NCBI RefSeq assembly: GCF_000176035.2
Contig: NC_015675.1
Coordinates: 6,452,001 to 6,516,000 of the forward strand
Reading direction: 5' to 3'
Origin: Mesorhizobium opportunistum WSM2075
GTDB lineage: Bacteria > Pseudomonadota > Alphaproteobacteria > Rhizobiales > Rhizobiaceae
DNA: 64,000 nucleotides
The notes below the pieces were generated by a model, which saw only the letters and a list, made by a program, of their open reading frames with translations, had not been told where the DNA came from and made no database searches. The translations under genes were made by a program, and so were the position numbers. Positions 1 through 64,000 of this stretch are shown one piece after another; position 1 is the first letter of the stretch, and every line of letters starts with the position of its first letter.

Positions 1-185
1 GATCGTTGGCTGCGTCCCCTCTGGCAGCTGGGTGCCCACGGCCTTGTTCGCCGGGTTCCTCTTGCGGGCCTGGCTCACACATGACGATCGAGCACGACTT
101 GAACGGTGCTCTTGGCCGGGATACGCACCTCGCCGGCGAGCTTGCGCACCAGCAACTCGCGTATCTTCATGGCGTATCCTTTGCT
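1..185 (-). pseudogene. IS481-like transposase remnant
   Basis: Read on the minus strand, this stretch encodes a segment beginning MKIRELLVRKLAGEVRIP and continuing into KSTVQVVLDRH. After one frameshift it continues SQARKRNPANKAVGTQLPEG. This matches the region just before the catalytic core of IS481-type DDE transposases, where a 'VLDRHGLV...' segment precedes 'NDLWCxDFKG'. It is broken by the frameshift and runs off the left edge of the window. I see no terminal inverted repeat. Confidence 0.55.
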
Positions 186-379
186 GAGGAATTCAGAAGC
201 CCATGCCGGTTGGCTACGGCACCAGCATCGGAGGCATGAAAGAGGTGTCGCCTACTGGAAGAACCGGATTGCTCAACAACCAGATGATCGCGGGACTGTC
301 ACGCCCTGTGCCGATTGGCTTATCGTTCCTGGGTTTTGAAGAACTCGAGGACGGAAAGCAAAGCGACCCTATCGGGTTC

Positions 380-710
380 GATATCACAAAAGCTACGGCC
401 AACTGGTCGTGCAGGATTCACCTGGCAAGATGCTGCGGTCCGGACCGGGTGAAGAACGACCGTCACCCTCTCGGCTCGTTTCTAGAACGATATTGTGAGA
501 ACTCTCATGCCGTTCTGGAAGCCACGCGCAACTGGGATGGCGATGTACGACTGGCTCCACCACATCTGCGTTGTGTTGGCGTACCCCTTGAAGGTGAAGG
601 CGATCGCCGACGCCAAGATCAAGACGGACACGATCGACGCGACTGTGCTGGCGCACCTTCTTCGGGCTGATCTGGTGCACCCCAGCCCTCAATTTCCAGA
701 TGTGAATTCG
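380..710 (+). pseudogene. IS110-family transposase remnant (N-terminal part)
   Basis: Three reading frames together give an IS110-like N-terminal region: LVVQDSPGKMLRSG, then PLGSFLERYCENSHAVLEAT, then YPLKVKAIADAKIKTDTIDA and TVLAHLLRADLVHP. The KTDxIDA...LAHLLRxDL motif is typical of the DEDD domain of IS110 transposases. At least two frameshifts separate the pieces and the C-terminal half is missing, so it cannot make an active enzyme. The 190-380 interval before it holds nothing I recognise. Confidence 0.6.
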
Positions 711-799
711 GCGCGGAGCCTGATCTTTTGATCTTTGGTGACGACGCTTGGTTGAGATGCTGCGCTCGGTTATCTGTCGAGACCCGGCATACCATTTCT

Positions 800-1235
800 A
801 AAGGCCCAGCCGGACAAAACCGATCACATTGACGCCCGCGGCATTCCCCAGATGATGCGGGTCAACCTGTTCCGCCCGATGCATGTGAAGACGCTAGACT
901 AACCAGCCAGAACGTCGGGCACTGCTGTCGGCACGCAAGCTGCTGCAGGACAAGGCGACTGCCATCGAGAACGACATCCGGGGGATCTTGCGCAATTTCG
1001 GGCTCAAGCTTGGCAAGGCCAGTGCCGCAAGCTTCGAGGATCGCATCCGCAAGCTCGCCGAAGGCCTGCCTGACCTGATCGAGGAGCCGCTGCTCCGATC
1101 CACGAAGCAAGCTGCGCGCGCTCGCTCGGGAGGATGAGACGTGCCGCCGTCTGATGCGGTCCCAGGGGTCTGGCCGGGGGCGCGAAGATGGCCGCAGGGT
1201 CGAACCGGATCGCGGAATTGATGAACGTGAAATTT
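800..1235 (+). pseudogene. second IS110-family transposase remnant
   Basis: This is a different IS110 subgroup from the preceding remnant. It reads KTDHIDARGIPQMMRVNLFR, then (frameshifted) LLSARKLLQDKATAIENDIR, then FEDRIRKLAEGLPDLIEEPL, and finally EDETCRRLM. These are the DEDD-domain exit, the central helical region and the start of the C-terminal part of an IS110 transposase. Frameshifts and the missing C-terminus make it a pseudogene. It ends close to the truncated fumarase fragment on the other strand and may mark the deletion endpoint. Confidence 0.65.
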
Positions 1236-1335
1236 TAAAAGCCGGAAGAAAGCTAGACGATAAGTTCCCACTTGCCGGTGGGACGCTGGCCCTCGCGGAC
1301 GATGGATGAGGTGAGTTCGCAAACTTGCTTGTTCC

Positions 1336-1530
1336 GCTTCGGGAATTCAGCAGAATCTGCCCGATAGCGTTTTTCGCCGCCTGACTCTGTTCGCGCGCGT
1401 ATGCCTGCGAAAGGTATCGGATACAGTCGGGAGGATGGAGTTCGAGATGTACCCGAAGCGCGTCGGCGACGCTTTGTGATATCCTTGCCAGCATTTCGCT
1501 GCGCGACCGATTCAGTGCGCATCGCCTCAT
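1336..1530 (-). pseudogene. class I fumarate/tartrate hydratase N-terminal fragment
   Basis: The minus strand encodes SEMLARISQSVADALRVHLE, then HPPDCIRYLSQAYAREQSQA and AKNAIGQILLNS. This is the conserved N-terminal helix region of class I (iron-sulfur) fumarase and the L-tartrate dehydratase alpha family. After that the frame loses similarity next to the IS110 debris, so only about the first 60 residues survive. Its ATG overlaps the stop of the upstream CapA-like gene as ATGA (1527-1530), so the two were once translationally coupled. Confidence 0.55.
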
Positions 1531-2966
1531 CGTGAAGCGCCGGGCAGCTTTATCACTCCAACGTCGTTCTCAAATGCAATTTCAGTTCCAAATGGCTCCG
1601 AGAGCTTCTGTAGGCGTTCCAGAATGGCCTTTGCTTGCGACCTGGCAACCAACTTCGGGATGCCACGATTGGCAAATCTCTGGGCATAGCCCAGCTCGAT
1701 TGGATATAGCCGCAATTCAGCGAGATGATTTCTTTCAAATCGGCTGACTGTGATGATGCTCTCGTAGTAGATCGGTGCGGCGAGCGCGCCCACAAAGCCG
1801 CCTGCCCTGGGGTATCCTTTTGTCTCTTCGTCGACCGTCACCTCTGCATCGGTGTCGGTTCGTGGATTCTTGCCGTAGAGGGCGAACATGTCAGCCCCTA
1901 CGGGCGTCCGCAGGTCGTCGTAGAAGAAATTCCCCAGGCTGTAGAGGATTGGTCGGCCTTTGTAGATCTCGATGCCTCTCAATAGGTGCGGCCCGTGTCC
2001 GACATATGCATCCGCCCCTGCATCTATTGTCTTACGCGCAAAGGATTGCTCGTAATCTGGCGGTTCCTGGCTCCAGTTTCCGGGCTCGTGACAATGGTTG
2101 GTGACGACGCAGAAATCAGAAAACTGCTTGCCGCGGCGAACGTTTCGCAGGATATCAGCGACATCGCCCGCGTCGGGTTCGTAGCTATAACCGGCCTTGT
2201 CGCCAGATTTGAACGTCGCTCCAGCGAGACTAAGCCGGTTCGGGTTCTTATGGTCGGGACTGGGATTGGGTAGCGAATCACTCACGTTCCGTAAACTTTC
2301 GAGCATCGTCGGCGGCACTACGATGCTTTCAGTCAAGCGAAGGGCATAGAGTCCCGGCCTGCCCGGCGCCTCGCCGGCGGGATCGCACGCCCGGGACATC
2401 GGCGTAAAAGACGTAGTAAATGACACCAGCGCCACCCGCCCCCGCGCCGTCTCTAGAAACCGGGCAGCGCTGGCTTCTGCAAGGTTCTCACCCGCACCCG
2501 CATGAATGATTCCGCTCTCGTCGAGGATCCGGCCGGTTGCGCGCATACCTTCGAGGCCCCAGTCGAGTGTATGGTTATTTGCGCGCCCCATAATGTTGAA
2601 GCCCATCGCCTTTAGATCGGGTCCGACCTCTGGAAGGCTGACGTGGTACGCACCACCATGCTCGGCTTGTGGGCTTCCCTTGAACGATCGGATGTCGAAG
2701 ATGACGGATTCCATGTTGCCGAAAGTGGCATCGCCATTGCGAAGGATTTCGGCAATGGCGTGGATGCCGGGATGCCGGCCTTCCATCAGAGCCCGGGATA
2801 CGATGAGGTCACCGACTGCGACCATCGTGAAGCCGTCGGCAACATTAGTTTCGATCGAGCCGACCGTATCGTAGCCATCAGCACGTCGGGCTGGATCACA
2901 ACCGTTGTCGTGTAATTTTTTCTCCATATCTTCCTCAGTAGGCTGATTGCTTATAACCGAATCCAT
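1527..2966 (-). CDS. CapA-family metallophosphatase-like protein
   Basis: This 479-residue protein belongs to the CapA/PgsA family (poly-gamma-glutamate capsule protein, calcineurin-like fold). Visible signatures are MVAVGDLIVSR at the start of the domain, NMESVI, GRANNHTLDWG, VTNHCHEPGNW, and near the C-terminus GHGPHLLRGIEIYKGRP followed by ILYSLGNFF. These carry the family's metal-binding Asp, Asn and His positions. CapA proteins take part in gamma-polyglutamate synthesis or export, but many stand-alone homologues have no known substrate. No signal peptide or membrane segment is obvious, which suggests a cytosolic enzyme. Two starts are possible: ATG at 2966, or a second ATG at 2927 preceded by GAGGA. 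It lies 208 bp downstream of a peptide ABC operon in the same direction and may be its last complete gene. A truncated fumarase follows with an ATGA overlap. Confidence 0.8.
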   Translation of the reverse strand: MDSVISNQPTEEDMEKKLHDNGCDPARRADGYDTVGSIETNVADGFTMVAVGDLIVSRALMEGRHPGIHAIAEILRNGDATFGNMESVIFDIRSFKGSPQAEHGGAYHVSLPEVGPDLKAMGFNIMGRANNHTLDWGLEGMRATGRILDESGIIHAGAGENLAEASAARFLETARGRVALVSFTTSFTPMSRACDPAGEAPGRPGLYALRLTESIVVPPTMLESLRNVSDSLPNPSPDHKNPNRLSLAGATFKSGDKAGYSYEPDAGDVADILRNVRRGKQFSDFCVVTNHCHEPGNWSQEPPDYEQSFARKTIDAGADAYVGHGPHLLRGIEIYKGRPILYSLGNFFYDDLRTPVGADMFALYGKNPRTDTDAEVTVDEETKGYPRAGGFVGALAAPIYYESIITVSRFERNHLAELRLYPIELGYAQRFANRGIPKLVARSQAKAILERLQKLSEPFGTEIAFENDVGVIKLPGASR

Positions 2967-3174
2967 TCGCCTTTGTCATTCCTGTTCCCCCAGCTCTACC
3001 AGCGTCGCCGCGCCACTCGCACCACAAGCGCTCCTTTAGCTGAGAGGTTGCGATGCTCCCTTTGCGACCAGCGCGCCTCGCGGCCATACTGCCGCCCACG
3101 TTCATGGAGAGGGCCGGAAATATCGACTACCAAATACGACTCGACCATGGGAGCGTTAGATTTGTCTTGTATTT

Positions 3175-4212
3175 TTATGGGCTCCTAATCGCCGAAACCG
3201 TTGCAGCCGAGAAATTGGCCGCCGCAGCAGACTGGCCTGTGGCCGGAGCGCGCACGTGGCAGGCCACGAGGCGCCCGTCAGCCATCGGCACCAAAGGCGG
3301 TATCTCGGCACGGCAACGCTCGACTGCGAGCGGGCAGCGCGGATGGAAGGCGCACCCGCTCGGCGGGTTGATGGGGCTCGGCACCTCGCCCTCGACCGGC
3401 ACCTCCAGCCGAACCCGCGTCGGATCCGGCACCGGAGCTGCCGCGATCAACGCCTCGGTGTAGGGATGGACTGGATTCTCGAAGAGCGCCTCGCTCCGGG
3501 CGAGCTCCACGATGCGCCCCAGATACATGACGGCAACGCGATGCGCGATATGCTCCACGACGCCGAGGTCATGCGAGATGAAGACGAAGGCGATGCCCAT
3601 CTGCTGCTGGAGATCCAGAAGTAGGTTCAGAATCTGCGCCTGCACGGAGACATCGAGGGCTGACACCGCTTCGTCGGCGATGATGAGCGAAGGCTTGAGT
3701 GACAGTGCGCGCGCAATGCCGAGCCGCTGGCGCTGTCCGCCCGACAGCTCGGAGGGTAGCCTGTGCATCATCTCGGGCGACATTCCGACCTTACGCAGAA
3801 GCTCCGCGGCAAGTGCCTGGCGTTGCTTCCTGCTGAGGCACTCAAAATTCTCGACCGGCTCGGTGATGACCTGTCCGGCGGTAAGGCGTGGGTTCAGCGA
3901 CGAGTGAGGATCCTGAAAGACCATCTGCATGCGACGGCGCCAGGCGCGAAGCGCGTCCTTCTTGAGGCCAGCAATGTCGGTTCCCTCGATCAGCACGCGC
4001 CCACCCGTCGGCTCCACGAGCCGCATCAGGAGCCGCGCGACAGTCGACTTTCCGCAGCCCGATTCACCGACGATGCAGAGTGTCTCGCCCGCCTCGACGC
4101 AAAAGGATACATCCTCCACCGCCCGGATCACCGGAATGCTTTTCTTGAATATTCCAGCACCGAGCGGATAATGCTTGGTCAGATTTTCGACTTTAAGCAA
4201 AGGACCATTCAT
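3175..4212 (-). CDS. Peptide-type ABC transporter ATPase (DppF/OppF-like)
   Basis: A 345-residue ATP-binding subunit of the nickel/dipeptide/oligopeptide transporter family. It has Walker [10 protein letters not shown] (about residues 49-57), the signature LSGGQRQR, and Walker [13 protein letters not shown]. Its C-terminal oligopeptide-transporter domain contains the Cys-bearing [15 protein letters not shown], a segment that in this family can carry an iron-sulfur cluster. It would energise import through the two permeases upstream. The start is set at ATG 4212 because this ATG overlaps the preceding ATPase stop (ATGA). The longer frame to 4242 would run inside that gene. It is the last transporter gene of the operon that begins at 8646. 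Confidence 0.93.
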
Positions 4213-5216
4213 GCGCCCATCACCTCTTCGGCGCGCCAGCAAGCTGCGGCGTGGCTCGGCCCGACATCACGCAGGATGGGTGTCTTCTCGCGGCAAATAT
4301 CGATCGCGAACGGGCAGCGTGGTGCAAAGCTGCAGCCGACATTGGGCTCGCGCAAGTTTGGGACGATGCCGGGAATTTCCGGAAGGCGGCGCTGGCGGCC
4401 ACGCCGCGGATCTGGCACCGATCGCATGAGGCCCTGGGTGTAGGGATGTGCGGGACGCGCAAACAGATCTATCACGTTAGCTTGTTCCACGATCCGGCCG
4501 GCATACATCACGATCACGCGTTGGCATGTCTCGGCTACAACGCCCAGGTCATGCGTGATGAACATGACGGCCGTTCCCGTGCGCGCTTTCAGATCGACAA
4601 TGAGCCGCAGGATCTGCGCCTGGATCGTGACGTCAAGCGCGGTCGTCGGCTCGTCGGCGATCAACAATTCCGGCGAGCAGGCAAGAGCCATGGCGATCAT
4701 GGCGCGCTGGCGCATGCCGCCCGACATTTCGTGGGGATAATTACAGACGCGCCGTTCCGGATCCGCGATGCGGACGAGACGCAGCATCTCTTCGGCCTTT
4801 GCCATGGCCACGGTCCGCGAGACCTTGGTATGGATCTGCACCGCTTCCGCAATCTGGTGGCCGACCGTATAAACGGGGTTCAGGCTCGTCATCGGCTCCT
4901 GGAAGATCATGGCGATCTGGTTGCCGCGGATCTTTCGCATCTCCCGATGGGACAGCTTAAGGAGATCGCGTCCGTGCAAGCGGGCCTCGCCGCCGACAGT
5001 CCTGGCGGTCAGCTTCGGCAGCAGACGAAGGATAGAGAGAGCGGTGACGCTCTTCCCGCATCCCGATTCACCGACGACGCCAAGTGTCTCGCCTTTCTTG
5101 ACCTGAAAGCTGATGCCGCTGAGCGCACGGGTGACGCTCTCTTCGCCGTAAAAATGCGTCTCTAGGTCTCGGACATCGAGAAGCACGTCGTTCCCTGCAG
5201 TTTGATGCATCTGCAT
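4209..5216 (-). CDS. Peptide-type ABC transporter ATPase (DppD/OppD-like)
   Basis: A 335-residue ATP-binding subunit, partner of the 3175-4212 ATPase. Motifs are Walker A GESGCGKS (about 49-56), signature MSGGMRQR, Walker [14 protein letters not shown]-loop FITHDLGVV, and the C-terminal oligopeptide domain with [14 protein letters not shown]. The start is ATG 5216, one base after the stop of the upstream permease (TAA at 5218-5220). A frame extending to 5285 would overlap the permease by 68 bases and is not needed. Together with the DppF-like subunit it forms a heterodimeric nucleotide-binding unit. Confidence 0.93.
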
Positions 5217-5217
5217 G

Positions 5218-6099
5218 TTAGCGCCTCTTCTTGGCGCGGGGATCGAACAGGTCGCGCAAACCGTCCCCGAGCAGGTTGACAGCAAGGACCGTCACGGCAA
5301 GGCAGATACCGGGGGCGAAGATCGTCATTGGAGCGATGGCAAGATACAGGCGCGAACTGGCAATCATGTTGCCCCAGCTCGGAATCTCGGGCGGCACGCC
5401 CACGCCGAGGAAACTCAGCCCCGCCTCCGTCAGGATCGCACTGGCGCAGACGGTAGCGCCCTGGACCATCAGCGCCGGAATGGTACTCGGCAGGATATGC
5501 CGCCACAGCACCTTGGGCAGGCGCGCCCCGCCGCAGAGTGCGGCCTCCACGTAGGGACGCTCGCGAACACCCAGAACCACCGAACGAACCAGCCGCGCGA
5601 CAGCTGGCGTTTCTGGGACCGCGATGGCGACGATGAGGATGCCGATGCCGGGCCCGGTCAGAGAAATGAGCGCGATCGCCAGCAGAATCGTCGGGATCGA
5701 CATCAGGCCGTCCATGACCCGCATGACCACGTTGTCGAAGCTGCGGCTGTAGCCTGCGACGATTCCGATCAGAAGCCCCGCAAGAGCCGCACACGCCGCC
5801 GACAGCAGCCCGACCACAAGAGAGATGCGGGCGCCGAAGATCGTTCGCGCAAACACGTCCCGGCCCAGATTGTCGCTCCCGAACCACATCTCGGCGTACG
5901 GCGGCTGAAGGCGCTTGAACGGATCCATGTTCACTGGATCGCCGGCGTAAAGAGGGGCGGCAATCGCCAGAGCGATCAGGAGCACCAACAGACTGCCGCC
6001 CACCAGAACCAGCGGGTGCCGCCTAGCCAGACGCGGAATATCGGATAGCTGCAGCCGACCAATCGGCACGGCCTCAACCGGTGCGGAAAGAAGGGTCAT
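5218..6099 (-). CDS. Peptide-type ABC transporter permease (DppC-like)
   Basis: A 293-residue inner-membrane permease of the DppC/OppC type. It has an N-terminal membrane span ([20 protein letters not shown]), the [18 protein letters not shown] region typical of DppC proteins, several further spans, and an EAA loop ([20 protein letters not shown]) that contacts the ATPases. It follows the DppB-like permease by one base and is followed one base later by the DppD-like ATPase, so it sits within a tightly packed operon. Confidence 0.93.
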
Positions 6100-6100
6100 A

Positions 6101-7042
6101 TCAGTACCGGATCCGGGGATCGATCAAGGTGTAGGCCAGATCGACTGTGAGATTGATAAGGACGTACAAACCCGAAGTCAGGATGAGCACACTCTGTATG
6201 ATCGGATAGTCGCGGTTGTTGATTGCATCCACGACCAGACGACCGATACCGGGTATGTTGAACACCGTTTCCGTGAGGACGACGCCGCCGATCAGATAAG
6301 CGAAGCTTATGCCGATAACGGTCAGGATCGGAACACCCGCATTCTTCAAGGCGTGGTGGAATAGCATGGCATAGGACGAAGCGCCCTTGGCGGCGGCCGT
6401 TCGCATATAGTCTTCCGACAGGACCTCGAGCATGCTCGCCCGTGTAACCCGGGCAATGAATGCAATGTAGCCAAGCCCTAAGGCCACGGTGGGAAGGATC
6501 AGGTGCACAAACCAAGGCCCGAGACCCTGGTTTAAAGGGATGTATCCTTGGACCGGCAGCCAGTGTGTCCTGATGGCGAAGAAGTATATGAGAAAATAGC
6601 CGATGACAAAGACCGGGACGGAATAACCAACTGCCGAAAAGGCTGCGAGGAGACGGTCGAGCAGCCCGCCAGATCGCCACGCGGCAAGAATGCCGAAGGA
6701 GACCCCAACGGACACGGACAGGATCATCGTCAGGATCGACAACGAAAGGGTCGGTTCAAGCCGCTGCGAGATCAGGTCGAGGACCGGTCGCCCGGCAAAG
6801 ATCGAGGTGCCGAAATCACCGCCGAGCATGTCGCGCACCCAACGCATGAACTGAACCGGCATGGGGTCGTTCAGGCCCAGATGCTCTCGGATACTGGCGA
6901 TCAGCTGCGGAGCGGCATTTCTGCCGGCGATCATGGCCGCCGGGTCGCCGCGAGCCAGCCTGAGAAGCAGGAATATGAAGATCCCGACCATCGCCATGAC
7001 GGCGATGGTCGAAACGAATCTGCGTAGGATGTAGGCAGCCAC
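6101..7042 (-). CDS. Peptide-type ABC transporter permease (DppB-like)
   Basis: A 313-residue inner-membrane permease of the DppB/OppB type. It begins AAYILRRFVSTIAVMAMVG after a GTG start and contains the LGLNDPMPVQFMRWV segment that follows the first span in DppB proteins. Its EAA loop is YMRTAAAKGASSYAMLFHHA. The start is GTG 7042, which overlaps the stop of the upstream binding-protein gene by one base (TAGTG). The frame stays open another 64 codons upstream, but that part is inside the binding-protein gene and lacks permease character. Confidence 0.92.
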   Translation of the reverse strand: MAAYILRRFVSTIAVMAMVGIFIFLLLRLARGDPAAMIAGRNAAPQLIASIREHLGLNDPMPVQFMRWVRDMLGGDFGTSIFAGRPVLDLISQRLEPTLSLSILTMILSVSVGVSFGILAAWRSGGLLDRLLAAFSAVGYSVPVFVIGYFLIYFFAIRTHWLPVQGYIPLNQGLGPWFVHLILPTVALGLGYIAFIARVTRASMLEVLSEDYMRTAAAKGASSYAMLFHHALKNAGVPILTVIGISFAYLIGGVVLTETVFNIPGIGRLVVDAINNRDYPIIQSVLILTSGLYVLINLTVDLAYTLIDPRIRY

Positions 7043-8646
7043 TAGGCCGGAACCTTCTGCATATTCCACATCGCTGTGAGCGACGGCATTTCGATGAGAC
7101 CAGTGAGCGTCTTGCGGCGCGCGATTGGCGAGAGAACTGATCCCAGTAGAACGGTGCCCGCGATGTCCCACTGTATACGTTGCATCTCGCGCGCCAGTGC
7201 CTGGCGCTCTTCGAGTGTTTCGACATCCGCCCATTTTGCCCGAAGAGCCTCGTATTCATCGCTCTGCGGCCACCCCCACCAACCCTGCTCGCCATTCGCG
7301 GTCAGAGTGGGATTACTGAGCGTAGTGCTGCGCTCATAATCGGACTCGGACGTGATGAAAATGCTCCAGCCGTCGTTCTCAACGGAGCCCTTGTTCCTTC
7401 GGCGGGCGCCATTTGAGGCCGAATCGCCCGGGGCAAGCTCGGCGTTGACCCCAATCTTGCGCAGAGTGACCGCCAAGAGCTGCGCACAATTGCCGGCCTC
7501 CGCCCAGTCCGTTCGCTGCAGGATGACGACTTTTTCGCCGGCATATCCCGCCTCCTTGAAGAGCTGCTTGGCTTTTTCCGGATCACCGCCCTTCTTGTAC
7601 CACCCTGTATTTTCGTCGTTGGTATAGGGCGTTTGGTTTCCGAAAAACGAAGTGATGGTGCGGGTGTATTCTGGGGGAAACGAAGTACGCATAAATGCCT
7701 CCTGATCGATCAGGTGAAGCATTGCTTGGCGTGCCTTGACGTTGTCGAACGGCTTCTGCAGGCAGTTCATGCGCATGAAATATACATCGCCCGCCTTGTT
7801 AAGAACCTGCAGTGCAAGGTTAGTGTCGCTTTCAATCGCTGGGTAAAGATCGGCGGGTGGCAATAAGTGAAAATCGACCTCGCCCGACTGCAAGGCCGCA
7901 ACGGCGGTCTGCTGATCAGTGATATTTTCCCAGATAACGCGATCGACGTTGACGACCTTCCCGCCCGCGAACCCGTCTGTCGGCTCGTGGCGGGGTACAT
8001 ACTTTTCATTGCGGTCGTAGGTGAAGCTGGCGCCCGGCTTAGCAAGAGCATGGTTAAACTTGAACGGCCCCGATCCGATGTTCGCGGTCACCTGCTCTGT
8101 GGCAGCGAGATTCGCGTCCTTTTCGCGCATGATGTACAAGACCGGCGTGACCGCTCCCGCTAGGATTTCAATAAGAAGTCCCATCGGTTCCCTGAGCGAG
8201 ATGATCAAGGTTTTATCGTCCTGCGCCGAGATGTCGCTGGCCCGTTCCACGATCAGCTTTCCGCCAGAAGGCACCTCGCCCCAGCGACAGATCGAGGCGA
8301 CACAGTCCTTCGCGGTGACGGGGGTGCCATCATGCCAGCCCAGACCATCCCGCAGCTCGAACGTATAAGTTTTCTTGTCATCGGAAACGGCCCACTTCCC
8401 CACCATTTGCGGTTGTGGAATCAATTTGGAATCAAGCGAAAACAGCATGTCGTAAATCGCAAGGCCATGATTGCCGGTCATAGTAGCCGTCGTAACGATC
8501 GGATCGAAGGTGCTGAGGTCGCCCATCACCATGCGGACCGTCCGCGCGTCGGTTGGTGCTGTTTGTGCCCTCAGGACTGAGGGAATCGATATAGCCGCTC
8601 CGGCGGCCAAACCCGCTTTGATCATTTCACGTCGAGAGATTGCCAT
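7042..8646 (-). CDS. ABC transporter substrate-binding protein, family 5 (peptide type)
   Basis: A 534-residue periplasmic solute-binding protein of family 5, the dipeptide/oligopeptide/nickel type. It starts MAISRREMIKAGLAAGAA, a twin-arginine-like signal (SRREMIK followed by a hydrophobic Ala-rich stretch) with a probable cleavage near VLRAQT. Family hallmarks include YTFELRDGLGWHDGTPVTAK and later ARQAMLHLIDQEAFM. The ligand cannot be read from sequence; relatives bind peptides, opines, agrocinopine-like sugars and glutathione. It is the first gene of the operon ending with two ATPases at 3175. A nod-box-like element lies 104 bp upstream (8750-8792), so the operon is a predicted member of the dispersed regulon. 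Confidence 0.92.
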   Translation of the reverse strand: MAISRREMIKAGLAAGAAISIPSVLRAQTAPTDARTVRMVMGDLSTFDPIVTTATMTGNHGLAIYDMLFSLDSKLIPQPQMVGKWAVSDDKKTYTFELRDGLGWHDGTPVTAKDCVASICRWGEVPSGGKLIVERASDISAQDDKTLIISLREPMGLLIEILAGAVTPVLYIMREKDANLAATEQVTANIGSGPFKFNHALAKPGASFTYDRNEKYVPRHEPTDGFAGGKVVNVDRVIWENITDQQTAVAALQSGEVDFHLLPPADLYPAIESDTNLALQVLNKAGDVYFMRMNCLQKPFDNVKARQAMLHLIDQEAFMRTSFPPEYTRTITSFFGNQTPYTNDENTGWYKKGGDPEKAKQLFKEAGYAGEKVVILQRTDWAEAGNCAQLLAVTLRKIGVNAELAPGDSASNGARRRNKGSVENDGWSIFITSESDYERSTTLSNPTLTANGEQGWWGWPQSDEYEALRAKWADVETLEERQALAREMQRIQWDIAGTVLLGSVLSPIARRKTLTGLIEMPSLTAMWNMQKVPA

Positions 8647-8749
8647 GGCTCATTCCCCTTTGTCCGGTCGCGCCGTTATCACGCTTATCGGTTAGATGAA
8701 TACTGAGAGGAGCATTCATTCAATCTATGTTCCGTCGCGCCACAACCTC

Positions 8750-8792
8750 CGTCAAATTCAGTTTGCGTATCGTTGCCATCTGGTTTTGAGAT
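8750..8792 (-). promoter_or_regulatory. Nod-box-like element 1
   Basis: Read toward the gene at 8646, the element is ATC-N9-GATG (repeat arms at 8778-8792), then N4, CGATAC, then CAAACTGAATTTGACG ending at 8750. The distance from the repeat to the TCAAAT block matches eight of the other nine sites. TTGACG at 8750-8755 could serve as a -35 box. The bases beyond the repeat (CTCAGAGCGG) are also shared with elements 3 and 7. Confidence 0.7.
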
Positions 8793-8829
8793 AACTCAGA
8801 GCGGTTTGGATTGTGGATATGAGGTATCC

Positions 8830-9055
8830 TGGGCCCTTTCCCCGGCTGAAGACCTCCGTGCTCGCCCGTCCTGCCATTGCCGCCAAAGGAAAGCGCCTGC
8901 CGAAAGGTCAGCCAGTTCTAGCCGAGTAACCGCGCTCGATGACCGCGGCACACAGGATCAGGATGTTGATGCCGGAATAGGTGCGGCTGGTGGCGGCGTT
9001 CTTCGGCAGGTCGAAGGCCGCCTTCGCCCTGCGGTTCAGCCGTGCCATTGATCAA
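8830..9055 (-). pseudogene. ArdC-like antirestriction protein remnant
   Basis: The minus strand encodes NAATSRTYSGINILILCAAV, then IERGYSARTG and, after a frameshift, NWLTFRQALSFGGNGRTGEH. This is the conserved N-terminal region of ArdC/DUF1738 antirestriction proteins ('YxGINxLxLW...WLTFxQAxxxGGxVRxGE'). Such genes travel on conjugative plasmids and integrative elements. The rest of the gene is missing. Confidence 0.6.
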
Positions 9056-9185
9056 GGAGGCCATCGCAAACGGTGAGCGCTTCTGGGCCCATGCCTTTGA
9101 ACACGCTTGCGCCACGAACGACATCGAGCCACCGACCAAGGAGCAGGCATCACGATGCACCTTCTTGGAGTTGTTGAGCGGCAAT
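9048..9185 (+). pseudogene. IS481-like transposase fragment
   Basis: The plus strand encodes PLIKEAIANGERFWAHAFEH followed by ACATNDIEP. The same segment (PLIKEAIANGEIFRAHAFEL, then ARARNDIEH) occurs in the IS481-like remnant at 26515-26990, so both derive from related elements. Only about 45 codons remain, wedged between ArdC and recombinase debris. Confidence 0.5.
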
Positions 9186-9189
9186 TAAT

Positions 9190-9911
9190 CTGGGCGGACG
9201 ACCACCATATCGACTGCCGGCGCCTTTTTCGAGTCTGACATTGGCCCGGCGGTTCAAGAGGTAATCGATGGTTGGTGGCATATCGATGGCGCTTGAGAAT
9301 GCCCTTTCGCCCGAGTTGGTGAAGGGTCGAGGCGCACACGCCGAGCTGCTGGGCTACGTCCTCGCCAGTCAGCATGCCGCTCTCCCGCAGCCGTTCCTAC
9401 CGGGTCTTCAATCCATAGGTGCGGCGCACGAGCATGACCCTTCTTCAGCGTGAAGAGTTCGCCGCGCCAGTTGCGATGCCCGAGTTCATTGAGACGGGCG
9501 GCGATCTGCTGGTCGTTGGCGGTCTCTAGCAGCTCGTTCAATATCGCCACGACTGTGCCGGCGTCTTGCGTATCACTGACATTGGCCGCGGTCTGGTCAC
9601 CGACAGGCTCGCATGCCCTCGCCGCGCCAGCGGCTATGGATGTTGACCTGCTCGTCGACGAGCAGCGTCACGTCTTCCATGAGAAGGCCGAGCATGCGCT
9701 TGCGTTCGACGGCACCGGTGCGCTCGTCATTCCAGATGCGTGGGAAATCGGCGGCCAGCGCCTTGATGCGCTCCTGCGCTGGCTCGTCCAGCAGCGAGCG
9801 GTCGGCCTCGTTCTGGCGCTCGTGCTCGCGCTGGAGCGCGTCCAGGTCACGCAGCCGTGCGTTCCAGTCGGCTTCCAGCGCGTCGGCGACCAGGTTGTCC
9901 GCATTGACCAT
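9190..9911 (-). pseudogene. Large serine recombinase remnant (C-terminal part)
   Basis: On the minus strand three frames give, in order, VADALEADWNARLRDLDALQ and IWNDERTGAVERKRMLGLLM (coiled-coil region), LETANDQQIAARLNELGHRN, and LTGEDVAQQLGVCASTLHQL followed by GRKGILKRHRY (a DNA-binding helix-turn-helix). This order is that of the C-terminal half of rhizobial large serine recombinases, after the zinc ribbon. Frameshifts lie near 9590 and 9400. The catalytic N-terminal domain is absent. Confidence 0.65.
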
Positions 9912-10275
9912 TCCGCAAGGCTTCTTGAAAAACCAAGTTCAATGTGTTGCTGCCCAATCTTGCGTTCAGGCTCAGTCCAGAAGCTGCCGGATTGGATCGG
10001 AGGGCAGGTGCAGGCCCTGAGCTTTTTTGGCGGGCGTCGTCAAGGCCCTGTGGCAAATGATTGCGCAGTCTCTGCATCGCACTTCTCAAAAGCTTCCTGA
10101 TCCACCGGCCAGACGCGACGTTCGACATCGCAAGGTCGACCAGCGAATCAGAATCGCCGGATCGATGCGCGATGCGCTCAAGCCGGGGCACCAGCATACC
10201 CTATTAAACCAACACGTAGTTCTTGATAGCTTTCGTGAAATAGCGTGCGTCCCAACGGTCACGGCGGAAGCGATG
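9912..10275. other. Unassigned interval
   Basis: A minus-strand frame here (about 9847-10197) stays open for 116 codons but shows no family I recognise, and its 3' part overlaps the recombinase remnant in another frame. I see no promoter, repeat or RNA gene. It probably consists of decayed mobile DNA. Confidence 0.3.
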
Positions 10276-11409
10276 TTAAAGGGTGCTCGCACTGCAGAAA
10301 AGGCTTTCGATAAGGACCTCTCTGCTGTCACCAATGTCGTCTCCATTGAAGTAGAGGATCGCGCCAGTCCCGTCCTTTTCACGGAAGCCCATAAACGTCC
10401 TGACACCAGGATCGCCGCCAGTGTGTCCCCAAATAACATCACCATTTTCAAGGATGAATTTGTGCCAGCAGAGGGGGCGACCATCGTGGACTTCAGAGAG
10501 CATCACGTCGATGGTTGACTCTTTCAGCAACAGATTTCCGCCTCGGTTTCCGTAGGTGGCGAGAAAGAGCGACAGTTCCTCAATGCTCGTGCGCGCTAGT
10601 CCCTCCATATAGGTGGGGTAACTGTAGAGGCAAAGCGCCACGCGGCCCTCCGGCGCAACCTCATCAATTGTCAAGCCAGGAACTGCAAATCGGGAGGAAA
10701 ATGCTTGCCCGCCTCCCTCCCACTTTTCTTTGGTACCCCTGCTATAGAGAACTGCATGCCGGTTAATATTAACATCGCGCACATACCAGCCAGTGCTGTT
10801 CATGCCCAAGGGGGTGAAGATGTGGTCGGCGCAATAATCGGTGAAGCGCGCGCCAGCTACGCACTCGACAAGGTGGCCGAGCAGGCCATAAGCAACATTG
10901 CAATACCCGCCGGGGTGATCCGGATCGAGTTTGCCGGGCGCCCACCCGTGGAAATTGTCGTTGGCGTCGAAATAGATCCCCCCTGGCGTTAGGTATGCCT
11001 CGAGCCAGTCCCCAAGAGCAACCGTCGGATCGCCGCAGGCGTAGCTGTCTGAGTAAGACTTCCCGTCCCGGATTGACGAGCGATGATTCAGGAGCCGCCG
11101 TGCTGTGATGGCCAGCGATGGGTGTTTCGGATTGACGACCTGATAGGGAAGATACCTACTGACATCCGCATCCAGGTCAATTAACCCGTGTTCCCAAAGC
11201 TGCATCACGGCTGTTGCCGTAATAGTCTTGGACACGGAGCCGATATTCATGATGGTTTTGGGCGTCATCGGAACGCTGCGTGTCACATCTGCCCATCCAT
11301 ACCCCTTCGCCCAAACAAGCCTGCCATCGTGCACGAGTCCAACTGCCGAACCTGGAATTGAAAATTCCTTGAGCTTGCCCTCGACGATCTTATCAATAGA
11401 TGATTGCAT
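10276..11409 (-). CDS. Serine hydrolase, class C beta-lactamase fold
   Basis: A 377-residue member of the serine beta-lactamase-like superfamily (class C, EstB, DD-peptidase and D-aminopeptidase relatives). The SxxK nucleophile motif is SVSK (S58, K61), the second motif is YCN in GGYCNVAYGLLGHL, and the KTG equivalent is HTG in WGHTGGDPGV. Members cleave beta-lactams, D-amino-acid peptides, esters or amides; specificity cannot be read here. No secretion signal is evident, so a cytosolic hydrolase is likely. ATG 11409 is chosen because GGGAG lies 8 bases upstream; ATG 11433 has a poorer site. A nod-box-like element lies 86 bp upstream, grouping it with the other hydrolases and importers of the regulon. 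Confidence 0.85.
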   Translation of the reverse strand: MQSSIDKIVEGKLKEFSIPGSAVGLVHDGRLVWAKGYGWADVTRSVPMTPKTIMNIGSVSKTITATAVMQLWEHGLIDLDADVSRYLPYQVVNPKHPSLAITARRLLNHRSSIRDGKSYSDSYACGDPTVALGDWLEAYLTPGGIYFDANDNFHGWAPGKLDPDHPGGYCNVAYGLLGHLVECVAGARFTDYCADHIFTPLGMNSTGWYVRDVNINRHAVLYSRGTKEKWEGGGQAFSSRFAVPGLTIDEVAPEGRVALCLYSYPTYMEGLARTSIEELSLFLATYGNRGGNLLLKESTIDVMLSEVHDGRPLCWHKFILENGDVIWGHTGGDPGVRTFMGFREKDGTGAILYFNGDDIGDSREVLIESLFCSASTL

Positions 11410-11494
11410 AGGTCTTACTCCCAAAGCGCTCATCTTCCCGTCTGCGATTCGGCTCTTTAATTGGTCAGTTGATTTTCAAATGCCGCGGGGTTCA

Positions 11495-11538
11495 CGTCAA
11501 ATTCAGTCTGTGTATTGCGGCCATCTGGTTTTCAGATG
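11495..11538 (-). promoter_or_regulatory. Nod-box-like element 2
   Basis: Plus-strand CATCTGGTTTTCAGATG (11522-11538) is a perfect 6-bp inverted repeat with a 5-base spacer. The CGTCAAATTCAGT block begins at 11495, at the standard spacing. Read toward the hydrolase at 11409 it is ATC-N9-GATG-N4-CAATAC, then ACTGAATTTGACG. Confidence 0.7.
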
Positions 11539-11559
11539 AAACTCAGATTGCCGGAGGGC

Positions 11560-11869
11560 CGGAATTTCGTCGCTCTTAGCACAGCATCCCGGCGCTAAAG
11601 CACCGGCATCTCTGAATCGCGGGTGTCGAGGCTGGTCGCTGACGGCATGCGACAGCGGCATATTTTGGGGAGTCGGTCTCATTCGTCGTGATCCTATGAG
11701 GAACTATCGAACCGAGAGGCTCGCCCCCGGTCAGCGGGGGCGGTAGCCATTCCAAGCTCGACCCGCGTTGTGCGTTCCTACTTGGCCTTGTGAGAAGGAT
11801 GACATCACCATGCCGAAGCTTGCCGCTGAACAGGCCGCTGCTGCAGGCGTCCAGATTCCCCCGCCTCAA
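11560..11869. other. Interval with a GC-rich hairpin, no gene
   Basis: No coding sequence is recognised. A hairpin with 7-bp arms (GCCCCCG and CGGGGGC, 5-base loop) lies near 11727-11745. It has no T-tract on either side, so I do not call it a terminator. Confidence 0.3.
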
Positions 11870-12613
11870 TCTCGCGCTGGCTCATCAGGAATGTCAAAAA
11901 AACGCTGCTGGCCAGCGAGCAAGATCGTCCCCACATCAGCAGGGCGCGGCAGGAGTGGCAGGCTAGGGCGCCAGCCGCGGATCGGCGATGGTCCGGCGAG
12001 AATTGAGAGGAAGAACACCGGTGATGTCGATGCGGCCTGAACGATTGTCGGCATCCGCTCCGAACCCCCAAGGATTCCTATCACGAACTGGACAAACGTC
12101 CTGCCCTTGACAAGGCCGCGGTCCAGAAGATGCACCAAGTTGTAGAGATGCCCGCCGTCATAGGCTTCAAACTCGAAGCGCGTGCCGAACTGGTCTGCCA
12201 GTTCACCAATTATTCTCTCTATATCGGCAAAAGTATTCCGAAGAAGCCGCTCTTCATGGTCTCAAGGGACGGCTTCTCCCACGAGTGTGTCCAGGTTCGC
12301 TCCGTCAATGCCATCGGGTGCAGCGAAAAATTCATCGTGCCAGATCGAGGGAACAAAGTTCAGGTCGGAGCCGGCGCGCTGCCGCCGGTCGTGATGCTAG
12401 GCAGAGCGTCGCAACCGGCGCGAATGCGTCCCACCACACGTTCAAACCGTTCCGCATCGGAGCTCGGGCGACCCGTCACGGGGTCACGGACGTGAAGGTG
12501 AATGACCGTCGCCGGCATCAGCCGCCGCGATCGCCTGCGAAACAATGTCGTCCTCGCTGATGGGCAGATAGGGCTGTGATGGCGCAAGTAATGATGGCTT
12601 TGCGTGGAGACAT
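11870..12613 (-). pseudogene. BKACE (DUF849, beta-keto acid cleavage enzyme) pseudogene
   Basis: The minus strand holds pieces of a beta-keto acid cleavage enzyme in several frames: PRKAIITCAIT, LPISEDDIVSQAIAAAD, VIHLHVRDPVTGRPSSDAER, FERVVGRIRAGCDAL, FADIERIIGELADQFGTRFE, and FEAYDGGHLYNLVHLLDRGL followed by VKGRTFVQFVIGILGG. These follow the family order (the HLH metal site, the ITTGGS strand, the FE-x-YD and FxQFxxGxxGG segments). Frameshifts near 12520, 12360 and 12200 kill it. BKACE enzymes cleave beta-keto acids with acetyl-CoA and often sit next to a transaminase, as here. Confidence 0.75.
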
Positions 12614-12628
12614 CAGGCGGCTCCAATG

Positions 12629-13241
12629 TCATCGGGCCTCTCGCACCGACTTGCCAAGCTTGTCGGCGATTTCGCTTAACTCCGCGTCTGTCGCGTTATA
12701 CCTGGGGGAAATGATGATTGTGTCGCCTGCCACTCCATCGACGTTCCCGCCTGACGGATAGCAGATGAGGCCATTTTGCAGCGCCCGTCGCCACAGTCTC
12801 AGGAAAGCCTGGCTCCCGGGGTCGAACGGAGGCCTTGGTGGCAGGGGCGACAAGCTCGATTCCGACGAAGTAACCTCGCCCTCTAATATCGCTACGGACG
12901 CTACCCTGTCGAGCGCATCGCGCAGCAGGGAAATCAGCTTCGATCCGTTGGCTGCGACAGGTTCAATAAGCCGCTCCCGCTCGATTATCCTCTGAACAGC
13001 CACGCCCGCGGCACAAGCCGTGGTATGGCCGGTGAACGTATGTCCGTTCTGCGGGCCTCCGTACACCGATCTGATGACATCCCCGGCTTTGCGGTTGTAA
13101 ACGGCGGCTCCCAATTGGAGTCATCGATGTATTGCTCGCCATCGGCATCGAAGACATAGCCGCCCCGACCATGGCACCTTGGGCAACGCGGCTGCGGTAA
13201 TCATTGTTGAAGGTCTTTACAGCCGCTGCGGCAGTAGGCAT
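12629..13241 (-). pseudogene. Class III aminotransferase pseudogene with internal deletion
   Basis: The 5' part reads MPTAAAAVKTFNNDYRSRVA and then, frameshifted, GGYVFDADGEQYIDDSNWEP, the start of a class III (omega) aminotransferase. It joins directly to GAAVYNRKAGDVI and FTGHTTACAAGVAVQRIIER, the C-terminal third. The central region with the PLP lysine and cofactor pocket is gone, roughly 200 to 250 residues. The open C-terminal frame runs to 12629. It lies just upstream of the BKACE pseudogene in the same direction, so the pair was probably one catabolic operon. Confidence 0.75.
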
Positions 13242-13752
13242 CACAAACCTCTTCTCAACAGAATGGTCAGACAGTGTGCCGAACCGCCTTCGAGCACGAG
13301 CTGTTGGAGATCCGGCTCCAGCACCTCAGTCCGTTGGCACGACCGCACGGCGACTCATTCACCATTCATTCATTCTGTCCTCCCCGCAAGCCATGGTTAA
13401 ATAGACGCGGCGGCTCGTTTTTCTGGGATGAAGTTGCGCCTCGGTCTCGAACTTGGCAAACGGGTGTGTCAGGGCAACATTTTTAACTTCCCCGGTTCGG
13501 TTGTGCGGATCCCATGATCTGAGCCCGATTGCATGACGCGGCTCGTTACTCCGAGCCAGATCCAGCTTATATACGGTCGCTGTTCGAAACAGCGGCACCA
13601 ACATCCCGCTTGCGGCGGACAAGGGCTCAAGAGGACGAGACCATTCTGAGACAACGACTTTTGAAGCCACGCTACGTGCCGGTTCGTCCACCTTGGATCC
13701 GCCAGGACTGATCAGGTCCTGGAAGATGGCAGAATTCGATGGGTGTGGCGCA
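13242..13752. other. Unassigned interval before the IS110 element
   Basis: A 133-codon minus-strand frame (13359-13760) covers much of this interval, but I recognise no domain in it and see no convincing ribosome-binding site. No nod-box-like element or hairpin was found. It is probably non-coding or decayed DNA. Confidence 0.3.
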
Positions 13753-14913
13753 TTAGGCAACTGTCATGATCGCTCCCTCGATGACAACGCCGACATTGAC
13801 GTATTTCCACAGCGCCACGAGCAGCTTGCGGGCGAGCGCGACGATCATCGTCTTCTTCAGCCGGCCGTCGTTCTGCTTCACCCGCTCCTTGAACCATAAG
13901 GTGAGCGCCGAGCGCGGCTGATGGCGCACCCATAGCCAGGCCATCTGGACCAGCGTCGTTCGCAGCTTCGGATTGCCGGATTTCGACACCCCCTGCTCGT
14001 GATCGATCGCCCCACTCTTCCAGGGCGTCGCCGCCAGGCCGGCATAGGCGGCAAGCTGTCGCCGGTTATCGTAATGGCGGGACAAACCTTCCGAGCACAA
14101 GACGGCGGTAAACTCCGGTCCGATGCCTTTCAGGGCAAGTAGCATCGCCGGGGCGGGCGAGACGGCCTGCTCAGCAGCAAGCATGGCGTCGCGCTCGGCC
14201 TCGACCGCCTTGATCTGGTCGATCAGCAGCTCGAGCCGGTCGAGTTCGCGGCCAATCTGTCGCTTCAGATGGACAGGCAACGGACGACCATCGCCGGTCT
14301 TCAGTTCCTCCAGCCGCTCGCGCCGGTCGCGGCGCAACGGTTCGTAGCCAGATATGCCTTGTGCAAACAGCAGCCCCTTGAGGCGATTGATATGGCGTGT
14401 GCGCTCATTCGTTAATGCTTTGCGCTCGCGTGCTATACGGCGGCGATCCTCTTCCTTGGGTGTGGGAACCCACAGCATCGCACACACGCGCGGCTCGCCC
14501 CGCTTGTAGGCGAGCAGCGCGCGCACCAGCGCCTCGCCGTCGATCTTATCGGTCTTTGCCCGCCGCCGCCTGCGCGAGGTCGCAATCGACGCCGGATCGA
14601 CGACGTAGCTTTCGATCCCTTCGGCCTCCAGTAGCCGGTGAATCCAGAAGCCGTCGAGTCCCGCTTCTTGGATCACGATGATCGGAAGGTATGTCCCGCT
14701 TCGCGCCTCAGCCCTCCGCTTGAGCTCGGCGAACCGCGCCAGCAGGTCGGCGACGTCGCCCGCCGTCACCATGTGCTTCGACATCTTCTCTCCGCCACCC
14801 GGCAACAGCGACGTGATCAGCCATTTCGAGCGGCTCAATTCCAACGACACGAAAATTGCGCCAAGATGGGTGCGGATAGCGGTCGGTTTTTCCGGTTGGC
14901 GAGTGACTGGCAA
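13753..14913 (-). CDS. IS110-family transposase, full length
   Basis: A 386-residue transposase of the IS110 family as found in rhizobia. The N-terminal DEDD (RuvC-like) domain begins THLGAIFVSLELSRSKW and includes VIQEAGLDGFWIHRLLEAEG, SYVVDPASI and RRRAKTDKIDGEALVRALLA. The C-terminal part has LALKGIGPEFTAVLCSEGL, then YAGLAATPWKSGAIDHEQGV and SKSGNPKLRT, the conserved Ser-containing domain. The length is normal for the family and no stop or frameshift is seen, so this is the only transposase in the window that looks potentially active. The start is TTG at 14913 with GGAGG 6 bases upstream. IS110 elements lack long inverted repeats, so the exact ends are not assigned. Confidence 0.88.
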   Translation of the reverse strand: MPVTRQPEKPTAIRTHLGAIFVSLELSRSKWLITSLLPGGGEKMSKHMVTAGDVADLLARFAELKRRAEARSGTYLPIIVIQEAGLDGFWIHRLLEAEGIESYVVDPASIATSRRRRRAKTDKIDGEALVRALLAYKRGEPRVCAMLWVPTPKEEDRRRIARERKALTNERTRHINRLKGLLFAQGISGYEPLRRDRRERLEELKTGDGRPLPVHLKRQIGRELDRLELLIDQIKAVEAERDAMLAAEQAVSPAPAMLLALKGIGPEFTAVLCSEGLSRHYDNRRQLAAYAGLAATPWKSGAIDHEQGVSKSGNPKLRTTLVQMAWLWVRHQPRSALTLWFKERVKQNDGRLKKTMIVALARKLLVALWKYVNVGVVIEGAIMTVA

Positions 14914-15204
14914 GTTTAGCCTCCAAGGTGAGATGTTTTGGCGACCTCACTTTGCCACCGCGCCGGTCGCTATCCACCTCCTCATAGGATCTGAACAGTT
15001 CGCCTGTCAGTTCGTCTTCGCCCCGCACGATTCACTCCCACCTCTTCGTGGTCAGAGTGGATCACGAACCTGAGACCGTCGCGAGCCCTTTTTCAACAGC
15101 CTGCTAGTGCCGTCGGGATCGTCGAGCGGTCGAGCCACCAGGCGACGGTGAAGCCGGCGATCGCCGGATCGTTGGCTGCGATCGCGTTCCTGCGCTCGCG
15201 GATT
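14914..15204. other. IS110 left flank and transposon debris
   Basis: The first part is probably the non-coding end of the IS110 element. A minus-strand MRGEDELTGELF at 15028 resembles the first residues of IS1182-type transposases, but the similarity stops at once. Nothing else is recognised up to the deacylase gene. Confidence 0.35.
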
Positions 15205-16203
15205 TCAGCGATTTAACGGCCGCCCGAGGAGCGCTATAAATTCGCCGACCTCGACATAACTTCCGGATCGAATTCCACAGACGATGGATGTGCCAGGCGC
15301 AAGGACATCAATGGTGTCGGCCGTTAACGAGTCCATCGGGTATAGTACTCCGATTAGATCCCCCTGCTTAACTTCGTCCAACATCGAGCAGCGAGGTTCG
15401 AAGATGCCTCGCGCGGGCGAATACAGCTCGTCGGACGAGCGCCGCGTTTCAAGTGCCTGGACAGAGTTCTGGCGACGGAACGTCAGATAGTCAGATTTTC
15501 CTTCGACCAGTCCAAGCGCGATGAGTCCGTTGCGTACTCCAGCTTCGTATATTGCAAGAGCTTCGGCGCCAACCTCGCCGCCACCGAGTTCGGGGCAAAT
15601 GAATACCTTGCCCTGATTTTGGGCCAAAGTATCGAACATTCCAGGCGTTTCTGGGTGTTCCCAGATCAACGTCATGGGTAATTTGAACGCCTCTGCCATT
15701 CTAATCGTCTTGGCCATGAGGCCGGGATCAGCTACGGGATGTGTCGTATTGACCAGAGGAAATTCCCAGCCCGGTCCGTAGCTGTGAAGATCAAAAATGG
15801 TGTCCGCGGTAGGCAACAATATCCGAGAAACCGCGTCCGCGATTCGTTCGGTTGCCGACCCGTCGGCACGGCCCGGAAACACTCGATTGAGGTTCAATCC
15901 GTCAATCGGTGTATTGCGGGTGAACGCCTGCACAGCCGGTGGATTGAGCACCGGTACGATGATGATCCGTCCACAGGTTTGCGCTTCGGGCAGCCACTCA
16001 ATAAGCCGTCGCGCAACAATCGGCCCTTCGAGTTCATTACCGTGACATCCGCCGGTGATCAGGAGCCGAGGCCCCTCGCCTTTGTTGAGGCTGAATACTG
16101 GGAGCGAAAGAGCTTCGCAATCGGCGCCCTTTGGCACAACAAGATCCCCTTTGCTCACGCCGGGCTTTTCGAGGTCGAACGTAAGGTGTGGTGCTTCGCT
16201 CAT
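15205..16203 (-). CDS. AstE/AspA-family zinc deacylase, DoeB/EutE-like
   Basis: A 332-residue zinc amidohydrolase of the succinylglutamate desuccinylase/aspartoacylase family. Zinc ligands are H54 and E57 in GGCHGNELEGP and H140 in DLHSYGPG. The catalytic Glu is E205 in CPELGGGEVG, and the substrate-binding NLNR (104-107) is present in TPIDGLNLNRVFPGR. The whole pattern resembles DoeB/EutE, which deacetylates N-acetyl-L-2,4-diaminobutyrate in ectoine breakdown, more than bacterial AstE. I infer that it removes an acyl group from an amino-acid derivative; the true substrate may differ. A DoeA/EutD-like partner lies 1.8 kb away at 18048-19208, separated by IS630 debris. A nod-box-like element lies 167 bp upstream. 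Confidence 0.85.
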   Translation of the reverse strand: MSEAPHLTFDLEKPGVSKGDLVVPKGADCEALSLPVFSLNKGEGPRLLITGGCHGNELEGPIVARRLIEWLPEAQTCGRIIIVPVLNPPAVQAFTRNTPIDGLNLNRVFPGRADGSATERIADAVSRILLPTADTIFDLHSYGPGWEFPLVNTTHPVADPGLMAKTIRMAEAFKLPMTLIWEHPETPGMFDTLAQNQGKVFICPELGGGEVGAEALAIYEAGVRNGLIALGLVEGKSDYLTFRRQNSVQALETRRSSDELYSPARGIFEPRCSMLDEVKQGDLIGVLYPMDSLTADTIDVLAPGTSIVCGIRSGSYVEVGEFIALLGRPLNR

Positions 16204-16345
16204 TGTTCAGCCTTCATGGTGTCGTTTGCGAGACGAGACTTTCTAAATGACGTTGTGGCACAGGATGGCCCGACTAACGGATGGTACCTCGCGGCTATTG
16301 GGGTCGGCGTTTATCAGCGAGATATCGCGAAGAACGTGTATCCGA

Positions 16346-16412
16346 ACTATGATCCGGCGCGGCGATCGACGTCAAATTCAGTTTGCGGATCGGCACTATC
16401 TCGTTTTGAGAT
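16346..16412 (-). promoter_or_regulatory. Nod-box-like element 3 with putative promoter
   Basis: The repeat ATCTCGTTTTGAGAT occupies 16398-16412. The CGTCAAATTCAG block is at 16370-16381, at the standard spacing. Toward the gene at 16203 it reads ATC-N9-GATA-N4-CGATCC, then CAAACTGAATTTGACG. TTGACG (16370-16375) and CATAGT (16346-16351) are 18 bases apart and would make a sigma-70-like promoter. The sequence from about 16333 to 16470 is nearly repeated at element 7. Confidence 0.72.
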
Positions 16413-16439
16413 AAAAACTCAGAGCGGCCGTGACTTGGA

Positions 16440-16849
16440 GGAGAATCGCCCCTGTGTCCGCCTACAAAGACCGGTACTTCTGCTAGGGTTGAGCGCGCGA
16501 AAAAGATGCAGTTTAGGGCTTGAAAAGGGCTGGCCATTCGGCCCTGGTCGACGGTCCAAATCTGCATGACCATAGCGTGCTGGAGGCTGGATGTGTTCCG
16601 ACGCAGACACCGAGACAAGCATATTCGGCCCCGTTCCAAGGACTGCTTTGTGCCGCCCGATTCGCCCTGCACCGGCTATTGAAGCCCTAACCCCTACCTG
16701 TGTGATCCTCACCGTCTTCCTCCCATTCCGTTCGCAAGCGCGACAGAAAGTGGTCCAAAGCCGGGATGGTCAGCAGAAGCGGCGATCAGGCAATTTGGCA
16801 ATCGTCTTTACCAGTCTAGGAGGGAACCATTATGGCTGACACCAGATGC
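16440..16849. other. Non-coding interval shared in part with 29985-30068
   Basis: The first 100 bases or so match the sequence that follows element 7 (the CGGCCGTGACT region and onward), so they belong to a duplicated promoter segment. The rest shows no gene, hairpin or repeat that I can support. Confidence 0.35.
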
Positions 16850-17925
16850 GTGTAGCGAGGAGTTTGAGTGCCAAGTGCTTTGGCCGGGTTACGGCCGCCT
16901 CGGTTCTGAGCTCGGTCGAGCGGGAGTATCTGGAGCGGCAGGTCCGGCGTCGGCGTGTAGCGCGATCAATGGCGGAGCGGTGCCGGATCATTTCTTCGAT
17001 GCGCTGACGGTGTCTCCAGCAAGGTCGTGCAGCCGAGTTGGGCGTGCACGAACACACGGTCGGCAAATGGCGACGACGTTTTCCTCAAAGATCGCGCCGA
17101 GGGGCTGCTGGACGAGGCCCGCCCCGGCTGACCCGGACGATCTACGATGATCAGATCGCAGCTGTAATCGAGCGGCCGCTACGCTCGAATCCTGATGATG
17201 CGACCCATTGGTCAATCCGCTCGATGGGCACTGCGACTGGCTTCTCCCATACGACGATCCGCCGGATATGGACCGCCTTCGGGCTGCAGCCGCATCGCTC
17301 GGAGACGTTCAAGCTGTCAAGCGATCTACTGTTTGTCGAAGTGTTCGCGACATGGTCGGGCTCTACCTGTCACCGCTCAACAGGGCCCTGGTTTTGAGCG
17401 TCGACGAGAACAGAGCCAGATCCAGGCATTCGATCGGGAGCAACCGGTCCTGTCGATGATGCCGGGCATGCCGGAGCGCCGGACCCATAGCTCTGTCCGA
17501 CACGGCACCACCTCGCTGTTCGCGGCGCTCGATGTGGCGTCCGGCGTTGTGATTGGCAAATGCTACAAGCGGCACTGGACAACCGAGTTTCCGGACTTCC
17601 TCAAGCAGATCGACGCCAACGTGCCGCGCGATCTCGATGTCCACATATCATGGATAATTTATGCCCCCACAAAACCGCGCTGGTCAGGTCGTGGCTGGCG
17701 CGCCGGCCTCACTCCCATGTCTACTTCACGCCTACCTCGGCATCCTTGATCAATCAGGGTCGAACGCTGGTTCGCTGAACTGACCCGAAAGCAGCTGCGA
17801 CGCGGCGTGCATACCTCAACCAGCCAGCTCGATGCCGATATTTGCACCTTCATCGAGCGCCACAATGAGAACCCGGAAGGCCGAGCAGACCTTATGTGGC
17901 GAACTTTAGATTCAAATGACTAGCA
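16850..17925 (+). pseudogene. IS630-family transposase pseudogene
   Basis: Successive frames on the plus strand give ELGVHEHTVGKWRRRF (helix-turn-helix), THWSIRSMGTATGFSHTTIR and RIWTAFGLQPHRSETFKLS, VDLYLSPLNRALVLSVDEN (first Asp strand), PGMPERRTHSSVRHGTTSLF followed by AALDVASGVVIGKCYKRH, IMDNLCPHKTALVRSWLARR, and RWFAELTRKQLRRGVHTSTS. This is the complete order of an IS630 DDE transposase, but at least four frameshifts interrupt it. The DEN and DN catalytic positions are still visible. It separates the DoeB-like and DoeA-like genes. Confidence 0.8.
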
Positions 17926-18047
17926 CTGCAGAGCAGACCGCATCTTCCTCCGGATCGGCAGGTATCTTCGCATGGCGGATCGATTCCGGATGAACGCACG
18001 CATGTTTGGCCGTTGTGAGGTATCGAGTGCAGGAACGCGCACTCAAA

Positions 18048-19208
18048 TTATGCATGAAAAAGCGTGTGAGGTGTGCTGCTTAGTATTTCCGTACCGTTAT
18101 CTGTAACAAGAACATGCTCACTGGTTCCAAACAAGTAACCACTTTCACCACATAAAATGATTGGCATATGCAAGGTCATATTTGGCTCAAGAATGTCTTC
18201 TGCGCCGGGTTCAAGACTGATGTAACCACGCTCCAGCCAATTGATGCCAGTTTGATAGCCGACTCTGTGGTTAAGAAGCCCGGGACGGCCATGTCGTTTG
18301 AGTACCTCTCTGCCGGCCGCATCAACTTCGCCGGCTGTCGCGCCAGGCCTGATCGCAGAAATCACCGCCTCCAGAACTTCAATCGAGAGGTCGTGCAGAC
18401 TTTCAGTCTCGGCGTGCCGACCAAGAATGGCGCTTCGCACGACGCCGCAGGCGTAACCGCTTTGATATCCCCCAAGTTCCATAAAGGCCGGCTCGTTGTT
18501 TCTGATCGCATTGTGCTTGGGGCTGCCGTGTGGAAGTTTCGTCCGCTCGCCGAAGACCAATGTTGAGGAAGCCGCCCTTACCTCGCCTCCGGCTTGCTCG
18601 ACTTCGCGATCAATATTCGCCGCCACTTCGGCCTCCGAAATGCCTTCCCGTAGGGACTGATGGAAAACTCGAACAGCTATGTCTGTCATTTTCATTGCGG
18701 AACGCATAATTTCAAGTTCCATATCCGTCTTGACAGCTGCGACCGTCGCCACCAGATGAGACGCGTCAACGAATTCGATATCTGGAAGTTTCGCTTGAAG
18801 CGCGTAAACGTCCGCCGGTGCAAGATTCCAGCAGCCAAGCTCAAGGCCGACCCTACCCTTCAAGCCACGTCTCCGAATGGCATCCGCGCACACTGGGGCG
18901 AAATCAGTTTGTTCCCTGTAAGGAACTATTTCATCTACCCAGCTGCCTACACGGACACTTGCTAAGTCAAACTCTCTGACGACCAAGGTAGGCATTTGTC
19001 CCGGGATGAGAATCAATGGGAACGGCATGAAGTATGCACCACGCCCGTCGTATCCGCTAAGATACTGGAGGTTACCATGGGCGGTGACCAAAAGAGCGTC
19101 GAGGCTAGCTCGTTCCATCGCCTCGAATACTTTGTGCAGACGGCGTTCGTATTCGGTCCTAGGGAACGGAAGACCCGTCGACGGAACTGCTGAAGATGTA
19201 TTAGTCAT
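18048..19208 (-). CDS. M24-fold hydrolase without metal ligands, DoeA/EutD-like
   Basis: A 386-residue protein of the creatinase/prolidase (M24, pita-bread) fold. An N-terminal creatinase-like domain (YERRLHKVFEAMERASLDAL, LQYLSGYDGRGAYF) precedes the catalytic-fold domain. The positions that hold the two metal-binding Asp residues in aminopeptidases read MELGGYQSGYACGVVRS, and the usual EPG motif reads EPNMTLHMPIIL, so the dimetal site is not conserved. This is also true of creatinase and of ectoine hydrolase DoeA/EutD, which it resembles up to the C-terminal TSEHVLVTDNGTEIL. I infer an amidine- or amide-ring hydrolase, perhaps working with the DoeB-like deacylase at 15205-16203. A more diverged nod-box-like element lies 130 bp upstream. 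Confidence 0.82.
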   Translation of the reverse strand: MTNTSSAVPSTGLPFPRTEYERRLHKVFEAMERASLDALLVTAHGNLQYLSGYDGRGAYFMPFPLILIPGQMPTLVVREFDLASVRVGSWVDEIVPYREQTDFAPVCADAIRRRGLKGRVGLELGCWNLAPADVYALQAKLPDIEFVDASHLVATVAAVKTDMELEIMRSAMKMTDIAVRVFHQSLREGISEAEVAANIDREVEQAGGEVRAASSTLVFGERTKLPHGSPKHNAIRNNEPAFMELGGYQSGYACGVVRSAILGRHAETESLHDLSIEVLEAVISAIRPGATAGEVDAAGREVLKRHGRPGLLNHRVGYQTGINWLERGYISLEPGAEDILEPNMTLHMPIILCGESGYLFGTSEHVLVTDNGTEILSSTPHTLFHA

Positions 19209-19336
19209 TAGATCACCTCAAGTGCTCACTGGTTGTCTAAAAGGCGCCCATCGGCTAACCGGAGCACGCAGACAATGCGCACGCGCGGATACCATCCGTC
19301 GTCCTATCGTGAGGATTGCTTGCACCGTCGGCATGG

Positions 19337-19379
19337 GTCAAATGCATTTTCCATATCGTAGTCATCTGGCCACGCGATG
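19337..19379 (-). promoter_or_regulatory. Nod-box-like element 4 (diverged)
   Basis: Toward the M24 gene it reads ATC-N9-GATG (19364-19379 region), N4, CGATAT, then AAAATGCATTTGACC. The repeat arms are reduced to ATC/GAT, but the 25-base distance from TCAAAT to CATCT is the same as in the better copies. Confidence 0.5.
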
Positions 19380-19476
19380 GCTTCATAATGTGGAATGTGA
19401 ATCGCGCCGGGTTGATCGGGGACTCTAGCTCCTGAGAAGGTAGAGCCTGGCTGGCAGGACAACAAATAATTTTCTC

Positions 19477-19960
19477 CCGAAGTCAGGCCCGTGCGGTGCG
19501 GCTGGTTCTGGATAAGACGAGCATTTCCTCGCGCTGGGCGGCGGTCATGTCGGTTGCCGCCAAGATGGGCTGCACAGCGGAGACGCTCAATGAGTGGGTG
19601 ACGAGGTTCGAGCGCCTGCGGTCCCACGGATGTCGCGATTAAGCTCAAGGCTTCGGAACGTGTGAACCGCGAGCTTCGAACCTATTTTTCCCACGATCGC
19701 CTTTATCGACGGTCACCGCAGGGGGCATGGGTCGAGCTGATTTTCAAGGTGTTGCCGGTCGCCCCGTCGGCCTGCCACCACCATTTCGCCAAGCCCATCG
19801 ATCTCTCCCGCCTCTCGGCTTAGGCGAGAGGGATGAGGCTTTGTAGGATGAGGTGCGGCGCGTGTTTGAAGCGAGCTTCCGCGTCGACGGCGTTCGCAAG
19901 GTCTGGCGCCAGTTGCAGCGCGGGAGCTTCGATGTCGTCCCCTGCACGGTTGCCTGCCTC
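19477..19960 (+). pseudogene. IS3-family transposase remnant (OrfA and OrfB pieces)
   Basis: OrfA reads RAVRLVLDKTSISSRWAAVM, then SVAAKMGCTAETLNEWVTRF. OrfB pieces follow in other frames: FIDGHRR, KVLPVAPSACHHHFAKPIDL, and VRRVFEASFRVDGVRKVWRQ with LQRGSFDVVPCTVACL. This is the order of an IS3 element (helix-turn-helix protein, then the HTH_21-like N-terminus of the integrase). The catalytic core is gone; the sequence passes straight into an MmgE/PrpD gene fragment at about 19962. Confidence 0.7.
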
Positions 19961-19961
19961 C

Positions 19962-20281
19962 ACGCTTGCTCCAATCGCCGCTGCCGCCGCATGCGCTCAG
20001 GCCATGGACATGCCGAGCGAACGCATCGCGGCCGCGATGAGTATGGGTCCAGCGCATCTGCGGGGCTTCAGCATCAGTTCGGAACAGACATGAAGGTTGC
20101 CCATGTTGGCATAGCTGCCAGGGGCGGAGAGTATTCGCGCCTGGCGCAGAGGGCTGGCGACCCAATGTCAGACTCCGAGTTGATGCGAAAGACCAAGGCT
20201 TGTGGCGCTCCCGACGAGCTCGTCGTTTCTCCTTACCGACGTTGCTCTATTCCTGCCTATCAAGTCGACCGCGATTTTTCT
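19962..20281 (+). pseudogene. MmgE/PrpD-family gene fragment
   Basis: The plus strand encodes STLAPIAAAAACAQAMDMPS, then ERIAAAMSMG and (frameshifted) SASAGLQHQFGTDMKVAHVG with IAARGG. It then jumps to DPMSDSELMRKTKACGAPDE and the C-terminal end. The intact gene at 53453-54802 has the same segments in the same order with about 200 residues between the last two. So this is a decayed paralogue with an internal deletion. The sequence after it also matches the sequence after the intact gene. Confidence 0.75.
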
Positions 20282-20385
20282 GAAGGCATTGCTGGCCGCC
20301 AGAGGGCAACTGCCTGGCCCTCCTCCGCACCCGATCCTTGGTGCCATGAGCAACCGGTACATTCGAACCAATTCTCGGAATCCAA

Positions 20386-20436
20386 TTGACTTAGAAACGT
20401 TTGTATGACAATGTCAATTCCTACGAACAAACGTTT
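20386..20436 (+). promoter_or_regulatory. Putative promoter with AAACGTTTGT inverted repeat
   Basis: TTGACT (20386-20391) is followed by AAACGTTTGT (20395-20404), with a perfect inverted copy ACAAACGTTT at 20427-20436. The first part, AATTGACT-N3-AAACGTTTGTA, recurs upstream of the binding-protein gene at 53233. A CG-centred palindrome next to a -35 box suggests a repressor operator, but the regulator is unknown. Confidence 0.5.
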
Positions 20437-20521
20437 GCTTTTCGCAAGTCGACAGCGACGGCATCGAGATTTGCCACGACCCTGCGGAATCTGAACCCTC
20501 TCAGTTTGAAAGGTGTCACTC

Positions 20522-21253
20522 ATGGTCTTGCAAGGCCGCCGCCCGGTCCTCGGAATTCTTGAGCTTGATGAAGGACTGGCACCTGATGGCGCGTTCCTTA
20601 TTGCAAGGGAGGGTTCTATGTTGCATCCAGCGACCTTTGATGGCCCGATCATCATGGAAATAGTGGAAGGCGCCTTCGCCGAGACTATTGTGCGCGGTGA
20701 GCCGTCTCTTAGGCTTAAGGACGCTTGTGTTGCTGCAGCGAGACGACTAGTCGAACGAGGCGCTGACGTAATCTCTGCTGACTGCGGTTTTTTCGTTCGC
20801 TATCAGGCAGCGGTTGCGGCTGCAGTCAATATACCCGTCGTGATGTCCAGCCTGCTACTCGTTCCGGCGTTGCTGCGGCAGCTATCGCCCGCTCAGAAGC
20901 TGGCGGTAGTAGCGGCTGACTCCCGACACTGCACCGAAGATCTGTTGGGGATAGAGAAGCCCGTCGATCGATCGAAAGTAGTCGTCGGAGGGATTGAAGG
21001 CGGTATGTTCGTAGGTAACGCGTTCGCGCGGCCATACATCCAAACCGATGTTGGACAAATTGAATCGGAAGTCGCAGCTTGTGTCGCGCAACTGCGCTCC
21101 GAACATTCTGAGATTGGAACCCTACTTTTCGAATGCACGGCTTTCCCGAGTATCAAAAACGCCCTACGCCGCATAACAGGGCTGCCGATCTACGACATCA
21201 CGGACCTTTGTCGGCTGACGCTCGCGTCGGTTGCTAGCCCTGAATTGTCATGA
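20522..21253 (+). CDS. Asp/Glu (hydantoin) racemase-superfamily enzyme
   Basis: A 243-residue protein of the aspartate/glutamate/hydantoin racemase superfamily. It has the two catalytic cysteines expected: C88 in VISADCGFFVRY and C205 in LFECTAFPS, one per alpha/beta lobe. Such enzymes racemise amino acids or hydantoins, or decarboxylate malonates, without cofactor. Which applies here cannot be told. ATG 20522 is preferred, with AAAGG 9 bases upstream; a GTG at 20513 is too close to that site. It is the first gene of a plus-strand run that continues with an amino-acid ABC system at 21699, though a nod-box-like element and an amidase scrap lie between them. Its own promoter resembles that of the 53233 transporter gene. 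Confidence 0.8.
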   Translation: MVLQGRRPVLGILELDEGLAPDGAFLIAREGSMLHPATFDGPIIMEIVEGAFAETIVRGEPSLRLKDACVAAARRLVERGADVISADCGFFVRYQAAVAAAVNIPVVMSSLLLVPALLRQLSPAQKLAVVAADSRHCTEDLLGIEKPVDRSKVVVGGIEGGMFVGNAFARPYIQTDVGQIESEVAACVAQLRSEHSEIGTLLFECTAFPSIKNALRRITGLPIYDITDLCRLTLASVASPELS

Positions 21254-21387
21254 ATAACGATCAAGCTGTGGTTCCAACACAAAGCCCGCACGCCCATGGC
21301 AGTAAGCGGGATAGTGCGTCTTCGTGTTGTTCCCGGTGGGGCATTGGCACCGGAGTGCCGTTGTAGTGAGGGCGTCACCGGCAATCA

Positions 21388-21470
21388 GTGGGATTTGGAG
21401 CAGCAGCGGCAGTAGCCGCCGGCATCACACCTATTACCCACGGTAGCAAAGGCGGCCGGTCAACTCACAT
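21388..21470 (+). pseudogene. Amidase gene fragment
   Basis: The plus strand encodes GAAAAVAAGITPITHGSKGG. This nearly equals residues 151-170 of the intact amidase at 34485-35915 (GAAAAVAAGITPIAHGSDGG), just before its catalytic Ser. About 25 codons remain. The fragment ends exactly where nod-box-like element 5 begins. Confidence 0.6.
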
Positions 21471-21515
21471 CATCTCAGACTCAGATGGCCACAATCGACA
21501 AACTGAATTTGACGG
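21471..21515 (+). promoter_or_regulatory. Nod-box-like element 5
   Basis: CATCTCAGACTCAGATG (21471-21487), then GCCA, CAATCG, then CAAACTGAATTTGACGG ending at 21515, reading toward the gene at 21699. This copy fits the nod-box layout ATC-N9-GATG-N4-YNATC exactly. TTGACG could be the -35 box. Confidence 0.72.
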
Positions 21516-21698
21516 CAGCCACTCAGCGGTTTTGACTGACAAGGCGCTAATCGTTTCTGATGCACCAGCGCCATGCATATCTAGTCAACAGGAACGCCTG
21601 CCCGAAATGCAGGCATGAATGTAGTCATTGAGAGTACGCGCAGACACGACCTTGCTTCGCTAACGGGCCAAGAACGGCAAAAAAGATGGGAGAGACGG

Positions 21699-22535
21699 AT
21701 GAATCGGCTTATAACGATGATTGCAGCTGCAGCCTCACTCGCAGTTGCGTCCGGCGGTAGCCCGTCCAGGGCCAACGCCGGCGAAGTTCTGGATCGCGTG
21801 CTCGCCACAAAGACGCTGACGGTGGCGGTGGGGCCGGATTGGGGACCCCTGTCCCATTTGAACGACAAACATGAGCTCGATGGTTCCGATATCGACCTTG
21901 CCAAGGCCATCGCGAAATCCCTTGGCGTGGAGGTAAAGTTCGTAACGACGAACTGGGATATGATAGCGGCAGGCAAGTGGCAGGGCCGTTGGGATATGGG
22001 CATGGGTCAAATGACGCCTACGAAGGAACGTGCCAAACTATTTGAGTTCGTCACTTACAGTTACATTCCAGAGGTAGCCATCGTACACAAGGATAGTAAG
22101 GCGACGAAACTTTCCGACCTCGACGGCAAGGTTATCGGTGTCGGATCGGGCGACGTGGCAGAGTCCTATGCCAAACATAACTTTACGCCCGGATGGGTCA
22201 CCGCTAAACCAGTAAAGTACCAATTTACACCTGGCGAGCTGAAGATTTACCAAACGGACAGCCTTTTGTACGACGACCTTCGCCTGGGAGATGGAGTACG
22301 GCTTGATGCGGTGCTTAACTCTGATAACGGGGCTAGAAATGCGATAAAGGCCGGGTATCCAATTAAGATCCTTGACGAGCCGTTGTTCTCGGGGCCGGCT
22401 GCTATTTCCATTCTCCATGGCGACAAGGAATTCCTCGACAGGGTTGCGGCTGCCGTGAAAACGATGAGGGATGATGGCACCCTCGCCAAGCAGTCCATGA
22501 AATGGTTCGGCGCGGACTACAGCGTCGACAGATAA
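21699..22535 (+). CDS. Amino-acid ABC transporter substrate-binding protein, family 3
   Basis: A 278-residue periplasmic binding protein of family 3 (polar amino acids and derivatives). The N-terminal MNRLITMIAAAASLAVASGG is a signal peptide, with cleavage probable near ANAGEV. The mature protein has LTVAVGPDWGPLSHLN, then LDGSDIDLAKAIAKSLGVEV, WDMGMGQMTPTKERAKLFEF and LDGKVIGVGSGDVAESYA, all typical of the family. ATG 21699 is chosen over 21615 because it is preceded by GGGAGAGACGG and starts the signal peptide directly. A perfect 10-bp hairpin follows the stop, and permease and ATPase genes follow in the same direction. Nod-box-like element 5 lies about 185 bp upstream, so the transporter is a predicted regulon member. 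Confidence 0.9.
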   Translation: MNRLITMIAAAASLAVASGGSPSRANAGEVLDRVLATKTLTVAVGPDWGPLSHLNDKHELDGSDIDLAKAIAKSLGVEVKFVTTNWDMIAAGKWQGRWDMGMGQMTPTKERAKLFEFVTYSYIPEVAIVHKDSKATKLSDLDGKVIGVGSGDVAESYAKHNFTPGWVTAKPVKYQFTPGELKIYQTDSLLYDDLRLGDGVRLDAVLNSDNGARNAIKAGYPIKILDEPLFSGPAAISILHGDKEFLDRVAAAVKTMRDDGTLAKQSMKWFGADYSVDR

Positions 22536-22546
22536 TTGCAAAGCAT

Positions 22547-22574
22547 AGCGGCCCCGCTGTCGGGGCCGCTCTTT
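22547..22574 (+). terminator. Intercistronic hairpin, terminator or attenuator
   Basis: AGCGGCCCCG (22547-22556) pairs perfectly with CGGGGCCGCT (22561-22570) across a 4-base CTGT loop, followed by CTTT. The short T-run suggests partial termination. Placed between the binding-protein and permease genes, it would favour high expression of the binding protein, a common arrangement. Confidence 0.75.
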
Positions 22575-22587
22575 GAAAGCGCTGCTC

Positions 22588-23562
22588 ATGCTTTATCAGG
22601 ACAACGTCGAGTCCGAGGTCCTCGTCCACAAGCCGTGGTTCGTTGCTTCAATTTTTGCCGTAGTGCTCGCGGTTTTTCTTATGTTCAATCTTACGGGCAC
22701 CACCTTTGGCGAGCTCATGCGGCCTGTCATCGGCGACCCGGCGCAAAGTGGGATCTATGGTCGCTTCGCGATCGCGTTTGTGATAGCGATCATATTCTGT
22801 CTCAACATCGTTTTGATCGGTTTTGTTTCGCTGAAGGTGCAAATCGGTGTTGTCTGGGCCGAGCTACTGGTTCTGTTTCTTGCCTTCTTCAAGTCATTTA
22901 ACCTGAGCATGCCCTTCATCTGGGAGAATTTACCATATCTGATCACGCAGGGAGCGGTTACGACGATCTATATCTCGGCGGTTTCACTGATATTCGCTTC
23001 GATCATCGCGATGATTGCCGCGATTGCAAAGCTTTCAAGCAATGGCTTCGCCTATGCAATCGCCAGTTTCTACACATCATTTTTCCGTGGCCTGCCGCTG
23101 CTGGTCCAGATTTACCTGATTTACCTCGGACTGCCGCAACTTGGTATCTTTATCAACGCCGTTCCTTCAGGCGTCTTGGCGCTGTCGCTTTGCACCGGAG
23201 CCTACATGACAGAAATTTTCCGTGCCGGTATCCAGAGCATCGACCGCGGCCAATGGGAAGCTTCGCGATCCATGGGTTTCGGCTTCGGTCTTACGATGCG
23301 TAGGATCATACTGCCGCAGGCGCTTCCGGTCATCATTCCCCCAATGGGAAACACGTTCATCTCAATGCTGAAGGACAGCTCACTCGTCTCCATCCTCGGT
23401 GTGTGGGAGCTCACGTTCCTTGCTCGCACACTCGGCCAGCCGACTTTTCAACACATGGAGATGCTCATAACGGCCGCAATTATATATTGGATTATGTCCA
23501 TCTGCCTGGAACTGGTCCAGTCCAGGATCGAGCGCCACTTTGCTAGAAGCAAGGTGCGGTGA
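22588..23562 (+). CDS. Amino-acid ABC transporter permease
   Basis: A 324-residue permease of the HisM/GlnP family. About 110 residues with three hydrophobic spans precede the usual permease domain, which starts near [20 protein letters not shown]. This extension makes it longer than typical members (about 220 residues). The EAA loop is [19 protein letters not shown] followed by [13 protein letters not shown]. It is the only permease between the binding-protein and ATPase genes, so it probably acts as a homodimer. ATG 22588 is chosen; a TTG at 22573 lies within the hairpin tail and is less likely. Confidence 0.9.
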
Positions 23563-23692
23563 TGGTCGTCAGCATAGGCAAGGTCACGTGAAGCACGCTC
23601 CAAAATTGTACGGCCCATCTAAGACGACTGTCGAGATAAGCTCCCCCGGGTCAAGTTCGGATCGGGGTTATCGGGCGGCCAGAGGAGTGGCA

Positions 23693-24433
23693 GTGAGTGA
23701 TACAGTTATCGAAGCTAAGAACGTCTCGAAGTGGTACGGCACCTTCAGAGCATTGACTGACGTCAATCTCACGGTCCGCAAGGGCGAACGCATCGTTATC
23801 TGCGGCCCCTCCGGATCGGGAAAGTCGACGCTAATCCGCTGCTTTAATCGGCTCGAGGCGCACCAAGAGGGCGAGATCACTGTCAATGGGATCCGGTTGC
23901 ATAACAAAATGCGCGACCTGGCTGAGGTTCGTACGAACGTCGGCATGGTGTTCCAGCACTTCAATCTCTTCCCGCATATGACGGTGCTGATGAACTGCAT
24001 GGCAGCGCCGATGTGGATTAAGGGTATGTCAGAGGCCGAGGCAAAGAAGATCGCGCTAAAATTCCTCGAGCGCGTACGCATACCCGAGCAGGCGAACAAA
24101 TTCCCTGGTCAACTCTCCGGAGGACAACAGCAGCGCGTCGCAATTGCCCGCTCGCTCTGCATGGAGCCTGCGGTCATGCTTTTCGACGAGCCGACCTCGT
24201 CTCTCGATCCGGAGATGGTCGCTGAGGTGCTCGAGACCATGACCAGTCTCGCGCGCGAGGGCATGACGATGGTCTGCGTCACCCACGAGATGGGTTTCGC
24301 GCGCTCCGTCGCCGATCGCGTCATCTTCATGGATGCAGGCCGGATCGTCGAGGAAGGCAAGCCGCACGACTTCTTCACCAAGCCTCAGCACGAAAGAACA
24401 AAGCTCTTCCTCCATCAAATCTTGTCGCACTGA
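23693..24433 (+). CDS. Amino-acid ABC transporter ATPase (GlnQ/HisP-like)
   Basis: A 246-residue ATP-binding subunit of the polar amino-acid transporter family. It has Walker [11 protein letters not shown]-loop [10 protein letters not shown], signature LSGGQQQR, Walker [15 protein letters not shown] and H-loop [12 protein letters not shown] 23693 is the start, preceded by AGAGGAG at good spacing; the open frame upstream to 23540 overlaps the permease and has no domain. It completes the importer that begins at 21699. It is closely similar in motifs to the second ATPase at 50089-50832. Confidence 0.92.
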
Positions 24434-24559
24434 GTTGATCAATCGGGCGGATCTGATTTAGCGACTATCAGAATTATCGAGAGACGAGCAACATAAGCAA
24501 TATTAGTTGATTGCAACAGATCTCGGCCACAAAGCAACGGTCGCTTTAGCCAATCTTGT

Positions 24560-24602
24560 CATCTGAGTTTTAGATGAATCACATCGCCCAAACAGTATTT
24601 GA
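24560..24602 (+). promoter_or_regulatory. Nod-box-like element 6
   Basis: CATCTGAGTTTTAGATG (24560-24576), then AATC, ACATCG, then CAAACAGTATTTGAAC, reading toward the MFS gene at 24844. The spacing to the TCAAAT block is one base longer than in the other nine. It lies about 240 bp before the gene. Confidence 0.6.
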
Positions 24603-24843
24603 ACACACCTAGCTCAAACGTCGTGGCTTCCGCCTAGAGTGAGATTCAAATTGCAGCGCCGTTGGAAAAACGACGGTGGATCGCGCTCGATGGTAGTACT
24701 GCCTGCGTTCATCGTTATGGGTGTGAGGCCGCTACCCTTGTGGGTTAGTGGGCGCGCGAGCGCGTGGCAGCTTGGCTTTAAGGGCGTGGCATATTTGGGT
24801 GCTTGTGAATTCGCGCCAGCAGTCGATCCCGAAAGCTTCCACA

Positions 24844-26514
24844 ATGGCAAAGAGAACATCTCCACTCGTGCCGTTTCAACACAAGAGGTTCCGTTCTCTG
24901 TGGTCGGCTGCATTTGTTTCGAACCTTGGCACCCTAGTCGAGGGCGTGGCTGCTGCATGGCTGATGACGAGCATTGCCACGTCGCCTGGTATGGTGGCGC
25001 TCGTCCAGTCATCGACTACGCTGCCGTACATGATCTTTTCGCTCGCAGCGGGAGCGCTCGCAGATAACTCTGATCGCCGCCGGATTATGTTGACGGCTCA
25101 ACTGCTGATGGTGTGCGTTTCCGCGTCTTTGGCGTTTTTGGCCTATACCCAGGCACTCACACCCTGGACTCTGTTGAGTCTCACGTTCCTGATCGGCTGT
25201 GGTTGGGCGTTGCACGACCCATCGTGGCAAGCTTCGATGGGAGATATCCTCCCTCGCGAGCACCTATCAAGCGCAGTTGCACTTAACGGCATGAGCTACA
25301 ATCTCATGCGCAGCATCGGACCGGCCATTGGTGGGCTCATTGTAGCGGCAGCCGGTGCGGCCTTTGCGTTTCTTTTCAAATTCTTTTGCTACTTCGCCCT
25401 GATCATCGCGCTCTTGCGATGGAAAACTGTACGTGCGCGACAGCCGCTTCCGCGTGAGGCTTTCGGTAGTGCGATGGGCGCCGGCTTCCGCTATGTGCTG
25501 CTGTCGCCGAACCTTCTCAAGGTGATGTGTCGGAGTTTCGTTTTCGGTCTCACCGCCATCGTCATTCTGGCTCTGCTGCCGCTCATTGCCCGAGAACAGG
25601 TGAAGGGTACTGCCATAATCTACGGCGTGATGCTCGGCTTCTTTGGCCTGGGTGCCATTTGCGGCGCGCTTCTTATCACACGGAGCCGCGAAGTTCTCAC
25701 CAACGAGTGGGTCATTCGTGGCGCATTCTTTGTGCTGGCGATCATCTGCTTCTTTCTGGCATCGTGCGAACACGTTTGGTTGAGCTGCCTTCTCCTCATG
25801 CCGGCTGGTGCGGCCTGGCTGCAGGCATTCTCGCTGTCCAACGTGACGGTTCAGCTTTCGGCGCCACGGTGGGTGGTTGGACGAGCTCTCTCCCTCTACC
25901 AGACGGCTACATATGGCGGCATGGCGGCGGGCAGCTGGATCTGGGGTGAATTGGCGGACATCCAGGGTGTTTCCGGGGCTTTGTTCGTTGCTAGCCTCGT
26001 TCTTGTCTTCGGGGGGCTGATCGGCATTCTTCTTCACCAACCGGATTTCGAAACACTCAATCTCGACCCGACCAATAAGTTCAGCGAACCGGCGCTGCAA
26101 CTTGACCTGCGATCGCGCAGCGGACCGATCATGGCGATGGTTGATTATCGCATCGATCAGAAAGAAGTTCCAGAATTCCTCATCGTGATGACATCGTGGC
26201 GAAAAGCCCGACTCCGAGACGGTGCCAGGCAGTGGTCGCTGCTGCGCGACTTAGAAAAGCCCGGACTGTGGACCGAGTGTTACCACGTACCAACATGGGT
26301 CGAACATTTGCGACACAACCAGAGGCAGACCCATGCCGACGCTGAAATCGCAGCGCGCCTGGACGCACTGCACCAAGGCGATTGCCCGCCCAAATCCATC
26401 AAGATCGAACGGCAGACGTGCGGGTACACGACGACATGCCGCTTAAGCCCCACTTGGACAGGTCTTGAGCGAAAGGCCGGAAGCGGCGTCCCAAGTTCAA
26501 CTTGCCAAGCCTAG
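24844..26514 (+). CDS. MFS exporter with C-terminal cytosolic domain (MFS_3 type)
   Basis: A 556-residue major-facilitator protein of the EntS-like MFS_3 family. It begins KRFRSLWSAAFVSNLGTLVE followed by GVAAAWLMTSIA, and has about twelve hydrophobic spans. The loop motif LADNSDRRRIML follows the second span. After the last span (about residue 415) comes a soluble domain (MVDYRIDQKEVPEFLIVMTS, WRKARLRDGARQWSLLRDLE, WVEHLRHNQRQTHADAEI) that resembles the dimeric alpha/beta-barrel domain often fused to this family. Members export siderophores, drugs or metabolites. ATG 24844 starts the conserved N-terminus; ATG 24748 is possible. The last 20 residues may be altered, since transposase debris begins at 26515. 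It is the only exporter in the predicted regulon. Confidence 0.85.
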   Translation: MAKRTSPLVPFQHKRFRSLWSAAFVSNLGTLVEGVAAAWLMTSIATSPGMVALVQSSTTLPYMIFSLAAGALADNSDRRRIMLTAQLLMVCVSASLAFLAYTQALTPWTLLSLTFLIGCGWALHDPSWQASMGDILPREHLSSAVALNGMSYNLMRSIGPAIGGLIVAAAGAAFAFLFKFFCYFALIIALLRWKTVRARQPLPREAFGSAMGAGFRYVLLSPNLLKVMCRSFVFGLTAIVILALLPLIAREQVKGTAIIYGVMLGFFGLGAICGALLITRSREVLTNEWVIRGAFFVLAIICFFLASCEHVWLSCLLLMPAGAAWLQAFSLSNVTVQLSAPRWVVGRALSLYQTATYGGMAAGSWIWGELADIQGVSGALFVASLVLVFGGLIGILLHQPDFETLNLDPTNKFSEPALQLDLRSRSGPIMAMVDYRIDQKEVPEFLIVMTSWRKARLRDGARQWSLLRDLEKPGLWTECYHVPTWVEHLRHNQRQTHADAEIAARLDALHQGDCPPKSIKIERQTCGYTTTCRLSPTWTGLERKAGSGVPSSTCQA

Positions 26515-26990
26515 GTGTTTAGTCCCGGCATTTGCTGGAGCGGATTGAGGGTGAAGCGCTCGGGCTGGGAAGCCCATGCCTTGCAGATGAACTCGTAGGG
26601 GGTGAGACCTTTGAGGTCTTGAGCCTGCGACCGAAGTTGTAGGCTGTGACGAACTCGGCAAGGTGCCGACGCAGTTGGTCGTGATCGTCGTAGTGGAAAC
26701 GCTTGACCGTAGCGTCCTTGATGGTGCGGTTCATGCGCCCGACCTGGCCGTTGGTCCAAGGATGCTTTGGCTTTGTGGTTCGATGTTCGATATCGTTCCT
26801 GGCGCGGGCGAGTTCGAAGGCATGAGCCCGGAATATCTCGCCATTTGCGATCGCTTCCTTGATCAGTGGAACGGCCGAACCGCCAGCTCCTGGCGTGGTG
26901 AACTCGCTGCCATAGCACCTACCGAAGGAATGATGAGAGGCAACCGAGACATCGGTGCGCGCAGCTTTTTCGCTGCAGGCGCGCACCGAT
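26515..26990 (-). pseudogene. IS481-family transposase C-terminal remnant
   Basis: The minus strand encodes AVPLIKEAIANGEIFRAHAF, ELARARNDIEHRTTKPKHPW and TNGQVGRMNRTIKDATVKRF, then DQLRRHLAEFVTAYNFGRRL. After a frameshift it ends TPYEFICKAWASQPERFTLN and PLQQMPGLNT. This is the C-terminal half of an IS481 transposase, including the last Glu region. The earlier catalytic Asp residues are missing. Confidence 0.75.
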
Positions 26991-27062
26991 CGAGGTGGCC
27001 ATGGCCAGTCGAAGGATCTCTTGAATGTGAATGTTCACAACCCATTCCGGAGAGACCGACCA

Positions 27063-27555
27063 CGACCAGCCCAAATGTTATACCCGCCGATGCGGTGTTG
27101 GTAGCGATCGATATCGCCAAGGTCCGCAATGAAGTCCTGATTGAAGCCTCCGGCCACAAGCGCCGCAGCCGGCTGCCGGTTCTCAACACCCGCGCAGAGC
27201 ATGACCGGCTGATCGAGATTCTGCAGGCGTATTGCCAACCGGTGGTCTGCGGCTTCGAAGCGACGGGCAATTATCATCGCCCTATCGCATGGCGTTTGGC
27301 TGAGGCAGGCTTCGAGGTGCGGCTGGTGTCGTCACTGGCGCTCGCCCGAACCCGGGAGGCCTTGCACAACAGTTGGGACAAGAACGATCCCCAGGATGCG
27401 CAGGTGATCCTGCACATGCTCAGGATCCAGGCGACGCAGCGCTATCACGATCCGCTGCGCGCCGGAATAAACAACGTACAGGAACTGTCGAAGACGCATG
27501 AGGCGATCGCCAGAGCCAAGACCGAGATCCAGCACCGCATCCGGGATCTTGTGAT
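27063..27555 (+). pseudogene. IS110-family transposase N-terminal remnant
   Basis: It begins VLVAIDIAKVRNEVLIEASG, continues LIEILQAYCQPVVCGFEATG and NYHRPIAWRLAEAGFEVRLV, then SWDKNDPQDAQVILHMLRIQ and QRYHDPLRAGINNVQELSK. These are the DEDD domain motifs of an IS110 transposase (I-D-I-A-K, E-A-T-G-N-Y, KNDPxDA). The frame leaves the family at about 27555, where an oppositely oriented recombinase remnant starts. The C-terminal half is gone. Confidence 0.75.
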
Positions 27556-27559
27556 GCGA

Positions 27560-28245
27560 TCTGTGTGCGGTGACCCGCTCCCGTGTCCAGCGATTGCCAT
27601 GCCCGGTCACCAAGCCGTTGCGGTTGAGAATGCTGGCGATCAGATCATCGCTGGCGATCAGCACCAGTTGCCGGATGGCTGCGATGATATCGGTGGAGGT
27701 GCTGCTGCGCTGTCCGCGCCGGCGCTTCGGCAGGCGCAGCTCGGTATGGGTGCCGCCAATCCAATGGATCAGCAGCACGATCTCGGAGGCATGATCGTCG
27801 AAATTGGCGACCACCTTCTGAATGACCGTGCGCACGATGCGCTTCTTGAGCCTGGCGTCCGTCGTTGGCGCCGACCAGACAGCCTGAAGGTCTGTGGCCA
27901 GCGCCGTGATGCCGTTGCCAACACAGGTGATGGCCTTGGCGTCGCGGCATCATGCGCGGCGATCTTGCTCTCGATCTCACCGACACGGATGAGTGCCTGG
28001 TTCCAACTCGCGCCGCAACCGTACCGACCTTGCCGAGGCAGACCTCGGCGACCCTCCGGTCGAAGCCGGCACGCGCGACGCCGCCGGCGGCAGAACGGGC
28101 CGAGATCGTCGTCGATCGTCTCTACGCGAGAGCAGCCAAGCGCCGTCAGGCGATCGCGGGTCGCATACTGAAGCATGCTGCTCTCAGGATTGTGCAGGAC
28201 CTGATGGGCTGACGACTGCACATACAGGATCGCTTTACGCTCCAA
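27560..28245 (-). pseudogene. Large serine recombinase remnant with internal deletion
   Basis: The minus strand starts RKAILYVQSSAHQVLHNPES, then SMLQYATRDRLTALGCSRVE and TIDDDLG, the N-terminal resolvase-like domain of a large serine recombinase. In other frames it continues LIRVGEIESKIAAHD, KKRIVRTVIQKVVANFDDHA, HTELRLPKRRRGQRSSTSTD and LNRNGLVTGHGNRWTRERVT, which are C-terminal parts. Most of the catalytic and zinc-ribbon region is deleted. A related remnant lies at 9190-9911. Confidence 0.65.
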
Positions 28246-28439
28246 ACGTCATTTGCCCATCCTGACCCGCGGGTCCTTGCGAGGATCGTGAGCGTCCGGG
28301 TGCGGGCGTCGAGATCGCTCCACGTCACTCTGCACATTTTCTCCTGTCACATCGCCGTGCGATCACGAAGCGGATGATGCGACCCATCGGGATCAATTGA
28401 CGGGGTTGCCCTCGAAGTGGGCTAACAGGCGTCTGATCT

Positions 28440-28592
28440 CGCCTTCAGTTGATCGGAGGCCGCGCTCGCGGCGATGCGGATCCTCTCTTCCGCCGAATAT
28501 TGTTTGCGGGTAGCGCGGCCGATGTCCTTAATGAATTTCTCCGCCGGCTCCTTCCGTGGCCTGTATGCGTTAAGCCGAGATTATCTCAATTG
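28440..28592 (-). pseudogene. IS3-family OrfA fragment
   Basis: The minus strand encodes EPAEKFIKDIGRATRKQYSA followed by EERIRIAA. This is the N-terminal helix-turn-helix part of an IS3-type OrfA. It then runs into a stop. About 40 codons remain. Confidence 0.55.
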
Positions 28593-28619
28593 GCCCGGAC
28601 GCCGGCCAGGCTTGGGAGA

Positions 28620-29726
28620 TCATTTTCCTGACGCAAGTGCCTCGATTGCCTGTCGATGCACCTGGTGCGATCTCCAAGCGATCATCTCCTTCCAGTCTGA
28701 CCCCTGCGGATAGTAGTGCAATTTGGTGACCTGCCGAATCTGCCGGCCCCGCTCGGAATCAACCTCTTCTGGCCGATACATGAATAACCAATGGTCGTCG
28801 CGCAGCACCGCCGTATTTAGTTTGTAAGTTCCAAATTCAAGAGCAATGTAGGTGTGCCGGCTCCCCAAGACACGCTCCCAAAATGCGTCTTGGGTCCCAG
28901 GTATAATTTCCGCGGAAGAATTCCCTACTTCGGGCGACGTTACAGACGTGCCAAAGATGCGGACGGCTCGCTCATAGCCGCTTAGTCCGGACGACTGCTC
29001 GCATTGCAGTTCCCCATAGCCGTAAGGGCCCAGTCCGGTGTGGTAATCTATGATGATAACCTCATCGCGGGCGGCTACGTTGAATTCGTTCGTTATTTCC
29101 TCGAGAGTTCGCCTGGCTTCGGTAGGCTCGGTTCCGCCGTAGAACAGGCCGCCCGGATGGGTGTATTGCCCTGATCCTCGCGCCTCCCGAAGTTTCAATT
29201 CGCCGTGTCTCGCTTGATATGCCGCGAACGCAATCTCAGCGCGCTTCAATCCCTCCTCGGAAATGTCCGCCGGAACGAAATGCCCGGCCAACTCCTCGTA
29301 TCCAGGATTCGAGGGGAGCGGTTTGGAAAAGTCGACAAAATTCCGGTTGAGGTCAACCCCCTCCGCAGTAACTCGGCGATCCCAGGCAAAACCGTAGCAA
29401 TTCAGCGCATGAAGGAAGAGCACGGCCGTGGAGTATGGGAGACGCTTATGAAATTTGGCTTCCAAGAATAGAAGCTGCGCCGCGGACCCGATGCAACCTT
29501 CTGGCCCGTGTGTACCGGAAACCAGAACCAAGAGTTTCTTGGCGTCTGCCGGGCCGAAATACGCTGCGTCCGTGTAGAGAGCCTCACCAGAGGGTCCGTT
29601 TGTACTGCATCGGTATGCTCGCGACGTCGGCGCAGCCGCCAGGAATTTCTGCCTGGCTTCGAAATAATCGTCAGAAAAGACAACGGAGGCTAGCTCCTTT
29701 GCGCTGTCAAGATTCATCGTGCTCAA
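28620..29726 (-). CDS. DUF2817 (M14-like) zinc carboxypeptidase-fold protein
   Basis: A 368-residue protein of the DUF2817 family, related to M14 zinc carboxypeptidases and to AstE/AspA deacylases. Probable zinc ligands are H73 and E76 in SGTHGPEGCIG and the His of IIDYHTGLGPYG. The catalytic Glu is in IALEFGTYKL. NxxR-type residues appear in GVDLNRNFVDF. Members probably cleave amide bonds at a free carboxylate, but no substrate is established. No signal peptide is seen. A nod-box-like element with a recognisable promoter lies 212 bp upstream, in a segment almost identical to that upstream of the DoeB-like deacylase. Confidence 0.85.
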   Translation of the reverse strand: MSTMNLDSAKELASVVFSDDYFEARQKFLAAAPTSRAYRCSTNGPSGEALYTDAAYFGPADAKKLLVLVSGTHGPEGCIGSAAQLLFLEAKFHKRLPYSTAVLFLHALNCYGFAWDRRVTAEGVDLNRNFVDFSKPLPSNPGYEELAGHFVPADISEEGLKRAEIAFAAYQARHGELKLREARGSGQYTHPGGLFYGGTEPTEARRTLEEITNEFNVAARDEVIIIDYHTGLGPYGYGELQCEQSSGLSGYERAVRIFGTSVTSPEVGNSSAEIIPGTQDAFWERVLGSRHTYIALEFGTYKLNTAVLRDDHWLFMYRPEEVDSERGRQIRQVTKLHYYPQGSDWKEMIAWRSHQVHRQAIEALASGK

Positions 29727-29913
29727 TCTCCCTGCTAATCATTCTGCGGCAGCAACTGAGACCCATGGCTCGATAGTTACCTCTATTTTTATGTGAGATG
29801 CCGGGGCTAAAACTTGCGGACAGTGACTATTTATCCGCTATCCTCACGCGCCGAAAGTAACGGAGCCGACAAGCTGATAAACTTTGTAGATGCCGCCAAG
29901 AACATGCTTTCGA

Positions 29914-29980
29914 ACTATGACCCGTCGCGGCGATCGACGTCAAATTCAGTTTGCGGATCGACGCTATCTCGTTTTGAGAT
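29914..29980 (-). promoter_or_regulatory. Nod-box-like element 7 with putative promoter
   Basis: The repeat ATCTCGTTTTGAGAT is at 29966-29980 and the CGTCAAATTCAG block at 29938-29949. TTGACG (29938-29943) and CATAGT (29914-29919) are 18 bases apart, as at element 3. It reads toward the DUF2817 gene at 29726. The flanks on both sides match element 3 over more than 100 bases. Confidence 0.72.
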
Positions 29981-30079
29981 AACCTCAGAGCGGCCGTGAC
30001 TTCGCGGTCCCTGCGTCCGCCTGCACAGACCGGTGCTTCTGCTGGGGGTTGAGCGGCGCGAAAAGAGCAGTTAGGCCTC

Positions 30080-30854
30080 GGCTCAAAACAACCGCTGCGA
30101 TTTTAATGAGCAGGGTGGTTGCGCCCGGATACCGGCTCTTGCCCAAGGTGAGCCACCAGCGTCGAACGTTTCCACCGCGAAGGCCGGTATCGTGATCGGT
30201 GCCGAGATTGACCAAGCCGGCGTTGGCCGCGATGTCATAGACGCCATAGGGAGCGACCTTGCCGTAGTGCGGGGATTTCGAAGTCATGAAAGCGTACGGG
30301 CTTCGGATCGCCTTTGCGCCGCAGCTGACGGCCACCATTCTTGAAATCGCCAACCAGTTCCTTTTTTTTGGAATCGACAGAGACGGCCGGTTGGTTGCCA
30401 TCCCGGAACCGTCTGATCTTCGCGTTGATGTGTTCAAACTGCCTATCACGGTCAGGATGGGCCGCGCGCTCCCGCGTCTTCTTGTTAGCATGAAGGCTGA
30501 AGCCGAGTTCCCGCAGTAACCGGCCTACCAATTTCCGGCTTGCAGTGAAGCAGCGCTCAGGCAGAGCGCACACAAGATGACGTTGGCTTCAGCTGACCCA
30601 CAACAGGACCGCCTCGGGATCGCACGGATCGCCGACCGCACCAGTTCCCTGAGCGCCGCCAAAAGTCCAAGCTCAGTCTCGGTCTTCGGCTTGCGACCGC
30701 CTCCCGGTCGACGAATGCGTCCAGTCCAATAGGCACTGCGCGACGCAATTCCCGAAGAGTTCAGCCTCCGTTGCCGCAAACAAGCGTCGGGCGCGCTCAT
30801 ACAAATAGGCGAAAGCGTTTCAAAACGCGCCTTGATCGCGGCAATGTCTATCAT
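30080..30854 (-). pseudogene. ISAzo13-family transposase pseudogene
   Basis: Read on the minus strand: MIDIAAIKARFETLSP, GRIRRPGGGRKPKTETELGL and LAALRELV, then (frameshifted) VGRLLRELGFSLHANKKTRE, HPDRDRQFEHINAKI, VSVDSKKKELVGDFKNGGRQ, YGVYDIAANAGLVNLGTDHD and VRRWWLTLGKSRYPGATTLL. This is the order of ISAzo13 transposases, including the VSVDxKKKELVG first catalytic segment. At least three frameshifts occur and the C-terminal third is missing, where element 7 and its flank take over. Confidence 0.82.
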
Positions 30855-30860
30855 CCGCTT

Positions 30861-31371
30861 TGACCAACTTCTTCGAATGACTGAATCCGACCATACCGAC
30901 CGCGTCTAGCCCTCAGCCACGCTCTCGACAATCGATCAACCGGAAAGGCACAGCCTCACCTCAAATTCCGATTCGATTGTTTCGCACCGAGCCCATTAGT
31001 TGGCCACGAAAAGTAGCTCGCCGCGCCCCGTCGGCCGACCCCGGCCGGTGCGGCGTCGCCACCAGCGAGCATCGATCATAGTGCCGGTTGCGGAACCGGG
31101 GACAATGGCATGTGATCGGGCGGCGGCGCCTGCAATGCTAGGCCAAGCTAACGGCGGCCAGCCCGCGCCCTGCGGCCGAAGCGACGACAGCGTCTTAAAG
31201 TGATACCACTTCACCCTCCGCGCCAGACGCTCCAGCGCCGCATTCTGACCAACCCGCGCTGAAATCCGCCATTCGCCGGGCCAAACTGCACCGACCCGCC
31301 GATGCAGTCCATGAATCACAACCAGGCAATTTTGCATCGATCCCCTATAGGCGAGGCTGGCGGTGTTCAAC
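30861..31371. other. Unassigned interval
   Basis: A 124-codon minus-strand frame (30996-31370) is open, but I see no family and no ribosome-binding site. The DNA between the ISAzo13 pseudogene and element 8 is probably transposon-derived. No RNA gene was found. Confidence 0.3.
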
Positions 31372-31415
31372 CATCTAAGTTCTAGATGACTGCGATAATG
31401 ATAATATTCTTGCCA
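31372..31415 (+). promoter_or_regulatory. Nod-box-like element 8
   Basis: CATCTAAGTTCTAGATG (31372-31388), then ACTG, CGATAA, then a block ending TCTTGCCAAC. It reads toward the hydrolase at 31590. The 25-base spacing is exact, although the distal block is diverged. The element overlaps an upstream in-frame ATG at 31386, which supports the later start. Confidence 0.55.
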
Positions 31416-31589
31416 ACTCTTGGCCGACGGGACATGCCCTCTACCGGAACTTGGCCCTGCCCGTCATTCTACCGCAAGCATGGCGGAGTAGGGCCGGTCG
31501 CCTGTCTTGCTTTACCCTGGTCGATCGCGGGCCTGGATCTGGAGGTGCGTGTAACCGCGCATGAACTCGCCATACCGAGGAGGGACAGG

Positions 31590-33572
31590 ATGGTCCAAAA
31601 TGCACCATACCGGCTCCGTCAGCGCTTGACGGCGACCGCTGCGGCTATCGCCAGGTCCGCAAGCGCGGTCTTAGCCACCCCTACGGGCACGGCCGCCCAA
31701 ACCCCTACGAGTGAGGCTGCCCAAACCCCTACGAGTGAGGCTGCCCAAACGGGCACTGGATGGTCGAAAACGCCCACGAATGAGGCTGCCGAAATTGGCA
31801 CTGGATGGTTGAACCGGAGCGGGCAGACAGACCAGCCAGTGCCCCTTCCGAAGCCGCGTTACGAAGTAGATGTCGAGAAGGACGTCCGCATACCGATGCA
31901 TGACGGCGTCGGTCACTATGCCGACATCTATCGTCCACGCGGGGTGGCTGGCCCGCTGCCGACAATCATGATCCGGACGCAATACAATAAGGCGGGCTAT
32001 CTTCAGCCCAGTCCGTTCAGCCACCGCAGCGTGGCAGTCAGGATGTTTGCCGGCCAGGGCTTCGCGGTCGTTGTGCAGGACCTTCGCGGGCGCTTCCGTT
32101 CCGAGGGTACCTTCCATTTAGCTGAAAGCGATGCCATGGACGGCTACGACACGGTCGCCTGGATCGCTTCGCAGTCCTGGTCCAACGGCCGGGTCGGCGG
32201 TTACGGCTGCTCTGCTCTCGGCATCACTCAGGTGATGACGTCGCAACGGCGGCCGCCAGCGCTGAAGGCTGTCGTGCCGCAGGGAGCCGCTGGCGCACTG
32301 CGGTCGATGCCATGGGATGAACTGGTTTCCGGTGTTCACGATATGGGCTGCACACTGCAGTGGTTTCGCGAGTCGGCCAACCAGCGCCAAGAAGTGCTCA
32401 AGAAAGTTGATTATTGGGAGTTGCTGAAGACCCTCCCTGTTGCCGACTTGGGCGACCGGGCCGGCGGCCCGCCCAATGACTGGCGGGATTGGCACTCGCG
32501 TGAACTCGGCGGTCCTTGGTGGGGCAAGTTCGGCCTTTTCGATGAGTTCTCGCACCCCGATGTTCCGGCCCTGTTCGTCGATTCTTGGTATGACGGTACG
32601 GTTGGAGGCACGCTGGAATTGTTCGACAGGTTCCAGAAGCAGTCGTTGTCAGAGGAAGCGCGGCGGAATCAGTATGTGATCATCTCTCCCACCGGTCATT
32701 GCGAAAGCGAACAGGCCCCACCCTACATCGTGGGCCAGCGTGATGTCGGGGACAATCGGCTGGATTGGTGGTCGATCTATTTGCGCTGGTTCAATCATTG
32801 GCTGCGCGACGGTCAGGGCGGCTTCGACATGCCGCACGTCCAATACTTTTTGATTGGAGCGAACCAGTGGAAGTCATCCGACAGCTGGCCGCTGCCGGGA
32901 ACACGCTTTGTGCCCTATTATTTGAGCAGCGGCGGTCATGCGAACACGAGCAAGGGTGACGGCCGGCTATCCACGGCGGCTGCGTCGGGCCCGCCTGACC
33001 GTTATCACTATGATCCTGCCGATCCCGTTATCAGCCCTGAGCCCTTCAGAGTCCCCCCGGGTCCGGGCTGCCCTGCCGAGCTTGAGTCCGCCAGCGTGTC
33101 AGTGGACCAGCGCCAGACGGATCTGCGAGACGACCGGTTGGTGTTCACCACGGAGCCGCTTCGTTCAGGCATCGAGGTGACCGGTCCGCTGCGCGCCGTG
33201 CTCTATGTGTCATCCTCGGCGGTGGACACCGACTTCGTTGTGCAACTGAGTGACGTCTATCCCGATGGGCGGGTCTACAATCTCAGGACCGGTATCGCGC
33301 GGGCGCGCTACCGTGAAGGCTACAAGCCGTCTAAATTGATGATCCCAGGCCAAATCTATCCCATAGAGGTGAATCTGCATGCGACCGGCAATTACTTCGC
33401 GCCTGGCCACCGCATCCGCGTGCAAGTGTCGAGCAGCAGCTTCCCGCATTTCGGCCGAAACCTGAATACAGGCGGTAACAATTTGACGGAAACCAGGTGG
33501 GTCGTGGCAGAGAACACTATCTACCACGATCGCGACCATCCCTCGCAAATCATCCTTCCAATCGTGCCGTGA
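31590..33572 (+). CDS. CocE/NonD-family acyl hydrolase (X-Pro dipeptidyl-peptidase-like)
   Basis: A 660-residue alpha/beta hydrolase of the CocE/NonD family (cocaine esterase, glutaryl acylase, alpha-amino-acid ester hydrolase, X-Pro dipeptidyl-peptidase). The catalytic triad candidates are S208 in VGGYGCSALGITQ, D331 or D335 in DSWYDG, and H370 in SPTGHCESE. The domain begins DVRIPMHDGVGHYADIYRPR, and a C-terminal jelly-roll (LRSGIEVTGPLRAVLYVSS) follows. Residues 1-80 are not family-like and contain short Thr/Pro/Ala-rich repeats (AQTPTSEA twice). The start is ATG 31590 with GAGGAGG upstream; an in-frame ATG at 31386 lies inside the nod-box-like element. The enzyme would cleave an ester or amide of an acylated compound. 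No clear signal peptide is seen. Confidence 0.88.
   Translation: MVQNAPYRLRQRLTATAAAIARSASAVLATPTGTAAQTPTSEAAQTPTSEAAQTGTGWSKTPTNEAAEIGTGWLNRSGQTDQPVPLPKPRYEVDVEKDVRIPMHDGVGHYADIYRPRGVAGPLPTIMIRTQYNKAGYLQPSPFSHRSVAVRMFAGQGFAVVVQDLRGRFRSEGTFHLAESDAMDGYDTVAWIASQSWSNGRVGGYGCSALGITQVMTSQRRPPALKAVVPQGAAGALRSMPWDELVSGVHDMGCTLQWFRESANQRQEVLKKVDYWELLKTLPVADLGDRAGGPPNDWRDWHSRELGGPWWGKFGLFDEFSHPDVPALFVDSWYDGTVGGTLELFDRFQKQSLSEEARRNQYVIISPTGHCESEQAPPYIVGQRDVGDNRLDWWSIYLRWFNHWLRDGQGGFDMPHVQYFLIGANQWKSSDSWPLPGTRFVPYYLSSGGHANTSKGDGRLSTAAASGPPDRYHYDPADPVISPEPFRVPPGPGCPAELESASVSVDQRQTDLRDDRLVFTTEPLRSGIEVTGPLRAVLYVSSSAVDTDFVVQLSDVYPDGRVYNLRTGIARARYREGYKPSKLMIPGQIYPIEVNLHATGNYFAPGHRIRVQVSSSSFPHFGRNLNTGGNNLTETRWVVAENTIYHDRDHPSQIILPIVP
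31695..31742 (+). repeat. Tandem 24-bp repeat inside the CocE-like gene
   Basis: Two exact copies of a 24-bp unit (31695-31718 and 31719-31742) encode AQTPTSEA twice. A third degenerate copy (KTPTNEAAEIGTGW) follows at about 31770. Being a multiple of three, the unit can expand or contract without breaking the frame. Confidence 0.8.
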
Positions 33573-33626
33573 GGGGTTTTGTCCAACGGCTGAATGGGAG
33601 CGCAGGGAGGTCTGACACGAGGCCAA

Positions 33627-34300
33627 TCACGCGGCATGGATTTGGAACTGCTCGGCCAGGGATAAATTCGGATTGAAGGCGAACCTCGCCTGTTGCTCAC
33701 GCATCATGTCAACCATTTCAATGCCGTTTAGGGTGATCGCGGCTGATGCTGGTGATTTGAACCCGAGCATTGACCGGATGCGGCGCTTTATGCACCGATG
33801 GTCCTGTTCGATCCGCTTGTTCAGGCATTTAGTCTTGCGACTCCGGATCGGCTTCAGCCGACGCCCGGAACGATCCTGCAAGCGATTTGTGACGTCACAG
33901 GAAACGATAACCTCCTGATTGGTCTTGCTACCATCGATGACGACGTGGACGGGCCGGCCATGATGTGCCAGCGCTTTTTCTGAAGACCCGGTGGGCCGAG
34001 AACAAGTCACGATGCTCGCTGAACAGAATTCGACTGCGTCGCCGACACTGTCGATGGCGCGGTAAAGATGCATCCGTACGTCTCGTCGACTTGCCACTTC
34101 CCCGTCACGCTACGCTTGGGCCGATCGAAATGCTCCAGCAGTAGCGTGCGAACGGTCAAGCCGCAAATGGTCATCTGGTCGACGGCAATCCTCCGCTCGG
34201 CCATCATCTCCTCAAGATCACGCAGGCTGAGATTATAGGCCAGGTACCAGCGCACGCAAAGCAGGATCACTGCCTGGTCGAACTGGCGACCCTTGAACAT
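33627..34300 (-). pseudogene. IS6-family transposase with frameshift
   Basis: The 5' part reads MFKGRQFDQAVILLCVRWYL, AYNLSLRDLEEMMAERRIAV and VTGKWQVDETY (first catalytic Asp). After a frameshift near 34050 it continues HVVIDGSKTNQEVI (second Asp), IEQDHRCIKRRIRSMLGFKS and FAFNPNLSLAEQF. This is a nearly full IS6 (IS26-type) transposase with the DDE triad visible, but the WAENKSRCSLN-type middle part is out of frame, so it is probably inactive. Terminal repeats were not found with confidence. Confidence 0.8.
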
Positions 34301-34484
34301 CTAGTCCTCCGAAAATGTCGATGGGTAATTAAAACGTTGCAACACATCCTTCCTGCTTCGGATTGACCGCCGAGACGCCTGTCATACGTTGCGTCAGATC
34401 GCTTATTTCCGTGCGTCAGTCTATTCGAAGCTTCGATTACGGAACATTGCTCGAATTTCAGAATTGAAGCATGTGAGGTGATAG

Positions 34485-35915
34485 TCAGCTGTTTCCTGCT
34501 CGAACCGTTGGTCGCCGGTCGCCCCAGGGTCTGGCGTCTTCCAGATCGCGTGCGACACGGACGAGTGTGGCCTCGTCGCCAAAGCGGCCAACGATCTGAA
34601 TACCGATCGGCAGCCCGCTGGCGCTCTGTGCCAAAGGCAAGGACACCGAAGGTTGTCCGGTCACATTGAATACGCCAGTATACTGACAAATCGCCGTATC
34701 CGCTTCCACGTATTCCTCTGCAGAGACCGCAGGATTCGTGGCAGAATAGATGCCGCCATGCGGCACGGCCACGATTGGCATTGTCGGGGTCAGCAAAATT
34801 TCGAACGCATGGATCGCCTCGCCCACGCGGAAACGCATTCTCCGGAGTGCCTCTTGTACGTCCGCCGCTAGGGAAAGAGGCAAGTCTCGGCAAAATTCAT
34901 ACCGTTTTAGGTTGGCCGGCTCTAAGGTGTTCGCGGTGATGCTGCGCCCCATGGCCCGCGCCGCTTTTTCGAGCCCACTCGCAGTCGTCGGGTCGAGATA
35001 TAGGCTGCTGTATTCGACCGGCTCATATGGCGGGTCGATGTCTTGTACCGTGTGCCCCATCTTCTGCAGAAGCGTTGCCGTCGACTCGACAGCGCGCAGC
35101 ACTTCCTGATCAAGATTGACCGCGCCCCAACTCGTTCTCGCGACCCCGACCCGCAGACGGCCCGTGGGCTTTAAGAGTTCGTCCACATAGGGACGGTTCG
35201 GTTGGACGATGATAAACGGATCGCCGGGATGGGGACCGGAAAAGACGTCCAGCGCCGCGGCCATGTCGCGGACTGTTCGACACAGAATAAACTCGCGGGT
35301 GAGACCATACGAACGGTCTTGATTGTTGGGACCGCCTGAAACACGTCCCCTGGACGGATTAAGTCCGACGAGGCCGCACCATGACGCGGGGATGCGAATT
35401 GACCCGCCGCCATCACTGCCGTGGGCAATAGGTGTGATGCCGGCGGCCACAGCCGCTGCCGCTCCCCCGGAGGAGCCCCCCGCGGCGCGTTCCAGATCCC
35501 ATGGATTGCCGGTGACGCCACTGAGAATGGACTCTGTCATTACGGAAGAGCCAAGCTCGGGAGTTGTTGTCCTTCCTATAGTTCGAAGCCCGGCCTCCCG
35601 AGCGCGACGAAAAAAATAGCTGTCGGTATCGGGCCGGCAGCCTTTGAACAGTCGGCTTCCTTTTTCCTGGAGGCGGCCAGCTTCGGCGGCACCGATATCC
35701 TTCCGAAGGAACGGCACGCCATGGAAGAGCCCTCCGTCCGCGCCGGCAACGGTTTCAGCATCTTCGTAGAATTCCATCACAGCGTTGATCTGCCGATTGA
35801 CCTCGTCGTGCGCCTCGCGGGCTAGCCGCATCAATTCCGAGGGCGTCACTTCGCCGGCAGCGACAAGAGAGGCCAAACCGGTGGCATCGTACTCTGCGTA
35901 TTCACTCACCCTCAT
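34485..35915 (-). CDS. Amidase-signature family amidase
   Basis: A 476-residue amidase of the amidase-signature family (Ser-cisSer-Lys triad). K72 lies in PFLRKDIGAAEAG, the bridging Ser in AAGGSSGGAAAAVAAG (S148/S149), and the nucleophile S172 in SDGGGSIRIPASW. Length and domain order are normal. Members hydrolyse aryl or alkyl amides, half-amides and N-carbamoyl compounds; the substrate here is unknown. The gene stands alone, with a nod-box-like element 180 bp upstream. A 25-codon scrap of a paralogue lies at 21388-21470 next to another nod-box-like element. The intact gene ends shortly before a 180-bp interval leading to the IS6 remnant. Confidence 0.92.
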   Translation of the reverse strand: MRVSEYAEYDATGLASLVAAGEVTPSELMRLAREAHDEVNRQINAVMEFYEDAETVAGADGGLFHGVPFLRKDIGAAEAGRLQEKGSRLFKGCRPDTDSYFFRRAREAGLRTIGRTTTPELGSSVMTESILSGVTGNPWDLERAAGGSSGGAAAAVAAGITPIAHGSDGGGSIRIPASWCGLVGLNPSRGRVSGGPNNQDRSYGLTREFILCRTVRDMAAALDVFSGPHPGDPFIIVQPNRPYVDELLKPTGRLRVGVARTSWGAVNLDQEVLRAVESTATLLQKMGHTVQDIDPPYEPVEYSSLYLDPTTASGLEKAARAMGRSITANTLEPANLKRYEFCRDLPLSLAADVQEALRRMRFRVGEAIHAFEILLTPTMPIVAVPHGGIYSATNPAVSAEEYVEADTAICQYTGVFNVTGQPSVSLPLAQSASGLPIGIQIVGRFGDEATLVRVARDLEDARPWGDRRPTVRAGNS

Positions 35916-36094
35916 TGCAGCTATCCTTTCTCCTCTGCCTCGTGTCAGCGAGAGAGGGCCGTGGCACGCACAGCGCGGTTTGAATTTTCAATTAGTACTA
36001 AATCCAACTGGAAAACAGCGGTCGTTTTCCAATGGTAGTGGAGTGCAAATCTCAATTTGGACGACACCCACAATCGATCTCGCGCCAGGCCGCA

Positions 36095-36136
36095 GTCAAA
36101 TACAGTTTTGCGATTCGATTCATCTGAAATTCAGAT
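36095..36136 (-). promoter_or_regulatory. Nod-box-like element 9
   Basis: The repeat ATCTGAAATTCAGAT (36122-36136) is a perfect palindrome of 7-bp arms around one base. The TCAAATACAG block starts at 36096 at the standard spacing. Toward the amidase at 35915 it reads ATC-N9-GATG-N4-GAATCG, then AAACTGTATTTGACT. Confidence 0.68.
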
Positions 36137-36139
36137 CGC

Positions 36140-36960
36140 AAATCGACTATAGCGCCCTGTTGCGGATCCTGGGCCTGGTGATGGGGATCTGTCCAAACTG
36201 TTGGATCACCCCGATGAGGCAGGAAGAGAATAAGCAGAGAACTTTGAGAGGGTACGAGGGAGTTTAGGACGGCCGACGAAACGTTGAATCTCCCGTCTTT
36301 GCGGCCGAGATTCAGCGACTAACGCCAACCTGGAACTGATGACCGTGCACCTGCTTCTCATAGCTCTGCGTGTGAATCTTACGGATAGGCCGGTGCTGAG
36401 CGACAGGCAACTCACGGCCGGCCGCGGCTGCGGCCATAATAACGTCAATACTTTTCGGGTCGTCCCATCGAACCGGTCCATGGTGCTGGTAGTCGAGGTC
36501 TGCTTCCTTGCAAGGACAAAATTGGAGTTGACCCCTGCTGCCACTCTCACCTCAGAAGCCGGCGGCATGTCTCGGCTCCATAAGGCAGCACCTCAGCGGC
36601 CAAGGCGACGTGATTCAGTTTGGCAGCGCCATGTTGTCAAGTTCACGCGACAGCCCTGAGGGTGAGAGGAAATCGAATTCGACGCTAATCCGGCTTTAGC
36701 CCCTCAAGACCTGCTCAATGAACGAGCCAGGCCGCGTTGACTCAAACGAAACGGCCACCAGGAAAACGCGGCTAGGTTCATACCGATTTCAATGGCGAGT
36801 TCGCAATGTCTAGGGCCATGATTTTGGCGAACCAGAGCCGATTGGCTGAGTTACTCGACCATAATCCGAATGGCCCATCCTATTGAAGCCTTAGATGATG
36901 GCTTACGCGTAGAAGGCGAAATACGGCGGCATGGGGAGACGGTAATCACTGCGCATTATT
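36140..36960. other. Long interval without a recognisable gene
   Basis: Two overlapping open frames (plus 36339-36659 and minus 36206-36568) show no family resemblance. I see no promoter element, hairpin or RNA gene. Given the transposase scraps that follow, this is probably decayed mobile DNA. Confidence 0.3.
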
Positions 36961-36965
36961 TGCCA

Positions 36966-37200
36966 TCATGCCTGGTGCCGTAGCGGATCGTGTTGGAATT
37001 CGGCGGAGCAGCCTCGGTAGGTTGAGATTATCGGTTCATGCGGCGAGGTCAATCTGTTGATCGAGCGGCTTGGCGGGGAGCGTGTGCCAACCGTCGATCT
37101 TTCGCATTGAGATCTGGCCGGCGCCATCAACGCCCATAACAACATTGCCGCCGTTTCGGCCGAAGGCAGCACGGTCTGTTGGTGTGGACGGCCCCCAGCA
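36966..37200 (-). other. Possible transposase C-terminal remnant, family not assigned
   Basis: One minus-strand frame gives MGVDGAGQISMRKIDGWHTL followed by PAKPLDQQIDLAA and a stop. I associate this ending with rhizobial transposases but cannot place it in a family. The sequence is short and the call is weak. Confidence 0.25.
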
Positions 37201-37254
37201 CGGCATCGATCTGCCAGAGTGAGGTCGTTAAAGATCTCAAGCAAAGGAGGCCGT

Positions 37255-37428
37255 CCGTGGATCAGATTATTCGAACTGGGATGGACACGTCAAAGCACGT
37301 GTTTCAGCTGCATGGGGCGAACGCCGCTGAAGAGCCGACATTGCGCAAGAAACTTCGACGCAAGGAGGTGGTGGCCTTCTTCGAGAAGCTGCCGCTCGGG
37401 TGCCTCGTTGCGGTCATGGATGATTGAG
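37255..37428 (+). pseudogene. IS110-family transposase N-terminal fragment
   Basis: It reads VDQIIRTGMDTSKHVFQLHG, then ANAAEEPTLRKKLRRKEVVA and FFEKLP, the N-terminal strand of an IS110 transposase with its first Asp (GMDTSK). A frameshift and stop follow within a few codons. The rest is missing. Confidence 0.7.
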
Positions 37429-37439
37429 TTCGCCGTTTC

Positions 37440-37559
37440 GGGTGCCGGTCAAGGGGGGCGCGGCTTGCTTTCGCATGCTGTCACCCTGGAGCACGATGCG
37501 GTGGGCGTTGTGATCGAGTCTGTCGAGAAGGGGCATCGCCGACGGTGGCGTCACCGCCT
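37440..37559 (-). pseudogene. IS21 helper (IstB-like) C-terminal fragment
   Basis: The minus strand encodes PLLDRLDHNAHRIVLQGDSM followed by RKQAAPPL. This resembles the C-terminal end of IstB ATPases ('LLDRLxHHAHxxxxxGxSxR'). Only about 35 codons remain, directly downstream of the ABC ATPase gene. Confidence 0.5.
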
Positions 37560-39581
37560 TCAACTTACCGGAGAAAGCATGCCACGCCGCTGGAGGCGCT
37601 GGAGGTCTTCTGTTCGGATATGGCAACGGATGACATGGCCCGGCTGCACCTCGTTCTGCGGCGGCTCCAGGGTCTCACAGATTGCGCCAAGCTTGCGTGG
37701 GCACCGGTTATGGAAGACGCACCCCTTGGGCGGGTTGGCCGCGGAGGGGATCTCTCCAGAGAGGCGAATGCGGGTATTCTGGGCACCGTCGAGTTGGGGG
37801 ACCGCCGAAAGAAGCGCTTCGGTATAGGGGTGGTTTGGTCCTTCGAACACGCTCTCCGATGGCCCCATCTCCATGATCCGCCCGAGGTAGAGCACGGCAA
37901 TTCGGTCGGAAAGATACCGAACGACGCCAAGATCGTGAGAGATGAATAGGTAGCTGACATTCCGCTCTACCTGAAGGTCTGCGAGCAGATTCAGGATCGC
38001 CGCCTGCACTGAGACGTCGAGCGCCGACGTAGGCTCGTCGCAGACCAAAACGCGAGGGTCGCCGGCGAAACTGCGCGCTATGGCGACGCGCTGCTTGAGC
38101 CCACCGGAAAGCTGGCGCGGACGGAGCGATAGATGTCGAGGCGTCAGGCGGACTGCGGCCACGAGCGCATTGAGACGGCCAGTCAAGTCGGCGCCACGAT
38201 AGCCGCCGAGCTTTCGCAACGCGCGGCCAATGATCCGAGAGACCGAATGCGAGCGGTTCAGCGCTGAATCCGGATTCTGAAAGACGATCTGCACCGCTTT
38301 CACCTCTTCATCTCGGCGCCGATCGAGACTGGCGGCCAGAGGCCTGCCGTCAAGCTCGATGGCCCCGCCGGGATCCGGCGGCACCAAGCCCAAGAGCATT
38401 CGCGCTAGCGTCGTTTTGCCGGAGCCAGACTCACCGACCAGACCTAGTGTTTCCCCAGGCAGAAGACTTAGCGAAACACCGGCGACCGCACGGATCGCGT
38501 GGCTCCCCTGACCATAAGTTTTCGAGAGATTGCTAACCCGAAGTACCGGCGCGGCCCCCCACGAAGACTTTAGATTTACAAGATCGCTTGGCGTACTCCG
38601 CGGAATATTGACGGCCCGATCCGGGTAGTGGCAACGCACGAGTCTACCGCAATCTTCCCGCAGTTCCGGCACTTCCGCGCGACACCGGTCGTCGGCGATC
38701 GCACAGCGCTCCGCGAAGGGGCAACCGGAGATCAGCGCGCCGGGCGCGGGTAGAAAACCCGGAATGTTATCGAGCCGTCGCTGGTCCTTTCGCTGCCCGC
38801 CCCGAGGTAGGCAACGCAAGAGCGAGACAGTGTAGGGATGGCGTGGAGAACTCAATATCTCACGGGTCAGCCCTTCCTCAACCAGCATCCCTGCATAGAG
38901 GACACCGACGCGATCGGACATCTTGGCCACCACGGCGAGGTTGTGGCTGATGAACAAGATTGAGGTGCCGAGCTCGCGCCGAAGATCGGAGATGAGGTCG
39001 AGGGCCTCAGCCTCCACGGTGGCGTCAAGGCCGGTCGTGGGCTCGTCCAGAATCAGCATCTTCGGATCGCTCGCCAGTGCCATGGCAATCGTCACCCGTT
39101 GCTGCATGCCTCCCGAAAGTTGATGTGGATAGCGCATCATAACCGAGCCGGGATCGGCGATGCGCACCTTTTGCAGCATCTCTAGCGAACGCATTTCGCG
39201 CTCGGCAGAAGGGACGCCCATCACCTCGAACACCTCGCCCAACTGACACCCCACTTTCAGCGACGGGTTTAGCGCTTTGCTGGGATCCTGGTAGACCATC
39301 GAGACAGTTCCTGCTCGCAGGTGCCTGAGCGCCTCGGGCCCGAGCCGCATTACATCCGTCCCGTCGAGCATCACCGCCCCGCCGGTGATCTTCCCGTTCC
39401 GCGGAAGGTACCGAACCACCGCCAGTGCCACGGTGGACTTGCCACAACCGCTTTCGCCGACGAGCCCATAAGCCTCACCCGGCGCAATCTGCAGACTAAC
39501 ATCGCGCAGCACGGCGCGGTCCCGCCCACCAGACCGGTAAGCGACGGAGAGGCGATCGAGGTGAAGTGCGGGTTCAGCCAT
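37560..39581 (-). CDS. Fused double ABC ATPase for peptide-type transporter
   Basis: A 673-residue protein with two ABC ATPase domains in tandem, equivalent to DppD and DppF joined (as in GsiA or YejF). The first has [17 protein letters not shown] and [12 protein letters not shown], followed by an oligopeptide-transporter segment ([15 protein letters not shown]). The second has [17 protein letters not shown] and [12 protein letters not shown], and ends with [19 protein letters not shown] 39581 overlaps the upstream permease stop by eight bases; an ATG at 39593 is also possible. The last few residues may have been changed by the neighbouring IS21 scrap. It powers the second peptide-type importer, whose binding protein is at 41444-43108. 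Confidence 0.92.
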
Positions 39582-40425
39582 CGAGCGCTCCATGCAGCCC
39601 TTCGGCCATTAGATTTACCCCGATTACCAGGCTGGCGATGGCCAATGCATCGAATAGCACTGTCCACCAAAAGCCGCCGCCGATCATTCCGTAGTTGGTC
39701 GCGATCGACAGCCCCCAATCCGGCGAAGGTGGCTGCAGGCCGAAGCCAATGAAACTCAACGTGGCGACTGCGAAGATTGCATAACCGAGACGCACGGCGG
39801 ATTCGACGAGAATGGGTGGGAGTATGTTAGGTAAGATTTCGACGAACATGATATGGGCGGCGTTCTCGCGGCGGAGCGTCGCGGCAGCGACGTATTCAAG
39901 ATCGCGTTCCGACAAGACGGCGGAGCGGACCGTGCGGGCGATGCTTGGCGCGTAGGACAATCCGATAACGAGAATCACGGACGTCTGCGAGTTGCCCAAC
40001 GCAACGATGATCAGCAAGGCAATGATGAGCGTGGGGAGCGCCAACACCGCCTCGAGTAGACGGGAGACGACATCATCGATCATTCCACGAAAGTAGCCCG
40101 TCACTAGCCCCAGCGCTGTTCCCAATAATGTAGCGAGGCAGGTGGCGACCGGAGCTACGATCAGGATATCGCGCGATCCAAGGAAAACGCGCGAGAAAAT
40201 GTCGCGCCCAAGTTGATCCGTGCCGAACCAATGCTCGGTAGAAGGGGGGGCGAGCACATTCATGATGTCAGCGGCAAACGGGTCGTGAGGCACGAAATAG
40301 CGACCAAATAACGCACAGACGACCCAGTACGCGAGAATGGCGGAGCCGAACAAAAACGGGCCCGAGCCTAACAGCGCGCTCCGCACCGTAGGCTGGCAAC
40401 TAGAAGAAGCGGTCAGGTCGGCCAT
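39574..40425 (-). CDS. Peptide-type ABC transporter permease (DppC-like)
   Basis: A 283-residue inner-membrane permease. DppC features are HWFGTDQLGRDIFSRVFLGS after the first span and the EAA loop EYVAAATLRRENAAHIMFVE. LSFIGFGLQPPSPDWG near the end is typical of the family. Its ATG overlaps the stop of the DppB-like gene by one base (TAATG). Its own end overlaps the start of the fused ATPase gene, so these genes are translationally coupled. Confidence 0.92.
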   Translation of the reverse strand: MADLTASSSCQPTVRSALLGSGPFLFGSAILAYWVVCALFGRYFVPHDPFAADIMNVLAPPSTEHWFGTDQLGRDIFSRVFLGSRDILIVAPVATCLATLLGTALGLVTGYFRGMIDDVVSRLLEAVLALPTLIIALLIIVALGNSQTSVILVIGLSYAPSIARTVRSAVLSERDLEYVAAATLRRENAAHIMFVEILPNILPPILVESAVRLGYAIFAVATLSFIGFGLQPPSPDWGLSIATNYGMIGGGFWWTVLFDALAIASLVIGVNLMAEGLHGALDG

Positions 40426-41375
40426 TACTCAGCCCCGAGACGGATTCGGGGATTGAGCAGCGCATAAAGCAGATCTGCAACCATAGTCGCTACCACTAAG
40501 GCGATGCCAGTCACTAGCACCCCCGCCTGCAGCATCGGGAAGTCCTTGCTCTGCGCGGCAGAGAAAATAAGCAATCCAACTCCTTGGTAGCCGAATAGTT
40601 TCTCCGTCACCAACAGGCCGCCAATCAGAAAAGCAGTCTGAGTCGCAATAACTGTGATCGTCGGCAAGAGCGCATTCCGCAGCACATGCCTCCAGATGAC
40701 CTTCCGCCAGGGCAGGCCTTTTAGAACGGCAGTGCGGGTGTAGTCGGAATCAAGCGCATCGAGCGTTCCTGCACGGGCCATCCGTGCGATATAGGCGAAA
40801 AGCCCCAGCACCAACGGCATCGCCGGCAGAATAAGATAATAAAGTTGTGTCAGCGGCCCTGCACCATCCGGCCAGGCGGCGGAAACCGGCAGCCAACGCA
40901 GCCAAACGCCGAAAATCAGGATCAGCACGATTCCAGTGACGAATTCCGGGAGCACAGTTACCGAGAGACCGCCAAGGGTAATGATGCGATCAACTGGACG
41001 GTTCACGTTTAGCGCTGCCACTATCCCGCCGAGAATACTGAGTGGCACGACGACAGCGAATGCCACCGCGGCTAGCTTCAACGACTGGCCCAGTGCCGCT
41101 TTCACAACGAGGGCTACCGGGCTACGATAGACAAGGGACTCTCCCATGTCGCCGTGCAGGAAGCGCCCTAGCCAAGAGCCGTACTGGACGAGTAACGGCC
41201 TGTCCACACCGAGCCGGTGGTTCAGCGCATCCACCGCTTGTTGATCGGCGAAGGGGCCAAGAATGGCCCGCCCCACGTTGCCCGGCAGTACCTGCCCGCC
41301 GAAAAACACGAGCAGGCTCAGCACGAAGAGTGTAATTATTGCATAGGTAAAGCGCCGGGCAAGGAAACGTTTCAT
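40425..41375 (-). CDS. Peptide-type ABC transporter permease (DppB-like)
   Basis: A 316-residue inner-membrane permease starting MKRFLARRFTYAIITLFVLS. It has the region LNHRLGVDRPLLVQYGSWLG after the first span, and the EAA loop YTRTAVLKGLPWRKVIWRHV. It lies 68 bp after the binding-protein gene and is coupled to the DppC-like gene. The ligand specificity is set by the binding protein and is not known. Confidence 0.92.
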   Translation of the reverse strand: MKRFLARRFTYAIITLFVLSLLVFFGGQVLPGNVGRAILGPFADQQAVDALNHRLGVDRPLLVQYGSWLGRFLHGDMGESLVYRSPVALVVKAALGQSLKLAAVAFAVVVPLSILGGIVAALNVNRPVDRIITLGGLSVTVLPEFVTGIVLILIFGVWLRWLPVSAAWPDGAGPLTQLYYLILPAMPLVLGLFAYIARMARAGTLDALDSDYTRTAVLKGLPWRKVIWRHVLRNALLPTITVIATQTAFLIGGLLVTEKLFGYQGVGLLIFSAAQSKDFPMLQAGVLVTGIALVVATMVADLLYALLNPRIRLGAE

Positions 41376-41443
41376 CGGGGTCCGCTTCTTAAATGATGTA
41401 CCTGTACGGCGAGGCAGCTAATGCTGCCCTCGCCGAGCCAACG

Positions 41444-43108
41444 TTATGTCTTTCCCGCATCCTGTAAGAACAATTGCCCGATGGCTGTTGGCTGGACGCC
41501 AACGACGCCCTTCTTGGTCGCGATCAGGTAGTCATAGAAGTAGCCGAACAGCAGCGGCGTTTCTTCAAGCAGTAGCCGCTGAATCTTGCCTGCACCCGCC
41601 CGCTGCGCCTCCAAATCGAGCGAGGCCGTGTAGCTGTTGACGAGGTTGTCATATTCCTTGTTCTTGAACTTGGCCGGATTATAAATGCCGTCGCTCATCA
41701 ATAGCGATTGGAGGAGAACGTTCGGTACGCCGCGGTGGCCGAAGTCGCCAATGCCCATCACCGAGTCGAGCCACGGCGATTTGCCGGGGATCACATCGCC
41801 ATAAAAGGCACTCCGGTCCATGATGTCGAGCTTGAGCTCGACGCCGATCTCCTTCACCCAGTTCTGTAAGAGCTGGGCATAGGCCGGAATTTCCAGATAT
41901 TGCGGGGCGGCAAGCGTCACCTGAAAGCCCTTCTCCATCCCCGCCGCCTTCATCAACTCTTTGGCCTTGCGGATGTCCTGGTTGCGCTGCGGCACGGTCG
42001 GATCGGTCATGGGATAGACTTTGGCGAAGGGGCTATCGTTGCCGACTTCGGCGCGGCCTTTCATCAGGCCCTTTACGAACTTCTCGCGATCCAAACACAG
42101 CGCCACCGCCTGACGGACACGTGGATCCCCGAATGGATCCGAGTCACAGTGCATGTGGACTGGCTGGTTCGCAGTGGATTTTAAGCTAACGATGTCAACG
42201 CTCGGGTCGCCTAGCAGTGCCACACCGTCGAGCACGGAGAACTGGTTGACGATGTCGACCTGCCCGGCCTGCAGCGCAAAGATTTGCGCCCGGATATCCT
42301 TGAAGAAGATGAATTCTGTTTTCGCCGGCAGCGCCTTTAGTCCCCAATAATCATCATTGCGGACGAAACTCGCGCCGACGTTGCGAGTGAACTTCTCGAT
42401 CTTGAAAGGACCAGTGGCGTCCCAACTTTCCTCGAAATTTCCCGAATAGCCCGCCGGCAAGATAATAGCATTGTAGTTGTCGGACGACACCAAGTAAGGG
42501 AAACTGCCGCTCGCGCTGTCGAGATGGAACTCGACTGTGTAGTCGTCCACCTTTCGGGTGCCGCCCTTTTGCAAAATGCCCTTGAAGACGGAAAGCGCGT
42601 TTGACGAATTCTTTGGATCCGCCAGTCGATCCATAGTGGCGACGACATCATCGGCCTTCATCTCGCCGCCAGAATGGAACTTAACGCCTTTTTGTAGCGT
42701 GAACGTCCAAACGGTGCCGTCCTGGTTAGGGTTCCAGCTTGTCGCAAGACAGGGCTTCAGCACAAGGTCTGGCCCGTCGATGCAGAGGAACTCACCGACC
42801 TGATTGAGCATCAGGACCCCCCCCGTGTCGCCATTCAGGACGGGGTCGACCACGGTCTGCGGCGCATCGCAAGCAACTCGAATGGTGGAACCGGGTTGGA
42901 CGGCCGCTCTCGCTACGGACGGTGTTGCGCCGAGGCCAACCACCAGCGTAGCCTGGCCAAGAAACGGCAGGGACAGGCCAAGCACACTGCCGTGCCGCAA
43001 AAACTCGCGACGACTGACGCGGCCATCGACGTGGCCATCGATCAGGTGGTTCTCGATCGGCGTTAGGCCAGAGCGAAGACCATCGAGCAAGTAAGTGTTT
43101 CGTGTCAC
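41444..43108 (-). CDS. ABC transporter substrate-binding protein, family 5, with Tat-like signal
   Basis: A 554-residue periplasmic binding protein of the dipeptide/oligopeptide family. An unusually long n-region precedes a twin-arginine motif in SRREFLRHGSVLGLSLPFLG, followed by a hydrophobic stretch and a likely cleavage after VARAAV. Family segments are WTFTLQKGVKFHSGGEMKAD and VRQAVALCLDREKFVKGLMK. The start is GTG 43108, with AGGGGA 7 bases upstream; a TTG at 43129 lies before that site. It heads the operon 43108-37560 (binding protein, two permeases, fused ATPase). Nod-box-like element 10 lies about 230 bp upstream. Confidence 0.9.
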   Translation of the reverse strand: MTRNTYLLDGLRSGLTPIENHLIDGHVDGRVSRREFLRHGSVLGLSLPFLGQATLVVGLGATPSVARAAVQPGSTIRVACDAPQTVVDPVLNGDTGGVLMLNQVGEFLCIDGPDLVLKPCLATSWNPNQDGTVWTFTLQKGVKFHSGGEMKADDVVATMDRLADPKNSSNALSVFKGILQKGGTRKVDDYTVEFHLDSASGSFPYLVSSDNYNAIILPAGYSGNFEESWDATGPFKIEKFTRNVGASFVRNDDYWGLKALPAKTEFIFFKDIRAQIFALQAGQVDIVNQFSVLDGVALLGDPSVDIVSLKSTANQPVHMHCDSDPFGDPRVRQAVALCLDREKFVKGLMKGRAEVGNDSPFAKVYPMTDPTVPQRNQDIRKAKELMKAAGMEKGFQVTLAAPQYLEIPAYAQLLQNWVKEIGVELKLDIMDRSAFYGDVIPGKSPWLDSVMGIGDFGHRGVPNVLLQSLLMSDGIYNPAKFKNKEYDNLVNSYTASLDLEAQRAGAGKIQRLLLEETPLLFGYFYDYLIATKKGVVGVQPTAIGQLFLQDAGKT

Positions 43109-43336
43109 AGCGGTTCCCCTTTTTCTCAACGTTGATCGTGCACCTGCGTTTACGCCCGGTTCCGATGTCGTCGGGAACCCACTGAGCGATTCCTATGGAC
43201 TTCCGTCCCGACGCCGTTTTCCGCGTCTACTAGCCTTAGCTTCCTGCGGCGAGTGCCACCTTGACGAGGTCACAAGTGGCCCAAGCTTGAACGAGGCTTC
43301 TTCATTTTTTGATGATCAATTGCGCGGCGGCTCGGA

Positions 43337-43378
43337 GCAAATACAGTTATTTTATGCTCATCATCTGGGAACGAGATG
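43337..43378 (-). promoter_or_regulatory. Nod-box-like element 10 (diverged)
   Basis: The repeat CATCTGGGAACGAGATG is at 43362-43378 and GCAAATACAG starts at 43337, with the standard 25-base spacing. Toward the gene at 43108 it reads ATC-N9-GATG-N4-GCATAA, then AACTGTATTTGC. The first base of the TTGA block is lost. Confidence 0.55.
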
Positions 43379-43559
43379 GCCCAGGTCGCCACTGGGACAA
43401 TGGGTCACCCTTCAGCACATTGCACGGTCAAACTGGGTCCCGCTTCGCCCTCGTTGCAGAAGGCCCCAACGTGTCCAGGACAACTGATTTGCTCCACTTT
43501 CCCGCGCCGACGGGCCCTCAGCGTGGAAGGCGGAGCTTTCCGATGTTAAAGCCCGTTCG

Positions 43560-43936
43560 TTTGATGACGCGCTCGTCTTGTGCAATCTGCTGATGCGGGA
43601 AGCGGGCTCCAAATCGACCGTTCGCTGGGTCTGGGCTTCATCGCTCGGCAAGATCAAGAACGGAGAGACGATCCGGATCGGCTTCTCCAACGAGATTCCC
43701 TGGGCCTATCCGCGCGACAACAAAGAGCCGCTCGGCTTGGTCAATACGACGCTCGACATTCTGAAGAAGATGGGCATCACCAAGGTCGAGCCGATCGTGA
43801 CGGAATGGGGCTCGCTCGTCCCTAGCCTGCAGGACGGTCGCTTCGACATCATCACCGGCGGCATGTTCATCCTGCCCAAGCGACTGCAGCAACGTGCCGA
43901 CAACCGATCCGATCGCCAAGATACGAGTGAGCTGTC
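43560..43936 (+). pseudogene. EhuB-like substrate-binding protein fragment
   Basis: The plus strand encodes KIKNGETIRIGFSNEIPWAY, PRDNKEPLGLVNTTLDILKK and MGITKVEPIVTEWGSLVPSL, then QDGRFDIITGGMFILPKR. This is the N-terminal lobe of a family 3 binding protein of the ectoine/hydroxyectoine (EhuB) type. The gene is cut off after about 110 residues by the IS5 element at 43940, and no signal peptide precedes it. A shorter, more damaged copy lies at 59420-59620, including the same upstream DNA. Confidence 0.65.
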
Positions 43937-43939
43937 TTA

Positions 43940-44826
43940 GAGTCCGTTTTGAATTCAGGGATGAGTGTTTCTGCGGATAAGATTGCCGGCCATAGCGACG
44001 AGGATCATGGCTTGCGAGACATCGATGCGCTGCTCGTAGTCGCGCACGAGGCGGCGCCATCTTGTCATCCAGCCGAAGGTGCGCTCGACAACCCAGCGGC
44101 GGGGCAGGATCTGGAAGCCCTTCTGGTCGTCGGATCGGCGGATGATCTCTACCACGAAGTCCAGATAGGCGGCCTTATCCGGTCGTAGGCGCCGTCGGCG
44201 AACAGATGCTTCACCCAGGGCCAGCGCTTGCGGATACCATCCAGAATCGCCTGAGCGCCGGCGCTGTCGGAGATGTCGGCGGTGGTGAGGTTGACCATCA
44301 AGAGCCACCCATCCGTATCGACGGCAACGTGTCGCTTGCAGCCGACAATCTTCTTGCCGGCGTCGCAACCTCTTGTTTCCGCTTGCGGGCCTCGACCGAC
44401 TGGCTGTCGATCACGCCAGCCGTGGGACTGGCCTCGCGCCCGGCCCGCTCGCGATCCAGCATCAGCGCCACGTCTTGGATGGTCTGGAAAGCGCCGCGCC
44501 AACTCGCGAAACCAGCCGTAGACCGTCTGCCAGGCGCCGAAATGGATCGGCAGCATCCGCCAGCCGCAACCCGAGCGCACAAGGTAGCGCACCGCGTTGA
44601 TCACCTCACGGAATTCAACCTCGCGCGGACGACCGCGACGCCCAGGCTTGGGCATCAGCGGCGCGATCTGTTCCCACTCCTCGTCCGTCAGATCGGACGG
44701 GTAGCGCTTGGTCTTCTTGGCGATCTTGGCCATCCGGCCACGGCTCTGTTCGGTCCACATCCCCAGCTTGAATCACAAACCAGCCTCAGACGAAATCCCA
44801 ATTTTTCCGATTTTCCAAACGGCCTC
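43940..44826. mobile_element. IS5-family (IS427-group-like) insertion sequence
   Basis: The ends are imperfect inverted repeats, GAGTCCGTTTTGAATTC at the left and GAGGCCGTTTGGAAAATC (reverse strand) at the right. They are flanked on both sides by TA (43938-43939 and 44827-44828), the target duplication of this IS5 subgroup. The 887-bp length is usual. The element truncates an EhuB-like gene on its left. Its transposase is described separately. Confidence 0.8.
43955..44760 (-). pseudogene. IS5 transposase, frameshifted
   Basis: The N-terminus reads RYPSDLTDEEWEQIAPLMPK, PGRRGRPREVEFREVINAVR and YLVRSGCGWRMLPIHFGAWQ. Then, in another frame, TAGVIDSQSVE (first Asp); back in the first frame, KKIVGCKRHVAVDTDGWLLM and HLFADGAYD (second Asp); in a third frame, [20 protein letters not shown] (final Glu). 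IS427-group elements may use one programmed frameshift, but this copy needs more, so it is probably inactive. Confidence 0.75.
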
Positions 44827-44839
44827 TAACGGCTATCAC

Positions 44840-44990
44840 GTTCATCGCGAACGAACCGTAGTTAGTTGGCAAGCGCACCGGCTTCCTGCAGGGCGTCCTA
44901 GAGAATAGGGTTGGCTCGCGCGCCGACCGTGGAGCTCCCAGCCGAGCTCGCCGGCATAGAACATTCGGAACGCCCACACCTTGTTGCCTG
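44840..44990 (-). pseudogene. DMGDH-like C-terminal scrap (inverted)
   Basis: The minus strand gives KVWAFRMFYAGELGWELHG and, in another frame, NYGSFAMNVIAV. The intact oxidase at 47403-49880 has KVWAFRMSYAGEVGWEFHG and DYGSFAMNVMRL. So this is a piece of the glycine-cleavage-T-like domain of a paralogue, inverted relative to the next fragment. Confidence 0.6.
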
Positions 44991-45039
44991 CGACCTCGAT
45001 TTTTCTATGCAGTCAGCCATGGAAACGCCTCGTTGGTCA

Positions 45040-45792
45040 GCGCCGGATCGCGCTCTACAAACCCGATGACGGCCATATGGACCCGGCAGGTGCGACTTTC
45101 ACGCTGACCAAGGGTGCGCGCCAGATCGGCGCAACGATTACCCGCCAGTGCCGGGTGACTGACATAAAGCCCGGCCAAATGGCGAATGGGGGGTATTCTC
45201 CGAGCAGGGCGAGATCGTTTGCGAAGTGAATGCCGGCAGCATCTCCACCGCACGGTGCGCCGTCGTGTCAAGCCGAGCGCACTCTACGGCCGTTTGAAGG
45301 AAAAGCGCGGTGTTCGAATGTCTACGGCTGGGAGCGGCCGCTCTCGTTCCCTCGCGGTGGCTTGAGCAGCGCGACCACTATTCATTCCGCCGCCCCGCCC
45401 TGGCACCATCTCGCGGGGAGGAGGTTCGCGCCGTGCGCGAACGGGCCGGGCTGATAGATATTTCCGCCTTCACCAAGATTGAGGTGTCGGCTCCAGACGG
45501 GCACGCTTTCTCGACCGGCTTGTGGCGAACCGGCTGCCGTCGAAGCCTGGCCGAATCGCGCTGGCGCATCTGCTGAACGACAATGGCCGCATTGAGCTCA
45601 AGACGACCATCGTTCGCTTCGCCGATGACCAGTTCTACTTCAGAGCCTTCTTTGAGCAGCGTCTGCTGAATTATTTGGCAATGAACAAAAAGGTCGACGA
45701 GGCGGTTACGATCGCGATCCTGTGTGAGGACTGGGGCGCACTCGCGCTGAACGGGCCACATGCGCGTGATATTCTTGCGGCCCGTAGCCGCG
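45040..45792 (+). pseudogene. DMGDH/sarcosine-oxidase-like paralogue, degenerate
   Basis: Plus-strand pieces correspond in order to the intact gene at 47403-49880: ALYKPDDGHMDPAGATFTLT and KGARQIGATITRQCRVTDIK (FAD domain), REERAGLIDISAFTKIEVS-like sequence, NRLPSKPGRIALAHLLNDNG and RIELKTTIVRFADDQFYF, then EDWGALALNGPHARDILA (folate-binding domain). Frameshifts and a deletion of several hundred residues separate the pieces. It joins directly to the CMD/enolase junction fragment at 45793. Confidence 0.75.
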
Positions 45793-45868
45793 CTAGAGGA
45801 GCGCGACCTGCTATGAAGGTCACCCGGATTTGCGTGTGTCGGCTCAATCTTCCGCTGACGAACCCTCG
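45793..45868 (+). pseudogene. CMD-enolase gene junction fragment
   Basis: LEERDLL and a stop (45793-45816) match the last residues of the CMD protein at 55979-56359 (LEERNLL). The overlapping ATG at 45813 starts MKVTRICVCRLNLPLTNPR, which matches the start of the enolase-superfamily protein at 62670-63776 (MKITRIYVWQHELPLTKP). The ATGA overlap shows that the two genes were translationally coupled in the ancestral operon. Confidence 0.7.
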
Positions 45869-45869
45869 C

Positions 45870-45968
45870 CATCTTGACGTTGGCAAGTTCCACCGCCGAA
45901 CCGTCAGCCTTCACGCGAACCTTCACATTCGCATCCACGACCCGCTTCACGGGCACCAGGATCTTCAC
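45870..45968 (-). pseudogene. Electron-transfer flavoprotein beta subunit (EtfB) N-terminal fragment
   Basis: The minus strand encodes VKILVPVKRVVDANVKVRVK followed by ADGSAVELANVKM. This is the strongly conserved N-terminus of EtfB, the electron acceptor of dimethylglycine/sarcosine-type and acyl-CoA dehydrogenases. Only about 33 codons remain. The fragment abuts the CMD-enolase junction in the opposite orientation. Confidence 0.7.
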
Positions 45969-46117
45969 TGAACTCTTTTCCTTTAGTCGATCCACGAGAA
46001 CTTGAACCCGGGAGAATAGCGAGATCGCCCGGAAGCCAGCTACATTTCTCAGCGCAAGGGCAACGCGATGTGGCAGGACGACAATTGTCGAATCGCGGTT
46101 TCATCGCGTAGCACCGC

Positions 46118-47410
46118 TTATTCGGCGGACAGTTGCTTGGCGGCCGCCATTATCGCGTTCTGCGTCCAAGCGAGATCGCTGCTGGAGAGAGCAAGGCTAG
46201 GATAAATCTTGCCCGGCGATTTAAAGATTCCATGCTGACGGAGCCGAGCATTAAACCTGCCTGCCAAACTATTGTCCGCCTTGAGAACATCTCTGTAGAA
46301 CTTCACCGAACGCTTAGTGAATACGACATCAAAAAGAACAGGATCCCCAACGATTTGATAATCGACTCCTGTTTGATCGAGAGCATCCCTAAGGAAGCCC
46401 ATGATGGCCTCCCCATTTCTGCGAAGCCGGTCATAGCTGTCCGGACGGCGAAGGATTTCGAGCGTCTTCAGGCCGGCAACGGCTGCAAGCGGATTGCCGC
46501 TCAGGGTTCCGATCTGCAGGGTAAAGCGATCTTTGCCGACCACGCTCTTGTCGAAATGAGCCATGATGTCTGCTTGGCCCACCACCGCGGCAAGCGGGAG
46601 ACCGCCGCCTACGATTTTGCCGACGGTGCAAAGATCCGGCACAACGCCGTACTTTTCTTGTCCCCCGCCGTAGGCCAAACGGAATCCGGTAACTACCTCA
46701 TCGAAAATTAGCACGATCCCGTGCTTCGAGGTTTCTTCGCGCAACACTTCGAGAAATCCTGGCTCCGGAGGAATCAGGCGCTGAAGCGGTTCAACGATCA
46801 CACCAGCGATTCTCTCGCCATGTTCATCAAGGAACTGCCGAATAAAATCCGGATCGTTGAACGGCGCGACGTAGATGCTTTCGCGGACTTGTTCGGGTAT
46901 TCCCGCTGAATCCGGAACGCCATTTGGATAGTTCTCCAGTCTGTCGGGGAAGACACTGATCAGGGCATCTGAAGACATGCCATGATAGCCGCCTTCGAAT
47001 TTTAAAATGAGGTCCCGACCAGTATGCGCGCGAGCAAGGCGCATCGCGAACATGTCTGCCTCGCCACCGCTCGAAACAAATCGTAGCTTTTCCGCACACT
47101 GCAAGGCTTGGCATATCGCTTCGGCAAGCTCTATACCGTGCCTGTTGCTGGCGAAAAACGTCAGTCCTTTTCCTGCCTGCTCTCGAATTGCCTCAACGAC
47201 CTCTTCATTGTCGTGTCCCAGGATCATCGGTCCCGAGCCAATGAGGTAGTCGACGTATTCCTTCCCGTCCTCATCCCAGACGCGAGCGCCATGGCCTTCG
47301 CGAATGACGATCGACGGGTCGAAATTACCGAATCCACCGCCGGGCAGCACACCTTTCGCCCTGTCGACCCACTGCTTCTGCGCCGGCTGCGCAACTGAAT
47401 TGTCAAGCAT
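46118..47410 (-). CDS. Class III aminotransferase, glutamate-1-semialdehyde-aminomutase-like
   Basis: A 430-residue PLP enzyme of the class III aminotransferase family, closest in pattern to glutamate-1-semialdehyde aminomutases. Motifs are GGGFGNFDPSIVIREGHGAR, DYLIGSGPMILGH, FVSSGGEADMFAMRLARAHT, VLIFDEVVTGFR (the PLP-contacting Asp) and the Schiff-base Lys in LCTVGKIVGGGLPLAAVVG. A catabolic transaminase is more likely than a heme enzyme in this setting. ATG 47410 overlaps the DMGDH stop by eight bases, showing translational coupling. The frame is open upstream to 47578, but that part lies within the DMGDH gene. It is the last gene of the run starting at 54802. Confidence 0.87.
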   Translation of the reverse strand: MLDNSVAQPAQKQWVDRAKGVLPGGGFGNFDPSIVIREGHGARVWDEDGKEYVDYLIGSGPMILGHDNEEVVEAIREQAGKGLTFFASNRHGIELAEAICQALQCAEKLRFVSSGGEADMFAMRLARAHTGRDLILKFEGGYHGMSSDALISVFPDRLENYPNGVPDSAGIPEQVRESIYVAPFNDPDFIRQFLDEHGERIAGVIVEPLQRLIPPEPGFLEVLREETSKHGIVLIFDEVVTGFRLAYGGGQEKYGVVPDLCTVGKIVGGGLPLAAVVGQADIMAHFDKSVVGKDRFTLQIGTLSGNPLAAVAGLKTLEILRRPDSYDRLRRNGEAIMGFLRDALDQTGVDYQIVGDPVLFDVVFTKRSVKFYRDVLKADNSLAGRFNARLRQHGIFKSPGKIYPSLALSSSDLAWTQNAIMAAAKQLSAE

Positions 47411-49880
47411 TGGCCGCCACCCTCTTCCTCTGGCTGTCTGCGCCTGCATCGGCGCGGGGGCGAACATTGTCGGGATCGAAAGCCGGCTCGCCCAGCACCT
47501 CCGCCTTCCGGATTTCACCCATGATCGTGACATCCACCTTTGTTCCCGGGCTCGCGACATCGGGCGACACGTAGGCAAAGGCGAGAATCTTGCCGACGGA
47601 CGGCGAGTAGGCGATCGAGGTCACCGATCCCACTTGACGGTCTCCCATCAGCACGGCTTCGCCGCCATTTCCATCCGACACCCCGTCGGACTCGATCTGC
47701 AGATAAGCGCAGATCCACGACGGGCCCTTCTCCAGAGCGGCCAGTGTGGCCTGCTTGCCCCTGAACTCAGCCTTGTCGGTCTTGACGAAGCGCATCACAT
47801 CGGCCTCCGGCAAAGTGACCTCGTTGGTAAGTTCGCCAGCCCCCTTGAACATCTTCTCCAATCGCATGACGTTCATCGCGAAAGAGCCGTAGTCGATCAG
47901 CCCCATGGCATCGCCAATCTCATGCAATGCATCGTAGACGGCCGGGATGCTCTCTTTTGGTCCATGGAACTCCCAGCCCACCTCGCCCGCGTAGGACATC
48001 CGGAACGCCCATACCTTCTCCCCTGCGATCTCGATCTCCTGGGCCGTAAGCCAGGGGAACGCCTCGTTGGTCAAGGCAGCGCTTGTGTTCGGGGCCAGGA
48101 TCTCGCGGGAGCGAGGTCCATTGAGAGCCAAGGCTCCCCAGGCATCAGACAGATTGGTGATGGTTACATCGTCGTGATCAGTGCGAGCGAACCTCAGATA
48201 GTCCAGCAAGCGCTGCTCGAAGAACGCCGCGCAGGTGAAATAGAAGCGATCGTCGGCGAGGCGAACAATGGTCGTTTCCAACTCGATGCGACCGTTCTCA
48301 TTCAACAGGTGAGTCAACGCAATGCGACCGGGCTTCGAAGGCAGCCTGTTCGGGATGAGCCTATCGATGAATTTGGCCGCTCCCGGTCCAGAGACTTGAA
48401 CCTTGGTGAACGCGGAAATGTCTATCACGCCGGCGCACTCGCGCACGCTGTTGACCTCTTGCTGGACAAGAGGAAACCAAGCGGGCCTGCGGAAAGAATA
48501 GTAGTCTCGTTGCTCGACACCGTCGCGCGCGAACCAGCGCGGACGTTCCCATCCGTAGACTTCTTCGAACACAGCACCCCGACTTTTGAGGCGTTCATAG
48601 AGGGCGCTGGGCTTGACTGGCCTGCCGGCATGCCTGTTGAGGTGAGGGAACGGAACTTCATGGCGCAGAAGGTAGTCCTCTTTCGCCTTTGTAACCTGAT
48701 ATCCCTGGTCGGCGAAGCGGCCGAAGCGCCGCGGATCGTAGTCGCGCATGTTGATGTCCGACGCACCGTGGACCATCCAGCGAGCCAGTTCACGTGTCAG
48801 CCCTGGGCCCCAACCGATACCGATTTGGCAACCGCAGTTCAGCCAAAAATTCCTGAGCCCCGGTGCTGGCCCGATCAGCGGGTTGCCGTCCGGCGGATGC
48901 GAAATCGCCCCGTGAACGGCTCGTTTGATGCCAAGCTGGGAAAGCACAGGCATACGGCCCATGGCGTTCTCTAGCCACGGCATAATCCGGTCATAATGCG
49001 GCTCGAAAAGTTCGTGTTCCGCCTCCCAAGGACATTCGTCGATCCAAACCGCATTCGGATTGGCCTTCTCATAAATGCCGATGAGGCCGGACTTCTGCTC
49101 CATTCGGATGTAACCGGAGACAAGCTGGTCGTCTCTGATGACGGGCAGCTCCCTTTCTAGGGACATGAATTCCGGCACGGTATCCGTAATCAGATAGTGG
49201 TGAGTCATCGACGTGATGGGCACGTCGAGACCCACCCACTTCCCAACCTGGCGGGCATAGGTGCCGCCAGCATTGACAACGTGTTCGCAAACGATCTCGC
49301 CCTGCTCCGTGAAGACCCTCCATTCGCCGTTCGGCTCTCGCTTGATGTCGGTGGCGCGGCACTGCCGAATAATTTTGGCACCAAATTGTCTCGCGCCCTG
49401 AGCCAAGGCGAATGTAGCGCCGGAGGGATCCACATGCCCATCATCGGGTGTGTAGAGCGCGGCTTGAACGCCTTCGAGATTGTAGAATGGATGCAGCTCC
49501 CTTATGCGCTGTGGTCCCACCAATTCCATGGTGAACCCAAGAGCCTTGCCGACGCTCAGGGTTTGACGAAGCCAATCGAGCTCATCGTCAGTGTAGGCGA
49601 GCCGCAGCGACCCGCAGCCATGCCAAGTCACCGACTGGCCAGTCTCTTGCTCCAGTACCTTGGAGTAGAGATCGATATTGTAGCCAACGCATTTGCCTAA
49701 GGAGAAACTCGATGTCGAATGGGTAATCTGGCCTGCTGCATGCCAGGTAGACCCCGACGTCAACTCGGCTTTCTCCAGGAGAACTACGTCTGTCCACCCC
49801 TCGTGCGCCAGGTGGTAGGCCAACCCACAGCCCATGACCCCGCCACCAATAATCACCACGCGCGCATGAGATACGCTCAT
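47403..49880 (-). CDS. FAD-dependent oxidase, dimethylglycine/sarcosine dehydrogenase family
   Basis: An 825-residue two-part enzyme. The N-terminal DAO-type FAD domain starts VVIIGGGVMGCGLAYHLA (GxGxxG). SGSTWHAAGQ carries the His that in this family binds FAD covalently. The C-terminal half is a GcvT-like tetrahydrofolate domain (VIDISAFTKVQVSGPGA, YAGEVGWEFHGPKESIPAVY). Such enzymes demethylate N-methyl amines (dimethylglycine, sarcosine, proline betaine derivatives) and pass the one-carbon unit to folate. ATG 49880 has AGGAG 8 bases upstream; the longer frame to 49973 is unlikely. It is followed by a coupled aminotransferase and preceded by an amino-acid importer, suggesting uptake and N-demethylation of a methylated amino acid. 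A broken paralogue lies at 44840-45792. Confidence 0.9.
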   Translation of the reverse strand: MSVSHARVVIIGGGVMGCGLAYHLAHEGWTDVVLLEKAELTSGSTWHAAGQITHSTSSFSLGKCVGYNIDLYSKVLEQETGQSVTWHGCGSLRLAYTDDELDWLRQTLSVGKALGFTMELVGPQRIRELHPFYNLEGVQAALYTPDDGHVDPSGATFALAQGARQFGAKIIRQCRATDIKREPNGEWRVFTEQGEIVCEHVVNAGGTYARQVGKWVGLDVPITSMTHHYLITDTVPEFMSLERELPVIRDDQLVSGYIRMEQKSGLIGIYEKANPNAVWIDECPWEAEHELFEPHYDRIMPWLENAMGRMPVLSQLGIKRAVHGAISHPPDGNPLIGPAPGLRNFWLNCGCQIGIGWGPGLTRELARWMVHGASDINMRDYDPRRFGRFADQGYQVTKAKEDYLLRHEVPFPHLNRHAGRPVKPSALYERLKSRGAVFEEVYGWERPRWFARDGVEQRDYYSFRRPAWFPLVQQEVNSVRECAGVIDISAFTKVQVSGPGAAKFIDRLIPNRLPSKPGRIALTHLLNENGRIELETTIVRLADDRFYFTCAAFFEQRLLDYLRFARTDHDDVTITNLSDAWGALALNGPRSREILAPNTSAALTNEAFPWLTAQEIEIAGEKVWAFRMSYAGEVGWEFHGPKESIPAVYDALHEIGDAMGLIDYGSFAMNVMRLEKMFKGAGELTNEVTLPEADVMRFVKTDKAEFRGKQATLAALEKGPSWICAYLQIESDGVSDGNGGEAVLMGDRQVGSVTSIAYSPSVGKILAFAYVSPDVASPGTKVDVTIMGEIRKAEVLGEPAFDPDNVRPRADAGADSQRKRVAANA

Positions 49881-49912
49881 TGTCAGTTCTCCTAATCGAA
49901 TGGTCTCAAAAC

Positions 49913-49939
49913 CTAATAGGACAGATGTGCGTTTGTCAA
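49913..49939 (-). promoter_or_regulatory. Possible promoter of the DMGDH-like gene
   Basis: Read on the minus strand, TTGACA (49934-49939) and TATTAG (49913-49918) resemble -35 and -10 boxes, but the 15-base spacer is short. It lies in an AT-rich stretch 33 bases before the DMGDH start. The assignment is tentative. Confidence 0.3.
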
Positions 49940-50088
49940 TGATAAATCGAAAAATTGTACCATAGCGGGCCATGCGGCCAAGCTTGCGCGAGCAGCCTTA
50001 CGGGGAGCCTCCTAATGAGATTTTGAGGAATTAGGTGGGCACAGCCGATGCCGCCGAGCGTGAGCACGCCGCGGCTGTTCCCGCTTCC

Positions 50089-50832
50089 CTAGTGGGAAAG
50101 AATCTTTGACAGGAAGTCCTTTGCCCGCCTGTCCGTCGGTGCGGTGAAAAATTGCTCCGGCTCAGCTTCTTCAACTATTCGCCCGGAATCCAAGAAAACG
50201 ATGCGATCGGCGACCTTGCGCGCGAATCCCATTTCGTGCGTCACGACAACCATGGTCATGCCCGCCTGTGCGAGCTCACCCATGACATCCAGCACTTCTG
50301 AAATCATCTCCGGATCAAGGGCGGATGTCGGCTCGTCGAAAAGCATCACCTTTGGGTCCATGGCCAGTGAGCGGGCAATCGCGAGGCGCTGCCTTTGCCC
50401 GCCCGAAAGGCGGCCCGGGAACTCGCGGGCCTTGTCGCCTATGCCGACGCGTTTGAGCAGCGCGTGAGCGCGCTCCTCCGCCTCTCGCCTGGCGGTCCCA
50501 CGCACCAGGCGGGGTGCCAGGGTAATGTTGTCGATCGCGTCGAGATGCGGATACAGATTGAAATTCTGAAAGACCATTCCGACTTCGCAACGAAGCTGCC
50601 GAAGGTTCTTCTTGGCTGCGTTCAGATTGTGATTAAGGACCCGCAAAGACCCGGTCTGAAACGTTTCCAGGCCATTGATGCATCGGGTCAGCGTTGACTT
50701 TCCCGAGCCGGACGGGCCGCACACAACGACGACTTCGCGCTCCCTCACATTGAGATCGATTTCGTGCAGCACCTGGGCGGTTCCAAAGCTCTTGCTGACC
50801 TTGGAGAACCGAATGATCGACTGAATCGTCAT
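50089..50832 (-). CDS. Amino-acid ABC transporter ATPase (GlnQ/HisP-like)
   Basis: A 247-residue ATP-binding subunit with Walker [11 protein letters not shown]-loop [10 protein letters not shown], signature LSGGQRQR, Walker [15 protein letters not shown] and H-loop [13 protein letters not shown]. It works with the two permeases at 50866-52268 and the binding protein at 52379-53233. The gap to the upstream permease is only 33 bp. About 200 bp separate it from the DMGDH gene, which may have its own promoter. Confidence 0.93.
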
Positions 50833-50865
50833 GTAACGAAATCCATTCCCTATGCTTCCGATCGC

Positions 50866-51627
50866 TCAAGCACCTACAGCGGAAACCCGCCCTCGCCACC
50901 TTTTCACGACCAAGGAGAGGGTGCCGCAAATGATAAAATATCCAATGCCAACCAAAGTATAGATCGCATACGGACTGAAGGTGTTGCTGTTTGTGATCTG
51001 CGCTGCTCTAAAGAAATCAATTACCCCCACCATTGAGACGAGAGACGTTGTCTTGAAAAGCATAATCACTTGCGACAGAAGGGCTGGCATCATGTTGGAA
51101 ATAGCCTGGGGCAGGATTATCCATTTGAAGGATTGCCAGTTGTTCAAGCCCGTCGACGCAGCGGCCTCCCATTGACCCTTGTCCACGGAATACAACCCAG
51201 CTCGAATGACCTCAGCCAGGTACGAAGCCGCGATTATCGACATTGCCACCAGCGCCGCTGTCCAACCGTCGATTGGTTGACCCGTGATGGCCGGAGCGCC
51301 GAAGTAGACCCAAAATATCACCATCAACTCGGGCGTCGCGCGAACGATCTCGATCAGGAAAACCGCCGGAATCCTGGCGAAAGACGAACCGTGGACGCGC
51401 GCCACCGCCAAAGGTATCGCGGCCGCCAGTCCGATCGCAGTGGACAGGATGGAGAGCTGAATTGATAGCCATAGGCCTTGCGCGATCAGGCCGGCGCTCG
51501 GCCAAATGGGAGCCCAGCGAAACCCAGCCGCTTTCCAAGCACCCACAAAGCACAGGAACGCGAGGCAACCGTACCAAATAACCGCCTTCCGGCGATCGGC
51601 ATCCTCTGGCTGGCGATCGAGATTCAT
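50866..51627 (-). CDS. Amino-acid ABC transporter permease 2
   Basis: A 253-residue permease of the HisM/GlnP family. An N-terminal span (AVIWYGCLAFLCFVGAWKAA) precedes the usual domain, which starts LIAQGLWLSIQLSILSTAIG. The EAA loop is GQWEAAASTGLNNWQSFKWI followed by ILPQAISNMMP. Its ATG overlaps the stop of permease 1 (ATGA), so the two are coupled and probably form a heterodimer. Confidence 0.92.
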   Translation of the reverse strand: MNLDRQPEDADRRKAVIWYGCLAFLCFVGAWKAAGFRWAPIWPSAGLIAQGLWLSIQLSILSTAIGLAAAIPLAVARVHGSSFARIPAVFLIEIVRATPELMVIFWVYFGAPAITGQPIDGWTAALVAMSIIAASYLAEVIRAGLYSVDKGQWEAAASTGLNNWQSFKWIILPQAISNMMPALLSQVIMLFKTTSLVSMVGVIDFFRAAQITNSNTFSPYAIYTLVGIGYFIICGTLSLVVKRWRGRVSAVGA

Positions 51628-52268
51628 CGGCGTTCCCGGTCCATTAGCACTTGGACAGCGCTCATCGCGCCCGCTATCAGCAAAGCAAGCATCAGGTACA
51701 GGACCGTCACCGCGATCGCGGCCTCCATGCCGCGAAACGTCTCCTGCTCGATCTGCTGGGTCATGAACGTGAGGTCTTCAATCGCGATCAGCATCACAGT
51801 CGATGAATTCTTCACGACTTGGATAAATTGGCTGGTCAGGGGCGGTACAGTGATCCGGATCGCCTGCGGCAGTATGATCCTCGTAAATACCTGTCGGCCT
51901 GACAGGCCGGAAGCGATGCCGGCCTCCCACTGCCCTGTGGGAAGAGCCCGGATTCCTGAGGTCACAACATCAGAGATATAGGCGCCCTGATGCAACGTTA
52001 AAGCTATCACGCCGGAAATGGATGCATCGATCCCGAAGGCGTAATATATGGCAAATAATTTTACAACTACTGGTATATCCCTGATGACTTCTACACACGT
52101 ATCTAAGGACTTTCTGAGATGGAAGCCCGCAGTAACCTTCAAGCAGCCGACAACCGATCCGATCAGAAAAGACAGAGCTATCGAGATCAGAGATATGCGG
52201 AGCGTCGTACCCAAACCCTGGAACAGCAGAGCTCGGTACTCCCAGATTATTCCCCAGTCGAGATGCAT
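51624..52268 (-). CDS. Amino-acid ABC transporter permease 1
   Basis: A 214-residue permease of the HisM/GlnP family, with the domain start LLFQGLGTTLRISLISIALS and the EAA loop GQWEAGIASGLSGRQVFTRI followed by ILPQAIRITVPP. It lies about 110 bp after the binding-protein gene and overlaps permease 2 by four bases. Its length is typical. Confidence 0.92.
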   Translation of the reverse strand: MHLDWGIIWEYRALLFQGLGTTLRISLISIALSFLIGSVVGCLKVTAGFHLRKSLDTCVEVIRDIPVVVKLFAIYYAFGIDASISGVIALTLHQGAYISDVVTSGIRALPTGQWEAGIASGLSGRQVFTRIILPQAIRITVPPLTSQFIQVVKNSSTVMLIAIEDLTFMTQQIEQETFRGMEAAIAVTVLYLMLALLIAGAMSAVQVLMDRERR

Positions 52269-52378
52269 GAGGTTTCCGTAGGGTTCCGCGTCAAGCCCCG
52301 ATCACTCAGGTCGACCAGTGGCGCGGCTTTCGCGGCGCTTGTTGGTCCGGCCGACCTGCGTTCATGTCTGTCTGGAAG

Positions 52379-53233
52379 CTACCACTTATCGGGGCCGTGC
52401 ACTTCCGCTACGCCAGGCTGCATCATGCCTGGCTGCCACAACACGAACCCTGGCTCTTCGTTGTAGTATTTGCGGTAGATCTCCTGGAGTTTGCCTTCAA
52501 GCCAAAGGCGCTGCAGGCCCCAGTTCACCCAGTTGCGCCATTTCGAATCGTTCTGCCGAACCATGATGGCGCTGGAGTCCCGATAGAAAGGCTCGCCCAC
52601 CGCGAGCTTCGCGTCGGACATTTTTTCGATCATCAGCTCCGCCTGCAAGGAGTCGATCAGAACGCAGTCCACTTGCCCTTGGGCAACGGCCAGCAGCAGT
52701 TCCGGATACTGTTGGAAGAGCTTGAACTTGGCGCCAGCATTGGTCGCTCTCCAGTAGCCTATATAGACTGCGCCCTGCGTCGCGCCGATCGTCTTTTCCG
52801 TGCCGGCGTAAGCCTTGGGGTCCGTCGGTTCACCTTTCCGGACAAGTATGACCGCCTGCTCGGTGTTCCAGATCAAGGAAAAGTCCACGACTTCCTCGCG
52901 AATCTTGGAGTTTGTGGTAGGACCGAACTCGGCATCAATCTGCCCGTTCAGCAAGAGCGGGATTCGGGTCTGCGACGTCGTCTGCACGAACTTGACTTCG
53001 ACACCCAAGTGCTTGCCGAACTCCCTCGCCACATCCGGTCCGTAGCCCTGCACGACGCCCTGCGCGTCAGCGAAGCTGCCCGGAGGATAATCGTATCGCG
53101 CGCCGGCTAACAAGTGGCCGCGCTTCATTATCGCATCCAAGGTCGAGGTGACCTCCTCGGCCTTGGCGCCTTTGGCCACGAGCGATGCGGCGGCCGTGGC
53201 CCCCATCGCCGATAACATGCTGCGTCTGTCCAT
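52379..53233 (-). CDS. Amino-acid ABC transporter substrate-binding protein, family 3
   Basis: A 284-residue periplasmic binding protein. The N-terminus MDRRSMLSAMGATAAASLVA is a signal peptide with a twin-arginine-like start, cleaved probably near AKAEEV. The mature part has LDAIMKRGHLLAGARYDYPP, GYGPDVAREFGKHLGVEVKF and LNGQIDAEFGPTTNSKIREE, typical of family 3. It heads the importer 53233-50089. Its promoter region carries TTGACT-N3-AAACGTTTGT, shared with 20386-20404 but unlike the nod-box-like sites. The neighbouring MmgE/PrpD, DMGDH and aminotransferase genes suggest an N-methylated or dicarboxylic amino-acid ligand, which is inference only. Confidence 0.9.
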   Translation of the reverse strand: MDRRSMLSAMGATAAASLVAKGAKAEEVTSTLDAIMKRGHLLAGARYDYPPGSFADAQGVVQGYGPDVAREFGKHLGVEVKFVQTTSQTRIPLLLNGQIDAEFGPTTNSKIREEVVDFSLIWNTEQAVILVRKGEPTDPKAYAGTEKTIGATQGAVYIGYWRATNAGAKFKLFQQYPELLLAVAQGQVDCVLIDSLQAELMIEKMSDAKLAVGEPFYRDSSAIMVRQNDSKWRNWVNWGLQRLWLEGKLQEIYRKYYNEEPGFVLWQPGMMQPGVAEVHGPDKW

Positions 53234-53358
53234 GTTTCACTCCCCTGAGCTTAACCGCTTTTTCTTTTTTGGGATGGGGTTCGCCATCCCTGGCCATCAC
53301 AACCGTGGAACCGACCGGCGGTTAGAGAACGATTGTTTTCCCGCAGAGAACCTGGCGT

Positions 53359-53377
53359 ACAAACGTTTTTGAGTCAA
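53359..53377 (-). promoter_or_regulatory. Putative promoter with AAACGTTTGT motif
   Basis: Read on the minus strand, AATTGACT (TTGACT at 53372-53377) is followed by AAAAACGTTTGTACG. The same arrangement occurs at 20386-20404 after the broken MmgE/PrpD copy. The second inverted arm seen there is not present here. Confidence 0.45.
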
Positions 53378-53452
53378 TTCGGATTCGGAGAATTGCTTGG
53401 ACATCCCAGTGAGGATGAAACGACGTTGACCGGACGGAGCCCTGCGGTAGCT

Positions 53453-54802
53453 TTAAAAGATGGCCGTCGACCTGATAGGAATGGACAAAGCACCTTCGGC
53501 CAAAAGACCGACAAGCTCGGCAGGAGCATCGCAAGCTTTGGCCTTTCGTGTCAGATCGGCGTCCGTCATCGGATTCTTGGGCCCTCCGCGCACATAAGCC
53601 ACGGCTTTTTCGAGGCGCTGCCCTGATTGCAATGTAACGACAAGGCGGTCGGGAGCTTCTGGCGATAGATCTTGGATGTCATCCGGGACTTGTTCAGGTA
53701 CGATCGACACTTTCAGCATCAGGGCCCGAGTGTCCGGCTCGCTCAGCGCTGCCGGTTCGAAATCAGCAGGGGTCAACACGCCACACAACATTGCTCTTGC
53801 GACGCAATACCGAACTGAGAACCGCGCCTCCGCGGATGTCGTGGGTTCGGCGATCGACACAACTCGCACGAAAGGCGCGGGACTGTGGATCGCTATCGAA
53901 GCGATCGATGTGGGATCGATCTGGTGATTCTCGCGTAGCCCGATAGCTGCCTCGATCGGCCTTTGGGTATAGGAACAGCTTGGCCAAGATTTTCGCGCAA
54001 CCGGATGGTCCATAATTCCTTGCCCGATGATTCTGGTCGCAAGGACCGCCCGAGTTCCTGGAGACGTGGGCGTCCCAAAATTCGCCAGGAAGCCCAAAGG
54101 GCCGTCCCAAACAAGGCCGGAAGCTGCTACCGCTCCGACCCTCGCGTACTGAGCCGCAAATACTCCGCCCCTGGCAGCTAAGCCAACATGGGCAACCTTC
54201 ATGTCTGTTCCGAACTGATGCTGAAGCCCCGCAGATACGCTGGACCCCATATTCATCGCGGCCGCAATGCGTTCGCTTGGCAGGTCCATGGCGTGAGCAC
54301 ATGCGGCGGCAGCGGCGATCGGACCAAGCGTGGATGTTGAATGCCATCCCGACAGGTAGTGCCCGAAGCCGAGAGATTCACCCAGACGAACAATAACCTC
54401 ATATCCGACCGTCCAGGCTCGAAGGATATCGCCAACGGTCAAGCCGTCGCGAAAGCCAACGGCAAGAAGCGCCGCAAGGATCGGTGCACTGGGGTGCGTC
54501 GAGCCGACGAATTCGTAATCGTCGAAATCGAGAGCATGGGAGCGCACGCCATTGAGAAAGGCAGCCCCACCGACACTGAGCATGCCGCCACCAACAATCG
54601 AAACCGCACCCTCTCCGGATTCTAACGATATCGCCTTCTCAGCCAGGGCAGACACGGCTGTAGTTCTGCCGCCAAACATGCAAGATGCGGTATCGACAAG
54701 GCTTCGGCGCGCCTCCCTTTCGATTGTGGGAGACATATCGCCCCTATAGCGCCCGGCCCATTCGGCAATTGACGAGGCGATATCGAGATTCGGCATATTC
54801 AT
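53453..54802 (-). CDS. MmgE/PrpD-family protein
   Basis: A 449-residue member of the MmgE/PrpD family (2-methylcitrate dehydratase, cis-aconitate decarboxylase, iminodisuccinate epimerase and many unassigned). Conserved segments are DTASCMFGGRTTAVSALAEK, NGVRSHALDFDDYEFVGSTH and PSAPILAALLAVG, then GWHSTSTLGPIAAAAACAHA, GLQHQFGTDMKVAHVGLAAR, and the C-terminal LTRKAKACDAPAEL. The HALDFDD motif is the likely active-site region. Its reaction is unknown; epimerisation or dehydration of a dicarboxylic or amino-dicarboxylic acid would suit the transporter and oxidase genes that follow. Starts at 54802 or 54796 are both possible. It is divergent from the RpiR regulator at 55035. A deleted paralogue lies at 19962-20281. 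Confidence 0.88.
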   Translation of the reverse strand: MNMPNLDIASSIAEWAGRYRGDMSPTIEREARRSLVDTASCMFGGRTTAVSALAEKAISLESGEGAVSIVGGGMLSVGGAAFLNGVRSHALDFDDYEFVGSTHPSAPILAALLAVGFRDGLTVGDILRAWTVGYEVIVRLGESLGFGHYLSGWHSTSTLGPIAAAAACAHAMDLPSERIAAAMNMGSSVSAGLQHQFGTDMKVAHVGLAARGGVFAAQYARVGAVAASGLVWDGPLGFLANFGTPTSPGTRAVLATRIIGQGIMDHPVARKSWPSCSYTQRPIEAAIGLRENHQIDPTSIASIAIHSPAPFVRVVSIAEPTTSAEARFSVRYCVARAMLCGVLTPADFEPAALSEPDTRALMLKVSIVPEQVPDDIQDLSPEAPDRLVVTLQSGQRLEKAVAYVRGGPKNPMTDADLTRKAKACDAPAELVGLLAEGALSIPIRSTAIF

Positions 54803-55034
54803 TCAGCTTGCTGATCAAGACTTTGATCGTTTGCAATTGGAGGGCGGCTCAGCTGCGTTAGTGGTCTGCCGGCAGAAGCTCGTTCATTTCGGCGCGGGAA
54901 AGCAACTTTCAGAGGCTATGCCATTCCACAAGCTGGGGCACGCACACCCGTGCTTTCAACGCGTGCATCGCGTACATTCATGTGCCTTCTCCGAGCAAAC
55001 ACGCTATAGACAACGCTACCGAACAACTGTATGG

Positions 55035-55949
55035 ATGTCAACCATGAAGCGAATGAATGTACCATCCGAAAGGTCCGCGGCCGCGGTTCTGGAAGAGATT
55101 AGAGGGCGGCTCATTTCGTTCACACCGGAATTGCACAAGGCCGCTACCCATGTACTTGAGAACTCAAATCTGATCAGCATCACGTCGATCAGAAACATGG
55201 CGCAGGGCGCCGATATCAAGCCAAATACTTTGGTCAGGATGGCCCGCGCTCTGGGCTTTGAAGGGTACGAGGATTTTCGTAGACCCTTTAGAGAACAAGT
55301 CATGCGAGGGCGCGACGACTTTCCGGACCGAGCGCGATGGCTTCAGTCACTTTCGAAGGGCGGCAAGCTCGCCAGCCTCTACAGCCAGATGGCGTCGACA
55401 TCCATAGAGAATATTGAGGGTCTGTTTACTGGTACGAGCGCAACCGAGATAAAGAAGCTCGCCGACGCTATCGTGAGTGCGCGAATGACATATGTGCTTG
55501 GCGTAGGCTTCGCCAGTTCCATTGCCCGAAACTTCGCCTATCTTGCGAGCATGGCCGTAGGCGGCGTTGTCGCCATCCCGCGTGAAGGGTCCCTGCCTAT
55601 TGACGGACTGGTCCACGCCGAGAAGGGCGACATCCTGGTGGCGATGACATTTAAGCCATATCGACGCGAGATCATCGAGGCTGTCGAAGTCGCCCGTTCT
55701 TACGGCCTCAAGGTGGTTGGCATATCTGACAGCCCGGCATCGCCGATCCTCGTCCGGGCAGATCAGCGTTTCGTCATACCCACCAACACCCCGCAATTTT
55801 TTCCCTCTACCGTTGCTGTTACCGCGCTTTTCGAGACGATCATGGCCTTTGTCGTAGCGGAAGCCAAGACCGGCGCTGTCAATAATATCGAGCGTTTCCA
55901 CCAACGGCGGCATGATCTGGGTATCTACTGGAAAGATGAGCAAAGGTGA
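55035..55949 (+). CDS. RpiR/MurR-family transcriptional regulator
   Basis: A 304-residue regulator. An N-terminal RpiR helix-turn-helix (LHKAATHVLENSNLISITSI, RNMAQGADIKPNTLVRMARA, LGFEGYEDFRRPFREQV) precedes a SIS sugar-isomerase-type domain (LADAIVSARMTYVLGVGFAS, GDILVAMTFKPYRREIIEAV, VGISDSPASPILVRADQRF). SIS domains bind phosphosugars or related acids. It is divergent from the MmgE/PrpD operon and is the best local candidate to control it. The start is uncertain: ATGs at 55035, 55044 and 55053 lack a clear ribosome-binding site, and the frame is open to 54831. A CMD gene follows about 30 bp later. Confidence 0.88.
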   Translation: MSTMKRMNVPSERSAAAVLEEIRGRLISFTPELHKAATHVLENSNLISITSIRNMAQGADIKPNTLVRMARALGFEGYEDFRRPFREQVMRGRDDFPDRARWLQSLSKGGKLASLYSQMASTSIENIEGLFTGTSATEIKKLADAIVSARMTYVLGVGFASSIARNFAYLASMAVGGVVAIPREGSLPIDGLVHAEKGDILVAMTFKPYRREIIEAVEVARSYGLKVVGISDSPASPILVRADQRFVIPTNTPQFFPSTVAVTALFETIMAFVVAEAKTGAVNNIERFHQRRHDLGIYWKDEQR

Positions 55950-55978
55950 TGCCGGCCCGTTCGCACATAGAGGACAGA

Positions 55979-56359
55979 ATGGAACAAAATCTCTTTGAAT
56001 TGGGCCTGTCCAAAAGAAAGGCCGTACTTGGCGCCGAGTACGTTGAGAAAAACCTCGCGTCGGCAGACGAATTCACCCGCCCGTTCCAGGAAGCGATGAC
56101 GGCTTGGTGTTGGGGATTTGGCTGGGGAGATGAAGCAATCGATCCAAAGACGAGATCGCTGATGAACCTGGCCATGATCGGCGCCTTAGGGAAGATGCAC
56201 GAATGGGAGACCCATTGTCGTGGCGCAATCAACAATGGTGTCTCAAAGGACGAGATCCGTGCTGCGATTCACATAGTTGGCATCTATTGCGGCGTGCCAC
56301 AGGCTTTAGAGTGCTTCAGGGTTGCTCGCAAAGTACTTGAGGAACGAAATCTCTTATAA
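55979..56359 (+). CDS. Carboxymuconolactone-decarboxylase-family protein
   Basis: A 126-residue alpha-helical protein of the CMD/AhpD superfamily. It starts EQNLFELGLSKRKAVLGAEY and contains LDPKTRSL-like sequence (AIDPKTRSLMNLAMIGALGK), then MHEWETHCRGAINNGVSKDE and AIHIVGIYCGVPQALE. The catalytic His region (EWETHCRGA) fits gamma-carboxymuconolactone decarboxylase rather than AhpD, because the CxxC motif is absent. ATG 55979 has AGAGGA just upstream; an ATG at 55949 overlapping the RpiR stop is an alternative. A second, frameshifted copy lies at 63793-64000 beside an enolase-superfamily gene. Confidence 0.85.
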   Translation: MEQNLFELGLSKRKAVLGAEYVEKNLASADEFTRPFQEAMTAWCWGFGWGDEAIDPKTRSLMNLAMIGALGKMHEWETHCRGAINNGVSKDEIRAAIHIVGIYCGVPQALECFRVARKVLEERNLL

Positions 56360-56664
56360 GCCTAAGAACTCGTCGGGCCTGATATGGTCGACGTTGGGCT
56401 GGCGGCCGGCGAAAAGGCTCGGCTTGTGCGAGAATCTTTTCGAGGCCGCGTAGCGTAGCCACCATCAGGTGTTGGGCCGCGGCTTCTGAGCGACATCGAA
56501 CAATTCTGGGGGTGCGCCGTGAGAATTTGGTCCGGCAACGATGAACGTACTCAGGCTACTCGTGTGAAGACAGGGTTTCGATTTTGCAACGGCTGACACC
56601 GCTTGACGCAGCGCGGGGCTCCTCGGGTCGATACAACGAGGCCCGAAAGCAAGGCCTGGAAACC
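56360..56664. other. Intergenic interval before the GlxA-type regulator
   Basis: No gene is recognised. The regulator's frame is open from 56584 (TTG), but the conserved domain starts after ATG 56665. No nod-box-like element or hairpin was found. Confidence 0.35.
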
Positions 56665-57744
56665 ATGCCCGGCAGGTTTAACTTTTACCTGCTTCCCGCT
56701 TTTTCCCTGCATGCTTTTTCCTCCGCGATTGAAGTGCTTACGCTGGCTAACGAAGCGACGGGACGAAACGCCTATAGTTGGCAGGTTGTTTCGGGCGACG
56801 GACAACCGGTGGTGTCGAGTTGCGGCATCACCATAAGCTCAGCCGCCGCATTGCGATCGGAGCGTGACCGCCTTCGATCAAACCCAGCCACGGTCGCGAT
56901 AGTGTGTGGAGGCCGTTCCCTCCCTCGACATGACAGCCAGTTGGATGCCTGGCTCAGAGAGTGCCGCAACCGTCGCGCGCGCCTTATCGGCATAGGTGGC
57001 GGAACCCTAGTCCTTGCTCGAGCGGGCCTGGCAGAAGGTCGCCGCTGCGCCGTGCACTGGGAGCAATTCCCGCTATTCCTGGAGAAGTTTCCAAGCGTTA
57101 TAGCTACGCAAGCCGCATTCGAGGAAGATGGTGAGCTGTATACCTGCTCTGGCGCAGGCGCATCCTTTGATACATTCCTGGATCTGGTTGGACGCGATCA
57201 TGGAGCTGCCGTCGTAAATCGCATATGTGAGAAGGCCATCGCGTGTCGTGTCCGCTCTGTTGGGGACCGTCAACGCTTGCCGCCGAATTCCCGCGTACGA
57301 TGCAATCACAAGGCAGTGATAACAGTCATCGATCAGATGGAAGCACATATCGGCGATCCCAAGTCGGTAAATGGACTGGTGGCAGCGACTGGCCTTACAC
57401 GCCGCCAAATTGAGCGACTCTTCAGGCGTGAACTAGGACGAGGTCCGAGCCGCTACTACCTGGAACTGCGTCTCGAGCGCGCGCACTTGCTGCTTCGAAG
57501 CTCGAACCTGCCCGTTATAGAGATAGCTGTAGCGTGCGGATTCGTCTCTGCATCACATTTCTCAAAAGTCTATCGGGAAATGTACGGCTGCGCCCCACAT
57601 CAAACTCGATTGTTGTCGTACGGAACTGGACAAGATCGCCCATATGATCCGCTCGCTGATCCTGCTGGCGGTCCAGCTGCCGACTGCATGACTGCATCCT
57701 CCAGAACCATGCGCGCAGAATCATCGGGCTTTAAACCCCGTTAG
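56665..57744 (+). CDS. GlxA-type AraC-family transcriptional regulator
   Basis: A 359-residue regulator with an N-terminal DJ-1/PfpI-like domain (FNFYLLPAFSLHAFSSAIEV, SWQVVSGDGQPVVSSCGITI, ARLIGIGGGTLVLARAGLAE) and a C-terminal AraC DNA-binding domain with two helix-turn-helices (VNGLVAATGLTRRQIERLFR, IEIAVACGFVSASHFSKVYR). The nucleophilic Cys of DJ-1 proteins is replaced (IGIGGGTLV), so the domain is a ligand sensor rather than an enzyme. Relatives such as GbdR and CdhR control uptake and breakdown of glycine betaine, carnitine and arginine. This fits the DMGDH-type pathway nearby, but no target site was identified. ATG 56665 is chosen because the domain begins there. Confidence 0.87.
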   Translation: MPGRFNFYLLPAFSLHAFSSAIEVLTLANEATGRNAYSWQVVSGDGQPVVSSCGITISSAAALRSERDRLRSNPATVAIVCGGRSLPRHDSQLDAWLRECRNRRARLIGIGGGTLVLARAGLAEGRRCAVHWEQFPLFLEKFPSVIATQAAFEEDGELYTCSGAGASFDTFLDLVGRDHGAAVVNRICEKAIACRVRSVGDRQRLPPNSRVRCNHKAVITVIDQMEAHIGDPKSVNGLVAATGLTRRQIERLFRRELGRGPSRYYLELRLERAHLLLRSSNLPVIEIAVACGFVSASHFSKVYREMYGCAPHQTRLLSYGTGQDRPYDPLADPAGGPAADCMTASSRTMRAESSGFKPR

Positions 57745-57938
57745 TCAGGTGCAAGAGACCCATAGGAGGTCCACGGGCAATCAAAATTCAGGGCAAAGGC
57801 GGATAAAAGGTCAAACAACCGCTCGGATTGAGCAATGCCGTCAGCCTTGTCGAGAAATCGGCTGAACTCGACCGCAAACGCCTCCCTGGGTGCCTCGGGG
57901 AATGCATCGACGAGACTAAGGATCCGCGGGCGTTCCAT
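57741..57938 (-). pseudogene. LuxR-family autoinducer-domain fragment
   Basis: The minus strand encodes MERPRILSLVDAFPEAPREA, FAVEFSRFLDKADGIAQSER and LFDLLSAFALNFDCPWTSYG, then SLAPD and a stop. This resembles the N-terminal start of the autoinducer-binding domain of LuxR-type regulators. Only about 65 residues remain and the helix-turn-helix is missing. The fragment ends against the 3' end of the GlxA-type gene. Confidence 0.45.
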
Positions 57939-58249
57939 AATCTCTCTCCGCAGCCATTTTGCGCTGGATGTTGTGATTGGCATACAGATGCACAGAGCTG
58001 TCAGGTACCAGGCTCGCCATGCCGTCACCGCAGGTCGGGCGTCGCCAAAGCTGTATCACATTGCCGCAATGCGTAAGGTTATTTTGCGTGAAGTAGATGT
58101 TGCGCTAGTATTTCGAAATGTGACCTGTGCAGGTACAATTCTCCAATTTCGGTTGCTGACGCAAATTGATTTCCCACCGGTTAATTTTCAGATTGGATTG
58201 GAGACCGGCCTCGTTAAGGTAAGCGTCGTTCTCAGGCCAAGGCCTTGAG

Positions 58250-59160
58250 CTCCGGCTTGGCGATGTAGGTCCAGGGCAGGAGTTCGTCAATTTGCTGTTC
58301 GGATGGCCGTTGACGATCCTGGCGAGCACGTCGGCCAGGTAGCCGAGCGGCTCGACGCCGTTCAGCTTGCACGTCTCGATCAGCGAAGCGACGACGGCCC
58401 AGTGCTCGGCGCCGCCGTCAGAGCCCGCGAAGAGGGCGTTCTTCCGGTTGAGCGCGATCGGGCGGATCGACCGCTCGACGATATTGGAGTCGACCTCGAT
58501 GCGTCCGTCGTCGAGGAAGTGGGTGAGCCCCTCGCAGCGTGACAGCGTATAGCGGATCGCCTCGGCGAGCTTGGTCTTCTGGCTGATCAGGCCGAGCTTC
58601 TCGCGCAGCCACGGCTCGAGCTCGACCAGGATGGGCCGGCTCCTTTCCTGGCGCGCGGCACGACGTGCGTCTGCCGGCTGGCCGCGGATGTCGTCCTTGA
58701 CGCGATAGAGTTCTGAGATGCGCCGGAGCGCCTCGCTCGCGATCGGCGCTGGGCCAGCCGCGGCGAGTTCGTAGAAGCGCCGGCGCACGTGTGCCCAGCA
58801 GAAGGCGAGCGTTGCGCCGCCATCAGGCCAGCATCTCGGGTCGCCTTCCGCTTCCGTGGCTGTGCTGGACGCGTCGGCGCGGGTTCCGGAGGCGCCACCA
58901 CCGCCGGCACGAAGGTCGGGGATTCCTGCTGCACCGAAGCGGCCTGTTTGCGCGCTTCGCGCCGCCAGGCGAACACCTGCTGTGGCCTGAGACCATAACG
59001 CCGGGCGACTTCGGAAATGATTGCGTTCGGTTCCAGCGTCTCCGCGACGATCCGCGCCTTGTCATCCAGCGACCAGTGACGCCGGCCGCCAGCACCGTTG
59101 ATCACCTCGAAACGCCGAGGCTGCCGCTCCGGGTCGAGCGTAAGGTCAAGTCCAGACACA
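58250..59160 (-). pseudogene. IS66-family element remnant (TnpA joined to TnpC C-terminus)
   Basis: The 5' part (about 59159-58830) is a TnpA/OrfA protein: RRHWSLDDKARIVAETLEPN and AIISEVARRYGLRPQQVFAW. It passes into the C-terminal part of the TnpC transposase (58788-58250): DGRIEVDSNIVERSIRPIAL, NRKNALFAGSDGGAEHWAVV and ASLIETCKLNGVEPLGYLAD. TnpB and the first half of TnpC are deleted. The TnpC frame then runs into unrelated residues after about 58280. Confidence 0.8.
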
Positions 59161-59419
59161 AGCCTATCTCCGATCCCAATACAGGATCGGCAACCTCACA
59201 GATCGCGATCACTCCCGAAAGGTGGCCCCGAAACACCGCTTACTCGTTAAGCACGGACTGAAACTGACCATGTGATCCGGATTGGTTCCATGGCGAGGAC
59301 CTCCATAGTGGGCTGATGCGCCGCGACGCGCTGTGAACGTCCCGCCAGGTCGCCGATCGTGCCCCTGCGGACTCTGGAAGTCCGCTACCTCAGCGAAGAA
59401 AAACGAAACGGAGCTTTCG

Positions 59420-59620
59420 AGCTTTCCGATCACAAGCCCGTTCGTTTTTTTGATGACGCGCACGTCTCGTGCGATCTGTTGATGCGGAAAGCGGGCTCCG
59501 AATTGACCGTTCACTGAGTTCGGGCTTCTGGCAAGATCAAGAATGAGAGATCATCCGGATCGGCTTTCGAAGGAGAGAACAACGAGCCTCTCGGCTTGGT
59601 CGCTGCGATGAGTTAGGCTC
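59420..59620 (+). pseudogene. Second EhuB-like fragment
   Basis: The plus strand matches the 43560-43740 segment at DNA and protein level: KPVRFFDDAHVSCDLLMRKA, then KIKNERSSGSAFEGENNEPL and GLVAAMS. Deletions and a stop break it. The shared DNA begins before the binding-protein domain, so one duplication covers both the upstream DNA and the gene start. Confidence 0.6.
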
Positions 59621-59799
59621 TCACAATGAACCAATTGCAACATATCCTTCAAACAAGCTTGCAGAATCTTTGCGATTGCAAACCGCTGATAGTGGTACGC
59701 TGCTGACGACAGTACGTTCACTAGACACTCTGGTCAGGCGAAACTGAAGAAGTTGATGCCTATTTATCTCGACCGCACGCAACGTGGAGACAGCAGAAA

Positions 59800-61020
59800 A
59801 TGGCAAGAAGATCGCTCATACTAGTTGAAGCCGGGAGGAGCAATGGTCTTATGTACGTCCAAGCGGCCCAGCGTCTTGGTCTTCATCCAATTACCTTGTC
59901 GACTGATCCAACTCAGTACGACTATCTTGCAACCCGAAGCATTGACGCAGTCCGTATCGATACAGACAATCTCGATGCGCTGATCCGTGAATGTTCCCAG
60001 CTGCGTGCAACCTATGATATTGCTGGAATTACATCCTCCGCGGAACCGTTCTGTGCGAAAGTTGGCAAGCTCTGCCGGCATTTCGATCTACCCGGACCGG
60101 ACCCCACCTCTATTGAGCGATGCTGCGACAAATTCGTCCAACGCCAGCTTCTCGCGGAAGCCGGGGTTCCAATACCAGCGTATCGCGTGGCCACTAATGT
60201 GGCGGACGTCGAAAGCTCTGCCGCAGAGATCGGCCTGCCAGTGATTCTCAAGCCAGCCGTAGGCACTGGCAGCCAAGGCGTCCGATTGTGCCGCAATATC
60301 CACGAGCTAGCCGAACACACGACCTATCTATTGGGCGGCAAGCACATTTGGCGGTCCCCGCCGAGAATACTGGTCGAAGAATTCGCAGAAGGTCCGCATT
60401 ATATCACTCATGTGATGGGACATGAGGTCATTGGGATTGAGGCAGCTGACTTCGACCGCCCACCGCATTTCGTCTTTCGTGGGGGCATCTTTCCCGCTCC
60501 GCTAACTGATGACGAGCATAAGCGTATCATCGATACTTCGTTGAGCTGTTTGCAAGCTCTGAGCCTTGGCTGGGGGCCAACGTGCATTGAACTCCGGTGG
60601 ACGAAGTGTGGCCCAGTCGTCATTGAAGTCAATCCGCGTCTTGGTGGCGGTCCTGAACACATTCAGCTGGCTTACGGTATCGATCTCATCACCGAGCACA
60701 TCAAACTTGTCACCGGCGACGAATGGGATTTGCGTAAAAGGCATTCGGAAATTGCTGGCTGGCGGAACCTACTTCCCGATCACGAGGGTACCCTCGACTG
60801 GATCGATGACGGCAGTCGGGCAGCTGCGGTACCTGGTGTGGCCGAGATCAAATTGTGGGTCAAACCCAAGATGCCGATCGTTAGGAAAGGCGATTACCTA
60901 GACTCCATGGGATATGTCATCGCCTTTTCACGCAGCCATACTCGGACCGAGGCAATACTTCAAAGTGCCGTCGAATTGATCAATTGGTCGATCACACCGT
61001 TTCCGCCCGTTAGTGAATAG
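59800..61020 (+). CDS. ATP-grasp carboxylate-amine ligase
   Basis: A 406-residue ATP-grasp enzyme. The N-terminal domain (ILVEAGRSNGLMYVQAAQRL, GLHPITLSTDPTQYDYLA) is followed by the ATP-grasp lid (KFVQRQLLAEAGVPIPAYRV, LPVILKPAVGTGSQGVRLCR). The metal- and phosphate-binding core is CIELRWTKCGPVVIEVNPRL followed by GGGPEHIQLAYGIDLI. It resembles the BacD-like amino-acid ligases that join amino acids or an acid and an amine with ATP. A biosynthetic ligase is out of character with the catabolic genes around it. It stands alone with IS66 debris on both sides. No ribosome-binding site is striking before ATG 59800; AGCAGAAA is nearest. Confidence 0.85.
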   Translation: MARRSLILVEAGRSNGLMYVQAAQRLGLHPITLSTDPTQYDYLATRSIDAVRIDTDNLDALIRECSQLRATYDIAGITSSAEPFCAKVGKLCRHFDLPGPDPTSIERCCDKFVQRQLLAEAGVPIPAYRVATNVADVESSAAEIGLPVILKPAVGTGSQGVRLCRNIHELAEHTTYLLGGKHIWRSPPRILVEEFAEGPHYITHVMGHEVIGIEAADFDRPPHFVFRGGIFPAPLTDDEHKRIIDTSLSCLQALSLGWGPTCIELRWTKCGPVVIEVNPRLGGGPEHIQLAYGIDLITEHIKLVTGDEWDLRKRHSEIAGWRNLLPDHEGTLDWIDDGSRAAAVPGVAEIKLWVKPKMPIVRKGDYLDSMGYVIAFSRSHTRTEAILQSAVELINWSITPFPPVSE

Positions 61021-61309
61021 GAACAGCCTGATCTAACTGGACCGCTTTTGGCCAAGGCATAGATCGGTACACTTGCGAAGCTGGGCGGCGTTTTGTCCTG
61101 CGGTCTCAAAGATGTGTCCGCATGATCGCCTTCGGGAAGCGCCAGTTTGGCGGCTACCCGGCCGATTGGTAAGACGCCCGTCGGCACGAACGCCCATCTT
61201 TGGTTGAGTGTGACTCGGCCCCTTGCACACCATTGCTGTCGTCGCCGCTTCGACCAAGAAAGGAAAGGCCGGTCAAGGTCCTGTCGCCGACAGTGGCCGG
61301 CTTCTTGCC
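61021..61309. other. Interval without recognised gene
   Basis: No frame here shows family resemblance and no regulatory motif is apparent. It lies between the ATP-grasp gene and an IS66 scrap, so transposon-derived DNA is likely. Confidence 0.3.
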
Positions 61310-61470
61310 CCCTGTGGTGAGGGACAGCCGGCAACTTCCAGTCCGGGCAAGAGTTCATCGAGCGGGCTGACGATGTGGTCATTGATGCTAGATAGCACGT
61401 TGGCGAGACAGTCCTGCAGGTTCAGGTCGGAGAGTTTCGCCGGTCCAATGGTCATCTGATCAGCGATGGT
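61310..61470 (-). pseudogene. Possible IS66 TnpC C-terminal scrap
   Basis: The minus strand encodes LSDLNLQDCLANVLSSINDH followed by IVSPLDELLPG. This resembles the last residues of IS66 TnpC proteins ('...YLxxVLxRIxxH...xDELLPW'). Only about 40 codons remain, and the family call is tentative. Confidence 0.4.
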
Positions 61471-61546
61471 CGCCCCGCAAGGGGAGCGCGACGCGGCGGA
61501 CGGGGGCGCAGGGCTGATCCTCAGCGTCCCATCCAGCCGCGAAACG

Positions 61547-62653
61547 TCAGGACATAGCGACCACGATATTGCCGACATGCCGCTTTTCCATGAACGCCTG
61601 CTGGGCAGCGGCAAGCTCGCGTAGTGGGTACTGAGCGGCGAGTATCGGCTTCAGCAGACCCCGCTCGATCAGGCGAACAAGGCGTGATGCCGTGCCTGGG
61701 GGCACGATCGTCGCGCCGGTGAGTTGCAGGTCCTTGTAGACCAGTTGGCGCAGGTCGAATTCGACAACCGGCCCGGCGATCGCGCCTGAAGTGGAATAGC
61801 GGCCGCCGTGACGCAACGCCTCGATCAAATATCCGAAAACGCTGCCGCCAACGACGTCGAGTGCGACATCGACACCGCCGCCGACAGCCGCGCGAATTGC
61901 TTCGGCCAAGTCGGGCGATGCGCGGTCAATCACCGTCTCAGCGCCGAGTTCCTCGAGCAGGGCCGCCTTCGAGCGCGAGGCGATCGCGATGACGCGAGCG
62001 CCGCGCAACCGGCAAAGTTGTATCGCGGCCGATCCCACTCCTCCCGAGGCGCCGGCGATCACCACGGCCTCCCCAGGCTTCAGACAGGTGCGCGAGATCA
62101 AATTCTCCGCCGTGGTGTAGGCACAGGGAAAGGTTGCCAGCTCGGCATCCGACAGCGGGCTCTCGATTCGGATCGCGTTGTCGCCGCGCACGGTAGTGAA
62201 GTCGGCAAATCCGCCGTCGCATTCGGACCCGAAATAGGCCGCGCTTTTGGCGTCAAACCAGTCCTCCGGGCCAAGCAGCCACGGGTCGACGATAACCCGT
62301 TCGCCGATCCGGCCGGTGTCAACGCCGTCGCCGATGGCCACGATCCGGCCCGCCACATCGGCGCCCTGGACGCGCGGAAACTGCAGCGCCGCGCTTCCCC
62401 AACCGCCGACATCGGCCTCGGCCACGGCGAAGCCCGCGCTGCCGCTCGACAGCGTGATGCCGTCATGGACGGCTTTGGAATACCATGCGGTGCGGGTGTT
62501 GATGTCGGTGTTGTTGAGGCCGCAGGCTCCGACCTTGATCAACACTTCGCCGGCAGCCGGCGCGGGAATGGGCCAATCTTCGCGGTATTCGAGCTTATCG
62601 AGACCGCCGTGGCCGGTCAGGATCACCGCACGCATAGATGTCGGCCGAGTCAC
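61547..62653 (-). CDS. Zinc-type alcohol dehydrogenase (MDR family, quinone-reductase-like)
   Basis: A 368-residue medium-chain dehydrogenase/reductase. The GroES-like domain has AGEVLIKVGACGLNNTDINT and VQGADVAGRIVAIGDGVDTG; the nucleotide-binding domain has EAVVIAGASGGVGSAAIQLC (Rossmann GxGGVG). The Cys of CGLNNTD is kept, but the usual GHE zinc motif reads GADVAG, so catalytic zinc is doubtful. It probably reduces or oxidises an alcohol, aldehyde or enone with NAD(P)H. GTG 62653 is the start, with GAGGAG 6 bases upstream; ATG 62635 is the alternative. It follows the enolase-superfamily gene by 16 bp in the same operon. Confidence 0.88.
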   Translation of the reverse strand: MTRPTSMRAVILTGHGGLDKLEYREDWPIPAPAAGEVLIKVGACGLNNTDINTRTAWYSKAVHDGITLSSGSAGFAVAEADVGGWGSAALQFPRVQGADVAGRIVAIGDGVDTGRIGERVIVDPWLLGPEDWFDAKSAAYFGSECDGGFADFTTVRGDNAIRIESPLSDAELATFPCAYTTAENLISRTCLKPGEAVVIAGASGGVGSAAIQLCRLRGARVIAIASRSKAALLEELGAETVIDRASPDLAEAIRAAVGGGVDVALDVVGGSVFGYLIEALRHGGRYSTSGAIAGPVVEFDLRQLVYKDLQLTGATIVPPGTASRLVRLIERGLLKPILAAQYPLRELAAAQQAFMEKRHVGNIVVAMS

Positions 62654-62669
62654 GTTTTTCTCCTCGGGA

Positions 62670-63776
62670 TCACGAATAGACCGCAACTGCCTCACCCAGC
62701 ACCTCGACGTCCGGTTCGACGCCGAGACCGGGGTCGCTCGGCGGGGTAGCAAAGCCGTCGATGTTCCTGGCACCCTGGCCCGCAACCAGGTCGACAGCGA
62801 GATGATGATGGCAAAGCCAGCTCGCAAGCCTGTTTTCGGCTGCCGTGGAGGACGCCAGGTGGATGGCAGCCGTATCGGCCAGTGCGGAGCCGCCGAGGTC
62901 CTCGATATGCATCTGCCACCCCACCGACACGCCGAAATCCCGGATCTGCCTGGCCTTAGTCAGTCCCCCGACCCGGTTCGGCTTCACCTTGACGCCTTCG
63001 CAGGCACCGAGCTTCCAGGCTTCCAGATGGTCCTCGAAAGTGTGCAGGCATTCGTCCAGCATGATCGGCTGGCTCACCCTTCTCGCCACCTGCGCGCACT
63101 GCGACAGGGTCTGGCAGGGCTGCTCGACCCAGCCCCGCAGGCCTACATTATTCAAGACCCGGATCGCGACCGCCGGCAGCCAGGCACGATTGACATCATA
63201 GGTCACGGTCTCGTCGGGCTGCAGGGCGGCCTCGATTGCCTCTATCCTGGAGATGTCGTGCGCCGGGTCGCTGCCACCCACCTTTGCCGAATGGGTGCGG
63301 TAGCCGTGCGCATACGCCTCCCGGATAAGGGCAATCATCTCCTCATTCGAGCCGGTCGAGATCGACGAATTGACTGCGACCGGATCTGCTTCTTCGCCAC
63401 CAAACAGGCGCCACAGCGGCATGCCGCTCGCCCTGCCGAGAATGTCCCAGCAGGCCATGTCGATGGCCGACTTGACGTAGAGATGGCCGGGCAAGGCTTT
63501 GTCCATAGTGCGGTTGATCGCGTCAAGCGCGCACGGGTCGCGCCCGAGCAGCGCTGGCACCAGCGTTGCGATGCCAGCCCGGATGCCAGGTCCGTGGGCA
63601 GGCAGGTAGGTGTTGCCCCATGGACAGCCTTCGCCCCAGCCGGACAGACCGGCATCCGTGTCGATGCGCACGAAAGTGCTGTCGAGTTTCTCGAACTTCA
63701 GCCGGCCGCCGGACAGCCAGTAAGGTTTCGTCAGCGGAAGCTCGTGCTGCCACACGTAAATCCGGGTGATCTTCAT
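62670..63776 (-). CDS. Enolase-superfamily (mandelate racemase/muconate lactonizing) enzyme
   Basis: A 368-residue enolase-superfamily enzyme. An N-terminal capping domain (MKITRIYVWQHELPLTKPYW) precedes the barrel. Metal ligands are the Asp of VTYDVNRAW, the Glu of GWVEQPC and the Asp/Glu of IMLDECLHT. Catalytic Lys candidates are in HSAKVGG and GVKVKPNRVGG. The pattern suits the group with muconate lactonizing enzymes, cis-3-hydroxyproline dehydratase and hydroxyproline-betaine epimerase; the substrate is undetermined. ATG 63776 lies within the end region of the CMD gene, with GAGGAG 12 bases upstream. In the broken copy at 45793-45868 the same two genes overlap by ATGA. Together with the dehydrogenase it forms a catabolic operon of which only the 3' part is in the window. 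Confidence 0.88.
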   Translation of the reverse strand: MKITRIYVWQHELPLTKPYWLSGGRLKFEKLDSTFVRIDTDAGLSGWGEGCPWGNTYLPAHGPGIRAGIATLVPALLGRDPCALDAINRTMDKALPGHLYVKSAIDMACWDILGRASGMPLWRLFGGEEADPVAVNSSISTGSNEEMIALIREAYAHGYRTHSAKVGGSDPAHDISRIEAIEAALQPDETVTYDVNRAWLPAVAIRVLNNVGLRGWVEQPCQTLSQCAQVARRVSQPIMLDECLHTFEDHLEAWKLGACEGVKVKPNRVGGLTKARQIRDFGVSVGWQMHIEDLGGSALADTAAIHLASSTAAENRLASWLCHHHLAVDLVAGQGARNIDGFATPPSDPGLGVEPDVEVLGEAVAVYS

Positions 63777-63792
63777 AGCAGCGGGGCGCTCC

Positions 63793-64000
63793 TCAAGAAC
63801 CTTGCTGGCGACACGAAAGCTCAAGCGCCTGCGGCACGCCACAGTAGATACCGACGACATGGATCGCGGCGCGGATCTCTTCCATGGACACACCGTTGTT
63901 GAGCGCGCCGCGGCAATGGGTTTCCCACTCGTGCATCTTTCCGAGCCCCCCGATTATCGCGAGGTTCATGAGCGATCGCGTCTGGGCGTCGAGCGCTTCG
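63793..64000 (-). CDS. CMD-family protein, partial, with altered C-terminus
   Basis: The minus strand encodes ALDAQTRSLMNLAIIGGLGK, MHEWETHCRGALNNGVSMEE and AIHVVGIYCGVPQALEL. It closely matches the 55979-56359 protein over the same stretch. Just after ALE, two bases are missing relative to that copy, so the normal ending (CFRVARKVLEER) is lost and translation stops at 63793-63795. The lost ending is still readable in another frame (FRVASKVLEERPAA). The 5' part lies outside the window. It may still be functional, since the core is intact. Confidence 0.75.
   Translation of the reverse strand, partial: EALDAQTRSLMNLAIIGGLGKMHEWETHCRGALNNGVSMEEIRAAIHVVGIYCGVPQALELSCRQQGS

Follow-up and report, generated by a model that had tools for sequence, protein, structure and literature searches.

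Sites and genes of the window

The window analysed here is a 64,000-nucleotide stretch of the Mesorhizobium opportunistum WSM2075 genome (NC_015675.1, positions 6,452,001 to 6,516,000) in which ten copies of an ATC-N9-GAT element precede genes for import and for amide or peptide hydrolysis. On the minus strand, site 1 (8750..8792; palindrome 8778-8792, second block 8755-8770, -35-like TTGACG 8750-8755) precedes an oligopeptide ABC operon (8646-3175), site 2 (11495..11537; palindrome 11523-11537, TTGACG 11495-11500) a beta-lactamase-family serine hydrolase gene (11433-10276), site 3 (16370..16412; palindrome 16398-16412, ATCTC-N5-GAGAT; TTGACG 16370-16375) an AstE/AspA-family deacylase gene (16203-15205), and site 4 (19336..19378; palindrome 19364-19378, TTGACC 19336-19341) an M24 creatinase-family gene (19208-18048). 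Site 5 (21472..21514, plus strand; palindrome 21472-21486, TTGACG 21509-21514) lies before amino-acid ABC transporter genes (21615-24433) and site 6 (24561..24604, plus strand; palindrome 24561-24575, TTGAAC 24599-24604) before an MFS_3 exporter gene (24748-26514). Site 7 (29938..29980, minus strand; palindrome 29966-29980, TTGACG 29938-29943) precedes a DUF2817 gene (29726-28620), while site 8 (31373..31415, plus strand; palindrome 31373-31387, second block degenerate) stands at the head of an S15 peptidase ORF (31386-33572) whose start codon is likely to be the ATG at 31590, directly past GGAGGG. The last two sites, again on the minus strand, precede an amidase gene (35915-34485; site 9, 36094..36136, palindrome 36122-36136, TTGACT 36094-36099) and a second oligopeptide ABC operon (43129-37560; site 10, 43335..43377, palindrome 43363-43377, TTGCTC 43335-43340). 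The window also holds AraC and RpiR genes.

The original prediction described ten dispersed elements with constant spacing in nine and one base more in the tenth, each having the repeat at the gene-distal and a TTGAC block at the gene-proximal end whichever strand the gene is on, and this description holds for all ten: ATC-N9-GAT is present and gene-distal throughout, nine sites align without gaps, their TTG core lying at +37, and the long one is 24561. Its single positions fall mostly on the gene-proximal -35 end for minus-strand sites and on the palindrome for plus-strand sites. In leave-one-out scoring the sites reached 19.8 to 55.2 bits on the matrix, whereas 20 Markov shuffles of the window gave 12.8 at most; for 24561 the additional base was first removed manually (left in, this site scores 14.0). 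The weakest site, 31373, combines a good palindrome with a poor second block (TTCTTGCC). Scanning 6.2 Mb of genome (E<=10) with a model of the nine other sites gave eleven matches, namely the ten in the window, with 31373 recovered at E 0.43, and a sole match outside it at C1:5921273, 31 kb to the right. A scan of the window against Rfam at the gathering threshold gave zero matches.

Placement was assessed for 60 sites, these eleven and a further 49 drawn from 13 other genomes within the genus (20 stretches). An ORF of at least 200 aa begins no more than 450 bp away in the predicted direction at 51 of them and in the reverse direction at four (random positions, 14%), and only three sites lie inside an ORF of at least 250 aa compared with 66% of random positions. 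The original prediction would have failed had the motif turned out as frequent within genes as outside them or scattered at random; the genome scan and these placements speak against both, because 51 of the 60 sites are correctly placed and 3 of the 60 are intragenic as opposed to 66% at random. Its expectation that sites would lie mainly before hydrolase or transport genes is likewise supported, since the dispersed intergenic sites define such a gene set. Among 58 aligned sites from 14 genomes, in which the perfect ATC/GAT was partly selected by the search pattern (two of the 60 did not fit it), 54 have TTTGAC at +36, which reads as a -35 element and is followed by a weak -10 element at 17 bp. 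LysR-type sites follow a T-N11-A rule, and the palindrome of this form, with a putative activation block abutting the -35 element, has the architecture of a LysR-activated promoter. The motif is present in 75 of 145 genomes of the genus. An order-wide scan at E<=1e-4 detected it in 4 of 397 genomes, all of the same genus, although these stricter filters may miss weak sites, and plasmids from other genera do carry the motif.

Some sites could be passive copies, duplicated with operons or mobile elements and with few now functional, as might be suspected from sites 3 and 7, near-copies in their flanks as well as their cores, from the IS110 genes in the window, and from an orphan site in one genome (G139). 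We consider this very improbable given that nine of the ten window sites score well, that cores are conserved where flanks diverge across the 58 sites in 14 genomes, and that so many sites are correctly placed.

Distinction from nod boxes

The nod box is laid out as ATC-N9-GAT within 47 bp (PMC5596368), and the ten sites likewise carry ATC-N9-GAT in an element of about 47 bp. They further resemble the nod box and the NodD regulon in a second half 22 bp on, a promoter-proximal AT-rich block and a location on the symbiosis island. This layout fits LysR-type sites generally and is not unique to NodD. The original prediction had recognised that the arms are unlike those of nod boxes; the sites differ in having ATCTC/GAGAT arms and a CAAACTGNATTTGACG block in place of the nod-box AAACAATCRATTTTACC; the genes linked to them are catabolic rather than nod genes. 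Scored on an extended nod-box consensus, four canonical nod boxes on the island of the same strain reached 33-36 of 41, whereas the sites were barely better than background in a genome scan: six of the ten were among the best 40 matches at 24-27 (three of these at 26-27), and the best unrelated places scored 25. Conversely, the four nod boxes scored -1 to -18 on the motif matrix compared with 44-64 for nine of the eleven sites (31373 scored 24 and 24561, with its indel, -4). The comparison with nod boxes of the same strain that had been proposed reveals two different consensus sequences. Predicted LysR sites here outnumber the canonical nod boxes found.

Could NodD1 or NodD2 nevertheless bind the sites as divergent nod boxes of separate specificity? 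In addition to the shared layout, two NodD-type genes lie in the same island region, and 74 of the 75 genomes with the motif have NodD (assigned by visual inspection and location; BsrA and LeuO are its nearest NCBIfam models, and the annotated plasmid records listed label NodD relatives 'LysR family'). However, the motif is absent at the threshold used from 26 of 100 NodD genomes, and one genome (G101) has both the motif and the LysR gene described below while NodD was not found in it at E<=1e-100. Combined with the divergent consensus and a palindrome conserved in the promoter of another LysR gene, this makes binding by NodD most unlikely, and NodD was set aside as the regulator on co-occurrence and poor consensus fit. 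The original prediction had named a NodD-like or other LysR-type activator; by the same evidence its first half is not supported and its second is favoured. Two further NodD-like LysR genes (33% and 30% identity) lie in the genome far from the island.

A NAC-related LysR gene that accompanies the motif

A LysR gene 13 kb to the left of the window (C1:5812589-5813515), 24% identical to NodD1, tracks the motif closely. Among 145 genomes of the genus including this one (motif at E<=0.01 with strict filters, LysR at E<=1e-80), 73 have both, two the motif alone and four LysR alone. The two without LysR are G042, with a single marginal match inside an ORF, and G139, where one strong site precedes an Opp operon and LysR was not found at E<=1e-80. 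LysR aligns only in part in two of the other four (G005, G088), and in the remaining two the LysR locus itself shows weak matches (G014 and G053, the latter with LysR 84% identical and motif matches marginal only, at E about 0.2 or worse). Fisher's test gave p 2e-33 for LysR and motif as opposed to 2e-17 for NodD and motif, neither corrected for kinship; the genomes are related, so that counts are not independent events. When only NodD-carrying genomes are considered, 72 of the 74 motif-bearing ones have LysR, as do 4 of the 26 that lack the motif.

An Lrp gene sits at the LysR locus, joined by an aminotransferase gene in Mesorhizobium sp. 131-3-5. Used as the one control gene for co-occurrence, Lrp has a close orthologue in 71 of the 75 motif genomes, almost as good an association, and co-occurrence alone thus does not single out LysR. 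It is, though, scarcely probable that the protein binding the sites is this Lrp/AsnC regulator or some other regulator of the island: in two genomes (G013, G133) motif and LysR occur in the absence of a close Lrp, and the palindrome has the T-N11-A form of LysR-type sites and is located in the LysR promoter.

The promoter of LysR itself carries ATC-N9-GAT in 58 of 64 loci compared with about 8% expected from shuffles of ten loci; the 64 are those of 77 returned that reach at least 68% identity, fragments of such sequences included, and the 13 with 30-35% were left aside. Mean identity across 52 distinct upstream regions is 0.91 in the palindrome versus 0.59 elsewhere. This promoter resembles an autoregulatory site by its palindrome only, the second block being absent; 158 places score better on the full matrix and 24 on the palindrome part. 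The LysR gene is followed by an operon for an aldehyde dehydrogenase and a fumarase-type hydratase, with a site and in-register TTTGA between them in 57 of the 64 loci. The other flanking operon encodes methylaspartate ammonia-lyase, a CoA-transferase and a citrate-lyase-type enzyme; the ammonia-lyase gene was found in 29 loci, of which 22 have a palindrome upstream of it and seven have none at that place. A blind matrix was built from 51 sites, excluding the 1.5 kb upstream of every LysR-locus gene. It put the two flanking-operon promoters at ranks 11 and 12 among some 503,000 placements, behind ten of the eleven training sites from this genome.

Microvirga, Rhizobium and Sinorhizobium also have orthologues of LysR, accompanied by corresponding gene families and sites. 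Five of the eight plasmid records carrying orthologues (55-79%) were examined; motif matches are present in all five and the LysR-promoter palindrome in four, the exception being S. meliloti LMB1 where it is degenerate. The locus encodes methylaspartate ammonia-lyase and CoA enzymes in Mesorhizobium, and aspartase in Rhizobium.

Predicted regulon and comparison with known systems

We conclude that the sites are very probably activator-type promoters of one non-NodD, NAC-related LysR protein, C1:5812589-5813515, most likely serving a regulon for amide and peptide catabolism. A LysR multimer would occupy the ATC-N9-GAT palindrome, whose centre, near -66, lies 30 bp ahead of the -35 hexamer; when its ligand is present, the multimer may engage the AT(A/C)-N3-AAACTG block running into the hexamer TTGACG and thereby recruit RNA polymerase. 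The protein is predicted to control its own gene via the palindrome without a second block, both flanking operons, which would serve the mesaconate pathway, and the scattered genes for importers and amide/peptide hydrolases in the window; 3-methylaspartate, mesaconate or a similar C5 compound of this pathway may act as its ligand. More tentatively, and with rather less than even confidence, the symbiosis islands of Mesorhizobium might harbour, in addition to the nod regulon, another LysR regulon that imports and dismantles amide-linked (ectoine-like or peptide-like) compounds of host or bacteroid, releasing a shared core as 3-methylaspartate (aspartate in Rhizobium) to be burned via mesaconate and citramalyl-CoA. 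If so, there is an undiscovered symbiosis-linked nutrient together with its sensor.

The prediction comprises one regulator with its operator and, on a kind of symbiosis island that is among the best known, 13 target promoters (the eleven sites plus those of the two flanking operons); plasmids in other rhizobia carry orthologues of the regulator. It sets a catabolic programme apart from control by NodD, makes it testable which nitrogen compounds rhizobia gain from their host, and cautions that NodD targets cannot be identified by ATC-N9-GAT alone. Neither regulon nor regulator is named in any title or abstract among the literature matches listed.

The ectoine catabolic module comprises DoeA/EutD, DoeB/EutE, an aminotransferase, a semialdehyde dehydrogenase and the Lrp-type DoeX. 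Resemblance to it lies in the M24 and AstE/AspA genes, whose best NCBIfam matches are DoeA and DoeB, and in the aldehyde dehydrogenase, Lrp and (in strain 131-3-5) aminotransferase genes of the LysR locus. Ectoine catabolism proper was rejected since scores fall far below the NCBIfam cut-offs (DoeA 150-159 versus 575-613; DoeB 198 versus 403), and the ammonia-lyase and CoA enzymes, or aspartase, also set the LysR locus apart. The candidate LysR has NAC as its best NCBIfam match (residues 1-296), an affinity to the NAC, GltC and CynR group, but its scores of 167.7 bits for NAC (cut-off 309) and 115.6 for GltC (cut-off 350) rule it out as an equivalog of either. The GltC operator presumably resembles ATCTC-N5-GAGAT, a likeness for which a literature search found no source. 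A regulon concerned with amino nitrogen is in keeping with this group.

Shared elements and their promoter context

The ten elements preceding genes of the window, which occupies C1:5826290-5890289 (contig coordinates of its single-contig, 6,200,534-base genome), share a common register as originally predicted, with ATC-N9-GAT at positions 0-14, AT at 22-23 and AAACTG-NATTTGAC at 28-41. The sole register exception has a one-base insertion, and the second block of site 31373 is poor. Leave-one-out scores ranged from 19.8 to 55.2 bits; 20 shuffled windows reached at most 12.8. Scanning the genome with a sequence-only model of nine sites returned these ten places and one outside the window, at C1:5921273, 31 kb past its end and before an S15-family hydrolase gene. 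In an extended set of 60 sites (11 from this genome and 49 from 13 others), 51 point towards an ORF no more than 450 bp away and four have one in the reverse direction. Three lie inside ORFs, compared with 66% of random positions.

Of the 60 sites, 58 fit ATC-N9-GAT; among these, TTTGAC starts at +36 in 54, +35 in three and +37 in one. The commonest bases 17 bp past TTGACG are A at the second -10 position (33/58) and T at the last (39/58), a modest -10 signal. The element thus reads as a putative -35/-10 promoter with the palindrome centre near -66, the usual location of a LysR regulatory site.

Sites 3 (16370..16412, minus strand) and 7 (29938..29980, minus strand) have flanks that are alike well past the core (window:16330-16430 and 29900-30000), including a GCGGCCGTGACTT stretch, which suggests a duplicated promoter segment preceding unrelated hydrolase genes (AstE/AspA and DUF2817). 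IS110-family transposase genes also occur in the region, at window:13753-14913 and 26663-28171.

Candidate regulators of the motif

The original prediction proposed a NodD-like or other LysR-type activator. Control by NodD was not borne out: among 145 Mesorhizobium genomes the motif was found in 75, NodD in 100 and both in 74, one genome (G101) having the motif without NodD and 26 having NodD without the motif. In the 252 kb of the genome scanned, four canonical nod boxes lie beyond the right end of the window at distances of 45-103 kb; one of them was recovered by a genome-wide nod-box pattern search allowing up to three mismatches. The two NodD-type genes share 83% identity and adjoin two of the four boxes. 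The gene names nodD, nod and nif were assigned by eye, on the basis of translated sequence and gene order, and no family model identified NodD. The second (L021:7735-8730) has one in-frame TGA inside the aligned stretch, as in many other genomes of the genus. M. australicum WSM2073T is described as carrying a 455.7-kb symbiosis island whose source is M. ciceri bv. biserrulae WSM1271 (PMC4062642).

The site region of G101 encodes a LysR protein 83% identical to one located 13 kb left of the window (C1:5812589-5813515). This candidate is 24% identical to NodD1; its nearest family is NAC, with a score under the NAC cut-off. It was found in 77 of the 145 genomes, 73 of which have the motif. G101 (L067-L069) combines six or more sites with two LysR paralogues (83% and 59%), and no NodD was found in it at E<=1e-100, which indicates that the regulon does not require nodulation control genes. 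In M. neociceri (L129, L142) a single contig carries two LysR copies separated by about 14 kb, with 88% and 82% identity to the query.

Several genomes depart from this co-occurrence. In G139 a single strong site precedes a complete Opp operon, next to an ORF that is IS110-like by eye, and no LysR was found. The G042 match falls within an ORF and is likely to be spurious. LysR matches in G005 and G088 are partial in length, and no sites were found there at E<=10. The sites of G014 are weak and located at its LysR locus. G053, with a full LysR and only marginal motif matches, one adjoining LysR, is an exception that is not well explained.

An Lrp gene adjacent to LysR co-occurs with the motif almost as well, and three further tests therefore matter: the LysR promoter, the flanking operons and a matrix trained outside the LysR locus. 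LysR's own promoter contains ATC-N9-GAT in 58 of 64 loci (about 8% expected) and a perfect ATCTCGTTTCGAGAT in 16 of 64, with palindrome identity of 0.91 versus 0.59 in the flanks (52 distinct sequences). The aldehyde-dehydrogenase operon has an upstream site whose TTTGA block keeps the register in 57/64 loci, and the ammonia-lyase an upstream palindrome in 22/29. The matrix was built from 51 training sites, chosen so that none is followed within 1.5 kb by a relative (E<=1e-8) of a LysR-locus gene (LysR, aldehyde dehydrogenase, hydratase, ammonia-lyase, CoA-transferase, lyase or Lrp). Applied to both strands of 251,701 bases of the genome, it placed the two flanking-operon promoters at ranks 11 and 12, directly behind ten of this genome's eleven training sites; 24561, with its indel, ranked lower. 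Over the whole genome, this model returned the eleven sites and three weak matches (E 0.3-4.3), one being the aldehyde-dehydrogenase promoter.

Related loci outside the genus

Across the order, 397 genomes were searched at E<=1e-4, and the motif appeared in four, all of them Mesorhizobium. LysR orthologues of 55-79% identity occur in eight plasmid records (Microvirga, Sinorhizobium, Rhizobium), five of which were examined. R. leguminosarum Norway, S. meliloti M270 and Rhizobium sp. 32-5/1 carry Opp, M20, a second ABC transporter, M24, DUF2817 and amidohydrolase genes at one locus together with LysR, Lrp and aspartase (split lyase-family genes in M270), so that much of the gene set dispersed in Mesorhizobium is gathered in one place. 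S. meliloti LMB1 instead has a Mesorhizobium-like ammonia-lyase locus with M24 and binding-protein genes. All four have motif matches before M20 or binding-protein genes (E 5e-12 to 0.011), that of LMB1 extending over the start of a short gene annotated as hypothetical. The unannotated Microvirga plasmid has two matches (E 2e-6 and 9e-6), followed by ORFs resembling, by eye, a PotD-type binding protein and a class-III aminotransferase. The LysR-promoter palindrome is present in four of the five plasmids and degenerate in LMB1. The plasmid of Microvirga sp. VF16 (L200, L201), of the Methylobacteriaceae, encodes the LysR at 79% and contains DNA that matches the MFS gene of the window at 81% identity, likenesses that point to transfer between families.

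Predicted function

Transport genes downstream of sites in the window comprise two oligopeptide ABC operons, one amino-acid ABC transporter and one MFS exporter, and the hydrolases belong to the beta-lactamase, AstE/AspA, M24, DUF2817, S15 and amidase families. Among 39 of 44 downstream proteins scanned from other genomes, the largest groups were oligopeptide-type binding proteins (8), creatinase N-terminal domains (7) and M24 domains (6), followed by SBP_bac_8 (4), M20 (3), and class-III aminotransferases, beta-lactamase family, AstE/AspA and Pyr_redox_2 (2 each); further families had one member each. One off-theme protein, an Xre-type antitoxin, follows a site inside an ORF. To the left of the first operon is a PGA_cap (CapA) gene (window:862-2966), and the R. 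leguminosarum LysR cluster also has a CapA gene.

Among the enzymes encoded at the LysR locus is a methylaspartate ammonia-lyase, scoring 671 bits against a cut-off of 286. It is accompanied by a class III CoA-transferase, an enzyme of the citrate-lyase type, an aldehyde dehydrogenase and a hydratase of the fumarase type. A plausible predicted route would convert 3-methylaspartate to C2 and C3 units by way of mesaconate and citramalate; an annotated aspartase replaces the ammonia-lyase in two of three Rhizobium-type loci. Combined with importers and many amide hydrolases, these enzymes suggest catabolism of amide-linked amino compounds. The M24 and AspA members resemble ectoine enzymes, with scores under the cut-offs of those families.
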